From contig OY744611.1 in assembly GCA_963556255.1 (NCBI GenBank), positions 6,834,736 to 6,898,735 on the forward strand: 64,000 nt of DNA, given 5' to 3'. Below the pieces are notes generated by a model. It ran no database searches, was not told where the DNA came from, and saw nothing but the letters and a program-made list of their open reading frames with translations. A program made the position numbers and the translations under genes. Position 1 is the stretch's first letter. Every line of letters starts with the position of its first letter. This DNA is from Allolobophora icterica (Eukaryota; Annelida; Clitellata; Crassiclitellata; Lumbricidae). Below are positions 1 to 64,000 of this stretch, in pieces.

Positions 1-78
1 CGTTCAAACAGAATAGATTTTAATCGCTTGCGGAACAGAGAAGGAAATAGGCTGTCTATAAGCTCAGTTCTGATTTTA

Positions 79-330
79 TGAAGCGTCACCAGCTTAGGCA
101 TAGACAAGTTCTGTCAAGCCTTCTCATATGCCGAGACTGAGAAACTGGTGACGCTTCAAGGGCCAGAGGACCAAAGAAATCAAAGCTTCTGTCCTGAGTT
201 GTGGAGGAACGATCCCGGGAAGACAAGAAGGACACACCGATCGGCTGAATGAAGAGACTTCGCTGAGAGGAACAGACGAGACGCAGATAAGATAGGTCAG
301 TTCCCACCAAACAATTCCGCATGAAAGTTA
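79..330 (-). repeat. LINE 3' fragment with perfect hairpin
   Basis: The minus strand keeps a weak LINE C-terminal pattern (YLRLVCSSQRSLF, SRDRSSTTQDRSFDFFGPLA, like 'R...A.RSF...GP.LWN.LP'). A perfect 14-base inverted repeat TGAAGCGTCACCAG (79-92) and its complement (145-158) frames its end. Confidence 0.4.
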
Positions 331-379
331 AAACCTTAAATTGGAAGCGTTGAAGGGTATCATCAAAAAATTCCCCGCG

Positions 380-1300
380 CTTACGCGCGAAAATTGCTTT
401 AACTGTCTTTGGGCATTCACACTGTTTTCGTCAACTCGATGCAGATAGGTTACCTATACCTGGTCTCAATGTAACCAAGGATATTTTGCTTGGTTTTGAC
501 TTATCAGTGGGAAATTGCAAAGGACAAGGGTGTGACGACGCCTCTGCCATGTGTGGAGGGATAACTGGAATACAGTCGAATTAAGGAGGTTTAAATAAAG
601 GTTTCTGTGTTCACTATACAAATCACTCAATTAATTTAGGCATTCAGGAATCAAAATCTAGAGTTCCAGAATAAAGAGACACGATCAATATAGTCAAAGA
701 TTTAATTAATTTTGTCAGACACTCTCCTAAAAGAATGGAATGCTTTTAAACAATGCATCGTAACCGTTATCTCCAATTTTCTAAAGCGCCACAGTAAAGC
801 CAAGCGCAGAGCACCAGCTTATTCACGAGCGTTGCGTCGTATCCCAGGAGTTGTCCAGAGATCGATGTCCGTTGGTGGTCCGAGTCCGGTTTGCCACAGA
901 GACCAGGCAGAGGCAGAGCAGTTGTCGCGGAGGGTTTCGTTGAGGACGAGAAAGTTTGGAAGGCAGAGGATCAGATGGATTTAGGGTAGAAAATCTTGAG
1001 TTTGAGAGAGAAGCCATTTAGTTGTGAATCATTGTAACATATAAAGATATTATTATAAAACGAAGGAGTTAAGAATTCCTGGACAAGAGAAGCCACGGTA
1101 TTTGTAATTTGACATTAATTTGACATTATAATTATAAAACAAAAGAATTGAGAACTGATTCTGGAGAGAACCATGGTATTTTGTAGCATTGGTCTATATT
1201 CTATAACATTGCAAAAAAAAGGTGAAAAACTTTTTTCGCGCTTCCGCGCGAATATTCCTTTCCTCTCTTTGGGCACTCACACTATTTTGGTCAACTCGGC
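380..1300. repeat. Short local duplication downstream of gene A
   Basis: Bases 375-445 resemble 1238-1300. Both share a GCGCTT-C-GCGCGAA hairpin, 'TCTTTGGGCA', 'TCACACT' and 'GTCAACTCG'. A LINE 3' end lies between them. This suggests a partial duplication of the gene A 3' flank. Confidence 0.4.
715..1017 (-). repeat. LINE family A, 3' end fragment
   Basis: Starts with the family tail (TCGTAACCGTTATCTCCAAT..TCTAAAGCGCCAC) and continues with the same sequence as 54425-54785 and 47430-47690. It is a 5'-truncated copy without coding capacity. Confidence 0.6.
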
Positions 1301-1386
1301 GCCTATGGTCATATGGTGCGGAGTATTCCAGGTATTCCATGTCTAATGTGTGTTTTGCCTGAGGGACTGAATTATCAGTTACTCAG

Positions 1387-1392
1387 TTTATT
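1387..1392 (-). terminator. Poly(A) signal of gene A
   Basis: AATAAA on the minus strand, 48 bases past the TAA of the terminal exon. The paralogous gene has the same hexamer 42 bases past its stop. Confidence 0.55.
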
Positions 1393-1439
1393 ACCATGAT
1401 TACGATTTCTTTACATTACAATGCATACAAGCTTATAAA

Positions 1440-1846
1440 TTATAGTAAAAGCGATGTTATTAATTGAATTGAAAGCAAGTTCTTACCTTTGAAATATGTT
1501 TGTACCTTCTGAAACTCTTCAGTGAATACTGTCAGTTTAGCAATTACTATTTTTTTGTTTGATCCACCCCAAAACAAACTAGCACTGAGGCAAAAATTAA
1601 CGGAACCCTCGAATCGTTTTGTCACCAACTTGTTCATTTGTTCTATTTCTTCGCTGGTCTTGCAGTAGATGTAGAGAACGATGCTTTGGCCTCTCTTAGC
1701 ACCAATTAAATGTGCAACACCTCTAAGTATTCTACTTCTTTGATCACTTGACATGTCGATCAGAATGTTTACTAACATTGCTGTAATTTTATTTTCGTCC
1801 TCGTTGACGTTCCCTCCCAACAGATGAGCATGAAATCTCACAAGAA
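1440..1846 (-). CDS. Gene A terminal exon, TRADD-N-like domain
   Basis: Last coding exon of gene A. The acceptor is a TTTGTAG at 1847-1853 and the frame enters with two bases (phase 1). The stop is TAA at 1440-1442, and an AATAAA lies 48 bases further on. The 135 codons contain the segment IVLYIYCKTSEEIEQMNKLV and later an AKLTVFTEEFQKV stretch. This layout (beta strand, C-K-T-x-E-E-L/I, helix, acidic strand) resembles the TRADD N-terminal-like domain found in many invertebrate NLR and adaptor proteins, which mediates signalling contacts. The paralogous exon at 29617-30029 has the same phase, stop position and poly(A) signal, which argues for selection on a real exon. An AAAG/GTAAGA at 1481-1490 could act as an alternative donor. 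Family assignment is by pattern recognition only; it could be another death-fold-associated domain. Confidence 0.6.
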
Positions 1847-2937
1847 CTACAAATAACCAGAGATGTCTGAGCGTGAATTACAGGCTGATGATCTGTACAA
1901 ATTACATGAGAGCATGATGTTATCAATAAGTTCTGCCTAAATAGGTAACAAAATTTAATATTAATAGAAGGTAGGACTGTTGCAACTTATTGCCTTACAA
2001 ATGCTGGAGCGTCTCTGAGTAGTTTGTTTTTAAAGAGGCGATATGTCAATCAATCATTCAATATATTCATTGCAACCAACAGCAAATTCATAGTAATTTC
2101 ATAGAGGTAAATGTTATTGTCTGCAAAGGTGGCCCAAAAGGAATCAAGATCCAGCTTAAAAGAGGAGGGACACCTGGTTAGCTAAAGTCATAGTATAGTA
2201 GGGCAATTATTGATGACTGATAGTGCACCTCATGTCAGGGTAGATTGTTTAGGTTATAATTCAAATTATAACATTTGTGTTAGACCGAGATGAGGCTTAT
2301 CCTTAGTTGTGATTAACATTTTTAACTAAAAAAACGCATAGGACGTGTGCTTGCATATGCATCAATTTTATAGAATCGATGTAATAAGATATTAGAGTGC
2401 TTATGTCTTAATGAGGAAAGCCCATAGTCTAGTTTGAACTCGAGGAAATTTACGGAGTTACGGATTTCCCCTTTTCCATATCCCCTTTTCTATTATCAGG
2501 ACTCAATACTTAATCAGGTATATTAGTGCGGGCTTTGGCGGAGCGCTAAATAGTAGAATTCCTCTTATTTTGGGCGTGTATCTGCGATCACAGAGTGAAG
2601 TAACCACTAAATAACGGGGGAAGTAAATTTCGCTTGAAGCGATATTACAAGTCCCCTATCTGAGATATTTTTTATTTGTTTTTTTTCTTCAGTAAATTGA
2701 ATTCGGCAAAGATTGGGCTGGTCTGAGCATCTCTAGGACCCCTGGACTTACACGTATTTCGTATTGCAGTATTTCTAATTTATGGAGTCTAGTTTCGTAG
2801 TTTGACGCCCAGATTAGATCACAGTAACTTAAATAAGAAGAGACTGAAGACTATTTAAACTGTAGCCTGATGGTTTTACGGAGTAGACGGGAGATTCTAG
2901 TTATCATACCAATGTTTTTAACAACTCTTAACGAGAT
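1847..2937. other. Gene A intron, no feature recognised
   Basis: About 1.1 kb inside the intron between the CARD and TRADD-N exons. The first 170 bases match gene B; the rest shows no coding pattern, repeat array or element ends. Confidence 0.4.
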
Positions 2938-3274
2938 AGGGTGACCACACGTCCGGGATTGTCCGGGACAGTCCCGGAATTTGAAAAAATGTCCCGCGTC
3001 CCGGACACGTCCTTTCCGGGACAATGAATCGTCCCGGAATGAATTTTTCTATTATCACATACGCAGAATTTGCTATTTTAATTTTCCAATAATTAGTAAA
3101 AACAGAAAAAAACAACATCAGGAAATACGCAGCGCCGCACAAAACTTACAAGAGTAGGCCTATGGCTAACTATGGGTCTACATTCTGCAATAGAGGCTGA
3201 TATGGGCACCTGTAGGGGACCAATTCTAAAATGCAGGAACTGGCAATTTACCAAATCTTTTGACGATAGTCGCA

Positions 3275-3484
3275 TTCATCATGAGCATTACTGCTTCAAA
3301 TGCTGCATTCGGGTCCGATACAAGAAACAGATGTTTAACTGAGCTCATTAAAGCAGAACTTCAGCTGAAGATGAACTTCGATATGGATTGCCAAACTCTT
3401 CATATTAAATTTGTCAAAGGCAACAAAGAGTTCTTGCGTTGTGTAGGAAATGACAAAAAAATACGTTTCGACACTAGACTATAA
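3275..3484 (+). pseudogene. hAT transposase C-terminal remnant
   Basis: An open stretch reading FIMSITASNAAFGS then RNRCLTELIKAELQLKMNFD and CQTLHIKFVKGNKEFLR. 'I..SNA..(ER.FS)..RNR...ELIKA.L..K.NF...C' is the hAT C-terminal dimerisation region, but the expected 'ER.FS' core is missing. It sits near the left end of the element although its strand would predict the right end, suggesting rearrangement. Confidence 0.5.
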
Positions 3485-3767
3485 TGCTTAGATTACGTAT
3501 GTTTACCTTTCTGCTTATCACCAAGAGATGTCAATGTAGTCTCTGTCAAGTCTACTGAACATTTCATTTTTCATAAATCGTACTATGCCAAAAATAACAG
3601 TAATGTACAAAAATTGAGACCAATACCAGACACTTTATCAAGTCTTTACTATTTATGCTTGAATCTTTCTTAACTTCAAGCAATTTTGATATTAGAGTTT
3701 GAGCAATAGGCCTAAATTGACCAATTTGTGTTTTTTTGCTCGTTTTCTCTCGAATTAAATCAATTAG

Positions 3768-4775
3768 AATTTTTGTAATTGTAATTGTAACCGAAAACTT
3801 ATATAGCGCCACTCAAATCAGCGGCGCTTTCAACCCGCATCAATGCAGGCACCGGCAAAAAGGAAAGTTTTCAGGCGTCTACGGAACTGGAGAGGAGAGA
3901 GGGCAAGAAGCTCTTGGCGGAGAAACAAGGGGCGACAGTTCCAAGCAGAGGGGCCAACATAGGCGAAACTTCTGGATTGTGCCGTGGAAGATCGCATGCG
4001 AGGGACAACCATAAGGCCGCGAGCCGAAGATCGCAAGGAAGCCCTCGCAGGCAAGGAAGAAACTGGGTTGCAAAAATTCATTAGGTAAGGCAGTTGCGCA
4101 TGAGAGTGATGGTTTTAAACTGAATTCGCTGTTGAGCAGGGAGCCAGTGGAGGGAATCAAGGATAAGGGCAGAAATGTGGGCAAACTTAGGAATGTCACC
4201 TATAAGCCGAGCAGCAGCATTAAGGATAGTCTGGAGTTTGTGCATATTGGAGGAGGAAAGGCCAATGTACACAGCATTGCCAAAGTCTACCCTAGTGCAG
4301 ATCAGAGCATGGACCAGTGTAGTAACAGCATGAAATGAAGGAGACTTGCGGATGGATCGGAGCTGGCGTAGATGATAAAAGCAAGATCTGGATACAAGGT
4401 TAACTTGATCAGTAAAGGAGAGGGTAGGGTCAAGGACAATCCCCAAGTCACGAACAGAACAGGAGAATTGAATGAGGGGAAACCTAAGATGTAGAGATTC
4501 AAAATCAATCTTGCTGAGTTGGAGGCGACCACCGAGCCAGATAAACTGAGTCTTGTCGGGGTTCAGCCGCAAGCGATTAGAGGAAAGCCAAGAATCCAGA
4601 GCAGAGGCTGCTGCTAAGATGCGTTCGACCATTTGGACAGCAGAAGAGGCTGGACCATGAATTAGAGACTGGGTGTCATCAGCATACCGATGAGACGAAA
4701 CCCCATACTGCTGGAAAATACCCCAAGGTCCGAAGTATATAGGATATAGAATATAAGTATATAGGATATAGAATG
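3768..4775 (-). mobile_element. LINE family B (CR1/L2-like), truncated
   Basis: Minus-strand reverse transcriptase C-terminal part: LDSWLSSNRLRLNPDKTQFI, then FSCSVRDLGIVLD, LTQ-type helices, LNAAARLIGDIPKFAHIS and LHWLPAQQRIQFKTI. This is the standard thumb and post-RT pattern of CR1/L2-type LINEs. The 3' end carries the tail (TTACAAT)n near 3775-3795 and 'TATATAGCGCCACTCAAATC'. Inserted inside the hAT element; the 5' part with endonuclease and most RT is lost. Confidence 0.8.
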
Positions 4776-5109
4776 CTTCATTTTGGTCTAAATTCTTACA
4801 TTGTGTATGTCTAGCGCTGCTCTCAATGAGCCCAGCTCATAATTGAATTTGACTTATTATTATAATATTATAGCAGATATTTACATAAAGCCCAGTGCGT
4901 CTGATTTGAAAATAGTAGGTGGGTCGAAAATCGATCGCGCTGGATCGAGTTGGCGAGCGATGCGCGGTCGACCTCGTGAGCTTTTGTGTACAGCGTATTT
5001 TGTGTATCGTATTCGTAATTTTTTGTATAGCTGCATTGTGGAATCAAGAGGTCCTTCATTTACTGCAGAGCACAGTGTTTATCAACATGACTGCTTTGAG
5101 ACCGAGTAC

Positions 5110-5370
5110 ACGCCGGTATAAGCGTGTGCCCCATGGGTGAAGAAACTGAAGGACGGACGATCAACGGTATCGACGCAGAGAGATGGTGTCTCCCTATAAA
5201 AACACCAGGAGGAAGGCAACGGGAAACCACCTCCCTATCTCATCCCGAGTAAAATGAAAAATGACGACAATAAGCAGTTCAGTAGGGCTATCTCAATTCA
5301 TTTCCGTTATCTCAGTAGGTCTCTTGAAGAGGCGCTATATAAATTCTCAGAATTAATGAATGAATGAACA
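5110..5370 (+). repeat. LINE/SINE-type fragment with AATG tail
   Basis: Contains GGAAGGCAACGGGAAACCAC, also present at 51081-51102, and ends in GAGGCGCTATATAAAT followed by (AATG)n, a LINE-type 3' end. No coding frame. Confidence 0.4.
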
Positions 5371-5374
5371 TTCA

Positions 5375-5581
5375 CTAGAGACGTATTGACGTATGATGAC
5401 GTGTGACGGTTGATTTCACAACGTTGGTTGAGCCTTCGGCATACGTTGAACACTCATTTTTAGCTTGACCTTTCAGCCGGCAATCCAGTAGAATTTTATC
5501 GGCGTACTTTCTGCAGGACTTGCAGTAAAATTTGTTCACAGTCCGACGGTTCTCTATTTCGACTACACGACATCGAGCCAT
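5375..5581 (-). pseudogene. Small Cys-rich frame, possible transposase N-terminus
   Basis: 68 codons starting MARCRVVEIENRRTVNKFYC, with KFYCKSCRKYA and KSTVTRHHTS further on. C-x2-C followed by H-H spaced as in zinc fingers at transposase N-termini. No family was recognised with confidence. Confidence 0.25.
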
Positions 5582-6294
5582 AATTTACATGACAGATACG
5601 TGCTCAACTGTACATTACTATTCGACTTGGTCCCCTTCGCCGCCATTGTTGTTTAAAATTATTTCCTAAATTGGTGATGTTACGGATGATGTCACGCGGC
5701 GTGAGGGGTCGGCTGTGTTGTTATGACCAATCATAATACACGAAATTAGAGTGATTAGTCAGCTGTAGTTATTACAGATCACGGCACGCATTCACCGCTG
5801 CCGCAAGTAAGTAAATTAAAATAATCTCAATTAGGTAACTAAAATATTGGTCTGGCTCCAGGTTCGTCTATCGTTTTGGAGTCTAACTCAAACTCAACGA
5901 GCGACGAGCGACTGTCACCGACGGTGAGGAGCCTTCGGCTAGGCGACCGGTACCTTTGCTTGGCGAGCGACCAAGGAGAGCCATCGAGCGCTCACCTTAA
6001 ATCAAACGCTCTGATAAAGCCTATACAAATATACGCTCAGGAACGGCGTTCCGGCACCTTTTTCCAGTTTAAAAAAAAATTTAATTATTTTAAGAGAAGA
6101 ATAATCTAGTTGTTTTAATTTAATTGACGTCAAAAAATTCTTTGGAGGGTCTTACCGAAACCCCTCCGTAAACCCCAGCCCCGTTTTTTCGCCCTCAATT
6201 TAGCGCTTTCATAATTGTTCAGTTTTTCATATCTGTGGTGTCCCGGAATGGCAGAAAAAAAATGTGGTCACCCTATCGAGAGACGTAGTTGATA

Positions 6295-7265
<971 letters not shown>

Positions 7266-8254
7266 TCATTTAGACTGTATTATAGAGGACAAACGTATTA
7301 TGTCCAACTTTTGGACAAATCAATGTTAGTAGCTATTCTAATAGGCAATGGTATAAGGCTTCAGAGCACAGTTGTTTTATCTTCTGCTAAAGGCTTGTTT
7401 CTGGGATATTATACAAACTACAAATGTTGTATGTCCTCTTCTGACGAATCCACAGAGCACAAACGTATAGTGTAGTGGTATATGTAGTGATTAAATTCTA
7501 TGGCGCCAGATTATCATTGGAAGGCATGCACTCAATGACACGGCTAATTGGTACCACACAGACTGACAAACAGACGCACAGATTCCAGACCACGAAGGCG
7601 CCGATTAGTCTGAAGAGCGAACCCACTGACCAACTAACCAGATGCCACGTGTACAGGGATATACAGACAGACGAAGACGAATACGGACACAGACAGAGAG
7701 AGGGATGAACATACACAGCTACATGTATGCGAGTAGCCCAACCGACTGATTTGACAGTATAAATAGAGACCGAACTTAATGTAGAGAGAGTTATCACGAC
7801 TTATAGTAGAAGGTTGTCGTCGTAATTGTAAAACGTCTATAAACTCATGAACTGCTGCTGAGCGTCGTTTTATTCTTTCTTCGGGCAATCAGCCTGGGGC
7901 CGAGTTGGTAACCGAGCACGAGATGTGCTCCGCACGGTCGTCCTAGAGACGCGCCGACAACGTACAGACACGAGCACCAACTACCTTACGCTACATGCTG
8001 TCCCAATACAGTAGTATGTGGACATACATTTTGTGCTCGGAGAATTGCGGCCCACCAGTTATTATTTACGTTTATTCTATGCAAGATGGCGTCGAGCCAG
8101 TCAGCATCATGTAATTTTTACATCATGATCGGCATGCTTAGCGTTTGCGCTTTCATAATTTAATATTGTCATGCAACGTGTATGTTTGAGCGTTATGTTG
8201 ACTTTCATGTAATTTCTTCTTTTTCTTAGGGCTCGCTTTTGGAATAATATTCTT
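7266..8254. other. Intron, no clear feature
   Basis: Contains a CAGACAGACGAA-like low-complexity patch (7555-7700) and otherwise unremarkable DNA without coding pattern. Confidence 0.35.
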
Positions 8255-9545
8255 TTTTTGGTTCTTTTCAATCTTGTACCACTCCTTTAAGTCATCTCAT
8301 AAAATCCGCTCTGTCGACCACCATCTCTATGCAGATGACACCCAACTCTTCATATCCTTCTCCCCGGGCTCTTTTTCCACCGCCATCACACAACTACTCA
8401 ACGTGGTTAACCTTATTTCACAGTGGATGTCATCCAATCTCCTCTGCCTTAACGATTACAAAACTGAATTCATCATCCTAGGCCTTCCTGATCAATTCAA
8501 GAAAATCCCTGATCCTTCCATAAACCTTTCGACTAACTCATCGTCTCTCACCTTCACCTCTGACTCCTCTGTTCGCAATCTTGGTGTTATTTTTGATCCA
8601 CACCTCTACTTCTCTAACCACATCACCAACCTCTAGCGCTCCTGCTTCATGGACTATGTGACATTCGTGACCTCCAACGCATACGATCCATGCTCGACCT
8701 CAAAACTGCCTTCACCATTGCAACCTCCATTGTTCATTCAAAGCTTGATAACTGCAATTCTCTTTTCCTCAGCCTTGAATCCACTCAAATCAAGTGTCTA
8801 CAGTTTATCCAAAACTCACTAGCCAGAGCTGTCACTAGAACGCCCAAACATCGTCATATCACTCCCATCCTCAAATCACTCCATTGGTTAAAAATCCCAG
8901 AGCGAATCCACTACAAAGTCCTATCACTAACCTACAACTCCCTACAATATTCCCAGCCCAAGTACCTTCGTGATCTCTTCACCATTAAGACTACTCGCTT
9001 CAGCCGTTCACCGTCCTATCTCAGTCTTTCTCCACCTCAGTCACTACTCACCTCAAGTTCTCCAACCGAGCCATATCCATCACAGCACTACGCCTCTGAA
9101 ATGATCTCCCTCCCCCTGAATTCCGCAGTTTCTCAGCTTCTCCATCATCATTGCAACCCGTCCTTCATCCTCATCCTCATGTTCCTCTATCTATCAACCC
9201 CCCTGGCTATCCACTCAAAACTGAAGTCTCACCTCTTCAAATACTCCAACCCTGACTCATCTGAACCTCTGCTTTCCAATTATTCTCGCCGTAAACGATA
9301 CCCGCCTTGACAGCCGCTCTGCCTCTCCTGATCTGGTACCTTGGAAATCGGACTTGGACCTGTTTTGGACTACTCTCTGGAAACCCCTCTGATTTGGTTT
9401 GGCCTTCTGGAAACCGAACTTCTACCTCTTTTGGATTATTCTCTGGAACCTCCTCTGATCTGACGGAGCGCTCGTGAATAGGCTGGTTCCCTGCGCTTGG
9501 CCTTCGAGTGGCGCTTTAGAAGTTTGGAGATTACGATTGTCATAT
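8255..9545 (+). mobile_element. LINE family A (CR1/L2-like), 5'-truncated
   Basis: Begins within RT: HHLYADDTQLFISFSPGS (catalytic YADD), ISQWMSSNLLCLNDYKTEF, then SSVRNLGVIFDPHL; after a frameshift, LDLKTAFTIATSIVHSKLDN and LHWLKIPERIHYKVLSL. The 3' UTR ends GTGGCGCTTTAGAAGTTTGG and AGATTACGATTGT. A stop after 8636 and a later frame change mean it is dead. Copies or fragments of this family occur at 715, 11800, 14963, 20840, 27832, 39405, 47428 and 54425. Confidence 0.82.
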
Positions 9546-10616
9546 TAAGGAGTGCACACTAAATAACAGTCATGGTTGCTGAAATATTTAAAGATAAGAT
9601 CAGTCGCGGTTATCGGGTGTTGACCACATCACTTGCAAAAACATCATCAGCAATGGCGTGCCCTACTCTCGCCGACGGTCTCAATCTCGGACTCAATTTC
9701 GGACAGTGTGAATACTACAATGTAAACTTAAGTAAAGCATAATATTGACGATACTATATCATTATTGTCGTTCAGGTAATTCCGTTTTAGAAAAACAGCG
9801 AGTAACACTGACTGAGATAGTCGCTCAAAATTCCTTATTCGGCAATTATTTTACGAGATGGTATGTCGTTAGATTTATCAGAGGCTTAACACGATGGCGG
9901 ATTGGTTGGATGCTTGCAAGTTTATGTTCGAGCTTTTCCAGAATACTTAATGTTTAGCTGTGTGGGGGCCGTTACATCCCGTAAGTAAACGTTAGCGCAT
10001 AGTTTGCTTAATACCATCGATGAGTATTTTCTCATCTTTATCATTCTGATCTCTCTGTTGTTTTGTCCCAAAATGAGAAGAATTTATTGATGCTCTATTA
10101 TCTAAATTACTAGTATTGTTTGCATTATTAAAACAGGATTCGTACAAGTACAGACTGTGGTTGTAAAACAATACACAAAAGAAGGAAAACAGCACAGCAG
10201 CATAACACTGGTATAAATATTTAGGCAGAGAAAGGACAGGAAGCATAATGCAATAGCCACGTTTCTATAATCGCAAAACAATACTTATTGTCTGATTTGA
10301 ACATACACTGAGTTGCGGAAATACCCAATATATGGGATTCCTGAGCCAGATGCATCTGAAAGAACTGCTGAGGAATAGTAGACTTTCTTCCTAACATTCA
10401 CCAATGCAAGACTTTTTGCCAGAGAATCAACAGTTTTATTACCATTGACTGTGCATTTGTTTATTTGTTTAACATCTGTCTTTTAGTTGAAATCCGTTTG
10501 AAGTAACTCATGAGGAATATTAGAATAATGAACAGAGCAGAATATACATTTGATAAATCAGTTATATAATTATAGTACAAACAGGAGGAGCCCGAGGTTT
10601 GAGCCTTGGGGGCATA
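9546..10616. other. Intron, nothing recognised
   Basis: Non-coding DNA with no element ends, tandem repeat or coding pattern that could be supported. Confidence 0.3.
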
Positions 10617-11492
10617 GTGCGACCGTACGTTACCTACCGGAATAACGTACGCGTACTGTACGTACGTCATCGAAAAAAATAACGAACGCGTACCGTACGC
10701 GCACGTTAAAAATGCCACAAATTTATCTGATCATTCACAAAGAACCTCAATATAACTATAGTCTTATACGGTACGCGTACCGTACGCGTACGTCAAAAAT
10801 GATCAGCTTAGCTCAGGGGTGGGCAAACTTTTTGCACACTGGGCCACATTAGGCGCCAAAAAAATTCGGAGGGCCGGGTAACAAATTTGTAATTTTTAAT
10901 AACGACTAACATGAAATGAAGTTATTATATTAAATATACTTTGGCTGCTACTAGTGAGATGTATGCAACTGTGAGCATGAATTTACAAGTTTACCACAAT
11001 CCGGAGTGATTGCACAGTTGCACTGGCTGCAATTCGCAGTTTGAGTTCAAGTTTAGATCAGTCAAATTAAGTCTGTACTTGGATTTGTTTATCTTCATAG
11101 TTGACAATCTTTGTTCAGAAAAATGTAATTTGATGCGAATAACACAAACATTTTTAAAGCAGAAGTTTGTAGATTTGAGAATTTTTCCATTCTGAATGAA
11201 GAAAAGAATGTTATCAGGTCTGATCATTTGAGCAGGATTTTGAGAACAATGTCACATTGTGGGTCGGTTATCTCCAGCTGAAGTTCCGTAAGAACTAATT
11301 GTCGTGTCAAATGTGGACGGTATAGTATTATTATTACTATTATTAAATATTATTAATTAAATTTGTAACGCACGCATGGTCACACCGAAATGTGAATCTG
11401 AGGCGCGGATAGCCAGGAGACGGTGCAGTTAGTGTTTGAAAGCCAAGGAGAAATAGTGAGTTTTGAGCCTCTTTTTGAAGGTTGAAAGTGAA

Positions 11493-11702
11493 TTATATAG
11501 TAAGCAAAGCAAATTCAGTCTCAATCGATTTTAAATCCGCAAAGCATCCGGAGAACTCTTCTTTCAAATTTGACAGCTGAAGACTATTTTTCTGTAGACT
11601 CTGCTGTGACAGTTTGCAATGGAGGTGTATACGAAAGTTTCCGTAGTTTTGTTCTTTCATCTGCTTTGAAAGCAACATTAGCCTTACTTGAAAAGATTTC
11701 AC
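11493..11702 (-). pseudogene. hAT transposase fragment (ZBED5/GTF2IRD2-like)
   Basis: Minus-strand frame with FQVRLMLLSKQMKEQNYGNF, LQLSNLKEEFSGCFADLKS and IETEFALLTI. 'L..F...L..GN..HF' followed by 'F..RF.DF..IE.EF.L...PF' is the middle segment of hAT transposases related to ZBED5, SCAND3 and GTF2IRD2. No catalytic region is left. Confidence 0.6.
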
Positions 11703-11799
11703 TTCTGCGAACAGATCATGTGCAGAAAACTTCTGGGGAGAAAGCGTGACATATCGGCAGAGTTAATACATAGAGTTATCTTAAAAACGATACCTGAAT

Positions 11800-12020
11800 A
11801 GTAAGTAATCGCAAATGCAATCTCGCAATTTCTACAGCGCCCGTAAAAGTCGCGGGAACCAGCTTATTCACAGGCGCTCAATAAAATCACAATCTGTAGG
11901 CGGGGTTGTGGGTGAAATCGGTTCCAGATCAATATCCAAGGGGGTCAATCAGGCAGACAGTCAGACGGCTAAAGAGGGTGGTGAGAAAGAGAACAGCGCC
12001 ACGTAAGTAACACGAAGAAA
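11800..12020 (-). repeat. LINE family A 3' fragment inside hAT
   Basis: Starts AGTAAGTAATCGCAAATGC..CTACAGCGCCCGTAAAAGTC and ACCAGCTTATTCACAGGCGC, the family A 3' end. It interrupts the hAT element at 10814-12136. Confidence 0.45.
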
Positions 12021-12599
12021 ACTTCTCGCGGTCTGAATTTTTGTTTTTTGTTAAATTTTCTGAAGAATTGTGCGGGCCGGATAAAAAGTGTTGGCGGGCC
12101 GGATCCGGCCCGCGGGCCGTAGTTTGCCCACCCCTGGCTTAGCTCTACAATATTAGTCTCCCCGTACGCAGGCCTAGCTATTTACGAACGGTACCGAAAT
12201 TTTGTAGTACCGATAAAATTACCACTGGCACTGACCATCCTATAAAGTGTGCCATAAAATCTTAATATTCTTCACACTAGGGGGGCCTATACATTAGACA
12301 GAATATTAGCAATTTGGAATTTAAAAGTTTTAAAGTACAGATCATTGAACAGCCACAGATGACTGATGTAATGGTTTCTTGTGCATAATGTTATGCCATT
12401 TATTTTCGTCATGAACTTATGTGAACGTACGGTAACGTACGGCATAATAACGTACGCGTACCGTACGTACGTTATAGAAAAAATAACGTACGTACCGTAC
12501 GTACGGTCGCACCTTGCTTGTAAGACGGCATGGCAAATGTACCCGATTTCAGATAACGCTCCATTACACATGACTCTTTGTGCAAGGTTTTCAAAATAG

Positions 12600-13100
12600 C
12601 TAGGGAAACATTTTAGTTGGGTACCCCTTACTCCATAGTTTGACAATTTTTAGAAGGGTATTGTGATTAAATGTCTCGAAGACCTTTGCTAAATCTAAGA
12701 ATATTCCTTCCGATTTTTCATTATTATCAATATCCTTCAAAATCCTATTCCCATACCTAGTAGAGCCATAAAAAGGAGTACCCATGTTGAAATCCATGCT
12801 GAGAGTGCTGTATTACTTTTTTATTTTATTTATGTGGTTGCTGAATCTATCACAGATAACCTTTTCAAAGTATTTAGAGAAGCATGGAAGGACTAAAATA
12901 GGTCTATAGTTCGATGGGCTATCTTTTCCCCCATCTTTAAAGATTGGAACTACTTTAGCTGTCTTTAACATTTGGGTAATATCTCATTTGCAAGGGAACA
13001 ATTAATAATTTCAGCTAAGTGGTTAGCTAAAAAGCCTAATTTCAGGGTGGCAATGTAGGGGCCAATATCATAAACCCCCGTGTTATGAGTTCTCTTTAGG
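12600..13100 (-). mobile_element. LINE fragment (RT, Jockey-superfamily type)
   Basis: Minus strand: TAKVVPIFKDGGKDSPSNYR then PILVLPCFSKYFEK, and DIDNNEKSEGIFLDLAKVFE followed by TFNHNTLLKI. 'VP.FK.G....NYRPI..L...SK..EK' and 'FLDL.K.F.T.NH..LL' are RT blocks. Frames are broken between them. Confidence 0.65.
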
Positions 13101-13294
13101 TTGAGACCGATTTTCATGTTAGGCCCAGAAAGTTTAGGTGAGGGCTTGCATACACTCGTCGAAAGAGCAGGAAGGATCTTAAACTGTGCTAGCCAATTTG
13201 CAAGCCATATTAGTAAAGTATCTAACTATTTGCTATTTTCTTTTTCGAGCTGTATGAAATTACTGCGTTCAGAAACTTGGCATTTTTATCCTAA

Positions 13295-13925
13295 ACTTGA
13301 TTGAAGGTTATTACAGGCAGACAGCTCTGTCACTATCCTTTTCACTGGCTGTACCTTCCTTTCCAGTCAATCTATCATAAATACCATTCCATTGAAACTG
13401 CACTGCTTATTATAGATGTGATGGAAATTAAGACTCCGTTGTGTCTCAATGCCACACAAAAGGCACTTCGGGAAACCAGGTTTTTCACCGGTGTCATCCA
13501 TGATTGTATAAGCCGTTGTAAGGAAAAATACTTGTCTGCTGCCTTTTAAACTGTTGATCAGCTTTGGTGACGTGATCTTTGTTTGGAATGCTCACAAACC
13601 ACGAACAGTCTACAAGTACTAGGAAAGTGGTCCACATTTAACCTTTTCATCGTCAAGTCTTCGATGTGCTATCCATTCGCCGAGTCTCACTCCGCCCATC
13701 CTCCAGGTCCATTGAGTAGTTTGTGTTTGAGATTTATGAGTTTCAAAATATATGAAGAAAATAATTGGAGGCAAACATTTTTTAATAACAGGAGAACTCA
13801 TATAGGCTTATCTGAAGCGATTATTCCACAGAGACGTTGCTGTTATGAAGACTCGTTGAATAGGAACGATGTAACGGGACTAGTTTCTCTTCACAATGTC
13901 TATTATTTGGCTGTAGATTGATAGT
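13295..13925 (+). repeat. LINE-like remnant shared by both gene copies
   Basis: A degraded frame with QSIYHKYHSIETALLI resembles the RT stretch 'QS.YRK.HSTETALL'. The same sequence occurs at 35395-35990, where the counterpart also reads 'Y-K-Y-H-L-T-E-T-A-L-L'. The insertion therefore predates the gene duplication. Confidence 0.45.
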
Positions 13926-14447
13926 TATCTTACAAGTGACGTTTAGTTATTTTACAAGTGATTTGCTTGAAACAAAAGAGGAAAGAACAAAGAAAAGAAT
14001 GGATGAATGCTGAAGCAGAAGACTGAAGAATAACACAGAAAGAAACCAGGATGACAGTTGAAGTACAAGAAGGGTGTCGAGTACGATAGAATTTTGCGTT
14101 ACAAAAAGCAACTTTTTAAAAAGACCCCTATATTGACTATTAAATTTGTCCAACTGATCGAAATCGGCGACTTTGCGATATGGATTAACATAGAATTATG
14201 CGTTGTCAGATAACTTCATCCATGTAAAGGTTGAAATTAGGTGATTGTTTTGCCAAAAGATGAAGGTTGGAAAATCTATTGTAAAACATTTCGTTTGGTG
14301 AGTTACAGATAAACATAAAGCTGAAAATTGAAGGTAGAAATCAAGTCCACATGAAAATTATAGCGAAAACCTAAGAAGTGAAAGGCTTCAGCAAAGAACT
14401 TCATTTCAGTAAAACCCAAATTTTTTAGTAGATGATTTGAGTCCTAC

Positions 14448-14753
14448 CTCCACCTTTGATGAGTATTTCTGCAATCTCGCTTTGTTGCGACTCGCGAATG
14501 CAGGTGATTGTCCGTCGGTAGTCACGAAAACTGCGTCTTCGCAACATTTCCAGCAGTGCCTCATTCTTCTCGTGCGAAGTTGGCTTTGAAGAAATTGAAT
14601 CCATTTGCCTTCTGTTAATAACTTTCGTGGAATACAGACGATCAAGTAGACGGTACAATTCCAGAAGATCAACCAAACTTTCTTGATTGGTGTCTAGTAT
14701 CGAAATTTCCTTTGCCGTTAAAGGCCAATCTCCGCGATACTCATCTGAATATA
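14448..14753 (-). CDS. Gene A exon, second CARD-like domain
   Basis: A 306-base exon (102 codons, phase 1 at both ends) bounded by TTGTTTTAG and a GTAGGA donor. It opens YSDEYRGDWPL and runs through LLDRLYSTKVINRRQMDSI, then LLEMLRRRSFRDYRRTI and CIRESQQSEIAEIL. The hydrophobic spacing, the 'VI..RQMD.I' turn and the final 'C.RES.Q..IA.IL' helix are typical of CARD death-fold domains, which assemble signalling complexes by homotypic contacts. About three quarters of residues match the paralogous exon at 36494-36799 by eye, with no indel. Symmetric phase makes it suitable for exon shuffling. A DED is the main alternative within the death-fold superfamily. Confidence 0.72.
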
Positions 14754-14962
14754 CTAAAACAATATTCATACGCAAAGACAAAGATTAGTCTTATGCCTAA
14801 AGGTTCAGCGTTAAAATGCAATTAAATTAGAAGTGAAAAGGCGTTGAGGTCACGCCTGAATAAATACATGTAGCTGGCCAGTGAGAAGCCTGTCTCCCTG
14901 ATGTGGCTTTTATGTGACATTGAAAAATTTCGGATATTTAAATTTACATTAGGTAAATTTAC

Positions 14963-15390
14963 ATCCTCCCCAACCTGTCCTCCATGCTCCTCCTCATGGT
15001 CCTCTATCTATCACTCCCCCTAGCCTTCCACTGAAAATTGAAGACTCACCTTTTCAATTACTTCATCCCTGACTCATCTGATCCTCCACCTTCCAATTCT
15101 CGACCCAAACGACACCCATCTTGACAGCTAGTGGCCCCCTGGAAATCGGACTCGGAACTCTTTTGGACTGCTCTTTGGAAAATCCCCTCTGATTGAATTG
15201 TCCTTCTGGAAACCGGACTTGGACCTCGGACTTCTCTTGGATTACTCTCTAAAAGTACCCGCTGATTTGACGTAGCGCCCGTGATACCCTGATACCCTGA
15301 TACTGATACCCTGATACTGATACCCTGCGCTTGGCCTTCGAGTGGCACTTTAGAAGTTTGGAGATTACGATTACGATTACGATATTTTTA
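14963..15390 (+). repeat. LINE family A 3' end; empty site in gene B
   Basis: The family A 3' UTR ends in GGCACTTTAGAAGTTTGGAG and (ATTACG)n. The paralogous locus (37130-37160) passes from TTTACATTGGGTC directly to ATTTTTACATTTCG, so this copy inserted after the duplication. Confidence 0.65.
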
Positions 15391-15439
15391 CATTTCTTAT
15401 CTACGGGTGATAAATGAAGTTTGCTTAGATCTCATTCTC

Positions 15440-15495
15440 TTCGTTTTCTTCTTCTTCTTCTTCTTCTTCTTCGTCTTCTTCTTCTTCTTCTTCTT

Positions 15496-15526
<31 letters not shown>

Positions 15527-15565
15527 TTCTTCTTCTTCTTCTTCTTCTTCTTATTCTTCTTCCTC
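15440..15565. repeat. (TTC)n microsatellite
   Basis: About 125 bases of TTC. A related, much longer TTC/TTG tract lies at the paralogous place (37441-37683). Confidence 0.95.
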
Positions 15566-16413
15566 CTCTTCCACTTTTTATTCTTCATCTCCTGCTTCTC
15601 ACGCTTATTCAAATTCATCACTTTCGCATTCTTCTTTTCGCATTATTGTTTTCATTCTTCTTCTTCTTCGGAATCTTTTTTTATAAGTTGCCTAGCTACA
15701 TGTCGGTTGAAATATTAAATTTCTGCGTTTAGCGAAATATTTTACTTTAAGGGTTATTTATATGAAACTAGACCGGATTTTTAAAAAAAGGAAAAAATAA
15801 AAAATGCCACGCATCAAGGGTCCAAACGCAATAATATATGATAGGTAGATATTTCAACAGAGTCTGCTTTTACACTCTAACTGTACCGCACAGTTAAATA
15901 GGCCTACTAGCATAATGTATATAAATGGTCGTGCCAAATTTAAGGATCGGGGCGTACAAGTTGTACAGTAGCAGCTTTAGTTAATTAATTAACTAACCAG
16001 TATGTACAACCAGGGATATTTACTGTTTGAGATAACACAAGTGATGTTGCGACATACTGGAGTTATGCGAAACTCAGTGATGATCGAACAATGTTCACTT
16101 GCGTGTAAATGGTAGACGGTTGTTAGAAGAACCTACTCATTTGATGGTCCTACACTCTCTACAGTTAAACATTAGCTAGATATTTTATATTTCAATACTA
16201 ACTAAGAGTTAATTAACTAGTTAAATACTTTACTCCTAGCATTATTCTTGTTTAGACATTAAAATTAAAATTATCAGTTTTATTGCCTTTGACATGCAAG
16301 CATTGCCTAATGTCATATTAACCTTACGGGCACTTTTAAACATAAGTAGCGGGCGTAAGATCAAGCACCAGACAGAGATACGTTATGAGCACCAGGGCAT
16401 ATTTTAACTGTAT

Positions 16414-16547
16414 AACTAGTGGGACAAATGTCCCAGTAGTCTTAGGATTTGTCCCAGTAGTGAGGGTGATTTGTACCAGGCAATGTATGTATAAAGTACA
16501 ACTAGTGGGACAAATGTTGCAAGAATTTAAAGATTTGTCCCAGTAGT
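16414..16547. repeat. Two adjacent short palindromic units
   Basis: ACTAGTGGGACAAAT..ATTTGTCCCAGTAGT occurs twice (16415-16461 and 16501-16547), each about 47 bases and able to fold as a hairpin. A further TTTGTCCCAGTAGT is at 16765-16779. The organisation is MITE-like. Confidence 0.6.
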
Positions 16548-17146
16548 AAAATGAGAAAGGTATGACATTATTGTCGAATGACCCCTTATTATTGGTTGGG
16601 AGACCTGAGAAAAAGTTGTAAAAAGAATAAAAAGGTGATGACTAAAAAAAATAGAAGGTCATCAACTTTTTTCGGTGATGAATTCGTAGAAAAAGTCTGA
16701 AAGTTGTAAGTTAATTCCTAAAAACTTTCTTCGGTCAGACCAATGAACTAGACCCATGGCTGATTTTGTCCCAGTAGTAAAAATTCCTTAAAATGTGCAC
16801 TGATAAGCACGCATAGTTCTTGACATTTTTTACGATGTTTATGGGGTCATGTGATTCTTATTGTCCTTTTTGAGGCGAGTGCAGTCTTCAACACTGTACC
16901 ATGGCATTCTATGGAAGATCTTGATTGGTCGTTCCGTGTATCAAATAAGTTGCATAGAAATATCTGACATGAATTCCCTAGTCTCTCTGCTTCATTTCCG
17001 CAAGCTCGTGAATACAATTTTATGCGTTTGCCGGATGCTTGGACATCGGTTAGAATAAAAAAAAACTAATGCAGGGTACCATATTCCGATCTCGAGCAAC
17101 CATAAATTCTTTTGGCGCTCATGATACTAGAAAATGGATATCATTT

Positions 17147-17212
17147 AACACTTTAACGACGAGCTGCGTTAGTTTCCCAGTCGGTTTTTGTACACCTCGT
17201 CGTTAAAGTGTT
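17147..17212. repeat. Perfect 17-bp inverted repeat hairpin
   Basis: AACACTTTAACGACGAG (17147-17163) and its exact complement (17196-17212), separated by a 32-base loop. A related 'CTTAACGACGAG' occurs near 22001. Probably a tiny mobile palindrome. Confidence 0.65.
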
Positions 17213-17554
17213 TAGATAATTCTGTGATGTCGGTTACAGAGAGAAACGATTGAAAATGAATGACTTAGGGTGCGTCTAACTTTCGGGGCGACGACAGCTC
17301 AACACAGGACAACAATCAATATTGTATAGTTGAAGCAATATTGTATAATTGAAGTGAAGTAAGACCTAGACCGTGGTCACAGGGGCTAAGGTTCATGAGT
17401 AGAAAAATTTTTAGTATGGGGAGGAAAGCTAGACAAATTTACACCTACAAAACTTTCGGTACAAAAGCAGCAACACTTGCAAAGAAATAATTTAAACAAA
17501 CATATAATACTTCCTTTGCCTAACTTATCTCGATTCATTCAATCCAGTACTTAC

Positions 17555-17792
17555 CTCCATCGGCTGTCAAATAGTTCACGATATGTATCTGATCCGCATC
17601 TCGAAGAGCAGTAATCAAGCCATCACTTTGATCTTTTGCCAATATGTAATCCAACAGTTGAGAGATTTTCCTACATAAAGAACTTTTGCTTGTGACTTCA
17701 TTCATTTCTCTTCGTTCAATGGTTCCGTTGGCAAGTAATTTGTTTAGAAGTTCAAAATCCGGATCCATATATTCCTCCAAAAAGTCTCTGTG
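17555..17792 (-). CDS. Gene A exon, first CARD-like domain
   Basis: A 238-base exon entered in phase 0 after CTTAACAG and left in phase 1 at GTAAGT. It encodes HRDFLEEYMDPDFELLNKLL, then ANGTIERREM, SQLLDYILAKDQSDGLITAL and QIHIVNYL. 'L...G.I..RE', 'K...LLD.L' and 'ALR...Q.H.VNYL' form the classic CARD pattern. The exit phase matches the entry phase of the next CARD exon (14448-14753), and the entry phase matches the linker exon (20110-20165), so the three can be spliced in frame. The paralogue at 42884-43121 has identical length and phases. Confidence 0.75.
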
Positions 17793-18071
17793 CTGTTAAG
17801 AACAAATTAGTATAACAGTAGCATGTGATAATATTTTTAATATTTAAAGTTTTTTTGTAGATTGGAGTGTTAAAAAGTGAGCGAATCAATGAGAGAGCTA
17901 GCGAGCGAAGAAAATATCAAAGCATTAAGAACACACACACACAAGAAACTTAACAACAGTTAGAAAATGGCTGTGGCTAATAATTTTATGAGTTGAAACA
18001 CTTTGCTTTGAACAAAACATTTTCGTGATTGCAAGTGTAATTAAAATTTATAGAGAGCCAATTCAAGAAAA

Positions 18072-18142
<71 letters not shown>

Positions 18143-18262
18143 CTACCTAAACACACACACACGCGCGCGCGCGTGCACACACACGCACACACACCTATAC
18201 ACACACACACACACGCACGCACGCACAAACACACACACGCACGCACGCACACGCGCACACAA
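18072..18262. repeat. (AC)n microsatellite
   Basis: About 190 bases of AC with CG interruptions, at the point where gene B carries a hAT fragment and a fold-back element. Confidence 0.95.
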
Positions 18263-20109
18263 ACAAAAGTGGAGTCCAACCAACAGATTCTCATCCAAAG
18301 TTGACAGACAGTATCAAGTTCAGGACCTCTGCATAGACCTAGCTAAGCTGAAGTATGGAGCGATGAGAGGCGGCTCTGTCCGTGGCGGTCGAATACCACC
18401 ACCAAGAGCATTCCCTCTTTGGAGGAAGATTATGTATGTCCGGCTATCCCTCGAGCCGACAATGCATGTAGAGAAGCGCCGTCCACATCTAACGAAGGAG
18501 GCTACACAAATGACTTGCGTCACTTCATTTCCGTTTAGACTTAAATACTCGGCTGCTGACGGCGTAGGTCTCTGTAGCTCCTTTACATCACCGTACATCA
18601 GGAGCACCAGCTCTTCTTATAGGGTTACGTAGGCCAAGACAATATGCGAAGAAAATATTGTAAGAATATTCAAAATTCGCGGAAGAACAGAAAACCAACC
18701 TTAGCAACATTAACTCCAACATCTTAGAAATTACCGAGCAATTCAGAATTTAGACAAAATAATCTTCTTAAATGACAGAGAAAACGAATAAACGCTGGTG
18801 TCATCCGTAGAACCTTACAAAAGAAATGCATGTGAAATTCACAGAGGTTAAGATATTCAACGATATTTATCATAAAATGCACAAAACAGAGATCTTTTAT
18901 GGACTTAGAATCTACGCAGCTAATTCTCAATTGCTGGAAAGTGTGTGTCGGATTCGACGAAAAACCATTTTGACTACCAATTAACAAATTTTATCTACAC
19001 TTGATAAAGATAAATTTCTGCAGATGCTGCGAACAATAGACACGTCTGTTTCGTTTCCAAAGAGACACTTTGTGCTTCAGAAGCTTTCGCATTCTCTTGG
19101 TTTCAATTGTCGAGAAACGGGACACCAAAATGATCTTGTGGGGTCACGGTTCAGAGGATCGTATTTAGCTAAGGATATATCTGTAAAATACAGCTTTTTA
19201 TGTTGGCATTGAGATTGTGAGATTTTAAAATTAGAAGAGTTCATAGAATAATGTTTCTTCTTGTGATATTTCCTCGTGTTTTCATGAAGCTTTGGTTCTT
19301 TCTCTCAGAGGAAACTTTACTCCAACCGTCTGAATCTGCATCTACTTTAGACATCGTTCTTCCGTCATTTTCTATTATAAATGAAATTTGAATAAATCGA
19401 CTTGCTGAGAAGTTGCTTCTCTTCAAAAGTCACACCAGAATCGTGTTCGCTTACCTGCAACTATTCCGACTCTAAGTCATTTGAATACCATAGTGCAATG
19501 GTGAACTCTGAAAATCGGCACCTCACGTTTGCATAGGTTCACCGTCGTATACCTTGCATTCTCTCTATGTGTCTCTGTATCTGTGTCTCTGTCTCTGTCT
19601 GTCTGTATGTCTCTCTCTCTGAGTTTTTCCCTGAATTTCAGTCAAATCATGAATTCTTGTTCTCTTCCCCTTCTGAATTGATAATTACGGTCGACTTCAC
19701 TATACACGGATATACTCAGAACTATTCTTAACAACTCCGGACATCGGCCATACATATGATCTCATTTTAACCCGGTCAAGCTGTTCTGGTGATGGAAATT
19801 TTTTCTGATTCACAGTTGTAATGTGATTATGCCCAGCAGATATAGCACAGACAGCTGTCCAACTAAATCCAGCTCTCTGTGAAATAGCTTACTGCATAAG
19901 CTACCGGTAATTTCTACCAAGTATAAGAGGGCCGTGGCATGCTCTTCCTAACCCGGGTATCATTCAGATATTGCCGCTATTATGCTGTTGAGCAGCCCTC
20001 TGGAGATGCATAGGCAATGGTACCTTTAACTTTCCATCTTAAATCATAGAATGTAGCTAATTTTTTCCTTATTTTCCGTTAACTTGTCTAAGCAGCTGAA
20101 TCAACTTAC

Positions 20110-20165
20110 TTGTTTCATTTGGTCTTTGATTGTTCTCACTGCCTTTTTAGAAGTGATCTTCTTTT
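20110..20165 (-). CDS. Gene A short basic linker exon
   Basis: A 56-base exon between an ATTACAG acceptor and a GTAAGT donor. It is entered in phase 1 and left in phase 0. The 18 codons read KKITSKKAVRTIKDQMKQ, a lysine-rich helix. Splicing to the first CARD exon continues directly into HRDFLEEYMDPDF. The paralogue at 47188-47243 keeps length, splice sites and frame, with only two amino-acid changes. Too short to assign a domain; it probably links the N-terminal domain to the first CARD. Confidence 0.6.
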
Positions 20166-20370
20166 CTGTAATGTAACAAGATCAAATAAGGCAATTAGGT
20201 ATTTTTATAGGCAATAAGGTAATTACTGTCTTTTCGATGAACGTTAAAGACCCTGATATTTACTTTCTATTCGTTGAACGTCATAGATAGTAAACAATTG
20301 ACATTAATACTGGCATTTCCCAACTTTTTGCAAAGAAAACTTGAATTTAATCTAAGTTTTTCGAACTCTT

Positions 20371-20650
20371 TGGGGGGTCCATAGAGTAGTGGTAATATCA
20401 CTGCCGTGAAGAGCAGTAGGTAGCGGGATCACTTCCCGCAACCCTCCCAAAGGTCCACTCAGCCAATCATTCGCGAGATGGCGCGTTGTTAAAATGAGAT
20501 GTAGGACGTGATGGGCGCCTTCCATGGCTGCCGTATACAGTTAAAATTCGACTCCTGTAATAACTTGTGATCATCCTTTCATACTGATTTGTAATCATAC
20601 TGCATAATTATCAGTTTGAAAATATTAAACGAAGACTATTATTATTTTTT
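20371..20650 (+). mobile_element. tRNA-derived SINE
   Basis: The head (about 20371-20448) folds like a tRNA. The acceptor pairs TGGGGGGT with ACCCTCCCA, an anticodon-type stem is ACTGC/GCAGT, and the T-arm is a perfect GCGGG/CCCGC stem (20423-20439) around a 7-base loop. 'TAGAGTAGTGGTAATAT' serves as the A box. A unique body and a T/TTA-rich tail follow. It lies just outside the conserved end of the duplication, suggesting insertion after it. Confidence 0.65.
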
Positions 20651-20839
20651 TTTTTTATACCCGATTATTATTATTATAAAGCAATTAAGCCATGACGTAT
20701 AGTTAGGACCAGCTTGAATGGGCTCGCCGGTTCTCTAGCCCTGGCAGCCCTGACATTGTGCCCTGGTATGCGACTGCATTACAACGTTGAACTGTTACTG
20801 ATATGCTCTGGAAGAGGAAGGCTGTCTCGCGGGCGTCGC

Positions 20840-21200
20840 CAGTGATTGTCGTCAATCTTTCACGATCCCCGATCACTAAACACCTCAAGTTCTCCAACCG
20901 AGCCACATCCAACAGAGCACCACGCCTCTGGAACTATCCCCCCTTGAATTCCGGAGATTCTCGGTTCCTCCATCACCATTCCACTCCAAACCGTCCTCCA
21001 TGTTTCTCCCCATGTTACTCTATCTATCTCCTATCCAGACTCATCTGATCCTCTACATTCCAATTCTTCTCGCCCTAAACGACACCCTCCTTCACAGCTG
21101 CTCGGCCTCCTCTCTTGATCTGCGTATTCGGACCTCTTTTGGACTACTCTCTGGAAAACCCCCTCAATACTTACAGTCGTATCCTGGCGCATCCTACTTG
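20840..21200 (+). repeat. LINE family A 3' fragment
   Basis: CACCTCAAGTTCTCCAACCG, 'CTCATCTGATCC' and 'TCTTTTGGACTACTCTCTGG' match the family A copy at 9040-9420. Confidence 0.6.
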
Positions 21201-22224
21201 AACAGCGCTTCGGTACTTCTTTCGTTCTCTCCTAATTTTTTTCCTTTCAGTAACGTCGCTGTATCATTAGGCGTTACAATCATAGGCGTAGTTTGTGGGT
21301 GGTCCACTTTTTGGACTGGGGGTACCGTACCCCCACTTTTTGAAAAATGCCAATCAATATTTTATTTTTGTGCCTTCCCAGAGATCGCAGTCAGCACCTT
21401 GCTTCGTGTATGTAAGAAATTGGTACCCCCATCCCACTTTATAGACGATAGTTACGCCTACTGGTTACAATTCCATAACCCTGTAGCATACCAGATGCGA
21501 TTTCCGCAACTGATTTCAACGTGTATTTCATGAATTGTAACCGTTCGACGACAGTCAGTTCAAGAAAAAAGAAAAAATAATGCAATACAATGACGTTTTT
21601 AAAGAATTTGATATGGTAAATAACTAAATATTTTACCGCCGGTAGAGGGCAGAAGACGCAAAGCAAGATCAACAATATTTTGAGCACTATTTATCCTAAC
21701 GTACTGGCAACTTTCCATCACTATTAGAAAACGATTGCTTTAAAAAAAATTCGCCATTTTCGCTCCACCCTAATGACTATCTGTATGACTATTCATTATA
21801 AGCCAGGGGCTAAAACCATCGCCGTCCTTCAGCTTCCAAACTATTTCCAAGATGTTTGAATTCCCTAAAGACAAGCATTTTCACACAGAGTGGCTGAAAA
21901 GATGCGAAGTTAGATCTACGTGCCAGGAAAGAAATCTTAGAGTGCTATTTCTGAACAATTTAATGAAAAATTCTTCGCAGCACCACTGAAACTTTAACTC
22001 CTTAACGACGAGAGATTTTGGTTTTCCATACATTTAGTGTACGCTGGTCGTAAACTGTTAAACGTTGGTCGCTGGTAAGTGAAACAAAGAGTCAAACTAT
22101 AATTCGAAATCAATCTGTTTGAAACTGAGAAGAACAATAACTGAAACAGGAAAACGGTAAAGCGATATGAAATGATACGCTTAAATTCCAATCTAACGTT
22201 TCTACAGCACCGTTAATATCACCG
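21201..22224. other. Intergenic or intronic DNA, nothing recognised
   Basis: Contains a short TTAACGACGAG-type palindrome piece near 22000 and a TGGGGGTACCGTACCCCCA palindrome near 21315; no coding pattern. Confidence 0.3.
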
Positions 22225-22406
22225 CTGACATTTCCGCTATATTTGCTAAGCACTAGTCTTACCAACCGGTCATCTTTATGCAGACGACGCTCAAGCGCTC
22301 GTTCATGGCACCCCTCTGCAATGCTTGCATTAACTGGATGCATTGATGCTCTCTCACGTGATTTACACCTTTGGCTGTCTTCTAATCGACTGTCTGTCTG
22401 CCTGTA

Positions 22407-22437
<31 letters not shown>

Positions 22438-22490
22438 GTCTCTGTCTCTCTCTGTCTCTCTCTGTCTCTCTGTCTCTCTCCCTCTGTCTC

Positions 22491-22537
<47 letters not shown>

Positions 22538-23517
22538 GAACCCAGCTAACACGCATCTTATATGGTTTGGTACTCGTCAACAGCTCCTCAAACTAGACTT
22601 CCCACTTCTTGCTCAGAAATTCCTGTCATTCACTTTTCTCTCTAGTGTCCGTGATCCTGGTGTCGTCCTTGTCGTCATCACCTTTTCTGAACACATTGCT
22701 AAACTCACCCGTTTTTCTTACTTTCACCTGAGACGGCTCAGAGCAATCCGACCCTCTATCTCCTACTCCGATTTTGGCACTATCATCCACGCCTTCATCT
22801 GCTCCAGAATTGACTACTGTAATTCTCCTTTGATTGGGCTGTCAAAACTCCGTCTTTCCCCCTCCCCTCCAGACTGTTTTAAATGCTGCAGCCAGAATAA
22901 TAGCCCGACTTGCTTGCTGGTCTCATAATATTATTTCCTCTTTCATGTTCGATCATCTTCATTGGCTTCCCCTTACTGCTCGGATCCAGCTTATGGTTCT
23001 CTGTGTGTAAATACGTTTATTTAACGACGCCGTCATATCGAAGATGATTGACGTCATACACAATAATATATGTACAGTTACATAATATATCACGATTGGG
23101 GTCCAAGACAGGTTAAGCTGACGGCCGGCTGCCAACCAAGAAATGGTTCTCTATTTAGTCCTTCGGTCTTATACAGGCTTAGCACCCAAGAACCTCTGTG
23201 ACCTAGTTCGTCTACCAGTTTCAGCTACTTCCCTCCGTCCATTGCGATCGCTTAATCGCCATGATCTTTTTGTACCACGAGCCAGGACCACTATGGCCAA
23301 AACTCGAGCCTTTTCTTGCACTGGTCCTGCTCTATGGAATCAACTTCCTCCATTGACACGTGCCTCTTTATTAGCTGGTGGCCTAAGTGCCTCGTTCTGC
23401 TGTCCCAAAACCACTTTCTATTCACTGGGTATATCGCACTGGGAGCGCCTCTGATTCGTGAACACTGTGAGAGGCGCTTTATAAATGTTTAGATACAATA
23501 CAATACAATACAATACT
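22225..23517 (+). mobile_element. LINE family E (CR1/L2-like), broken
   Basis: RT remnants across several frames: RDLHLWLSSNRLS, LRRLRAIRPSISY and SRIDYCNSPLIGLSKLRLSP, then SLRPLRSLNRHDLFVPRART and CTGPALWNQLPPLTRASLL. The tail is (ATACA)n at 23490-23516. A GTCT/CT microsatellite interrupts it at 22392-22538, and about 130 foreign bases lie at 23005-23135. Same family as 27930-29372. Confidence 0.75.
22392..22538. repeat. (GTCT)n/(CT)n microsatellite
   Basis: About 145 bases of GTCT and CT units inside the LINE at 22225-23517. Confidence 0.9.
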
Positions 23518-23790
23518 TGACCTTTCAATTCTGCCAAGTCTCACTGCATACAGTTGGCTATCGTATGTCCCGAGGCTGATTATTCCAGAGGAAAAGGCAC
23601 TCCCAGCTCGCACCAACGTGCGAGAGCGCGGGATTAAGAGCTGACCATGGGAAGTAGAACGCAGCCAGCCAGCGGAGGACGGGACAGCTTGAGAACTGTG
23701 GAAAGGTGTATAGAGCTGAGCCAGCGATCGAAGCCCGTGCATGGGGAGCAGCTTAAACTGCTCCCCATGAGCGGGGAATGGTCAGAATTT
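23518..23790 (-). repeat. LINE C-terminal fragment
   Basis: Minus-strand frame with SSAGWLRSTSHGQLLIPRSR and RAGSAFSSGI, the 'VPR.RT..G.R.FS' end of a LINE ORF, directly abutting the tail of the preceding LINE. Confidence 0.45.
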
Positions 23791-23833
23791 GTGTTGATCC
23801 ATGGTATGGTAAAATACTAGAAAATCGATCTAC

Positions 23834-24017
23834 CTTTCAACCGGTTGAAAATTCTTTTCTTAAATTTTCGTCTTGTTATTCGTTGAAACCAAGAGAAGTC
23901 AACTGATGCCAAAGCTATGACGACATTTTCTCGCTGTTCGGGTGAAGAATTCAGTATCCAATGCAGACACGAGTTTTCTAAGACGATATCCAACACATCC
24001 AATGGTAGGTCATTCAG
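23834..24017 (-). CDS. Probable exon, F-box-like segment (gene A 5' part)
   Basis: A 184-base open stretch from a TATTTTAG acceptor to an AAAG/GTAGAT donor, phase 0 in and phase 1 out. It starts LNDLPLDVLDIVLENS and ends with VIALASVDFSWFQRITRRKF. 'LP.DVL..VL' followed by 'A.ASVD.SWF.RI....FKKR' resembles the F-box fold, which binds SKP1 in ubiquitin ligases. The phase-1 exit fits the linker exon at 20110-20165. In gene B the equivalent upstream position holds a kinase exon instead. Its own upstream exon was not found, so membership in gene A is inferred from strand, order and phase only. Confidence 0.4.
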
Positions 24018-25503
24018 CTAAAATAAAATAGCTTAGTGCTATGATTATTGTCTTAGTTTCTTACATCAATTGCTGTAGGCCTATCTATGATAGCATCCCG
24101 AAATCTTTACATCGTTTACCGTTAGATTTTTTCCACAACATGATTCCAGGAACTAATCAACTTTTTGAAGTTTCGGATAGAAGTTTAAATCCGAAGATAC
24201 TTAAAATACAAGAGATTGCGAAAAAATAGTTTACAGAGGCGTTATATCTGCTATGAATAAGGCAGATAAAATAGTTTCACAACCTTACCGTTGTCTTAGA
24301 AGGTTGGCAATCATATTCTGTTTAAAATACAAAACAATGAGACACAGTTTTCAGAAAGTTTTTATTAAAGTTTACTATATATTCACATACATGCAAATTC
24401 TAGACTTCATATTAGTGACATTCTAAAGATTTTAGACAATGGTAAACTGACAAAATTTATTGGTTCCTGATGTCTGAAACAAGATAAACTATTACAAAGG
24501 CAACCAACAACAATTCAAAATTAAAGGTCGTGGTACCGAGTTGTGAGTATTTGCATGTTCGAAGTCTTTAATCCGAATATCTGATACAAAGCGCAGGCGA
24601 TTTTCTCAAACATTGTTCAGGCAACCTATCAGTCCATAAAGCTTTTGGAGCTCTACAAACATATTCATAAAGTTCCAGAATTCATATTAATGACACTACA
24701 GGTTTTTAGTCGATGACTCGATGTAAACGGAGAACATGATTGATTTCTAATGTAACAATTGGTACCCGATACGATAAGCTTAATAACCGCTGCTAACGAC
24801 AATCTCTATAATAATAACCCAGCATCGCCTGTCCGTTGTTAACAAACGGTAAAGAAATGTCTGGAATCTGTCTTATGCTGCCAACGCTGCCTTCATTTCG
24901 CGAACTGCATAACAAACGGCCGCTGCTGTTCCTCCCTCCCCTGTCATATACTCTGATTAGCTATGAGATAAACCCGGGAATGGGGTGCAGGGTGTGGATG
25001 CACTTGTACATAGGCATTGCCAGACAGACAGACAAACACAGTCACAAACAGACAAACGCCGTCATAATGACGGGCAAATACGCTAGTCTAACACATAAAG
25101 GTTCTGATATTGTTTCGATTAATTAGTTATATAGCGCAGGCTATCTATTGGGGGATAGATGAATGGTAATATTCTTGCATTAGATCTTGATAATACGCCT
25201 TTCGATACCCGCAAGCCTCCTCTTGGTCGAATCAGCCTTCAACTCTCTAGGGGTAGCAGTTAAATGAACGGGCGAGTAACAGGCTGCCAAGACGTGTGTT
25301 AAATAAGATCTTGATAATTGTACCATCGTGTTTAAATGTTTCAATGTTACTTACTGCGGAACCCTATTATTAAACCGAGTGATTACTATGGAGGCTGCTT
25401 AAATAGGTCACCCACAATTTCGGCTATTTCACATATGAATTTAAATAATTTATTGATAAAATAGGCCCCTTATCTTAAAATAATATAGCGATATACTGCT
25501 TTC
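24018..25503. other. Between genes A and B, no feature recognised
   Basis: The intergenic or intronic stretch just upstream of the F-box-like exon. An ATG followed by eight codons and a GTAAGG donor (24283-24314) has the wrong phase for that exon. No promoter element could be supported. Confidence 0.3.
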
Positions 25504-26620
25504 CAGTGTTATTTAACTTTCAGTTAACTTTTCAGTTTAAGCTATAGTTATAGTTTTGCTAAAATTTTCCAGTTTAGTTTTAGCGCTGCTGCTGTCGAAG
25601 TGCGAACTTACCATGTACACTCATGGGCAATTGCATTGACTGCAACAATGCTTGAAATAGCTGGAGTCTGTATCAGTCAAGTCATGAAACACAAATATTG
25701 CATGACATTGTATACGTAATGTATGGTTCAACTGCAATCACAAGATATCAAAATTTCATGTATTTGACCAAGAAAACACTACTCCAGACTGGCCGCCAGT
25801 TTCTCCGCCATTTTGTTTTATAGACATTTGAAGATATTGGCCGCCAGTTTGTCCGTCATTTTGTTTTCCGTCAGTGCTACATATGTGTCTTTAGTTCCAT
25901 CGCATTCCTTGACCCCGAAAATGTTAATTTATATTATAAAATCGTGTTTCCATCACACACATGACTTTACTTATAGCCATTCGAAGATAGTTGGCCGCCA
26001 TTTTGTTTTCTGATAGTGTTGCACATGAGTCTTTAGTTCCATCGCATTTCTTGACCCCGAAAATTTTAATTTAGACTCTAAAATCATGTTTACATCGCAT
26101 ACTCATAGCCATATGAACATACGGGCCACCATTTTGGTCGCCATTTTGTTTTACCATTCAACTGCTAAAAATCCAGCTTGCTAACCGCGATTTTTCGTTT
26201 TCAGCAGGGTCAAATTAGTCTAGAAACACTTAGTAGCAAATTGTTACATGATTTGCTTCTAACAAGGTCATTTTGAGATTCCAAGCCTTGTCTATTACCA
26301 ATAACGAGAAATCTGACAGAGAAAGAACTCAAACGGATGATTGCTTAAACGATGCTGCTTTCAGAAATGTGCACCGATCAGTATGTGCGCCGCTAACTGT
26401 TGCAGACATGTCTGCCACTCGGTCTGTGCGCCACACAAGAAAAATTAATTCAGTTTTCAACTTTGAAGATTAGTTTTAGTTGTAGTTTTGTACTTTTCAG
26501 TTTAGTTTTAGTTTCAGCTTTCAGAACTTTTCAGTTTTAGTTTTAGTTTCAGTTAACTAAATTAGAACTTTTCAGTTAACTTAAAGTTACTTTCAGTTTT
26601 AGTTAACTTAAATAACACTG
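25504..26620. mobile_element. Non-autonomous hAT element with perfect 8-bp TSD
   Basis: Termini CAGTGTTATTTAA (25504) and its complement ending at 26620, flanked on both sides by CTGCTTTC (25496-25503 and 26621-26628). The right subterminal region is an array of TTTTAGTTTCAG-type units; the left has the same kind of motif inverted. The interior has a 142-bp direct repeat (around 25855-26100, with GGCCGCCATTTTG and TTAGTTCCATCGCATT) and no transposase. Confidence 0.85.
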
Positions 26621-27830
26621 CTGCTTTCCTCTGATAGTTAGCACGCTCTGCCTAGTGACGAATTCCCCACATTGTTGATTGTTGGTGTGAAAAACTAAAG
26701 ATCCACAAGGAGTCCTTAAAGGGCTCCAATGAGCAACATCCGTGGAGATCCATCAAAAAGAGATGCCCCAGTATAATTTATGGAGAGCTCTTAAAAGGGC
26801 AGGTGGAGAGACTCAGAGAACATGGAGTACTCGAAAAGGGGTGAATTAGAACGTCCGACAGGCATGATTGACATGAACAGAGGATCGGATCATCATCGAC
26901 AGGCATGACAGGCACCACCAGCCAACAGCCCATGGCTACAAAGCAAACGACGCAGAAGCAGCCAGCGAGCCGAGAATAGAGAGCCGAACCAGAGAGGGAC
27001 GATCGCCAGCGGAAGACTGCACTGAACTCAAAGTCGATCCAATCTGGAGCAGAGCCAGGTCAAAAAGACAACCAATTTGGGCGTTGACCGCCGCAGTGAT
27101 CAATCCTCCAAGCAGCTCTAACGACTGGTCAAGCCATTCGAGAGGGCACTGCTTTAAAAAGGGTGTAGTTACGCCCACGCTATTGTGACAGGCATTCTGG
27201 CGGCCTACGAGCATTGATAATTATGGCTGTCGAACCTCTGCAGTAATAAATGCGTTAACGTCTTGACTCCGTTTTTTGTATTACGACTTCTGATAGACGA
27301 CGGAAGCTATAAACCGCGGGCAGTGCAGAAAAGAAGCCTAGTTACGTATCCTGATTGGGAGTTAGAAATAAGTCGCCTTCGGTTACCCCATAATAATATA
27401 TTTAAATAATGAAGAGTATGTTTGTTCCAAAGTGGTGCAAGAAACCATTCAACTGAGAGATGACCATAGGTTGATTAAATATGTTCGTCTATGATTACAA
27501 CTGGAAATATGCACATGTATAAAAATGCAATTGAAACATGAATATATCTAATGTAGGCCTACATTTAAAATTTATTCCAAATTAATAGCTCAAAATGGAT
27601 TAAAAGAACAAACCATTTTATGTTTATGTCCAACATAGATGGCTCGAAATTGGCCGAGAAAGAATACCAGTAATAAATATTCATATAGAAATTTAAAATA
27701 TAATATGTAGAATTTATAAGTATTTTTAGTTGCCGACGGAATAGTTCACCTGACTGAAGTGGAGCTAAATAGTCGTTTCAGTAAGACGGCGAAGTGAAAC
27801 CATCGTATTCCCACTACGTTGCAACAGTAC
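26621..27830. other. Non-coding stretch, nothing recognised
   Basis: A 92-codon minus-strand frame (26936-27214) has no recognisable motif. A fragment of the LINE family A 3' end (AGCTTTAGAAGTTTGGAGAT) starts at 27835. Confidence 0.3.
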
Positions 27831-27929
27831 GTTGAGCTTTAGAAGTTTGGAGATTACGTTTTCGACATTGCTTATTCCGATACAAACGCGCTCCTATAAA
27901 CTGTTTTTTCATCAGCATTTGCATATTTG

Positions 27930-29372
27930 CATATTTGCATACTTCCCCAATCTTGACACAAACCTCTGCCAAAACTACCGTCCAATCTCCAATCTATCAT
28001 TTCTCTCCAAAACCTTTCAACTTCTTCCCTATCTGGAACAATCTGGGCTACTACCTCCCTTTCAGTCAGGTTTTAGGGCTCACCACTCCACTGAAACTGC
28101 CCCCTTTCTTTGCTTTCTGAAATTTATTCAGCTGTTGATCGGTCCGAACTCACTCTTCTGGCGCTATATGATGTCTCCTCAGCCTTTGACATGGTTGACC
28201 ACACCATTCTTCTACAGCGCCTTGAGACCTCTTGCGGTCTGAAGGGTCCCCCTCTCCAGTGGTTCCGGTCATACCTGTCTGATCGCACTCAGGTGGTTAT
28301 CTCTGGTGAATCTAGAACTCTGTGGGTCCCAATTAAACTGAGTGTTCAGCAGGGCTCTGTTTTAGGCCCTCTCCTCTTTATTTTGTACACGGCTGGTATC
28401 CCCTCTCTCCTCCTCATCCATGGGGCTTCAGGCCATCTCTTTGCTGACGATGTCCAGGCTTATGTCCATGGGCCTCCTTCCTCTCAACTTCTTCTTGCTC
28501 ATCGCATCGAAGCTCTTTCTCATGATCTCCATACCTGGATGTCTTGCAATCGCCTCTCCCTCAACTCATCCAAAACCCAATTTATCTGGTTTGGCACTCC
28601 TCGGCAACTTCAAAAACTCGACTTTGCTGTGCTCTCTCAAAGGTTTCCGCTTTTCACTTTCTCGTCTAGCGTTCGTGATCTAGGAGTGACCCTTGACAAT
28701 TCTGTCACTTTTACTGAACACATTTCCAAAATCACTAGCACTTCCTATTTTCACCTAAGGCGCCTTAGAGCTATCCGTCGCTCTGTCTCATCAATTTTCA
28801 CTTCAATTGTCCATGCATTTGTCTGCTCTAGACTTGACTACTGCAATTCCCTCCTCATTGGTCTTCCCAAAGTCCGTCTTGCTCCTCTTCAGTCCGTTCT
28901 CAATGCTGCTGCTAGATGAATTGCCTGTCTTCCTCTATTCTCTCATATCAACACCTTTATGGCAGAAGAACTCCACTGGCTCCCGCTTTCTGCCCGCATC
29001 CAATTTAAGGTCTTCATCCTTGTCTCTAAGGCTCAACTTGGTTTCTCTCCGAAATATTTATTTGATTTAATTCATCGCCCTCACTCTGCTGATTCTCTTC
29101 GTCCTCTTCGTTCCTCTGACCGTTTGGACCTCCTCGTTCCCCGTGTCAGGACTTCTCTGGCTCAATCTAGGTATTTTGCTTCCGTTGGCCCTGCTCTTTG
29201 GAATGAGCTGCCTCCGTTCGTTCGTTCTTCTATTCTCTCAGGTAAAGTCGCATCCTCTTTTACCTTTCTTAAAAGTTTTTTTTTCTCGCTGGGTCTCTCG
29301 CACTGGCAGCGCTTCTGAATGGCCCTCCAGCTAGAAGCGCTTTATAAATATCCGAATACAATACAATACAAT
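27930..29372 (+). mobile_element. LINE family E, best-preserved RT copy
   Basis: Starts at the RT block CQNYRPISNLSFLSKTF. Then come [50 protein letters not shown] (FADD in place of YADD) and LHTWMSCNRLSLNSSKTQFI. It ends with ELHWLPLSARIQFKVFILV and SVGPALWNELPPF. The long frame 28110-28919 ends at one stop before ELHWLP, and the frame shifts near 28110. The tail is (ATACA)n. The endonuclease is missing (5' truncation). The RT palm is almost intact, so it is the youngest LINE E copy here. It lies between the last exon of gene B and gene A. Confidence 0.88.
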
Positions 29373-29569
29373 CATTAGAAGAACTATGTTCACAATGTTG
29401 AGCCAATCCAGACGGAATACTTATAGGATTGTTGAGAATGTGATGTTCCTGAGACATTTGTAGTTGGACTTACTTGAGAAGTTTTCTTAGTCATATGATG
29501 CGGAGTGTGCCAATTATTTCTCGTCTTAGGTGTGTTTTGTTTGAGGGACTGAATTAACGGATAACTCGT

Positions 29570-29575
29570 TTTATT
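29570..29575 (-). terminator. Poly(A) signal of gene B
   Basis: AATAAA on the minus strand, 42 bases past the stop of the terminal exon, at the position equivalent to that in gene A. Confidence 0.55.
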
Positions 29576-29616
29576 ACTGTGATTTCTTTACATTACAGTG
29601 CAAATAATCCTATAAA

Positions 29617-30029
29617 TTACAGCATACGCGATGTTATTAATTGAATTGAACGCAATTTCTGACCTCTGAAATACCATAGAATCTTTTTGAATTCTTCATC
29701 GCAAACCGTTAGTGTTGTCACTGCTATTTTCTGTAATCGAGTCAGTAAGTTATTATACCACAGCTCAACGGAATCTTTGAGTCGTCCTGTTGTCAGCGAC
29801 TCTTGGAGTTCTTGTAATTCTTCGATAGTCTTACAGTATATGTAGATAACAATGATTTGGGTTATCGTAATAGTAATTACTTTGTGTGGAGGAAGTTCAT
29901 ATAGGCAGTCTATACTACTTGGTTCATCAATTGCCCTGTTGGTGAGAAACTTTGCTATCATTGTAAAAATTTCGTCTTTTGTCTCGGTGACGTTCTCCCA
30001 GTCTAGATGAGCTTCTAGTCTCACAACAA
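29617..30029 (-). CDS. Gene B terminal exon, TRADD-N-like domain
   Basis: Paralogue of the exon at 1440-1846. The acceptor is ATTTGTAG, entry is phase 1, and there are 137 codons to a stop at 29617-29619. It contains QIIVIYIYCKTIEELQELQE, then GRLKDSVELWYNN and VTTLTVCDEEFKKILWYFRG. The central 'I.IYCKT.EEL.EL' followed by a short 'GRL' and an acidic strand is the TRADD-N-like pattern in its clearest form here. AATAAA follows 42 bases past the stop. A potential internal donor (GAG/GTCAGA) sits at the same place as in gene A. The N-terminal third differs more between the copies than the C-terminal half. Confidence 0.62.
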
Positions 30030-30180
30030 CTACAAATATAAAAGTTATGCCAATGTAGAAAGGCAAATAACGGGCAGATGATCTTTATAAATTATATGAG
30101 AGCATGATATGAGCAATGACTTCTGCCTAATCAGATTAGAAAATATAATATCAATAGAAGGTACTGTGGCGAACTTACAC

Positions 30181-30396
30181 TTCCCTGTACCTCACTTCTT
30201 GAGTTAGTGTGGCGGAAATGCTACTCCTCTCTCGCCGGGGTATATCTCTATACCGTATACTTCCAAGGCCAGCCGAGTGGTTAAGAAGGCCCTGGACGTA
30301 TGTGCGTAGATAAGGCCTCCGATGTCGTCGAAGGACTTCACGAGTTACCCGCAACTGATCGACAGCAAATCATAAGACCGAATAACGATTGAAGAC
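30181..30396 (+). other. Segment with tRNA-like A box
   Basis: GCCAGCCGAGTGGTTAAG (30268-30285) matches the A box and D arm of tRNA-Leu or tRNA-Ser. No matching B box, T arm or acceptor stem was found within tRNA distance, so this is at most the head of a tRNA-derived element. Confidence 0.3.
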
Positions 30397-30522
30397 TTGT
30401 ATTATATCCACGATAATCAACGCAATAATCGATATTTCCAATTGAAACAGAAACACTGGTTGTATTATATCCACGATAATCAACGCAATAATCGATATTT
30501 CCAATTGAAACAGAAACACTGG
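30397..30522. repeat. 63-bp tandem duplication
   Basis: Two identical units starting TTGTATTATATCCACGATAA, spaced by 63 bases. 'TATATCCACG' recurs in the adjacent 155-bp repeat. Confidence 0.85.
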
Positions 30523-30630
30523 TCGTGACTAGAAATTATATCCATATATTCCACAGAACGATCGCTTTACAACTCGTAATGCAATCAAATACCGCAAGAA
30601 ATATCTCAACGACGACTAATCACCTGCTTC

Positions 30631-31098
30631 TATATCCACGTATACTCCAAAGATGCGCCACAGTCGGATTCGAACTGTCGCCGCTCGCAATTTCGGACTC
30701 TCTACTATCTCACTGACTCTCTCTCTCTCTCTCTCGAGGACTGACGACGACTGCGCTTCTCTCGGCAACTCACTGCGATCGACTGTCTATATCCACGTAT
30801 ACTCCAAAGATGCGCCACAGTCGGATTCGAACTGTCGCCGCTCGCAATTTCGGACTCTCTACTCTCTCACTGACTCTCTCTCCCTCTTCCGAGGACTGAC
30901 GACGACTGCGCTTCTCTCGGCAACTCACTGCGATCGACTGTCTATATCCACGTATACTCCAAAGATGCGCCACAGTCGGATTCGAACTGTCGCCGCTCGC
31001 AATTTCGGACTCTCTACTCTCTCACTGACTCTCTCCCTCTTCCGAGGACTGACGACGACTGCGCTTCTCTCGGCAACTCACTGCGATCGACTGTCCGA
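30631..31098. repeat. 155-bp tandem repeat, three units
   Basis: Units begin TATATCCACGTATACTCCAA at 30631, 30788 and 30943 (spacing 157 and 155). Each holds CAGTCGGATTCGAACTGTCG, a hairpin loop that reads as a tRNA B-box-like GTTCGAATCC on the minus strand. The frame across it is a repeat artefact. Confidence 0.85.
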
Positions 31099-31176
31099 CT
31101 GTCTTCTTCGGATGTCTGCCGGCAACTGTCTTCTGACTGTGCGATTCGGTCGCCTTTTATACTTTTCAGAGGGGCC

Positions 31177-32640
31177 CCAGCGCGCGAAAACCCCCCCCCT
31201 CCGGGAGTTCATCGTAGGCCACCAGGTCGCATCGACCAAGTCCCCGGCGGGCATCAGTGCCCCAGGGACAAGCAAAAGGCTAGAGGTTCCTGCTAGAATT
31301 GCGCGCCTCAGACGCTACCCCCCTCCTTGAGTCCGTCAAGTACTAGGCCGCATCGGCCATGTCTTCGGTGGAGGCATCAGTGCTTCAGGGACAAGCAAAA
31401 GGCTATAGGCCCCTGCTGGGATTGCGCGCCTCAGACGCTACCCCCCCTCCTTGAGTCCGTCAAAGCACTAGGCCACATCGGCCAAGTCTTCGGCTAGGCA
31501 TCAGTGCCTCAGGGACAAGCTAAAGAGCGTCGAGGTCCCCCCTTAAAGTCATCGAAGGGACTAGGCCACATCGGCCAAGTCTTCGGCTAGGCATCAGTGC
31601 CTCAGGGACAAGCTAAAGAGCGTCGAGGTCCCCCCTTAAAGTCATCGAAGGGACTAGGCCGCATCGGCCAAGCCTTCGGCTAGGCATCAGTGCCTCAGGG
31701 ACAAGCGAAAGAGCGTCGAGGTCCCCCCTTAAAGTCATCGAAGGGACTAGGCCACATCGGCCAAGTCTTCGGCTAGGCATCAGTGCCTCAGGGACAAGCT
31801 AAAGAGCGTCGAGGTCCCCCCTTAAAGTCATCGAAGGGACTAGGCCACATCGGCCAAGTCTTCGGCTAGGCATCAGTGCCTCAGGGACAAGCTAAAGAGC
31901 GTCGAGGTCCCCCCTTAAAGTCATCGAAGGGACTAGGCCACATCGGCCATGTCTTCGGCTAGGCATCAGTGCCTCAGGGACAAGCTAAAGAGCGTCGAGG
32001 TCCCCCCTTAAAGTCATCGAAGGGACTAGGCCGCATCGGCCAAGCCTTCGGCTAGGCATCAGTGCCTCAGGGACAAGCAAAAGGCTAGAGGTCCCTGCTG
32101 GAATGCGCGCCTCAGACGCTACCCCCCTCCTTGAGTCCGTCAAAGCACTAGGCCACATCGGCCAAGTCTTCGGCTGGGGATCAGTGCCTCAGGGACAAGC
32201 AAAAGGCTATAGGTCCCTGCTAGGATGCGCGCCTCATTCTTACCCCCCCTCCTTGAGTCCGTCAAAGCACTAGGCCACATCGGCCAAGTCTTCGGCTGGG
32301 GATCAGTGCCTCAGGGACAAGCAAAAGGCTATAGGTCCCTGCTAGGATGCGCGCCTCAGTCGCTACCCCCCCCTCCTTGAGTCCGTCAAAGCACTAGGCC
32401 GCATCGGCCATGTCTTCGGCTGGGCATCAGTGCCCCAGGGAGAAGCGAAAGGCTATAGGCCCCTGCTGGGATTGCGCGCCTCAGACGCTACCCCCCCTCC
32501 TTGAGTCCGTCAAAGCACTAGGCCACATCGGCCAAGTCTTCGGCTGGGCATCAGTGCCCCAGGGAGAAGCGAAAGGGCGTCGAGGTCCCCCTTTCCCTTG
32601 AATTAGTTGAATTAAATTTTCACTGTATCAGGGTCAGCGA
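31177..32640. repeat. 93/124-bp composite satellite
   Basis: A shared core (ACTAGGCCACATCGGCCAAG, TCTTCGGCTAGGCATCAGTG, CCTCAGGGACAAGC) repeats with two spacings. GGCC anchors at 31471, 31564, 31657, 31750, 31843, 31936 and 32029 are exactly 93 apart. Those at 31217, 31345, 31471 and from 32029 on (32151, 32273, 32397, 32521) are 122-128 apart. The short form has a GAGCGTCGAGGTCCCCCCTT spacer; the long form has a GCGCGCCTCAGACGCTACCC spacer. Non-coding. Confidence 0.92.
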
Positions 32641-32769
32641 CGGAGGCCGATCCCCCCCCCCCCCAATTTCGCTACATCACGACTTTTTGTATATTCGTTT
32701 AATATAAATTCAAACTGACAAACCGCAGACGATTACACGTGGAAAGAAATGCTGTTATAATAATATAAT

Positions 32770-35240
32770 ATAAAGATGTTAACGAGCCTGAGCATGAGCG
32801 ATTTGTGGGTTCTTAAGCAGGTTTCTATAAAGCACCCTAGGTATGTAGTTAGAGTCGTCTTTTTCGGGTAACACATAATCGTGGGTTCTAGGGCGAAGAT
32901 TATAATTCCGCTTGATGGTTGGCGGAAACAAGTTCCACAGAACATGATATGCGTTCCATTTGACTGCTAACAGTAGTCTGTCCTCGGCTTCTCCGACCAT
33001 CACAGAGATGTCCGGCGCATTCGCGGGCAGGTATCCCACTCGACGAGTTCTCTGCAGGAACCGATCAAGTCGGCTCCTGTCGTCGGCTTTGGTGAAGCCC
33101 CACCAGGCTTTTGTTGCGTAAAGACGACGGGCAACGGTCGTTGCTCTGGCCTCATAATTCAGCACCGTATCGGGGAGGCCGTGTGACCTCAGGACACGAA
33201 GAACATATAAGGATCGAGATCAGGCCTCATATATTCCAGCGACGTGTGTTGAGGCGCTCAGATTGTCTCGGGCCGGTACCCCCAAGATGGTCATTGTTGC
33301 GACGCGTGTTACTTCGGCGAGGGCCGGAGGGACTTCATTGAGGGGGCGGCGGTGGATCACCATCTCACGGGATTTGGAAACATTTAGGCGCAGATTGTTA
33401 CAGGCAGCCCATTTCGAGATGTGGTACAGTTCTATTTGGACGCCGTCTCTACTCGATGCGCCGACGATCAGGTAGGTATCGTCGGCGTATTTGACGATTT
33501 TATGCCTACGGCCTACAGGTTGGTGGAGGTCTGAGGCGGTGACGTCATAGGCAGTGGGGCCAAATCCAGAGCCCTGAACAACACTGATGCTGGCTGCGCT
33601 CGATATCCGCCCGGCGTATCGCGTCACAGGCTTCCGGTCTCTGAGAAAGTTGACAAGCCAATTATAGATCTCATCTGGTATGTAAAGGCCGGAAAGCTTG
33701 GTGGCAAGCGTGGAGTGGCGGACGGTATCAAAGGCTTTGGTGAAGTCCAGCGATATGAGGGCTACGTAGCGATTGGCCGCCAGGAGAGAAGTAGTGTGAT
33801 GGAAGATGGAGACGAGCGCTGCTGTTGTGGATCCGGTAAGCCGGAAGGCATACTGATCACTGAGTAGCTGGTACATGGGAGGCTGTGTAAATGTCGGGTA
33901 TATGTGCGCTTTAACTATTTCGCGCTCCAGTAGCAGACAACAGGACTGGCAAGATGGAAATAGGCCTGAAGTCCGACGGAGCTCTTGGTTGGTCAATCTT
34001 GGCGATTGGATGGATAATCGCTGTCTTCCACTAACTGGGGACACAGGAGTCTGCAAGCGAGAGATTGATGAGGTGCGATGGAGCCGCCGAATAGTCAGGG
34101 GCAGTTAGCCTCAAGAACCACGCGAACAATCCGTCGTCCCCATCGGCGGTATGATGAAGGTGGTCGAGAACATGAAAAATTCGTCGCTCGGAAGTGAAGG
34201 GCTGGGCGGCCGACGCAGTCGCTTTGTAAAGTGGGGCTCGTAACCTCCGTCGGTAGAGACGCCCGAGTAGTGGCTATTGAAGTCCTCAGCGCTGATGTCC
34301 GCGCAGGCGCCGGGAGTCGCCTTGCCCTTAGCAACAGTTCCGACCCGCTGCCACAGATCGCGCAGGCCATATCGCGGGTCCACATCACGCAGGTGGCCCT
34401 CTGTCACTCGTTTGATGGCAAGACCCATTCGCCGTGCGAATGCAGGTGTCTCCTCCACTCTTCCGGCCCTCATGAGGCGGTTCTCATTTCTCAAGAATAG
34501 CTTGATGGCTGGCGTGAAAAATATACTGGTCGGAGGAGGTCATGGTGACAAATCGAAGGGAATGAATCGCTTCAAGCCTGTCTCTTGCGTCTTTGTAGAA
34601 TAAGTCCCAAGCACCTTGTGTTTCAGGGGACTCAAATATGGAGGAGAGGTCAGCTGAGGGAGACCATGCAATAGGGCTGCAATCCGCTGCATGCTGCTGA
34701 AGAGACCGCCTCCTGAATGCGACGCGTGTGTGACACTGACCCTTGCTCCTGCAAGTCACCCGGAATAGCCACGATCGCTCGATGGTCGGTGGTTACAGCC
34801 AAGGTCAGGACCATAACCGTAGCGAGGCACTGCTCTGAGACAGATAGCCAGTCGAGGACCGCATCGCCCCTGGTCGGTTGATGGACAAGAGGAACCAGCC
34901 CCGTGACCTCGACAACCCGGCCATCCTCAAGCTGAATGAGGTCGCCACCCAAGATAAGCAGCGCCCCGGTTCGGTTCGGTCCAACTCTTCAGCGGTCTGC
35001 TCAAGCCTCCCCAGCAGGAGGTCGATTTCGTACATGGGTCGGGCGGGTGATACAGTTTTTCGATGAACAAACCTCTCCCAGGAATCTCGACCGTGACCCA
35101 CATCAGTTCTAGCAGGCGGTCATCGCCGCCCACCACCATCTCTGCCGCGGGATAGCTATCCGTGACGAGGACAGCAACGCCGCCCTCCCGCCCAGCAACG
35201 CGGTCGCGTCGGAAGAGTTGATACATCTCATTGCCTTAAA
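32770..35240 (-). mobile_element. LINE G, near-complete endonuclease-RT element
   Basis: Minus strand. The endonuclease region starts MYQLFRRDRVAGREGGVAVL ('R.R.GGGVA.LV'), with LIQLEDGRVVEVTGL then LTLAVTTDHRAIVAI. RT follows at 34056-33220: LISLDFTKAFDTVRHSTLAT, GSGFGPTAYDVTASDL and KIVKYADDTYLIVGAS (YADD), then NNLRLNVSKSREMVI. The C-terminal tail (33165-32779) has TKADDRSRLDRFLQRTRR and LPEKDDSNYIPRVLYR. Several frameshifts and stops are present. It lies in the gene B intron between the second CARD and TRADD-N exons, with no counterpart in gene A. Placed in the Jockey/CR1-related superfamily; the clade is uncertain. Confidence 0.85.
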
Positions 35241-35394
35241 ACACGCAGCAAGCGTCCCGGAACAATGTGTTTTGAAGGAGGCGCTATATAATATGACACA
35301 TGCAATATTCAAATGAGCGCTATCAGTGGAACAGTAACATAATATCAAAGACTGCGAATGAAATTGCTGCGTTGAGAAACTTGGCATTTTTATC

Positions 35395-35990
35395 CTAAAC
35401 TTGATTGAAGGTTGTTACAGGATGACAGATCTGTCACTGTCCTTTTCACTCCCTGTACATTCCTCTCCAGTCAGTCTATCGTAAATACCATTTAACTGAA
35501 ACTGCTCTGCTTGTACATGCAATGCAAATTGAGTCTTCTGTATGCTTCAATGCAAGATGAAAAACACTTAAAGAAAAAACAGCGTTATTCATTGGTGCCG
35601 TCTATGATTATATAATCCGTTTTAAGAAAAAGACTTGTCTGCTGTCTTTTAAACTGTCGAACTGCTTTATTGGCGTGATCTTAATATGAAATGCTCACAA
35701 ACCACCAACAGGCTACTAGTACTACGAAAGTGGTCCACAGTTGACCTTTTCATCGTCGCCTTCAATGCCCCATCCATTCATCGCGTCTCACTCCGTCCAT
35801 CCTCCAGATCCACAGAAAAGTTTGTATTTTAAGTGTATGATATTCAAAATATCAGAATAAAACTATTGGAGCGAACATTTTTGAATAAGAGGTCACCTCA
35901 TATATTTCGTTATCTGAAGCTATTATTCAAGAAAGACGCTGCTGTCATAAAGACGTGTTGAACAGCGGGAAATAACTCCAAGGATTTGGC
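35395..35990 (+). repeat. LINE-like remnant, gene B copy
   Basis: Counterpart of 13295-13925, diverged by substitutions and small indels; present before the duplication. Confidence 0.45.
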
Positions 35991-36493
35991 ATTAGGTTGA
36001 TAGTTATTTTACAAGAACAAGAAGTGTAGAAGAAGGGTGTCGCTGACTATATACTTTCTAAGAATTTTGCAAAACAAAACGAAGCCTTTCAAAAATAATG
36101 ACTGTTTAATTTGTCCAACTGTTCGAAATCGGCCAGTTTGTAATGTGGATTTAACTTCGAATGTTACGCTGTCATATAACTTTATTTGTGTAAAGGTTGA
36201 ACGGAGTAGGTGATTATTTTGCAAAAAAGGTTTGAAATTCCTAGCGGCAAAATTTATTGCAACATATTTCGTTTGCTGAGTTGCAAACTGAACTGTGAAT
36301 GATTATAACCAAATGCACCATGAAGCTTAAGAACCTGTTAGATTGAAGAAAATGAAATTCTTCCGCCAGTTATAGTTCACGCTGGAAAGTGCCCCTTGTA
36401 ACTCCCTTATAGGTTAACATAAAGATGAAAAATGATAATAGAAATCAAGTTCACTAGCCAAAATAATTTATTCGTAGATGATTTGAATCCTAC

Positions 36494-36799
36494 CTCCACC
36501 GTTGTTGAGTATTTCTACAATGTGGCTTTGTTTCGACTCACGAAGGCATGTGACTGTCTGTCGGTAGTCACGTAAACTGCGTCTTCGCAATATTTCCAAC
36601 AGTGTCTTGTTGCTCTCGTGCGAAGTTGGTTTTGAAGAAATTGAATCCATTTGCCTTCTGTTAATAACATTCGAGGAATACAGACGAATAAGTAGATCGG
36701 TCAATTTCAAAAGGTAAATCAAACTTTCTTGATTGGTGTCTAGTATTGAAAATTCCTTTGCCGATAAAGGCCAATCTCCGCGATACTCATCTGAATATT
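36494..36799 (-). CDS. Gene B exon, second CARD-like domain
   Basis: A 306-base exon, phase 1 at both ends, between TTGTTTTAG and GTAGGA; same length and splice sites as 14448-14753. It contains YSDEYRGDWPL, LLIRLYSSNVINRRQMDSIS and LLEILRRRSLRDYRQTV, ending CLRESKQSHIVEIL. CARD-type helix spacing is kept. Most differences from gene A fall in one surface stretch around 'YLLKLTDLLIRLY', while the RRQMDSISSKPTSHE core is unchanged. Confidence 0.72.
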
Positions 36800-37229
36800 C
36801 TAAAACAATATTCATTCGCAAAGACAAAAAATTAGGCTTATGCTTAAAGGTTCAGCGTTAAAATGCAATTAAATTGGAATTAAAAGTCGTTGAGGTCAGG
36901 TTTTAAATAAATTTATTTGTTTGTCCATTACATCTTGTCCATACCACAAGCTTTATACAAAGCCCAAGGTAAAGGAAGCAAGTTAAGTGGCTAATATTAC
37001 TTGATTCTGACCTGACACTGAAACTGACTGAAAAACACTGCTCTTTGCGCATTTGATTTTTATATAAAGACGCTGTGAAGCCTGTCTCCCTGATGCGGCT
37101 TTTGAAAGGTGTTAAAAAATCGGATATTTAAATTTACATTGGGTCTATTTTTACATTTCGTATCTATGTATGCCAAATGAAGTCAGCTTTTGCTTAGACC
37201 TCCTCCTCTTAGTTTTCTTCTTCCTCTTC

Positions 37230-37683
37230 CATTTCCTCCCTGCTCATCATCTTCTTCTTCCCTCTCCCTCTCCCTTTCCCTCTCCTTATTTCTCTCTCCT
37301 TCTCCCTCTCCCTCTCCCTCTCTCACTCTTCCTCTCTCCCCATTCTCTCCCTCTCCGCCTCCCTTTCCCCTCTCCATCTCCCTCTCCCTCATCCTCATCT
37401 TACTCTTCTTCCGCTTTCTCTTCCACGTCCTCCTCTTCCTCTTCCTCTTCTTCTTCTTCTGCTTCTTGTTGTTCTTGTTGTTGTTCTTGTTGTTCTTCTT
37501 GTTGTTCTTGTTCTTGTTGTTCTTGTTCTTGTTCTTGTTCTTCTTGTTCTTGTTCTTGTTCTTGTTCTTGTTCTTCTTGTTCTTGTTCTTCTTGTTCTTC
37601 TTCTTCTTCTTCTTCTTCTTCTTCTTCTTCTTCTTCTTCTTCTTCTTCTTCTTCTTCTTCTTCTTCTTCTTCTTCTTCTTCTA
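37230..37683. repeat. CT-rich tract and (TTC/TTG)n microsatellite
   Basis: CTCCCT-rich (37230-37400), then TTC and TTGTTC units to 37683. Long Ser/Phe/Leu frames here are artefacts. Confidence 0.93.
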
Positions 37684-37971
37684 CTACAGTAACTATTACT
37701 TCTTCTACTTCTTCTTCACTCAGGCTTATTCACATTCATCATCTTCGCATTCTTCATTTCCCATTATTGCTTTCATTCTCCTTTTTTAGTCTTATACCTA
37801 AGTTGCCTCCCTACATCTCAGTTGGAATATGAATTTTCTGCCTTGAGAGAAGATTTTCACTTTAAGGGTTGTAAAAATTAAATTAGACCGGATTTAGCAA
37901 ACAAAATAATAAATGCCATGCAACAAGGGTCCAAACGCAATAATATATGATCGGCAACATCTTTCAACACT

Positions 37972-38320
37972 GTGACGATGCCTTTTAGCACACATGCAGG
38001 CTGTTGTCTTTTCATCCATCAAGCGTCAAGGTTGGATCCCAATTCTCCCGCTAATATTAAATCCGTCTCCAATCCCTCCTTCCTTTCTAAGCTCCTGGAA
38101 AGATGTGTTGCTTTTCAAACGGTCCACTACCTTGACTCTAATTCTCGCATGCCTTCATTTCAATTCAGGTTTAGGAAATCCGACTCAACTGAAACCCTTT
38201 TAGTCAGGCTCCTAGGAAATGTCTTTCAGGCCCTTGACCGTGGTCATGTCACCCTGCTAACCCTCTACGACATCAGCTCAGCCTTTGACACCGTGGAAGA
38301 CCAGTCCATTCTCCTAACTT
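37972..38320 (+). repeat. LINE family E-like RT fragment
   Basis: NPSFLSKLLERCVAFQTVHY, FQFRFRKSDSTETLLVRLL and LTLYDISSAFDTVEDQSILL are RT blocks ('SFLSK..ER', 'F.FR..DSTET', 'L.D.S.AFDTV.H'). Both ends are truncated. Confidence 0.7.
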
Positions 38321-38321
38321 A

Positions 38322-39020
38322 AAACAATCAATCAATCAATCAAAGATCATTATTGTAACCAAATGACAATTAAGACAGGGTATAGTAAATGCATAACAGC
38401 AGTAAGCGGTCTTGTCACTGGTGACAAAAGATGGCCCCTAAGGGATATTCGTCCCGCTAACTAGGGTCCTTTAAAATAAAACAGTACCATTGAGAATTTG
38501 ACTGACAGAGCTGAGAGAAAATAGCCTCTTTCCCATGTTCTTATGCAGTTGAGCCAATCGGCATCAAATTTTACTTACCTAGAGGCATCATGTAAACGGA
38601 TAATATGCGTACTTAACTACCTTAACTAACTTACCTAATTAAAGATAACCAAGATGGACCCACGTGCGATCGTGTGCAACCAGATACGTGAGAACTGGGA
38701 TGAACCAGCCCTCAGTCGAAGGAAACTCAATATTCAATATGTGCCTACGTTGTCTAGCCTTAAATAAGAGAGATTAGCCAATTGACGTATGTCAAGGGGC
38801 AAGTTATTCCAAAGCTTAGGCCCATAGAATTTTATACTGAAGACCCTTACATTGGTACGGGTTCTAACCAGGCGGTAGTTGAGGGCATTCCTAGTAAGGT
38901 ATGAGTGACGTTGAGAACCTAGAACAAAATAATTCTTGAACAAGTCCGGTAATAGTTTATTTTCAAAGCGGTAGAGGAATATTCCTATTTGAAATGTTCT
39001 AGTTTGTTCCATATTTAATT
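38322..39020 (-). mobile_element. LINE H 3' fragment with (TGAT)n tail
   Basis: Minus-strand frame with QIGIFLYRFENKLLPDLFKN, HSYLTRNALNYRLVRTRTN and GPKLWNNLPLDIRQ, the C-terminal end of LINE RT proteins. The 3' end is (TGAT)n (38324-38342 on the plus strand). Confidence 0.7.
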
Positions 39021-39084
39021 AATGGAGGTGGTTGAATATAGGACCAGTGTGGGTTCCATAATGGGCTCCCAAGATCAGTCTAAT

Positions 39085-39345
39085 AATAAATAATAATAAT
39101 TACTATTATTCTTTAATTAAGCGCATGCAAACGCACTGCGCTGTACAAGTACATGTTATGCGATAAATCTAAACTACTAACAGAACAGACAGCCTGCAAT
39201 ACACCGCAAATTGCAGCCTACAAAGCATGTCCGCCTATGGGACTCGATCTCTGTACCTCTCGCACTCTACGCCAGATGTTATCCAATGCGCTATCGGGTA
39301 ACCCAATCCTCCAAATCTCAATGGGCCATGTATGTCGAATGACCC
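39085..39345 (+). repeat. Dispersed repeat, inverted copy at 56985-57236
   Basis: TTTAATTAAGCGC, GCAAACGCACTGCGCTGTAC and ACAGACAGCCTGCAATACAC recur in reverse at 56985-57236. One end abuts ATT-rich sequence in both. Family not recognised. Confidence 0.55.
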
Positions 39346-39404
39346 TGTTCGAAACCATGTTGAGACTGATGAATCAAGTTAAAGCTTATAATGTGTCTAT
39401 CGTG

Positions 39405-40305
39405 AAGGAGCTGTGAAGGAGGGAGTCGTTTAGGACGAGAAGAACTGGAAGGCAGAGGATCAGATGAGTCAGACTAGGAGTACTTGAAAAGGTGAGACTT
39501 CAGTTTGGAGCGGAAAGCCCGGGAATCGATAGAGGAACATGAGGGCGGTTTGGAATGATGATGGAGGAACCGAGAATCTACGGAAATGAAGAGGTAGATC
39601 GTTCTAGACGCGTGGTGCTCTGTTGGACATGGCTCGGTTGAAAACTTGAGATGAGTAGTGGCCGGGGGTCGAGAAGTACTGAGATAGGAGGATGATCGGG
39701 TGGAGCGCGTTGCCTGGGTGATAAAGAGATCACGGAGGTACTTGGGATGGGAATATTGTAGTGATTTGTAGGTTATTGATAGGTCTTTCAAGTGGATTCG
39801 CTCTGGGATTTTTAGCCAATTGAGTGATTTGAGGATGGGAGTGATATGATGATGTTTGGGCGTTCTAGTGACAGCTCTGGCTAGTAAGTTTAGGATAAGT
39901 TGCAGACACTTGATTTGGGTGGAATAACGGTTGAGGAACAGGGAATTGCCTTAATCAACTTTGAATGAACTATGGAGGTATCAATAGTAGACAGTTTAAG
40001 GTCGATCATGGGCTTGATGTGGCGAAGGTCACGAATGTTCACGAAGCAAGAGCCCGAGAGTTCGGAGATGTGTTTAGAGAAGGAGAAGTGTGGTTCAAAT
40101 GTACTACAAAGATTGCGGACGGGGAGTCCAAGGTTAAGGTAAGAGACGATGAATTAGTCAATAGGTGTATGAAAGGGTTAGAGCCTTTCTTGATATGATC
40201 AGGAAGGCCTAAGATGATGAATTCAGTTTCGGAAGCGTTAAGGCAGAGGAGTTTGGATGATATCCACTGTGAGGTTAGGTTAACTACGTTGAAATATGGC
40301 ATCAC
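39405..40305 (-). mobile_element. LINE family A fragment
   Basis: Minus-strand pieces LSITYKSLQYSHPKYLRDLF then ITQATRSTRSSSYLS, and VVNLTSQWISSKLLCLNASE then TEFIILGLPDHIKKG. Same family as 8255-9545, with several frameshifts. Confidence 0.75.
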
Positions 40306-40499
40306 TGGTAGAGGACAGAAGATATCATTTGAAATCTAAAATATTTGGCGTGTTTCTTTCTCTCTCCAAGTTGCATCTTTTGCTCGCTATTATAATTCAT
40401 TTATAGGAAACAAGTTTTTTCACTCCACCCTAGTGAACACTTTATTATTGCCGCTAGTAGCTGAGTAATTAAGGACAAATTTGGAGAGGCAAGATAGGG

Positions 40500-41130
40500 A
40501 TCAATGTCATCTATACCTTTTCTATGCGTTTTTTAGAGTACCACAGATCTTCAATAAGTTCTTCCGGGATGGTCAGAGTAGTTCCCATGGAATTTTGTCG
40601 GGACGGAGGCAAATAGTCCACAAAGTTCCCTGGAGAATATTGAATTTTGATAGCTAAGTCAGTGGCTATCCTGGCAAAGTAATTGTTAAATCCATTGGCA
40701 ATGTTAATTGGATCTTCTACATTACTTTTATTTATTTTCAAAGAGGCTACTTCCACTTTCTTTTGACAGTTCTGATTAGTTTCCAAGTAGCCTTCTTAAG
40801 TCGTTATGACATTTTTGAAATTCAAGAGCATAATAATTACGTTCAGCATTCAATCTGATAGTTTTAAATTTATTTCTCTACTCGATAAATTTACTCTTGT
40901 TAAGAATGTTAAGCACACATCTCCAAATTTGTTCCTAAGTTTGTCCACATTTCTACTTTTATTCGTGATTCCATCCACTGGGTCTTTGTCCACCAGCGAT
41001 TTCACTTTTAGACCTTCACCCTTATGCGAAAATTGAACTTGGGAGGAGGCTATTCAATTGTAAGTGAAACTCTACAGCCAAAGAACATCTCACCGAAGGG
41101 GATCTGAAGAAACTATTTGAACTGAGGGTA
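40500..41130 (-). repeat. LINE fragment between endonuclease and RT
   Basis: The minus strand shows NVEDPINIANGFNNYFARIA and TDLAIKIQ, the 'A..FN.YF..IG..LA..I' linker before the RT domain of Jockey/CR1-type LINEs. Flanking parts are decayed. Confidence 0.55.
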
Positions 41131-41239
41131 TTCGAATTCAATGAACAGTCTTCATGCAAAATAACTTCTTCTTGAGGGAGGTTAGAAACGTGTGATAATA
41201 CAAATCAGTGTAGCAAGATTAGTAACCCTTAAAAGCGTG

Positions 41240-42300
41240 CTATTGGATACATAACCAAACTCCCTTATGGAGCCCATACAGAGCAGGCCTTCTCCGAACA
41301 TAGGCTACTTAAAATTGAACAGATCAGAATTATGCAGATTGGAGAATTCATGTACCGTTTTGATCATGAACTACTACCACCAGTACACGATAACTATTTC
41401 TCCCGCACATCAGATTGCCACCCGTATCCGACAAGAAACTCCAACCTATAATATTATCACCAACCATACGCCCATACTAACTCTCGTTTATATCTATATA
41501 AATAAAGAGAAGAATCTGTCTGTCTGTAGCACCACGATGTTTGACCGCGATGCATTTCTACAGCTTTCGAGCTTTTCACTCCAAACCTTCACTACTGTCT
41601 CGGGGTGGGCATTACCCACCCAGTGGTCGGCTTCACCGCTTCCATGGTGTCCCGGCCCAAAACCTCTGTCAAACCCCCACTTTATACCTGGTCCAAACAA
41701 ATTCCAGTCGACCTATTTTCATTCGCCAGATGGCGCCGCCCGACAATATTTTGTGTGTTTCACCGCCAATTCTCTTTCACCGGCATGCATTTCTAAAGAT
41801 TCGCCAGATGGCGCCGCCGTAGGGATTTCACTTCACATTAACTTTTGTTGCTTATTCGCTACAGGGATTGAAACTTATACCTAAATTTTTTGCTTATTCG
41901 CTACAGAGATTGAAACTTATAACCCCGGGCTGGTGGATGGAGGGTGGATGGAGGATGCTGGTGGATGGAGGATGGATGGAGGATGCTGGTGGACGGAGGA
42001 AGATGATGGTGCAGCCGTTGAAATTGTTTGAATCTAAGGGATGGAACAGACCACGAGACCTTCGTTCACTTGAGATGGCCGGAAAAGCACAGGGTATGGA
42101 GAGGGGGCTACAGGGATTGAAACTTATAACTCCGGGCAACGCCGGGTAAACCAGGTAGTTATATATAAGATACACGTGGACAGCTATTTGGAATGAGATA
42201 CCCCAAAACATTCGACAATCACCTGGTCGGTGGTCTTTTAAAAGCAAAATACGCTCGTTCCTGCTTGAGCGACGTAAAACTATATAGCATCATCTTTTTC
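41240..42300 (+). mobile_element. LINE K C-terminal piece, split by an insertion
   Basis: Left part: FSEHRLLKIEQIRIMQIGEF, MYRFDHELLPPVHDNYFSRT and YPTRNSNLYYHHQPYAHTNS. Right part (from about 42160): RYTWTAIWNEIPQNIRQSPG then SFKSKIRSFLLERR. Together they give a normal LINE ending ('F.YRG...WN.IP..IR'), interrupted only by the element at about 41493-42158. Confidence 0.7.
41493..42158 (+). mobile_element. Probable Helitron-type insertion
   Basis: Starts TCTATATAAATAAAGAGAAG and AATCTGTCTGTCTGTAGC and ends with CCGGGCAACGCCGGG, a short hairpin, then AGGTAG before a T. This resembles Helitron ends (5' TC; 3' hairpin about 10 bases before CTRR-T), without target duplication. It interrupts the LINE K frame. 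The interior has GATGGCGCCGCC twice, a 'TTGCTTATTCGCTACAG' repeat and a GGATGGAGG minisatellite (41929-42000). No Rep/helicase. Exact ends are uncertain within TAT-rich DNA. Confidence 0.5.
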
Positions 42301-42880
42301 ATCCAGGTAGGAAAGGAAATACTATATACCAAAGTCGGCTATTGGGTCGTTAGTTCAAAGCTACGAGTGCATATTGTCGAGTCCTTAGTTAAGATAAAAA
42401 ATAGATTTTCTTTTTACGGTCTACCAAATATATGATAAATGGTTGTGCGTTTATACGTTCTGTAATTCTACCCAGGTGACACTGTTTAAAGCTGGGTCCA
42501 CGAACCTTTCTGTGTCACCTGTGTACCCAAACAATACAAAGTGATTCGCCAGTTTTGTTGTTGTTGTTTACCTGTTCAGTTTGGATTACCGAATAAAAGA
42601 TATTGATTGAATATCTTAGGTGTCAAAGATGCTGGTTTTAATAGGACAGAATATGCTATCCATTTCAATACATTTATCACTAACTTAGAGTTCATTGACT
42701 AGTTAATACTTTATTCCTTGCTTTGTCATTAAAATTGAAATGAACAATCTGCGAGACAAATTTACAACTAGAAAATTTTCGATACAGAAGCAGTGACATT
42801 TGTAAAGAAATAATTTATACACAATCGTAATACTTAGGCCTACTTAATCTGAGTGACCTTGGTTCATTCAATTCAGTCCT
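42300..42880. other. Intron, no feature recognised
   Basis: Contains an 'AGGTGACAC..GTGTCACCT' inverted pair (42474-42524). The part next to the CARD exon matches gene A. Confidence 0.35.
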
Positions 42881-42883
42881 TAC

Positions 42884-43121
42884 CTCCATCGGCTGTCAAG
42901 TAGTTTACGACGTGTATCTGATCCGCATCTCGGAGAGCCGCAATCAAACCGTCACTTTGATCTTTGTCCAAAATGTAATCCAACAGTTGAGAGTTTCTTT
43001 CCCATATAGAACTCTTACTCCTAACACCATCAATTTCTCTCCGACCAATGGTTCCGTTGGCACATAATTTATCCAGAAGTCCAAAATCTGGATCCATATG
43101 TTCCTTCAAAAAGTTTCTGTG
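42884..43121 (-). CDS. Gene B exon, first CARD-like domain
   Basis: A 238-base exon, phase 0 in after CTGAACAG and phase 1 out at GTAAGG. It encodes HRNFLKEHMDPDFGLLDKLC, ANGTIGRREIDGV, SQLLDYILDKDQSDGLIAAL and QIHVVNYLTADG. It is the counterpart of 17555-17792, about three quarters identical by eye and without indels. Substitutions concentrate in the turn after the 'I.RRE' helix. The frame runs through the linker exon upstream and the second CARD exon downstream. Confidence 0.75.
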
Positions 43122-43494
43122 CTGTTCAGACTAAAACAAGTTAGCATTCCAGCAACATTTGACAATACTTTGCTATTTACTGAATTTAGTTATTTCGTAG
43201 ATTGATTATTTATTAAGTATTTGATCAATCTGCGAGACAATACATTCATGCTTGGCATCGGTTGACCCTCTAAGAGAAAAGATCTTGGCATAATCGTGCC
43301 ACTTAGAGGGAGCAAATCAGTGAGAGAGCTAGCGAGAGAAGCAAATATCAAAGCACTAAGAAAACACACAAAACAATTTACAATTTAATATGGCTGTTGC
43401 TAATAATTTGTGTTTTAAAACACTTTGATTGGGCAATACATTTTTGCAACTGTAATTACAATTTATAGAGCGCCAATTTAAAAAAAGACTAATC

Positions 43495-44805
43495 CATTGG
43501 GGAGCTTGTGTTCTCATTGAAGAAGCAGTGGGTCATGAGCTCGTGGAGATTGGATGCCGCCATCATGTTATGGAGGTCGTTCTCAGTGCTCAGTGTCTTC
43601 ACAGCTCTGTTTGACGCAACTAGGGGACCCGAGGTTGGCCTATTCAATAGCTTCCGAAAGAAATGGTCATACACACAGCAAGTGAGCTACACCCCAGCAA
43701 AAGATGGAAGGACATCAAGTTCGAGCGCCAGGAGCAATGCACCATGCTCACTGGATGGTGAAGGCCATCTATGTTCTGAATATGGTACTCTTCCAAGACC
43801 AGCTCACGCTGACGGCCCAAGAGAAAAGTAGACTGACAGAGCTTCCCTGTTTGCTGCATGGCCGTTTCTGGCATGAAGCTCCACTGGCAACGAATGATGC
43901 AAGGAATGATGCCAAGATGCTTAGCCTGCTCAAGATGTATCAATGCCGCCTCCACAGCATTGTCTCGTCGTCTTTGGTACCTTTCTGAACACCTCATAGC
44001 ACTGGCACTGTTCGACCGTCGGGTTGACCAAAATGTCAAGAGGGCCATGGTAGCCAACCTCCGGCTTGCAAGACTCCATCGGCTCTGTGGAGGGTGAATG
44101 CCACCAGAGTCACTGACTTTTGGAGACTGGAGAACTTTGCGACCAAGCAAACCATGCACCTCTTCAAGTTGCTGAGCATCACAGGGAAGGAGGAGGCTGA
44201 GATTTTTCTTTCAAAGGACCCAGAAGATTGGGAAAATGACGAGCCCTACGAGAAAGAGTCCAAACCGTGAAGGTGGTTAATGACAGAGCCGAATGTGGCA
44301 TTGCACTCATCCAGAAATAAAATGAAATTATCTCAAACGATGAAGATCAGAAGCAGTTCTTGCTCCAGTTTGTCCAATACCACCGCCAGTTGTACCCCTA
44401 CCCCATCCAAAGCAGCCATGACAGTTGATGATCACTAAAAGGAAAACATTGTAAACTGTTGCTATGCATAGTTGCATACACAGTTTGACTATATCCTTCA
44501 GACATTTTCAACACTAATGCTTGTTACTGTTAGATACCAGTTAACAGTTTTTCAATTGTTTTATTATTGTTCACTTCCTGTTACTGACTGACAAAAAAAT
44601 AAAAATAAAACATGGATGTATTTGTCAATAATAACTCGTTATTTGCTGTTTTTCGCTATTTATCCAAAAAGTGATAATTCATAGCGACCCCTAAATATTC
44701 TCAGATTAACTTCAAAATTTGTCATAAAATTCATAATACTACATGTAACAGGGGCTGCCTTGTGGAGAAACAAATTTCTTAATTTCACTTTTTTGGACCA
44801 CCCTA
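43495..44805 (+). pseudogene. hAT-like transposase, 5'-truncated copy
   Basis: Frame-broken coding remnants: QVRAPGAMHHAHWMVKAIYV, LNMVLFQDQLTLTAQEKSRL, LWYLSEHLIALALFDRR and VNDRAECGIALIQ. The last matches HAIKVVNDHAECSMALIQEF in the larger copy at 57883-61287, so both belong to one family. The sequence ends near 44805 with ACCACCCTA, the inverted repeat end of that family. No left end was found. Present in gene B only. Confidence 0.7.
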
Positions 44806-44819
44806 CCCTCCAGGTATCC

Positions 44820-45697
<878 letters not shown>

Positions 45698-46577
45698 TAA
45701 ACCCATCCCTCTTCAAGAGCAAGCATTCGTCGCCTGGCTGTCTCTTGATCTAAGCGCCGTCCACATCTGACGAAGGTCGTTACTCAAAGGACCCGTGTCA
45801 TTCCTTTTCCGTTGAGACATTGCCGCACATAAAAAATACCAACTCTAATTATAGGGTTACGTACGCCAAAACGACATACGAAATAAATATCGTCAGAATG
45901 TTCACATTTTGCGGCAGAAACGAAAACTCAAACTTAGCAACAGTATACTCCACAACTTCAGAATTTAGAGAAAATAATCCTCCGAAATGAAAGAGAGAAC
46001 GAAAAAACGATGGAAATGGCCAATGACATTTGTAGAACCTATCAAAAGATATGCATGTGAAATTCATACAGGCTAAAATTTAAACAATATTTAGCATAAA
46101 ATGGATAATATCAGAGATCTTAAATGGACTTAGAATATATACACTGTACAGCTGGTTTTCAATTATTGAACTCCGTGTATGGGATTAGATGGTAAACTAA
46201 CTTGACTAAAATTGAACAAATTTGGTCTACACTAGTCTTGATAAAGATAAATATCTGCTGATTATACGAACATTATATCACGTGTTTCGCTTCCAAAGAA
46301 ATACTTCCTGCTTTAGAAGCTTTCGCGTTCTCTTGGCTTCAATTGTCGAGAAATGGGATCAAGATACACCAAAATTGGTCTTGTGAGGGTTACGGTTCAA
46401 TGGATCTGGTTTAGGTAAGCACAGTCTAAATATGATATATCTGCAAAATGCAGTTTTTTATGTTGGCATTGTGATTGTGAGATTTCAAAATTAGATCATA
46501 GAAGAGTTCAAATATAGATAAATAAAACTCGATTGAATCGAGTTGCTGAAAGTCAGACCAGAATCTTGTTCGCTTAC

Positions 46578-46583
46578 CTGCAT
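46578..46583 (-). other. Possible mini first exon of gene B (ATGCAG)
   Basis: On the minus strand, GATGCAG/GTAAGCGAAC contains an ATG-CAG directly before a donor that is conserved in gene A (19455-19460, where ATG reads TTG). It ends in phase 0, so splicing to the CARD exon would give Met-Gln-His-Arg. That would be an alternative start lacking the kinase. Speculative. Confidence 0.2.
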
Positions 46584-46668
46584 CTATTTCAACTCTAACT
46601 CATTTGAAAGCCATGGGTACTAAATGTTGCACTCTCAAATTTGCAAATGTTGACCGTCCTCTCAATCA

Positions 46669-46724
46669 TTCTCTCTCTCTCTTTCTCTCTCTCTCTCTTT
46701 CTCTTTCTCTCTCTCTTCTCTCTT

Positions 46725-46768
<44 letters not shown>
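46669..46768. repeat. (CT)n microsatellite
   Basis: About 100 bases of CT with TTT interruptions; gene A has a much shorter tract at the same place (near 19610). Confidence 0.9.
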
Positions 46769-46771
<3 letters not shown>

Positions 46772-47187
46772 TTTTCCCTGAATTCCAATCAATGCTTAAT
46801 TCTTGTTTTCTTCCCTATCTGAATTTGTAATAATGGTCCACTTCACTATTCACGAAGATATTCAGAACAATTCTTTAAAACTTCTGATCTCATTTTAACC
46901 CGGTCAAACTGTTCTGCTGATGGAAATTTCTCTCTTTCTGCTTCACAACTAAATTCAGTTCTCTGTGAAATAGCTTACTGCATAAACTCATTCATACTAA
47001 GTTTAAGAGAGCCGTGGCATGCTCTTCCTAGACCGGGTGCCATAAGATACTGCAGTTACTATGCGGCTGAGCAGCCCTCTGGAAATCCATAGGCAATGGT
47101 CCCTTTACCTTTTCATCTCATATCATAAAATGTAGCAAATGTTTTCTTATTGTCCGTTAACTTGTCTAAGCAGCTAAATCAACTTAC

Positions 47188-47243
47188 TCGTTTCATTTGG
47201 TCTTTGATTGTTCTTACTGCCTTTGAAGAAGTGATCTTCTTTT
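47188..47243 (-). CDS. Gene B short basic linker exon
   Basis: 56 bases, ATTACAG acceptor and GTAAGT donor, phase 1 to phase 0, encoding KKITSSKAVRTIKDQMKR. In phase it joins the kinase exon at 50654-50722 (split codon C/AA, Gln) to the first CARD exon. That gives an unbroken 'LLDLKKNQ-KKITSS' junction at the end of the kinase lobe. Confidence 0.6.
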
Positions 47244-47427
47244 CTGTAATGTAACAAAATCAAATAAGGTAACTACTTTCCATTCAAAGAACGTTAAAGG
47301 TACTGACAGCCATACGATGTCAAACAATGGATATTTAAACTGGCATTTCTCAAATTTTTACACAGAAAACTTGAGTTTAATCTAAGTTTCTCAAACTCTT
47401 AAATTACTGTGTTCACAAACCAACCTA

Positions 47428-47690
47428 CAATTGTAATCGTAATCGTAATCTCCAAACTTCTAAGGGGCACCAACCTATTCACGAGCGCTTCGTCAAATCA
47501 GAGGGTGTTTCCAGAGAGAATCAAAAAGAAGTCCGAGTCCAGTTTTGCAGAAGGCCAAATGAAATCAGAGGGGGTTCTCCAAAGAGTAGTCCAAAACAGA
47601 TCCAAGTCCAGTTTCAAGAGAAGAGGCAGAGCAGCTGTCAAGGCAGGTGTCGTTTTAGACGAGAATAATTGGAAGGCGGAGTAAACGAAC
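47428..47690 (-). repeat. LINE family A 3' fragment
   Basis: ATTGTAATCGTAATCGTAAT, CTCCAAACTTCTAAGGGGCA and CACGAGCGCTTCGTCAAATC; matches 54425-54785. It marks the upstream limit of detectable homology with gene A. Confidence 0.65.
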
Positions 47691-48147
47691 CATGAAAATA
47701 AAAAAGAAAATGTGCATTCATATCAACTGCTGATAGTTTTATCTCTGGAACATTGGTGAAGTTACGAAGAGTTCTATGTTTTAGGTAAGGAAATTATGTC
47801 TCATAACGCGTGGAAAAGAATCTTTTGCTGGTAACGAAAACACTGTCTTCATTAGAATCTGATGACCTGTTGTAATAAAGAACGTTTTGACCTAATGCGA
47901 TAATCGCGCTTAAAACGACGTACCTTCCATGTCACAGACTAATTGTGCAATATAGACAGCAATAATACATCAAATATAATATATTTCATGTATTATTGTT
48001 GTCTAAATTGCACACTTATTAGAAAAAAACAAAAAATGGTGTTTCTAATAAACAAGGTGATATAATTATAAAACTGCGCAGTATGCATTGTTTTATTAAC
48101 CATCTATCCTAGACGCAGTTACTTATTAGTAAACTGATATCCTATCA

Positions 48148-48838
48148 TAAGGGCGACTTCGAAAGGGCGACCATCAAAAGAGCGCATTCAAAGAAGCGCC
48201 GCTCATAAAGGCGCATTATTTCAAAGGGCGCTGATCAAAAGAACGGGCAATCACAAGAGCGAGCTATTAAAAAGGCAAACAATATGTTTAAGTTCTGTTC
48301 TTAAATGTTAGTCCTACGTAATTTCGTTGATATTTCCATAGTTACTAGTCCTGTATTTAGAGATAATAATAACAATAAACTTCTTCAGCAACTTATTTTT
48401 TATGAACTTCAACCAAAATCAGTTTAGTTATAGAATTTATATAATCTACTGTGAAATGTTGTATTCTATAAGAACAACACTGTAAGTGTTTCATTTAAAA
48501 CTTTCATTTATATACAGTGAAATATCGTCCGACCAGTGTAAATATATACCATAGACGAGGTAAACTACTGTCTATCATTATGAAAGGATTGTTTCTGAAC
48601 ATGAAAAGATCAATTGTCATAAAAATGTTATACAACATTTCGTATGTGCGAATTGTTCTTTGGCTTCAAACTTTTAGTGGGTTCTAAAGTTTGTGTTTTA
48701 AAGTCTATGCTTCTTCCAAAATGCGAACTTTCTCGCCTTTTCGATTGTCGCCCTTTTAGTAGCGCGCTCTTTTGATCAGCGCCCTTTTAAACATGCGCCT
48801 TTATGAGCGGCGTCTTTTTGATTGCGCCCTTTTGATGG
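48148..48838. mobile_element. Fold-back element 2, CAAAAGGGCGC-type arms
   Basis: The left arm (48148-48285) is an array of 'NNNCAAAAGGGCGC' units. The right arm (48720-48838) is its inverted copy, with long matches such as GCCGCTCATAAAGGCGCAT and GGGCGCTGATCAAAAGA. The 430-bp interior has no coding pattern. Confidence 0.7.
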
Positions 48839-48839
48839 T

Positions 48840-49560
48840 AGATTGTCTCAATAAGCGAATATACAAATAATGTACATGTATCAATAAATCAGGACATGAA
48901 CGAAGTAATGAATGCCTGAATTTATGGATGAATGAATAATTCACTGAATGAATGAATGCTTTAATCAATGAGTCGGTTTGTCAAGCAACAGTCAGTTTGG
49001 TAGAATGTACACACCGATGCAATAGGCCTAATCCTGGGACACCTTAGAAGAATTAATAAATCAAGTAATTAATTTGAGTCACTAAACCGATAAACATTGT
49101 ATTAATTAGCTTAATGTTTTGTTTAATCGATTTTAAACTGCAGAAAAGTAATTTATATGTCATATATTGATACTGTGTTACGCCTATGCAATCAAGCTTC
49201 ATGAATATCAAACTGGTACCCGCTGATTCGATTCGAGATTCGATTTGAATTCGAACCTTTACCTCGATTCGATTCGAGATTCGATTCGACTGAAAATTTG
49301 TGATTCGGAGGTCCCTACTTCATGGTCAAGCCCGTAGATATCAATACACAAATCCGAAGATTTACAGAAGAAAATTGTTTTTCCTCAACTTAAATCTGTT
49401 GAAAATGTTTTCAACATTGGCTTTCCTGTCCAAAATCGGGGTCTGCTTCGCGAACTGTCATTGGTTGGCGTCCTTGGTCGTTATAACAGCCGATCGGCCA
49501 TAGCTGATGACATGATATCTTAACAACGTTAATCGACGTTTCTCTCCTTTAACTTAACTT
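48840..49560. other. Low-complexity non-coding stretch
   Basis: (AATGAATG) patches near 48900-48960 and a GATTCGATTCGA minisatellite at 49218-49300; nothing else recognised. Confidence 0.4.
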
Positions 49561-49589
49561 TCATTTCTATAGCGCTACTCAATCTAGTT

Positions 49590-50095
49590 CAACGCCACGG
49601 GTCCATCCCAGATCGCCTACTTGGTTGGCATAGTGTCGATACAAGGTGGGACTATCTCCCTACGGGCCGTCATCAACTCTCCCAGATGGGGATCATCCAT
49701 AACCAAGCATCCTTCGAGAATGGCGGACTGTCACTGGAGTACGAGGGTTGACGCAGCTGAAGCCATAATATTATAGGCCGAAGAAGCCAGCGACCCAACC
49801 CTCCTCATACCAAGACCGCCAAATCTGATAGGCAGTGTAGCCTGTAACCACAGGATGTTATCAAGTGTTATATTAACGATAGCTTCCAGGACTCCTCGCA
49901 TGATGTTATCAAGCCGCTCCAGACGACCTTAATAATATGAGGGCGCTTTGAGAGGACAGACGGTGAGATGCTTGATGGTATCACTAAGCAGCCTGCAATG
50001 TTCCACAAGAGCGGCATCCAGTGCCTGACCTTTGAACAACGGGGCAAAAGCGATTGAATCGCGGTCGATAGGTTGGAAATCCGAACAGGCCAACC
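49590..50095 (-). repeat. LINE fragment (post-RT region)
   Basis: The minus strand shows LPIRFGGLG-like remnants ('LSDLAVLV*GGLGRWLL' in one frame), a conserved stretch after the RT domain in some LINEs. Heavily frameshifted. Confidence 0.35.
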
Positions 50096-50274
<179 letters not shown>

Positions 50275-50398
50275 TGTATCGCCCGAGGTACGAAAATCCC
50301 TCAGGCTCTAAGAAACTATAAAAAGAAGTGTATTTAAGCTTGGAGCACGCCGTTCTCGTCTCCGGGGTGTGGTGTTATTATTGTTATTATTATTATTA

Positions 50399-50430
<32 letters not shown>

Positions 50431-50653
50431 GGCGATGTAGAGTACTGAAAACTGAACAATTCATTTAAGACTAAAAGAATCATTGATTTTCCACCTTGCT
50501 CAAATTGCAAAATACAAAATCCGATCAGGGCTTATGCTAAGGTTCTTAAAGAGTCGATATATCGTAAGGATTAAAAAGAACAACCTTCCGATTTTACTGA
50601 AGGATCATACAAAACGAAATTGCAAAGAAAGTACTTGGAAAGCATAGTCTTAC

Positions 50654-50722
50654 GATTCTTCTTAAGGTCAAGTAGTATTTCATCAAATGACGGACGTTGG
50701 CCTTCGTCGTTACTCAGACTTC
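50654..50722 (-). CDS. Gene B exon, end of protein kinase domain
   Basis: A 69-base exon between TTTCAG and GTAAGA, phase 1 at both ends. The 22 codons read SLSNDEGQRPSF then DEILLDLKKN. 'RPSF.EIL..L' is kinase subdomain XI, with the invariant Arg that anchors the C-lobe. The usual 'CW..dP..RP' is changed, lacking the Cys-Trp, as in some RIPK-like or diverged kinases. It follows in phase from the exon at 54114-54262. Confidence 0.68.
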
Positions 50723-50859
50723 CTGAAATGAATCAATAAAATGCTTTAGCGAAATGAAACGATTCAAATCCAGTTTAATGCACTGTCAAGTATAATATTG
50801 AATATTGCCTCTGCTGACGACGTACAAGCATCCGTCCACACTCCTCCTCAGCCGGTCAT

Positions 50860-51850
50860 ATTCGGGTACTCTAATAATAACCCCCTAAGTCCGTCTCACA
50901 CCTCGCCGTGGTGGGGGGGAGTAACAGCCGAGTAGGGGATTGCCTGCTGAGGCTATGCCATCAGTGGTGAAGGTTTCTGAAGTACCACCTTGGGCGCTAC
51001 GCGAGGTGGAAAGGCTCAGCAGGAACCCTGAAAGAGCTGGCTAACGTGAGCGACGTAGAAGGTCACTACTCAAACCGCGAGGAAGGCAACGGGAAACCAC
51101 TTCGGCGATTTCCCACGACATGATATGGACAAATCAAGTGCAACCCTAACTGACGTATAAAGAAAAAAAGTGGATAGGATGAGGATAATGATTGATGGAC
51201 AACTGGTGGAGCAGGTTAACCAGTTCAAATACCTGGAAAGTGTAATATCAGAGGATGTATATTGCAAAACAGATATTAAGAGCAGGATAGCTCAAGGTAA
51301 GTGTGCTTTTATGGGAAAGAGAGGGATACTAACTGGAAATATGAATCTAGAACTGAAGATAAGGATGATAAAATGCTTGATCTGGACGGTCGCAACATAT
51401 GCAGCTGAGTGCTGGACAATGACGGGGGCGGATAGGAAGAGATTAGAGGCTATTGAAATGTGGACTTGGAGACGAATGCTGAAAATAAGCTGAAGAGACA
51501 AAGTCACAAATCAGGCAGTCTTGGATAGGGCAGGGGTGCAGAGAGAACTACTACAATCAATAGGCAGCAGAAAGCATCGGTGGCTGGGTCACACACTTAG
51601 GGGAGAGGGTATGCTGGTGATGCTGCTGGAGGGGCGTATGGAAGGGAAGACAACGAGAGGCAGAAGAAGATTGAATATGTTGCGTGATCTCGATAACGGT
51701 GATTCATACGGACACACCAAGAGGAAGGCGCAGGACAGAACAGGATGGAGGTGGTCGGGGGGAGAACAAGAGGTCATCCATGTCACAAACCTGCTCAACA
51801 GCAGAAGACTGAGAAGAAGAATAATTTACATGCATGGATGTCTTCCAATC
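50860..51850 (+). mobile_element. LINE J (RTE/R4-like C-terminal part)
   Basis: The 5' part includes GGAAGGCAACGGGAAACCAC (shared with 5193). From 51170 the frame gives EQVNQFKYLESVISEDVYCK, LIWTVATYAAECWTMT and LEAIEMWTWRRMLKIS, then HRWLGHTLRGEGML. 'FKYLGS.I..D..C', 'YG.E.WT' and 'E.W.WRRML..S' mark the C-terminal part of RTE- or R4-type LINEs. One stop (51492) and the missing RT palm make it inactive. Confidence 0.7.
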
Positions 51851-52668
51851 GCCTTGCTCTCCCAATTCTAAAAAATCTGGTTTGGTTCTCCTCAGCAACT
51901 CCAGAAACTTGACTTCCCGCTCCTTGCTGAAAACTTCTCCCAGTTTACGTTTTCTACCAGTGTGCGTGACCTATGTGTTACACTGGACAATACTCTCACC
52001 ATTTCTGAACATGTTAAAACATCACACGCTCTTCTAATTTTCAACTTCGGCGCATCAAGACTATTCGCAAATCCGTTTCCTTATCTACCTTGACCCTTAT
52101 AGTGCGCCCATTTGTCTGTTCTAGAATCGACTATTGCATTTCAATTCTTATTTGTTTTCCTAAGGTCCGCCTGTCTCCACTCCAGTCAGTTCTCAATGCT
52201 GCCCCAGACACATTGCTCTTCTTCATAAATTTTCCCATTTCTTTTCGTTTTTAGTCACTCAACTTCACTGGCTCCCTCTCCTAGCCCGCAGTCAATTTAA
52301 AGTTCTTGTTCTCGTCCATAAGTCCAAAGTAGGTAGGCCTATTACTCCCAAATATCTCATGGTCCTCATTTACCTCCTCTTCCTGCAGATTCTCACCGAC
52401 CGAACTCTCCGCTCTCGCGACCTGTTTGTTCCGCGTGCCAGAAGAGCTCTAGCTCAAATTAGATCTTTTGCCAACATAGGGTCCACCCTGTGGAATGCCC
52501 TTCCTTCCCCTCTACAGTTAACCTTACTTTCTGGATCTCTTCCTAAACCCCTTTCCGTGCTTAAAACCCTTTTCTTCACTCGGGCCTTCGCATTTGGAGC
52601 ACTACTGAATGGCCTCAGCTGTGAGCGGCATTATACAAATATCCAAATACGATACGATCGATACATTG
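51840..52668 (+). repeat. LINE family E fragment
   Basis: Frames with DLFVPRARRALAQIRSFANI then GSTLWNALPSPLQLT, and 'SSNRLALPILKKSGLVLL'-type remains upstream. It ends with ATACGATACGATCGATAC, the family tail. Confidence 0.65.
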
Positions 52669-52923
52669 CGATAATGCCGCGACACAGGCTTGGCATTATT
52701 CTAAATCGTTCATTGCTTTGGCAACATTAACCTAAATGTAAAGCAAACGATCTTCGTGGAAAACGTTATGATCCGAGAATTTTGAACTTCATCGCCCTCT
52801 CTAAGACAGTCTTACGATTTCTACCATTAATCCCATCAGGTTCTAATTGCGGAAAACATGCTCCATGTATCCAGACAGCTGTAACAGTGCATGCTGTTCG
52901 TGCTTAGACTACGAGCGGTACGT

Positions 52924-53576
52924 GACGTTTTGGCGCCGCCGTTTTGGCGCGACCTTTTTTGGCGCAGCCGTTTTGGCGCAGGACGTTTTGACGCAGAAAT
53001 ATAAACGTGGTACATAACAGTAGGCAAGAAATGTTTACTCATTTTTATTGCATATGTAAACAACGTATAAACCCAGTATATCAAAGCTTAAAAGAAATGT
53101 TCAAAGCTGATACCTGTTCAAAACCACTAATGCGTTACCTTTTGGAAAGTTGAACAGTTCATTGGCTCCTCAGGAGTCCATCAAAAAATTATGCGCTATT
53201 CCTCTAAGGTACTCGATGATGTTACGTTGCCTGTAACTGTCAACGATTGTCCTGATCCTGACATCAGCTGCGACGTATTTTCTGCGTTTTACAGGAGGTT
53301 CAGACGTCCCAGGTAAAAGTCCTCAAACCAGTCGAGGATTGGCGTGAGGTCCACCGTTATTTCATTAGTCAAAGCAACATCTAGGCCGTCGATTGGACAA
53401 AGGAGAGCGCGACTATCAAGTATAATGTCCTGCGCCAAAACGTCCTGCGCCAAAACGGCCGTGCGCCAAACGTCCTGCGTCAAAACGGCCGTGCGCCAAA
53501 ACGTCCTGCGCAAAAACGGCTGCGCAAAAACGGCGGCGCCAAAACGGCGGCGCCAAAAGGTCCTGCTTCGGACTTC
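52924..53576. mobile_element. Fold-back element 3, MULE-derived
   Basis: Arms are inverted arrays of CGTTTTGGCGC units: left 52924-53001, right 53428-53576 as GCGCCAAAACG. The interior (minus strand) keeps VDLTPILDWFEDFYLGR and then KRRKYVAADVRIRTIVDSYR plus NIIEYLRGIAHNF. This matches the end of FLYWCH-type MULE transposases ('DYFE..YIGR', 'RD.L.YLRGIAHN'). It lies in the gene B intron between the two kinase exons. Confidence 0.7.
53289..53450 (-). pseudogene. MULE transposase C-terminal remnant
   Basis: ILDSRALLCPIDGLDVALTN and VDLTPILDWFEDFYLGR. The frame then shifts, and 53160-53285 continues with the 'RRKY...DLRI.TLV..Y..R...YLRGIAHN' tail. Only the last part of the protein is present, between the inverted arms. 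Confidence 0.6.
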
Positions 53577-53589
53577 GAGCATATTCACG

Positions 53590-53780
53590 GTTAAATATAT
53601 ATGTACAGTCTTAATCCATCGTCCACAATATGGGCCGTATAACGCTGACCAGCAAATACGTAACCCGAAAATCCTGTCAACCCCATATTCACTATAAGCC
53701 CTTGCCCCGTGATTCATTGAAGAAAATTCACAGGTTTTTGTCAGCCAGGCTTCTGTAATTTCTGTCATCTTATCGTACAG
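53590..53780 (-). other. Unassigned open stretch in gene B kinase intron
   Basis: Minus strand: DKMTEITEAWLTKTC and YSEYGVDRIFGLRICWSALY. No family recognised. It lies between the two kinase exons and could be an unrecognised or alternative exon, or an old transposon piece. Confidence 0.2.
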
Positions 53781-54113
53781 GAAAACCAGTGAAATTAACT
53801 AACTGTTTGGGATTACTCCATAAGTTGATTAAAAGTGAGTTCTAATTATAATCCTTTTTGGTAGAACATTAGCTCCTAGTAAAGCAAGAATCACTTTTTA
53901 AAAATAGTGCTACAGCTTAGGCCTATATAACACTATAGCCACAGTGGCTGCAAAAGTGCATACACCACCGATCTACCATTACGCCACAAGGTTTACTTTT
54001 TGTTCTACTTTGTTTGTGACGCAAATGAGGCTGTTTAACTTTTAGTGTTTGGGCCAAACTCACCTACCTAACATACATGTATGGCTAAATAAATGTCAAA
54101 GTCAAAGACGTAC

Positions 54114-54262
54114 TGTGCAGGATAGACTTGATGATGTCTGGACATGAATCCGGAATTACCAATATCAGCTGTCCTTGTAGTGCGTCAGCAATTATTATTT
54201 GATCGGGAACGTTTTTGTGGGGAATATTTCTTGTTAAGATCTCCCACAGAACCACACCGTAG
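54114..54262 (-). CDS. Gene B exon, protein kinase subdomains IX-X
   Basis: A 149-base exon after CTAAACAG, entered in phase 2 and left in phase 1 at GTACGT. It encodes YGVVLWEILTRNIPHKN, then PDQIIIADALQGQL and SCPDIIKSILH. '(S)YGVVLWEILT...P' is the subdomain IX signature of tyrosine-kinase-like and RIPK-type kinases. The catalytic HRD and DFG exons must lie further upstream and are not recognised before the window ends. An unassigned open stretch (53600-53770) lies in the following intron. A kinase joined to CARDs is known in RIPK2. Confidence 0.7.
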
Positions 54263-54424
54263 CTGTTTAGCAGAACAAAATGAATATCAAACCAATATGT
54301 CCGACTAATGCCAACGGCGTTCGATTTATTTTATTCATGAAAATAAACAAAAGAAACAGTAGCTACAGTATATATGTTTGCTTCACTCCACCACAAACCC
54401 GCCAACAGAAAATACCATGGATTT

Positions 54425-56200
54425 CGTAATGTAATCGTAATCTCCAAAATTCTAAAGCGCCACTCCAAAGCCAAGCGCAAGACACCAGCCTACTCACGAG
54501 CGCTACGACAGATCAGAGGGGGTTTCCAGAGAGTAGTCCAAGAGAGGTCCGAGTCCGGTTTCCAGAAGGACAAACCATATCAGAGGGGTTTCCACAGAAT
54601 AGTCCAAAAGAGATCCAAGTCCGATATTCAGGAAGCCAAACCAAATCAAAGGGGGTTCCAGAGAGTAGTCCAAAAGAAGTCCAAGTCCGATTTCCAGGGT
54701 ACCAGATCAGGTGAGGCAGAGCAGCTGTCAAGGCGGGTGTCGTTTACGGCGAGAATAATTGGGAGGCGGAGGATCAGATGAGTCAGGGTAGGAGTATTTG
54801 AAAAGGTGAAACTTCAGTTTTGAGTGGAACGCCCGGGGGTGATAGATAGAGGAACAAGAGGAGGAGGATGAAGGACAGGTAGCAATGATGATGGAGGCAC
54901 TGAGAAACTGCGAAATTCAGGGGGAGGTCATTCCAGAGGCGTGGCGCTATGATGGATATGGCTCGGTTGGAGAACTTGAGGTGAGTAGTGACTGGGGGGT
55001 CGAAAAAGACTTAGATAGGACGATGATCGGGTGGAGCGGGTTGTCTGAATGGTGAAGAGATCACGAAGGTACTTGGGCTGGGAATATTGTAGGGAGTTGT
55101 AGGTTAGTGATAGAACTTTGTAGTGAATTCGTTCTGGGATTTTAAACCAATGGAGTGATTTGAGGATGGGGGTGATATGATGATGTTTGGGCGTTCTAGT
55201 GACAGCTCTGGCTAGTGAATTTTGGATAAGCTGTAGACGCTTGATTTGAGTGGATTCAAGGTTGAGGAAAAGAGAATTGCAGTTTTCGAGCTTTCATTGA
55301 ACAATGGAGGTAGCACTGGTGGAGGCAGTTTTAAGGTCGAGCATGGATCGTATGCGTCGGAGGTCACGAATGTGCATGAAGCAGGAGCGCTAGAGGTTGA
55401 TGATGTGGTTAGAGAAGGAGAGATGTGGATCAAAAATAATACCAAGATTGCGAACAGGGGAGTCAGAGGTGAAGGTGAGAGACGATGAGTTAGTCGAAAG
55501 GTTTATGGAAGGATCAGGGATTTTCTTGATTTGATCAGGAAGGCATAGGGTGATGAATTCAGTTTTGAAAGAGTTAAGGCAGAGGAGATTGGATGACATC
55601 CACTGTGAAATAAGGTTAACCACGTTGAGTAGCTGTGTGATGGCGGTGGAAAAAGAGCCTGGGGAGAAGGATATGGAGTTGGGTGTCACCTGCATAGAGA
55701 TGGTGGTCGACAGAGGTGGATTTTATGAGATGACTTAAAGGAGTGGTATAAAGGATGAAAAGTAGTGGACCCAGGACGGAGCCTTGAGGGACACCACAGG
55801 AAAGAGGGAGGGTTGTGAGCAGTGGGTGAAGGCTTTAACAGAGAAGGATCGGGAAGACAAGTAAGACTGAAACCAGAGTAGAGCAGTGCCAGAGACGCCA
55901 AACCAAGAAGATAGTCGTTGAAGAAGAAGGCTGTGATCAATGGTGTCGAATGCGGCGGAGATGTCGTGAAGACAGAGGTAAGAGACTTGCTGAGGGCTGA
56001 CGGCAGAGACCAGTTCATTGTACAGAGAGGCAAGGAAACTTTCTGTGGAGTGGTGTTTAGTGAAGCCAGATTGCTGGGGGTTAAAAAGTGAAATCGAAGA
56101 GAGGTAGTCATTTAGCCGAGAAAGGACAATTCGTTCAGCTAATTTTGATAGAAAGGAAAGATTGGAGATTGGGCGGTAGTTGCATAAATTTTGATAGATT
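54425..56200 (-). mobile_element. LINE family A, longest copy
   Basis: Starts (minus strand) at the RT block CNYRPISNLSFLSKLAERIV. Then come SGFTKHHSTESFLASLYNEL, LLQRLSSWFGVSGTALLWFQ, NLISQWMSSNLLCLNSFKTE and SPVRNLGIIFDPHLSFSNH. The 3' UTR ends in CTCCAAAATTCTAAAGCGCC and TAATGTAATCGTAATC (plus-strand view). Frameshifts near 55700 and later break the ORF. Truncated 5' of the RT domain. Confidence 0.82.
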
Positions 56201-56559
56201 TGCCCCCACCCCGATCCAACCCCCCGTCGACCAAAAATTACTCCACAAGAACAGTAGAGATTATATTACTTAACACAAAAAAACGACTCCCGCTTGCTGG
56301 CCGGCCGATCCGACTCCCTCGAGGCCGGCCCAAACCACTGCAGTGTAATAGCTAAATTATGGCTCACTTATCGTATGGTGGTGGTGCACTCGAAGCGGCC
56401 GTTGATTTTTGATGAGTCCGCGATGAATTCGTCTTTTCCCTTTCTCACAAACTCTTACTTTTTATCCCGCCAGTTGATAATTCTTGTGTTGTATCTCACC
56501 TTTGATAACCCTATACTTCTACAACTCTCCCAGAATAGGCTTATATTCATCGTCGCTCT

Positions 56560-56958
56560 AGCAACTTCGAGATATAGTCATAAAACGTATAAGTTTACTG
56601 TCTAACAAAATGCGGATCTCATCGTGCTGCGAAGCCTTATTAGCACACTTGCGACCTACGGCGGTTTCAATATTATCCAGAAAACGTGTTGCCACAGTTA
56701 ACACCTCAATGGTAATATCAGGCACGAAACTAACTCCAGTGGCCAACACAGCTGGATATTCACCCCATTTCCAAGACTAATCATGGCAAGACCGGTGGAT
56801 ACCCCATTAGCTATATCATCCCTGTACTTCTTACATAATGTTCCACGATATTCCGCCTCCGATCTCAAGAAGGTTTCTATCTCGCTGATTTTCTGCAGGC
56901 AAAAGTCCCGAGGAGACCTTTCAGCCGAAATTGTTGGGTCTGCTAGCCTCGGGCACAA
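56560..56958 (-). pseudogene. Hypothetical transposon-associated protein remnant
   Basis: Two overlapping frames: LQKISEIETFLRSEAEYRGT and CKKYRDDIANGVSTGLAMIS, then PDITIEVLTVATRFLDNIET, RKCANKASQHDEIRILLDSK. A hydrophobic Gly/Ala-rich middle followed by 'K....HDEI..L..SKL' resembles a repeated, uncharacterised protein seen in cnidarian and other marine genomes. One frameshift near 56760. The assignment rests on remembered pattern only. Confidence 0.3.
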
Positions 56959-57231
56959 AGATATGGCTAATGTATATGCTCTGTTAACAGTGTAACATTC
57001 AATTCGACTGCGGAAGCACTTTCAACGCCTGTCTTGTTGGCTCCATTCGGAAAACCTGTATATCGCCGTTGCCTCATCAAACTGCCAACTGGAAATGTTA
57101 ACTGTTCGATCTACGCTATGCAATTTGCGCCGTGTATTGCAGGCTGTCTGTTCTGTTAGTAGTTAAGGTTTATCGCATAACATGTACATGTACAGCGCAG
57201 TGCGTTTGCAGGCGCTTAATTAAAGAATAAA

Positions 57232-57342
<111 letters not shown>

Positions 57343-58681
57343 CCACAGCAGCTGGTGTCACAACGCGAACTGTCATATCACCGTTGCAATCACCTAACGA
57401 TGTAAACTTCCAAAATCCACAGTCTGATGAGAAGACCTCGGCGGTGGTGCGCAAAGTAATGCAAGAGAACCGTGCTGCGGAAGAGTTTGTCACGCGCTCG
57501 CGGTAGCTGTTCCAGCTGCGGTGTAGATGTGGTGTGGTAATCGTCTTATACGAAGTCGATGTGATGTTGCTTTTCTGCGGCCAATTGCTCTGAGGTGAGT
57601 TTCGGGATACCATACCTCAGCGTCCTACATCACCACCCATAAAGTCTAGGCTATATTAATACATGTCTATGTCTCCGTTTTGTTGAAGGTATCTCCGAAT
57701 CGTGTAGTGTATTTCGGCCATACTGTGCTATCCAATCCAATTCACGGCTTTAAATATGTGTCAATCTGGAATTGAGATATTCAAAGAGTAACCAGTGATG
57801 GGGATCATCAGTCTGTAGAATGTGTATTAGGGTGAAGCTTATTTTCACATTTTGTAAATGTGAACCTCTGTAGAATGTGTATTAAGGTGGAGCTTATTTT
57901 CACATTTTGTAAATGAACCTCCTACCCTTTATTTTTGTTCAAGTATATAAAGAAAAAATTCAGGCCAAATATCTACTCCATTGGTGAATATTTACTGGTA
58001 GCTCAATGTCACAGAAGTTTTACAAGTTCCAAATAGTAAGGATCAGCATATGGCACAATTTGCCATCCTTACGTCAGGCTCGGTTTGTTTTTACATCACC
58101 ATCTTCAACTAAAACAAACTATTAGACAGTCATAAGCTGTTACAGTCGAAAAGCTGGCAATACTTTATCAAATGGCAAGGATCCCAATGATGGATCCAAG
58201 AAATTGCATAACCAAACTAGAACGAACATTTGAAGAATGGCGTTTGCTGAAGAAAAACTAGGGGCGACAATCTGTAACACAGAAAGCAAATGAGCTGAAT
58301 TTGTTTGTAAACTAGATGACCTTTTTGACATTTCTCATCTTAGAGCACTCGAAATGATAACAATTCCAGAGGATCATGAGTTCTTGTTAGCTCAGCGTAA
58401 GAAAGGATGTAGAGGGTCAATGGCAGGTGTGGATGCAAAATTAACTGCAAAGGAGAAACGATCAGCAGAAAGACAGGAACAGATGCTTGCCAGAAAACGT
58501 AGAATGGAAGATTTGAAGAGAAGTGGTAAAGAAATAGCAGAACTAATATCCTCAAGCAGCAGCACAGATACTGAAGAAGAAGATGCAAGCTGTATGAGAG
58601 ACAGAGTAACTAGTGAGGGAGCAGTTGGAGGCAGCTTATCTGAGACATCAAGTAAGAGATAGAGAGGCAGAACAAGTATAA

Positions 58682-59538
58682 CCCTCGGTGGCACCCCTTT
58701 TTGAAAAACACGTTTGAGTACCCCTGGGGGTCAAAAGGACCCCCACTATTTTAAGCATGTTTTGAGTGTAATATTTCCAATGAAACAACTAATGCACAAT
58801 ATCAACATAGTAGATATAATATCTGAAGTCATAGCATCCAAATTATAATATATCATAAGAAGATATAGGTCTGTGGTTCGTATCGATCTTCTTGACAAGG
58901 AAGCGTGTTCGAAAATATTCAATTAGTCGTCCTTGCATGTATCGCACACGAATGATTTCGCTGCATGATTTCCGCAAACGAACTGCTGACACTTACTGCA
59001 TCTATAATTCACTTTAGTGTCTTTCACTCTGGGACACACATGACACCTTCCTCTCTTCTTGCTGGCGTCTGGTGCGGGTCTCTCAGCCTCAGGAATTCCC
59101 AGCGCAAGAAAGCAACGCTTCATAGACGCCTGTTCATAGATCCGAGGATCCGCTCGTCTGGTTAGTATCCATGGCCAACACATCGCAGTACCTGCCTCTA
59201 GAAGGAATAGTCTCTTTCTTGATCCGCGCTTACGGCCCGTGGCATAAGCCATCCAATCGGTATGATGTTGGAACCAGATGACGGCGGAGTTATGCATGAT
59301 GATGTCCATGATAGCGAATAGGTCGCCATGTTTGCACTACTATTTGTATACTTTCTCTGTCAAACACCAATACTGGTTCCCTGCTTCAAGAATGACGTAC
59401 TAAATTGAATGAATCTGTTGAGCAGAAACATAGAATCAATGTCTTAGAAGTTAATACGCATGCATTGCATAGTTGAGGAAATATATAATAAGAAATATAT
59501 GTGGGGGTCAAAAATACCCCCAGGGGTACTTCAGAGGG
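58682..59538 (-). mobile_element. piggyBac-type insert nested in hAT
   Basis: 857 bp flanked by ATAA (58678-58681 and 59539-59542), in place of the usual TTAA. Ends start CCCTC on both strands, with subterminal AGTACCCCTGGGGGT inverted (58717 and complement near 59515). Contains only the C-terminal end of a transposase, so it is non-autonomous. Removing it and one ATAA restores a continuous host frame around the junction except for one stop. Confidence 0.75.
58923..59309 (-). pseudogene. piggyBac transposase C-terminal end
   Basis: 128 codons: MDIIMHNSAVIWFQHHTDWM, LALGIPEAERPAPDASKKRG and RCHVCPRVKDTKVNYRCSKC, then QFVCGNHAAKSFVCDTCKDD. 'C-x2-C...C-x2-C...C-x4-H...C-x2-C' is the terminal zinc-binding domain of piggyBac transposases, preceded by the 'R.F...LG' helix. 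The DDD catalytic core is absent; no upstream exon is visible before the element ends. Confidence 0.72.
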
Positions 59539-61284
59539 ATAATGACACCAGAGCTAGCAGCTGCCTTGGACAGGACGAAGTTATCTGGTGGTAAAGCAAA
59601 CTTTGTTATTGCAGAAACTGTGAAAAGCCTCGGTCAAGGAATTGACGATATCACCCTCAATCGTTATACAATTCGCAGAGAAAGAATCACACAGAGGACT
59701 CAGCAAGCAACAGCGTTACAAGACAAGTGGTACATGTAATGTACCACTGGTAGTCCACTGGGATGGTAAACTCATTGCTGATCTTACAAGTAAAGAAAAA
59801 GTTGATAGACTTCCAGTAATTGTTTTTGGCAATGGAGTTTACAGCCTCCTTACTGTGGCAAAGCTAGCAAGGGAACAGGTGAAGATCAAGCTGCAGCTGT
59901 CTACATGGCTCTGGAGGAATGGGGCATAGCTGATAGAGTTCGAGCAATGTCTTTTGATACAACAAGCTCCAACACTGGCCGGATTGCTGGCGCCTGCGTC
60001 CTCCTAGAACAGAAGCTAGGTAAGGAGCTGCTATTAGAGCATGCAGGCTTCATGTAATGGAGCTGATCATTGGTGCAGTGTTCAAGTCTGTCTAGGATCC
60101 ACATCATCACCGGAAGTTCCACTCTTTAAGCGATTTCAAGGTCATTGGCAGTTCATTGATCAACAGAAATATGAAACAGGATTGACAAATAGCACAGTAT
60201 CAAGATCACTCTCAAAGATAATTTACTGTTTGAAGGTGTGGATGTTTAGGGGCCAGTTCCACTTAACACAGAAGAAGAGAAGGGACTACAGGATGTTTGT
60301 GTCTTTGCTGCACGTGTGTACTTGAAAGCCTGGATTTCAGCTCCATTGGCAGCCAGTGCTCCTTACAATGACCTTCATCTTCTGAAATCACTTCCTGAAT
60401 ACTCGGCAATCAACACGACAATATCCAAGGCAGCATCTCTCAAATTTTCAAAACACTTATGGTGTTTATCGCCATAATTGGTTGCTTTAGCTTTTTTCGA
60501 CAACCATGTAAGTTCTGCTACAAAGAGGCTAATGATTACAGCGATGCAAAAATGATGATGACACTGAACGAATCAGTGTTGACCTGGACACATTCATTGA
60601 AAAAAATCTTGAGGACTTTATATCTGCGAAGTCACGGACTCTGTTTGAATTAATGGAACTTCCAGATACATTTCTCATTGTAGATTCTGGCCTGTGGAAA
60701 GGTAGAGAGGACTACCAGAAGGCTGCAGAGTCAGTACATGCCATTAAAGTTGTTAACGACCATGCAGAATGCAGCATGGCACTCATCCAGGAATTCAGTG
60801 GCCTAATGACTCATGATGAATTACAGCTTCAGTATTTGCTGCAAGTTGCTCAACAGCACCGTCAGGCTTATCCAGACACCAAGAAAGAGACACTCTCTGC
60901 CTCTACCAAAATAAACTGAGAAAGTTGCATTGAACGTTGTTACAGTACTGAACATTTCTAATTTTGTGACGTTTAAAATTTTGTTCATTGCATTTTTGGA
61001 TTGTAACCCATCAAGTTTTTTGAATGTAGAGTCTACCTGACTATTTAATTTGTCTGTAATTGTCAAAAAAAGTGAAACAAGTCTGGTTTACCGAAACAGC
61101 TCTTGTATGTTTTCATTTGTCAAAAATCGCTCTTTTTATAAACTTAGTGGTCATTGAGCTACCTCTAAATATCAATATATCAAGTTCAAATTTTATGTAA
61201 TAATTTGAGACCAGTTGGAATAGTTCTGGAGGGTAGGATCACAAAAAGGAAGCGATATATTTTTTCCCTATTTTAAGCACCACC

Positions 61285-61674
61285 CTAATGTGTATACAGT
61301 ATAAGTGTTGAAGACAAACTTCTGAGCAGACCCAAACAAAGGGTGTGGGAGGAGAGGATGTTTGTAAATATGTGTTCCCCACCGGAATTTACAGCCATAG
61401 CCCCAACGCTTTTGATTACGGGTTCTGAACTCAAACCCTCTTCAGTCGCATTTATGGCTGAGATCTCCCAGGATGATATACGCGGCGCAGAAGCAGCTCT
61501 CACCCCCAGGCTGACCTTCCATATGCGCACGGGAACCTGGTTTTCAAGTTGTAAAAATTCCCAATAATAACAGCTATGGCGGGTACAGTTTTCACTCACC
61601 TGTGACTCCTGTTGTGGCTGAGGCAATAGAACCCGTTTCGTAAAATTCTTCAGAAAGAGGAGTAATGTGGACAC
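61285..61674 (-). pseudogene. Unassigned frame downstream of fibre-like modules
   Basis: 130 codons with YYWEFLQLENQVPVRIWKVS, LGVRAASAPRISSWEISAIN and EGLSSEPVIKSVGAM. It follows the repeat modules of 61750-63245 on the same strand and could be their C-terminal domain. Its last bases overlap the hAT target site (61288-61295), so the hAT element inserted at or into it. No family recognised. Confidence 0.3.
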
Positions 61675-61749
61675 TGTAGTTGAAAATCTTGAGGTTGTTC
61701 AGTTGCTACGGCAGCTATTATGACGTCAATGCTTCGTTTATTATTCATG

Positions 61750-63245
61750 TGCAACGGCCCCGTGGGAAAAAGCTGTCACGCCTTTTCATGTTGTCGGTGA
61801 CCACCTTCAACACTTGTGCCATGCCTACAGCGTCGCTTACAGACGTTGATGGCCACATAGGGTGTCCAGAAACTCCTTGTCCGCCCACGACCAAATAGCC
61901 GGTCATGAAATCGCCGGCTTTGAGCACGCATGCACTGAGATTGCACTCCTGACAATATTATCTTTCTTGTTGGCGTACTTCTTTTGACAACAGCTATCTG
62001 GTCCCCATACCGTCTAACGGCAGCTCCTATCACAACTTTCTTCTCTGCCAATTATTGCATATTAGTCAGGTACTTTGCTCCCGCGGACGCCGTATCATTA
62101 TTTGTAGTGACAACGGAGATCAGATGCGCCAGAGCTCGTAGCGTCGCTATCGGATCTTGGAATCTCGGTTATGAATCCAGTCACCGCCCATGGACAAATT
62201 ACCAGCCATGGTTTCACCGGCTAAAAACACGCTTGCAGTCCTGATTTGAGCTTCCTGCTCGTCCTAAAGGTAGCTTCCTGGAAGTCAACGTGTCGCTTGT
62301 TGGCTACGTGAAACAGTCCAGTGGGTTCTCAGTCGCTGTTTTTTATGACGTCGGTGAACACCTTCAACAATTGTGCCACGCTCGCGGCGTCGGTTTCTGC
62401 TGTTGATGCACCCGTAGGGAACCCAGTCACTCTCTTGCAGCATATGATTAAATTGCCGGTCACGACACTGCCGTCTTTCAGCACGCGCGCGTTCCTGACT
62501 ACGGAATGTTTCTCGTCCACGTAACTCCAAACAGTGACATCCTTATCGTCAGCAAACTGCCTAACGGCATCTCTCAGCACCGTATTCTTCTCGTCCGTGT
62601 GCTGACTAGCATCGGCAACCTTCTTGTCTGCATGCTTTTCGGCTGACAACAGGACCCAGTTTGGTGTACTTCTCGATTGCGTACATCTAGTATCGGCCTT
62701 GGTGACAGTATCCTGATCGTCCGCGTATTTCCTAACCACAGCTTCCTGGCCGTCAACTTATCGCTTGCTAGTCAGGTGCTTTGGATCCCAAGACGCTGTA
62801 TCATAATTTGCAGTGGCGTCTAAGACCAGCCGCGCCGCTTGTGCCACGCTCACTCTGTTACTGCGCATAGACAAATCGTCAGTCATTGTGTAGCCGGGTT
62901 GTGGCACGAACTACCGCCATCTGATCTGCGCAACGCTTGACGCCAGCAACTAGGTATTGCTTGTTGGTGAGGTATAAGGTGCCGCAGGTACCTCGTCATT
63001 CTATTTTCTGACATCTGTGACCTGTTGCATCACTTGTGCAACGCCCGTAGCGTCGCTACCGCTGGCTGGTGTAGCCGTCCATGTTTAGAACACCAGACAT
63101 TGTTCCATTGGCGAGTTGCAAGTTGTCTTGGTCGATAGTGTCTGCATAAGCCTTTGTCGCAGCGTTCTACCCGTCGTAGGCATCCCCACGTTTGTCAACC
63201 GAAACCCCCAGGCGACAGAATTCCCAGCATGGTATCACCCGCCTT
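61750..63245 (-). pseudogene. Six decayed tail-fibre-like repeat modules
   Basis: The minus strand repeats a module of type 'AG(D/E)TM.G.L.MGG' followed by 'V.G.P....(S)DA..VAQ.LK.VTD'. Clear copies: AGDTMLGILSPGGFG (about 63245), LANGTMSGVLNMDG (63115), PGYTMTDDLSMRSNRVSVAQ (62900), VLKDGSVVTGNL with VTGFPTGASTAETDAASVAQ (62490), LAGETMAGNLSMGGD (62230) and VLKAGDFMTGYLVVGGQGVS (61925). Between modules are 'YVDEKH', 'RKYADD' and 'QFADDKD' stretches. This is the signature of phage and large DNA virus tail-fibre or collar repeats. Frames are interrupted. Origin is unknown: endogenous virus, Polinton-like element or a decayed host gene. Confidence 0.5.
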
Positions 63246-63699
63246 GTGGACGAGCTCACCATGGCCTTTCCACCCCCTCCAATCGCGTCTCCGCCGTCTC
63301 TACGAAATTTATCAACCGGCATTATTTTATGCAAAAAAGGGTGGCGGAAGTCTAACAGTTTAGCACAGGTCAAGAATGATGTCTTTAAAATTCTTTCCAG
63401 CACTAATCTCTCTTAGCAAAAGCTGGCAGAGGTAGCCCCATAACACATCATCGGGTTCCTGCACATGGAACGCTTGTGTTCCTTTCAGGCTGCTTAATGA
63501 TCGGGCGATCTGTCGAGGCGGTTTCCTGTCCATAACTGCCGAACGGCTGTAGTGTAGGCCCATCAATCCAGTAGGCAACCCAGTGGGCGACATCAACAGA
63601 ACCTAAATCCAGATTGACCACTCTGCACTCCTTCTAAAGAGCCACGGCAGGCAGGCCATAACGCAGGAAGACACCGCGATAATGTGACAGCGCCCCGGC

Positions 63700-64000
63700 G
63701 GCTTCCTCTCTGTCGTAGTTGCTCAGAGGTTTTAATATTTTTGTTCGAGGTAGAGGCAGGGTCCTTTACACATTAGGCAACAGCCACAGCGTGTCTCGCG
63801 CCCTAGATACAACTCGGAAAAACGCACCTGGGCCACGAGTTCAAGAATGTGACGCTCCGCTTCGGCCAAAGCGGCATCGTTGGCTTTTTGCTCCCACCAG
63901 CCAAGGCGCCCTCCGCGAATAACCCGCTCACGATATTGCTTGAAGCACTTTGAATGCAAAAAATAAAATAGAACGACTTGTACAGTCCATCTCAATTATT
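63700..64000 (-). pseudogene. Unassigned frame at window end
   Basis: 87 codons with FKQYRERVIRGGRLGWWEQK, AEAERHILELVAQVRF and SELYLGRETRCGCCL. The helical, Arg/Glu-rich composition is unlike the neighbours. Possibly the N-terminal part of the fibre-like protein; it runs toward the window edge. Confidence 0.25.

What the first reader, a model, noticed from the sequence alone, without database searches (positions are those of the whole stretch)
1440..54262. Tandem paralogous CARD-CARD-TRADD-N genes with conserved phases
Independent exons on the minus strand line up twice in the same order: linker (phase 1 to 0), CARD (0 to 1), CARD (1 to 1), TRADD-N-like terminal exon (phase 1 to stop). Lengths of the first three are identical between copies (56, 238, 306 bases) and splice sites are kept, with changes confined mostly to substitutions. 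CARD domains are established death-fold adaptors. Two CARDs followed by a TRADD-N-like C-terminus is not a standard vertebrate arrangement, so this may be an undescribed adaptor family.
Basis: partly seen in the sequence, partly recalled or inferred. Interest (0 to 1): 0.9.

Follow-up and report, generated by a model that had tools for sequence, protein, structure and literature searches.

The report
Kinase–CARD–CARD–TRADD-N-like immune gene family
This piece of an unnamed animal genome holds two tandem sets of exons for two CARD domains plus a likely TRADD-N-like tail, one of them probably spliced behind a protein kinase; some 89 tail exons of the genome, these two included, lie behind both CARDs, a set-up that would wire infection sensing straight into stress and cell-death signalling.

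Summary

The copy-2 gene very likely starts with a kinase: C-lobe exons at 54262-54114 and 50722-50654, the rest beyond the window, in phase with the linker. And the family is large: 89 of 99 tail exons have both CARDs upstream; 19 of 150 first-CARD exons have kinase exons upstream in order (1 downstream, 1 opposite strand). Two public proteins cross the CARD–tail junction without an intron (P0027, P0028); neither has the kinase.

The window's kinase exon has changed frame and the copy-1 tail shows little constraint, so this locus may be decaying. Invertebrate TRADD-N expansions are in print; I saw no kinase–CARD–CARD–TRADD-N form there.

The parts
54114..54262 (-). Kinase C-lobe exon (SYGVVLWEIL...), 149 bases, phase 2 to 1; likely part of the copy-2 gene
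   Evidence: (PF07714 E 5.7e-4 alone, 19.7 bits, under the cut-off 23.1); same upstream position at paralogous loci
50654..50722 (-). Kinase subdomain XI exon (RPSFDEILLDL), 69 bases, phase 1 to 1
   Evidence: same exon in the C7 paralogue
47188..47243 (-). Copy 2 linker exon, 56 bases, phase 1 to 0 (holds an in-frame ATG near its 3' end)
42884..43121 (-). Copy 2 first CARD exon, 238 bases, phase 0 to 1
   Evidence: (PF00619 24.1 bits, cut-off 23.9)
36494..36799 (-). Copy 2 second CARD exon, 306 bases, phase 1 to 1
   Evidence: (PF00619 33.4 bits)
29617..30029 (-). Copy 2 terminal exon, TRADD-N-like domain and stop
20110..20165 (-). Copy 1 linker exon, 56 bases, phase 1 to 0 (holds an in-frame ATG near its 3' end)
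17555..17792 (-). Copy 1 first CARD exon, 238 bases
   Evidence: (PF00619 23.0 bits, just under the cut-off 23.9)
14448..14753 (-). Copy 1 second CARD exon, 306 bases
   Evidence: (PF00619 40.7 bits)
1440..1846 (-). Copy 1 terminal exon, TRADD-N-like domain and stop; strongly diverged (40% identical to copy 2)

Best explanation
The two exon sets belong to a large gene family of this genome whose fullest form is predicted to be a MAP3K-like kinase followed by two CARDs and a likely TRADD-N-like domain, a protein that would act as a one-piece signalling node in innate immunity. Shown by sequence: the exon order, phases and splice sites here, 89 of 99 tail exons with both CARDs upstream, and kinase exons upstream in order at 19 loci. 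Inferred: that one transcript runs from kinase to tail, and how the protein works. The likely mechanism is this. An upstream CARD-bearing sensor seeds assembly of the tandem CARDs. Clustering brings the N-terminal kinases together, so that they activate one another and signal to stress kinases (MAPK) or NF-kB. The TRADD-N-like tail docks a further partner, as TRADD docks TRAF2. Members without a kinase would be adaptors or competitors in the same assemblies. In this window copy 2 would be such a kinase gene, probably no longer intact in its N-lobe exon, and copy 1 is a duplicated CARD–CARD–tail cassette with no kinase of its own that I could detect.
Confidence: 0.55

Rival explanations
1. Two neighbouring kinds of gene: a MAP3K-like kinase gene and separate CARD–CARD–TRADD-N-like adaptor genes that tend to be duplicated together and are not spliced together.
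For: 131 of 150 CARD1 exons have no kinase from my capped list within 60 kb upstream, and 21 of 41 catalytic-loop hits have no CARD1 within 60 kb downstream; P0028 is a CARD–CARD–tail protein with its own start; the linker exon holds an in-frame ATG.
Against: The subdomain XI exon ends in a donor of the phase that the linker accepts, with no stop; order and strand hold in 19 of 19 loci; the linker and subdomain XI exons recur between kinase and CARD1 in the C7 locus.
Confidence: 0.25
2. The window locus is a decaying member: copy 1 an orphan tail cassette, copy 2 a kinase gene with a broken N-lobe exon, neither making a working protein; the working family lies elsewhere in the genome.
For: Frame change and duplicated catalytic-loop stretch in the kinase exon; dN/dS 0.79-1.6 for the copy-1 tail and about 1 in CARD2 between the copies; no kinase exon found for copy 1; a kinase-less cassette at C9:41.97-41.99M has two stops in its tail.
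Against: All eight exons of the finding and both kinase exons inside the window are open with intact splice sites; CARD1 shows dN/dS 0.25 between the copies and copy 2 shows 0.35-0.70 against C5 and C11 paralogues; dN/dS near 1 also fits diversifying selection in an immune family.
Confidence: 0.4
3. The terminal exon is an unrelated ferredoxin-like or RRM-like domain and not a TRADD-N relative.
Confidence: 0.25

Closest known systems
Invertebrate TRADD-N expansions (NCOA6 and DEDD2 clades), Kaur et al. 2021, PMC8195603 (sections 10 and 11 and passages read)
   Same: Large lineage-specific expansions in marine animals; death-fold domains joined to a TRADD-N domain, with varied effector domains; S/T/Y kinases named among the partners in the sponge Amphimedon.
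   Different: There the TRADD-N usually follows a DED and is often followed by a variable C-terminus; here two CARDs precede a terminal TRADD-N-like domain and the kinase is N-terminal. Clade membership was not testable here, and the paper's source-data tables were not available to me.
RIPK2
   Same: N-terminal kinase with a C-terminal CARD.
   Different: Two CARDs plus a tail; nearest solved kinases are MLK, DLK and ZAK, and no RIPK is among the 60 rows shown of 1944. PMC11507063 (passages read) reports RIPK2 only in Chordata among ten deuterostomes.
Vertebrate TRADD
   Same: TRADD-N-type fold on a death-fold protein (1F3V best solved match of a family member's model).
   Different: TRADD has its TRADD-N at the N-terminus and a Death domain at the C-terminus (stated in PMC8195603); here the tail is C-terminal, with CARDs and a kinase. 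No sequence-level match.
Mixed-lineage and related MAP3Ks (MLK1/MAP3K9, DLK/MAP3K12, ZAK/MAP3K20)
   Same: Kinase domain most similar in sequence among solved structures.
   Different: Those carry SH3, leucine-zipper or SAM parts (recalled), not CARDs; this family has DFD in place of DFG.

Membership tests
CARD (PF00619) | Match above Pfam's gathering score | tested here: met
   CARD2 40.7 and 33.4 bits, CARD1 of copy 2 24.1 bits (cut-off 23.9); CARD1 of copy 1 23.0 bits, just below
Protein kinase, MAP3K-like | Match to a kinase profile and catalytic residues | tested here: met
   (PF07714 4.6e-36; the window pieces set side by side, the stretch with the frame change left out); lysine 6 of 6, HRD 5 of 6, DFG replaced by DFD 6 of 6; activity not testable
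TRADD-N | Sequence-profile match (PF09034, PF13820) or profile match to TRADD | tested here: not met
   0 matches; the model also rang in none of the 14 controls; 14 members, neither family listed; probability 0.4 against the single human sequence
TRADD-N | Beta-alpha-beta-beta-alpha-beta fold closest to 1F3V/1F2H | tested here: inconclusive
TRADD-N | Tiny-residue/Ser motif at the beta2-beta3 turn (as given in PMC8195603) | tested here: inconclusive
   Family has near-invariant G-x-S there, not an adjacent tiny residue and Ser; copy 2 lacks it and copy 1 keeps it
RIPK2 | Kinase of the RIPK clade | tested here: inconclusive
   one search lists MLK, DLK and ZAK first and no RIPK in the 60 rows shown; no tree was built
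RIPK2 | Kinase and CARD in one protein | tested here: inconclusive
   Phases and order fit; no cDNA spans the join
Lineage-specific death-fold/TRADD-N expansions | Many copies within one genome | tested here: met
NCOA6 or DEDD2 clade of TRADD-N | Phylogenetic placement | not tested

The most novel reading that the evidence does not exclude
One kinase head with two interchangeable tails. The two CARD–CARD–TRADD-N-like cassettes lie in tandem behind a single set of kinase exons, and both linkers accept the phase that the last kinase exon offers. One gene could therefore splice its MAP3K-like kinase onto either tail, or onto four CARDs by skipping the first stop exon. Tail choice, with exon exchange between tails, would diversify which sensor or partner the kinase answers to.
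Probability: 0.1. Interest if true: 0.75.

Novelty: new variant of a known kind. Interest (0 to 1): 0.6.

Why it matters
In vertebrates a receptor adaptor (TRADD), a kinase and CARD or Death-domain partners are separate proteins that meet in a complex. Here the same kinds of part appear to be encoded in one gene and multiplied across a genome. That gives a direct way to ask how animals without antibodies diversify signalling downstream of pathogen sensing, and which steps of the TNF-receptor/NOD wiring are optional. It also adds a CARD-based branch to the invertebrate TRADD-N expansions, whose described members usually use DEDs (PMC8195603).

Tried and rejected

Counting notes: each genome search scored at most 150 candidates (of 170 for the tail, 618 CARD2, 345 CARD1, 640 kinase), so counts are lower bounds. 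Of 129 tail rows at E<=0.1 I used 99: 28 weaker than 1e-3 and 2 second fragments of counted exons were dropped. The window's own copies are inside the counts.

Full report
What is there. The finding's exons are real and its coordinates are right. On the minus strand, copy 1 has exons 20165-20110, 17792-17555, 14753-14448 and 1846-1440, and copy 2 has 47243-47188, 43121-42884, 36799-36494 and 30029-29617. Lengths are 56, 238 and 306 in both copies, then 407 and 413. Borders are AG and GT, the phases are 1-0, 0-1, 1-1 and 1-stop, and both sets translate without an internal stop. The copies are also visible at DNA level as a run of matching tracts in the same order, 70-89% identical.

The kinase. 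The last base of the finding's range, 54262, begins an exon for the C-lobe of a kinase. Reading on in both directions gave a subdomain XI exon at 50722-50654 in the window, and beyond the window an activation-loop exon (L009:482-662, minus strand) and an N-lobe/catalytic-loop exon (in L010, about 5 kb from its low end). The pieces side by side match PF07714 at 4.6e-36. A kinase domain from an intact paralogue is nearest to MLK1, MLK4, DLK and ZAK among solved structures. The subdomain XI exon ends in the phase that the linker accepts, so the simplest reading is one gene: kinase, linker, CARD, CARD, tail. Against it, the linker holds an in-frame ATG near its 3' end, where a CARD-only protein could start.

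A family. Of 99 tail exons at E<=1e-3, 94 have CARD2 within 15 kb upstream on the same strand, 3 have one downstream and none on the other strand; 129 of 150 CARD2 exons have CARD1 upstream and 16 have one downstream. 89 of 99 tails have both CARDs; 13 of the 99 matches contain a stop. Kinase pieces lie within 60 kb upstream of 19 of 150 CARD1 exons, in N-to-C order in all 19, against 1 downstream and 1 on the other strand; 17 of the 19 are among the 34 CARD1 exons most like the window's; 12 loci have kinase, both CARDs and tail. The window's own copies are inside these counts.

Splice borders in paralogues. The tail acceptor, two bases before the frame, is AG in 13 of 14 tails outside copy 1; in the fourteenth (L033) the match does not reach it. 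The CARD2 acceptor sits 11 bases before the same codon in L030, L032, L033 and L034. It is not uniform: some donors are GC (CARD1 in L033, CARD2 in L034), CARD1 in L034 has no acceptor at the usual place and that of L032 was not seen, and the C7 linker lacks a GT donor at the homologous place. The intron after the activation loop has a GC donor in 6 of 6 genes compared.

Evidence from continuous proteins. P0027 (168 aa, from a 901-base contig) runs from CARD2 straight into the tail at the predicted junction. P0028 (381 aa, 1,647-base contig, 45% identical to the query over 66% of it) is CARD–CARD–tail in one reading frame with its own start. I take these as spliced transcripts, which is an inference: the contigs' nature is not stated. 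Neither contains the kinase.

State of the window's own copies. The N-lobe exon of the copy-2 gene has a net 26-base difference from a C9 paralogue that changes frame between N-lobe and catalytic loop, and part of the exon is present twice; five other loci are open through this stretch. dN/dS between the copies is 0.25 in CARD1, 1.03 in CARD2 and 0.93 in the tail; the copy-1 tail gives 0.79-1.6 in its five comparisons with near relatives; copy 2 against C5 and C11 paralogues gives 0.35-0.70; two C11 paralogues against each other give 0.25 in CARD2, 0.35 in the tail and 0.78 in CARD1. So either the window locus, copy 1 above all, is relaxed or decaying, or its exons diversify. The synonymous distance between the copies is 0.13 in CARD2 against 0.52 in CARD1 and 0.51 in the tail, and each copy resembles C9:42.1M in a different exon, which looks like exon exchange. 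In copy 2 the G-x-S of the beta2-beta3 turn is lost, while copy 1 keeps it.

How it would work. By analogy with known CARD and TRADD biology (established knowledge, not tested here), tandem CARDs would be the assembly interface, the N-terminal MAP3K-like kinase the output, and the tail a docking domain. Members without a kinase would be adaptors or decoys. The kinase keeps lysine in 6 of 6 and HRD in 5 of 6, but has DFD in place of DFG in 6 of 6, so activity is plausible and unproven.

Known or new. Kaur et al. 2021 describe expansions of invertebrate proteins that join death-fold domains to TRADD-N, usually with a DED, with kinases among the partners in a sponge (PMC8195603, sections 10 and 11 read). 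A survey of RIP kinases reports RIPK2, the kinase with a CARD, only in Chordata among ten deuterostomes (PMC11507063, passages read). Ten full-text searches showed me no kinase–CARD–CARD–TRADD-N protein, but the library is partial and I read four papers only in part. I rate it a new variant of a known kind: a CARD-based, kinase-headed branch of the TRADD-N expansions.

Noticed in passing
61748-63602 minus strand, and L057:3446-7390: Open frames that look alike by eye in the window and in L057 (MPVDKF... and repeated YADxKD-like stretches), apparently genes of a large mobile or virus-like element. Observed only.
   Followed up: no
8264-9462, 39406-40292 and 54576-55762: A dispersed repeat, up to 90.6% identical between copies, that sits in introns of both exon sets and next to the kinase exon.
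   Followed up: no
31230-32576: A tandem array of 93- and 122-base units in the intron before the copy-2 terminal exon.
   Followed up: no
L009:482 (minus strand) and five paralogues: The intron after the kinase activation-loop exon has a GC donor (TGGAG|GCGAGT) in 6 of 6 genes compared.
   Followed up: partly
14448-14753 and 36494-36799: The CARD2 exons are far more alike at synonymous sites (dS 0.13) than the neighbouring exons (0.52, 0.51), as after gene conversion or exon exchange.
   Followed up: partly
G000:C9:55.8-57.0 Mb: A cluster of kinase hits of the same kind with no CARD1 hit nearby in the capped lists; what they are joined to is unknown.
   Followed up: no
G000:C9:41.97-41.99 Mb: A second case of a CARD1–CARD2–tail cassette with no kinase of its own found, downstream of a kinase-headed locus; its tail has two stop codons.
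   Followed up: no
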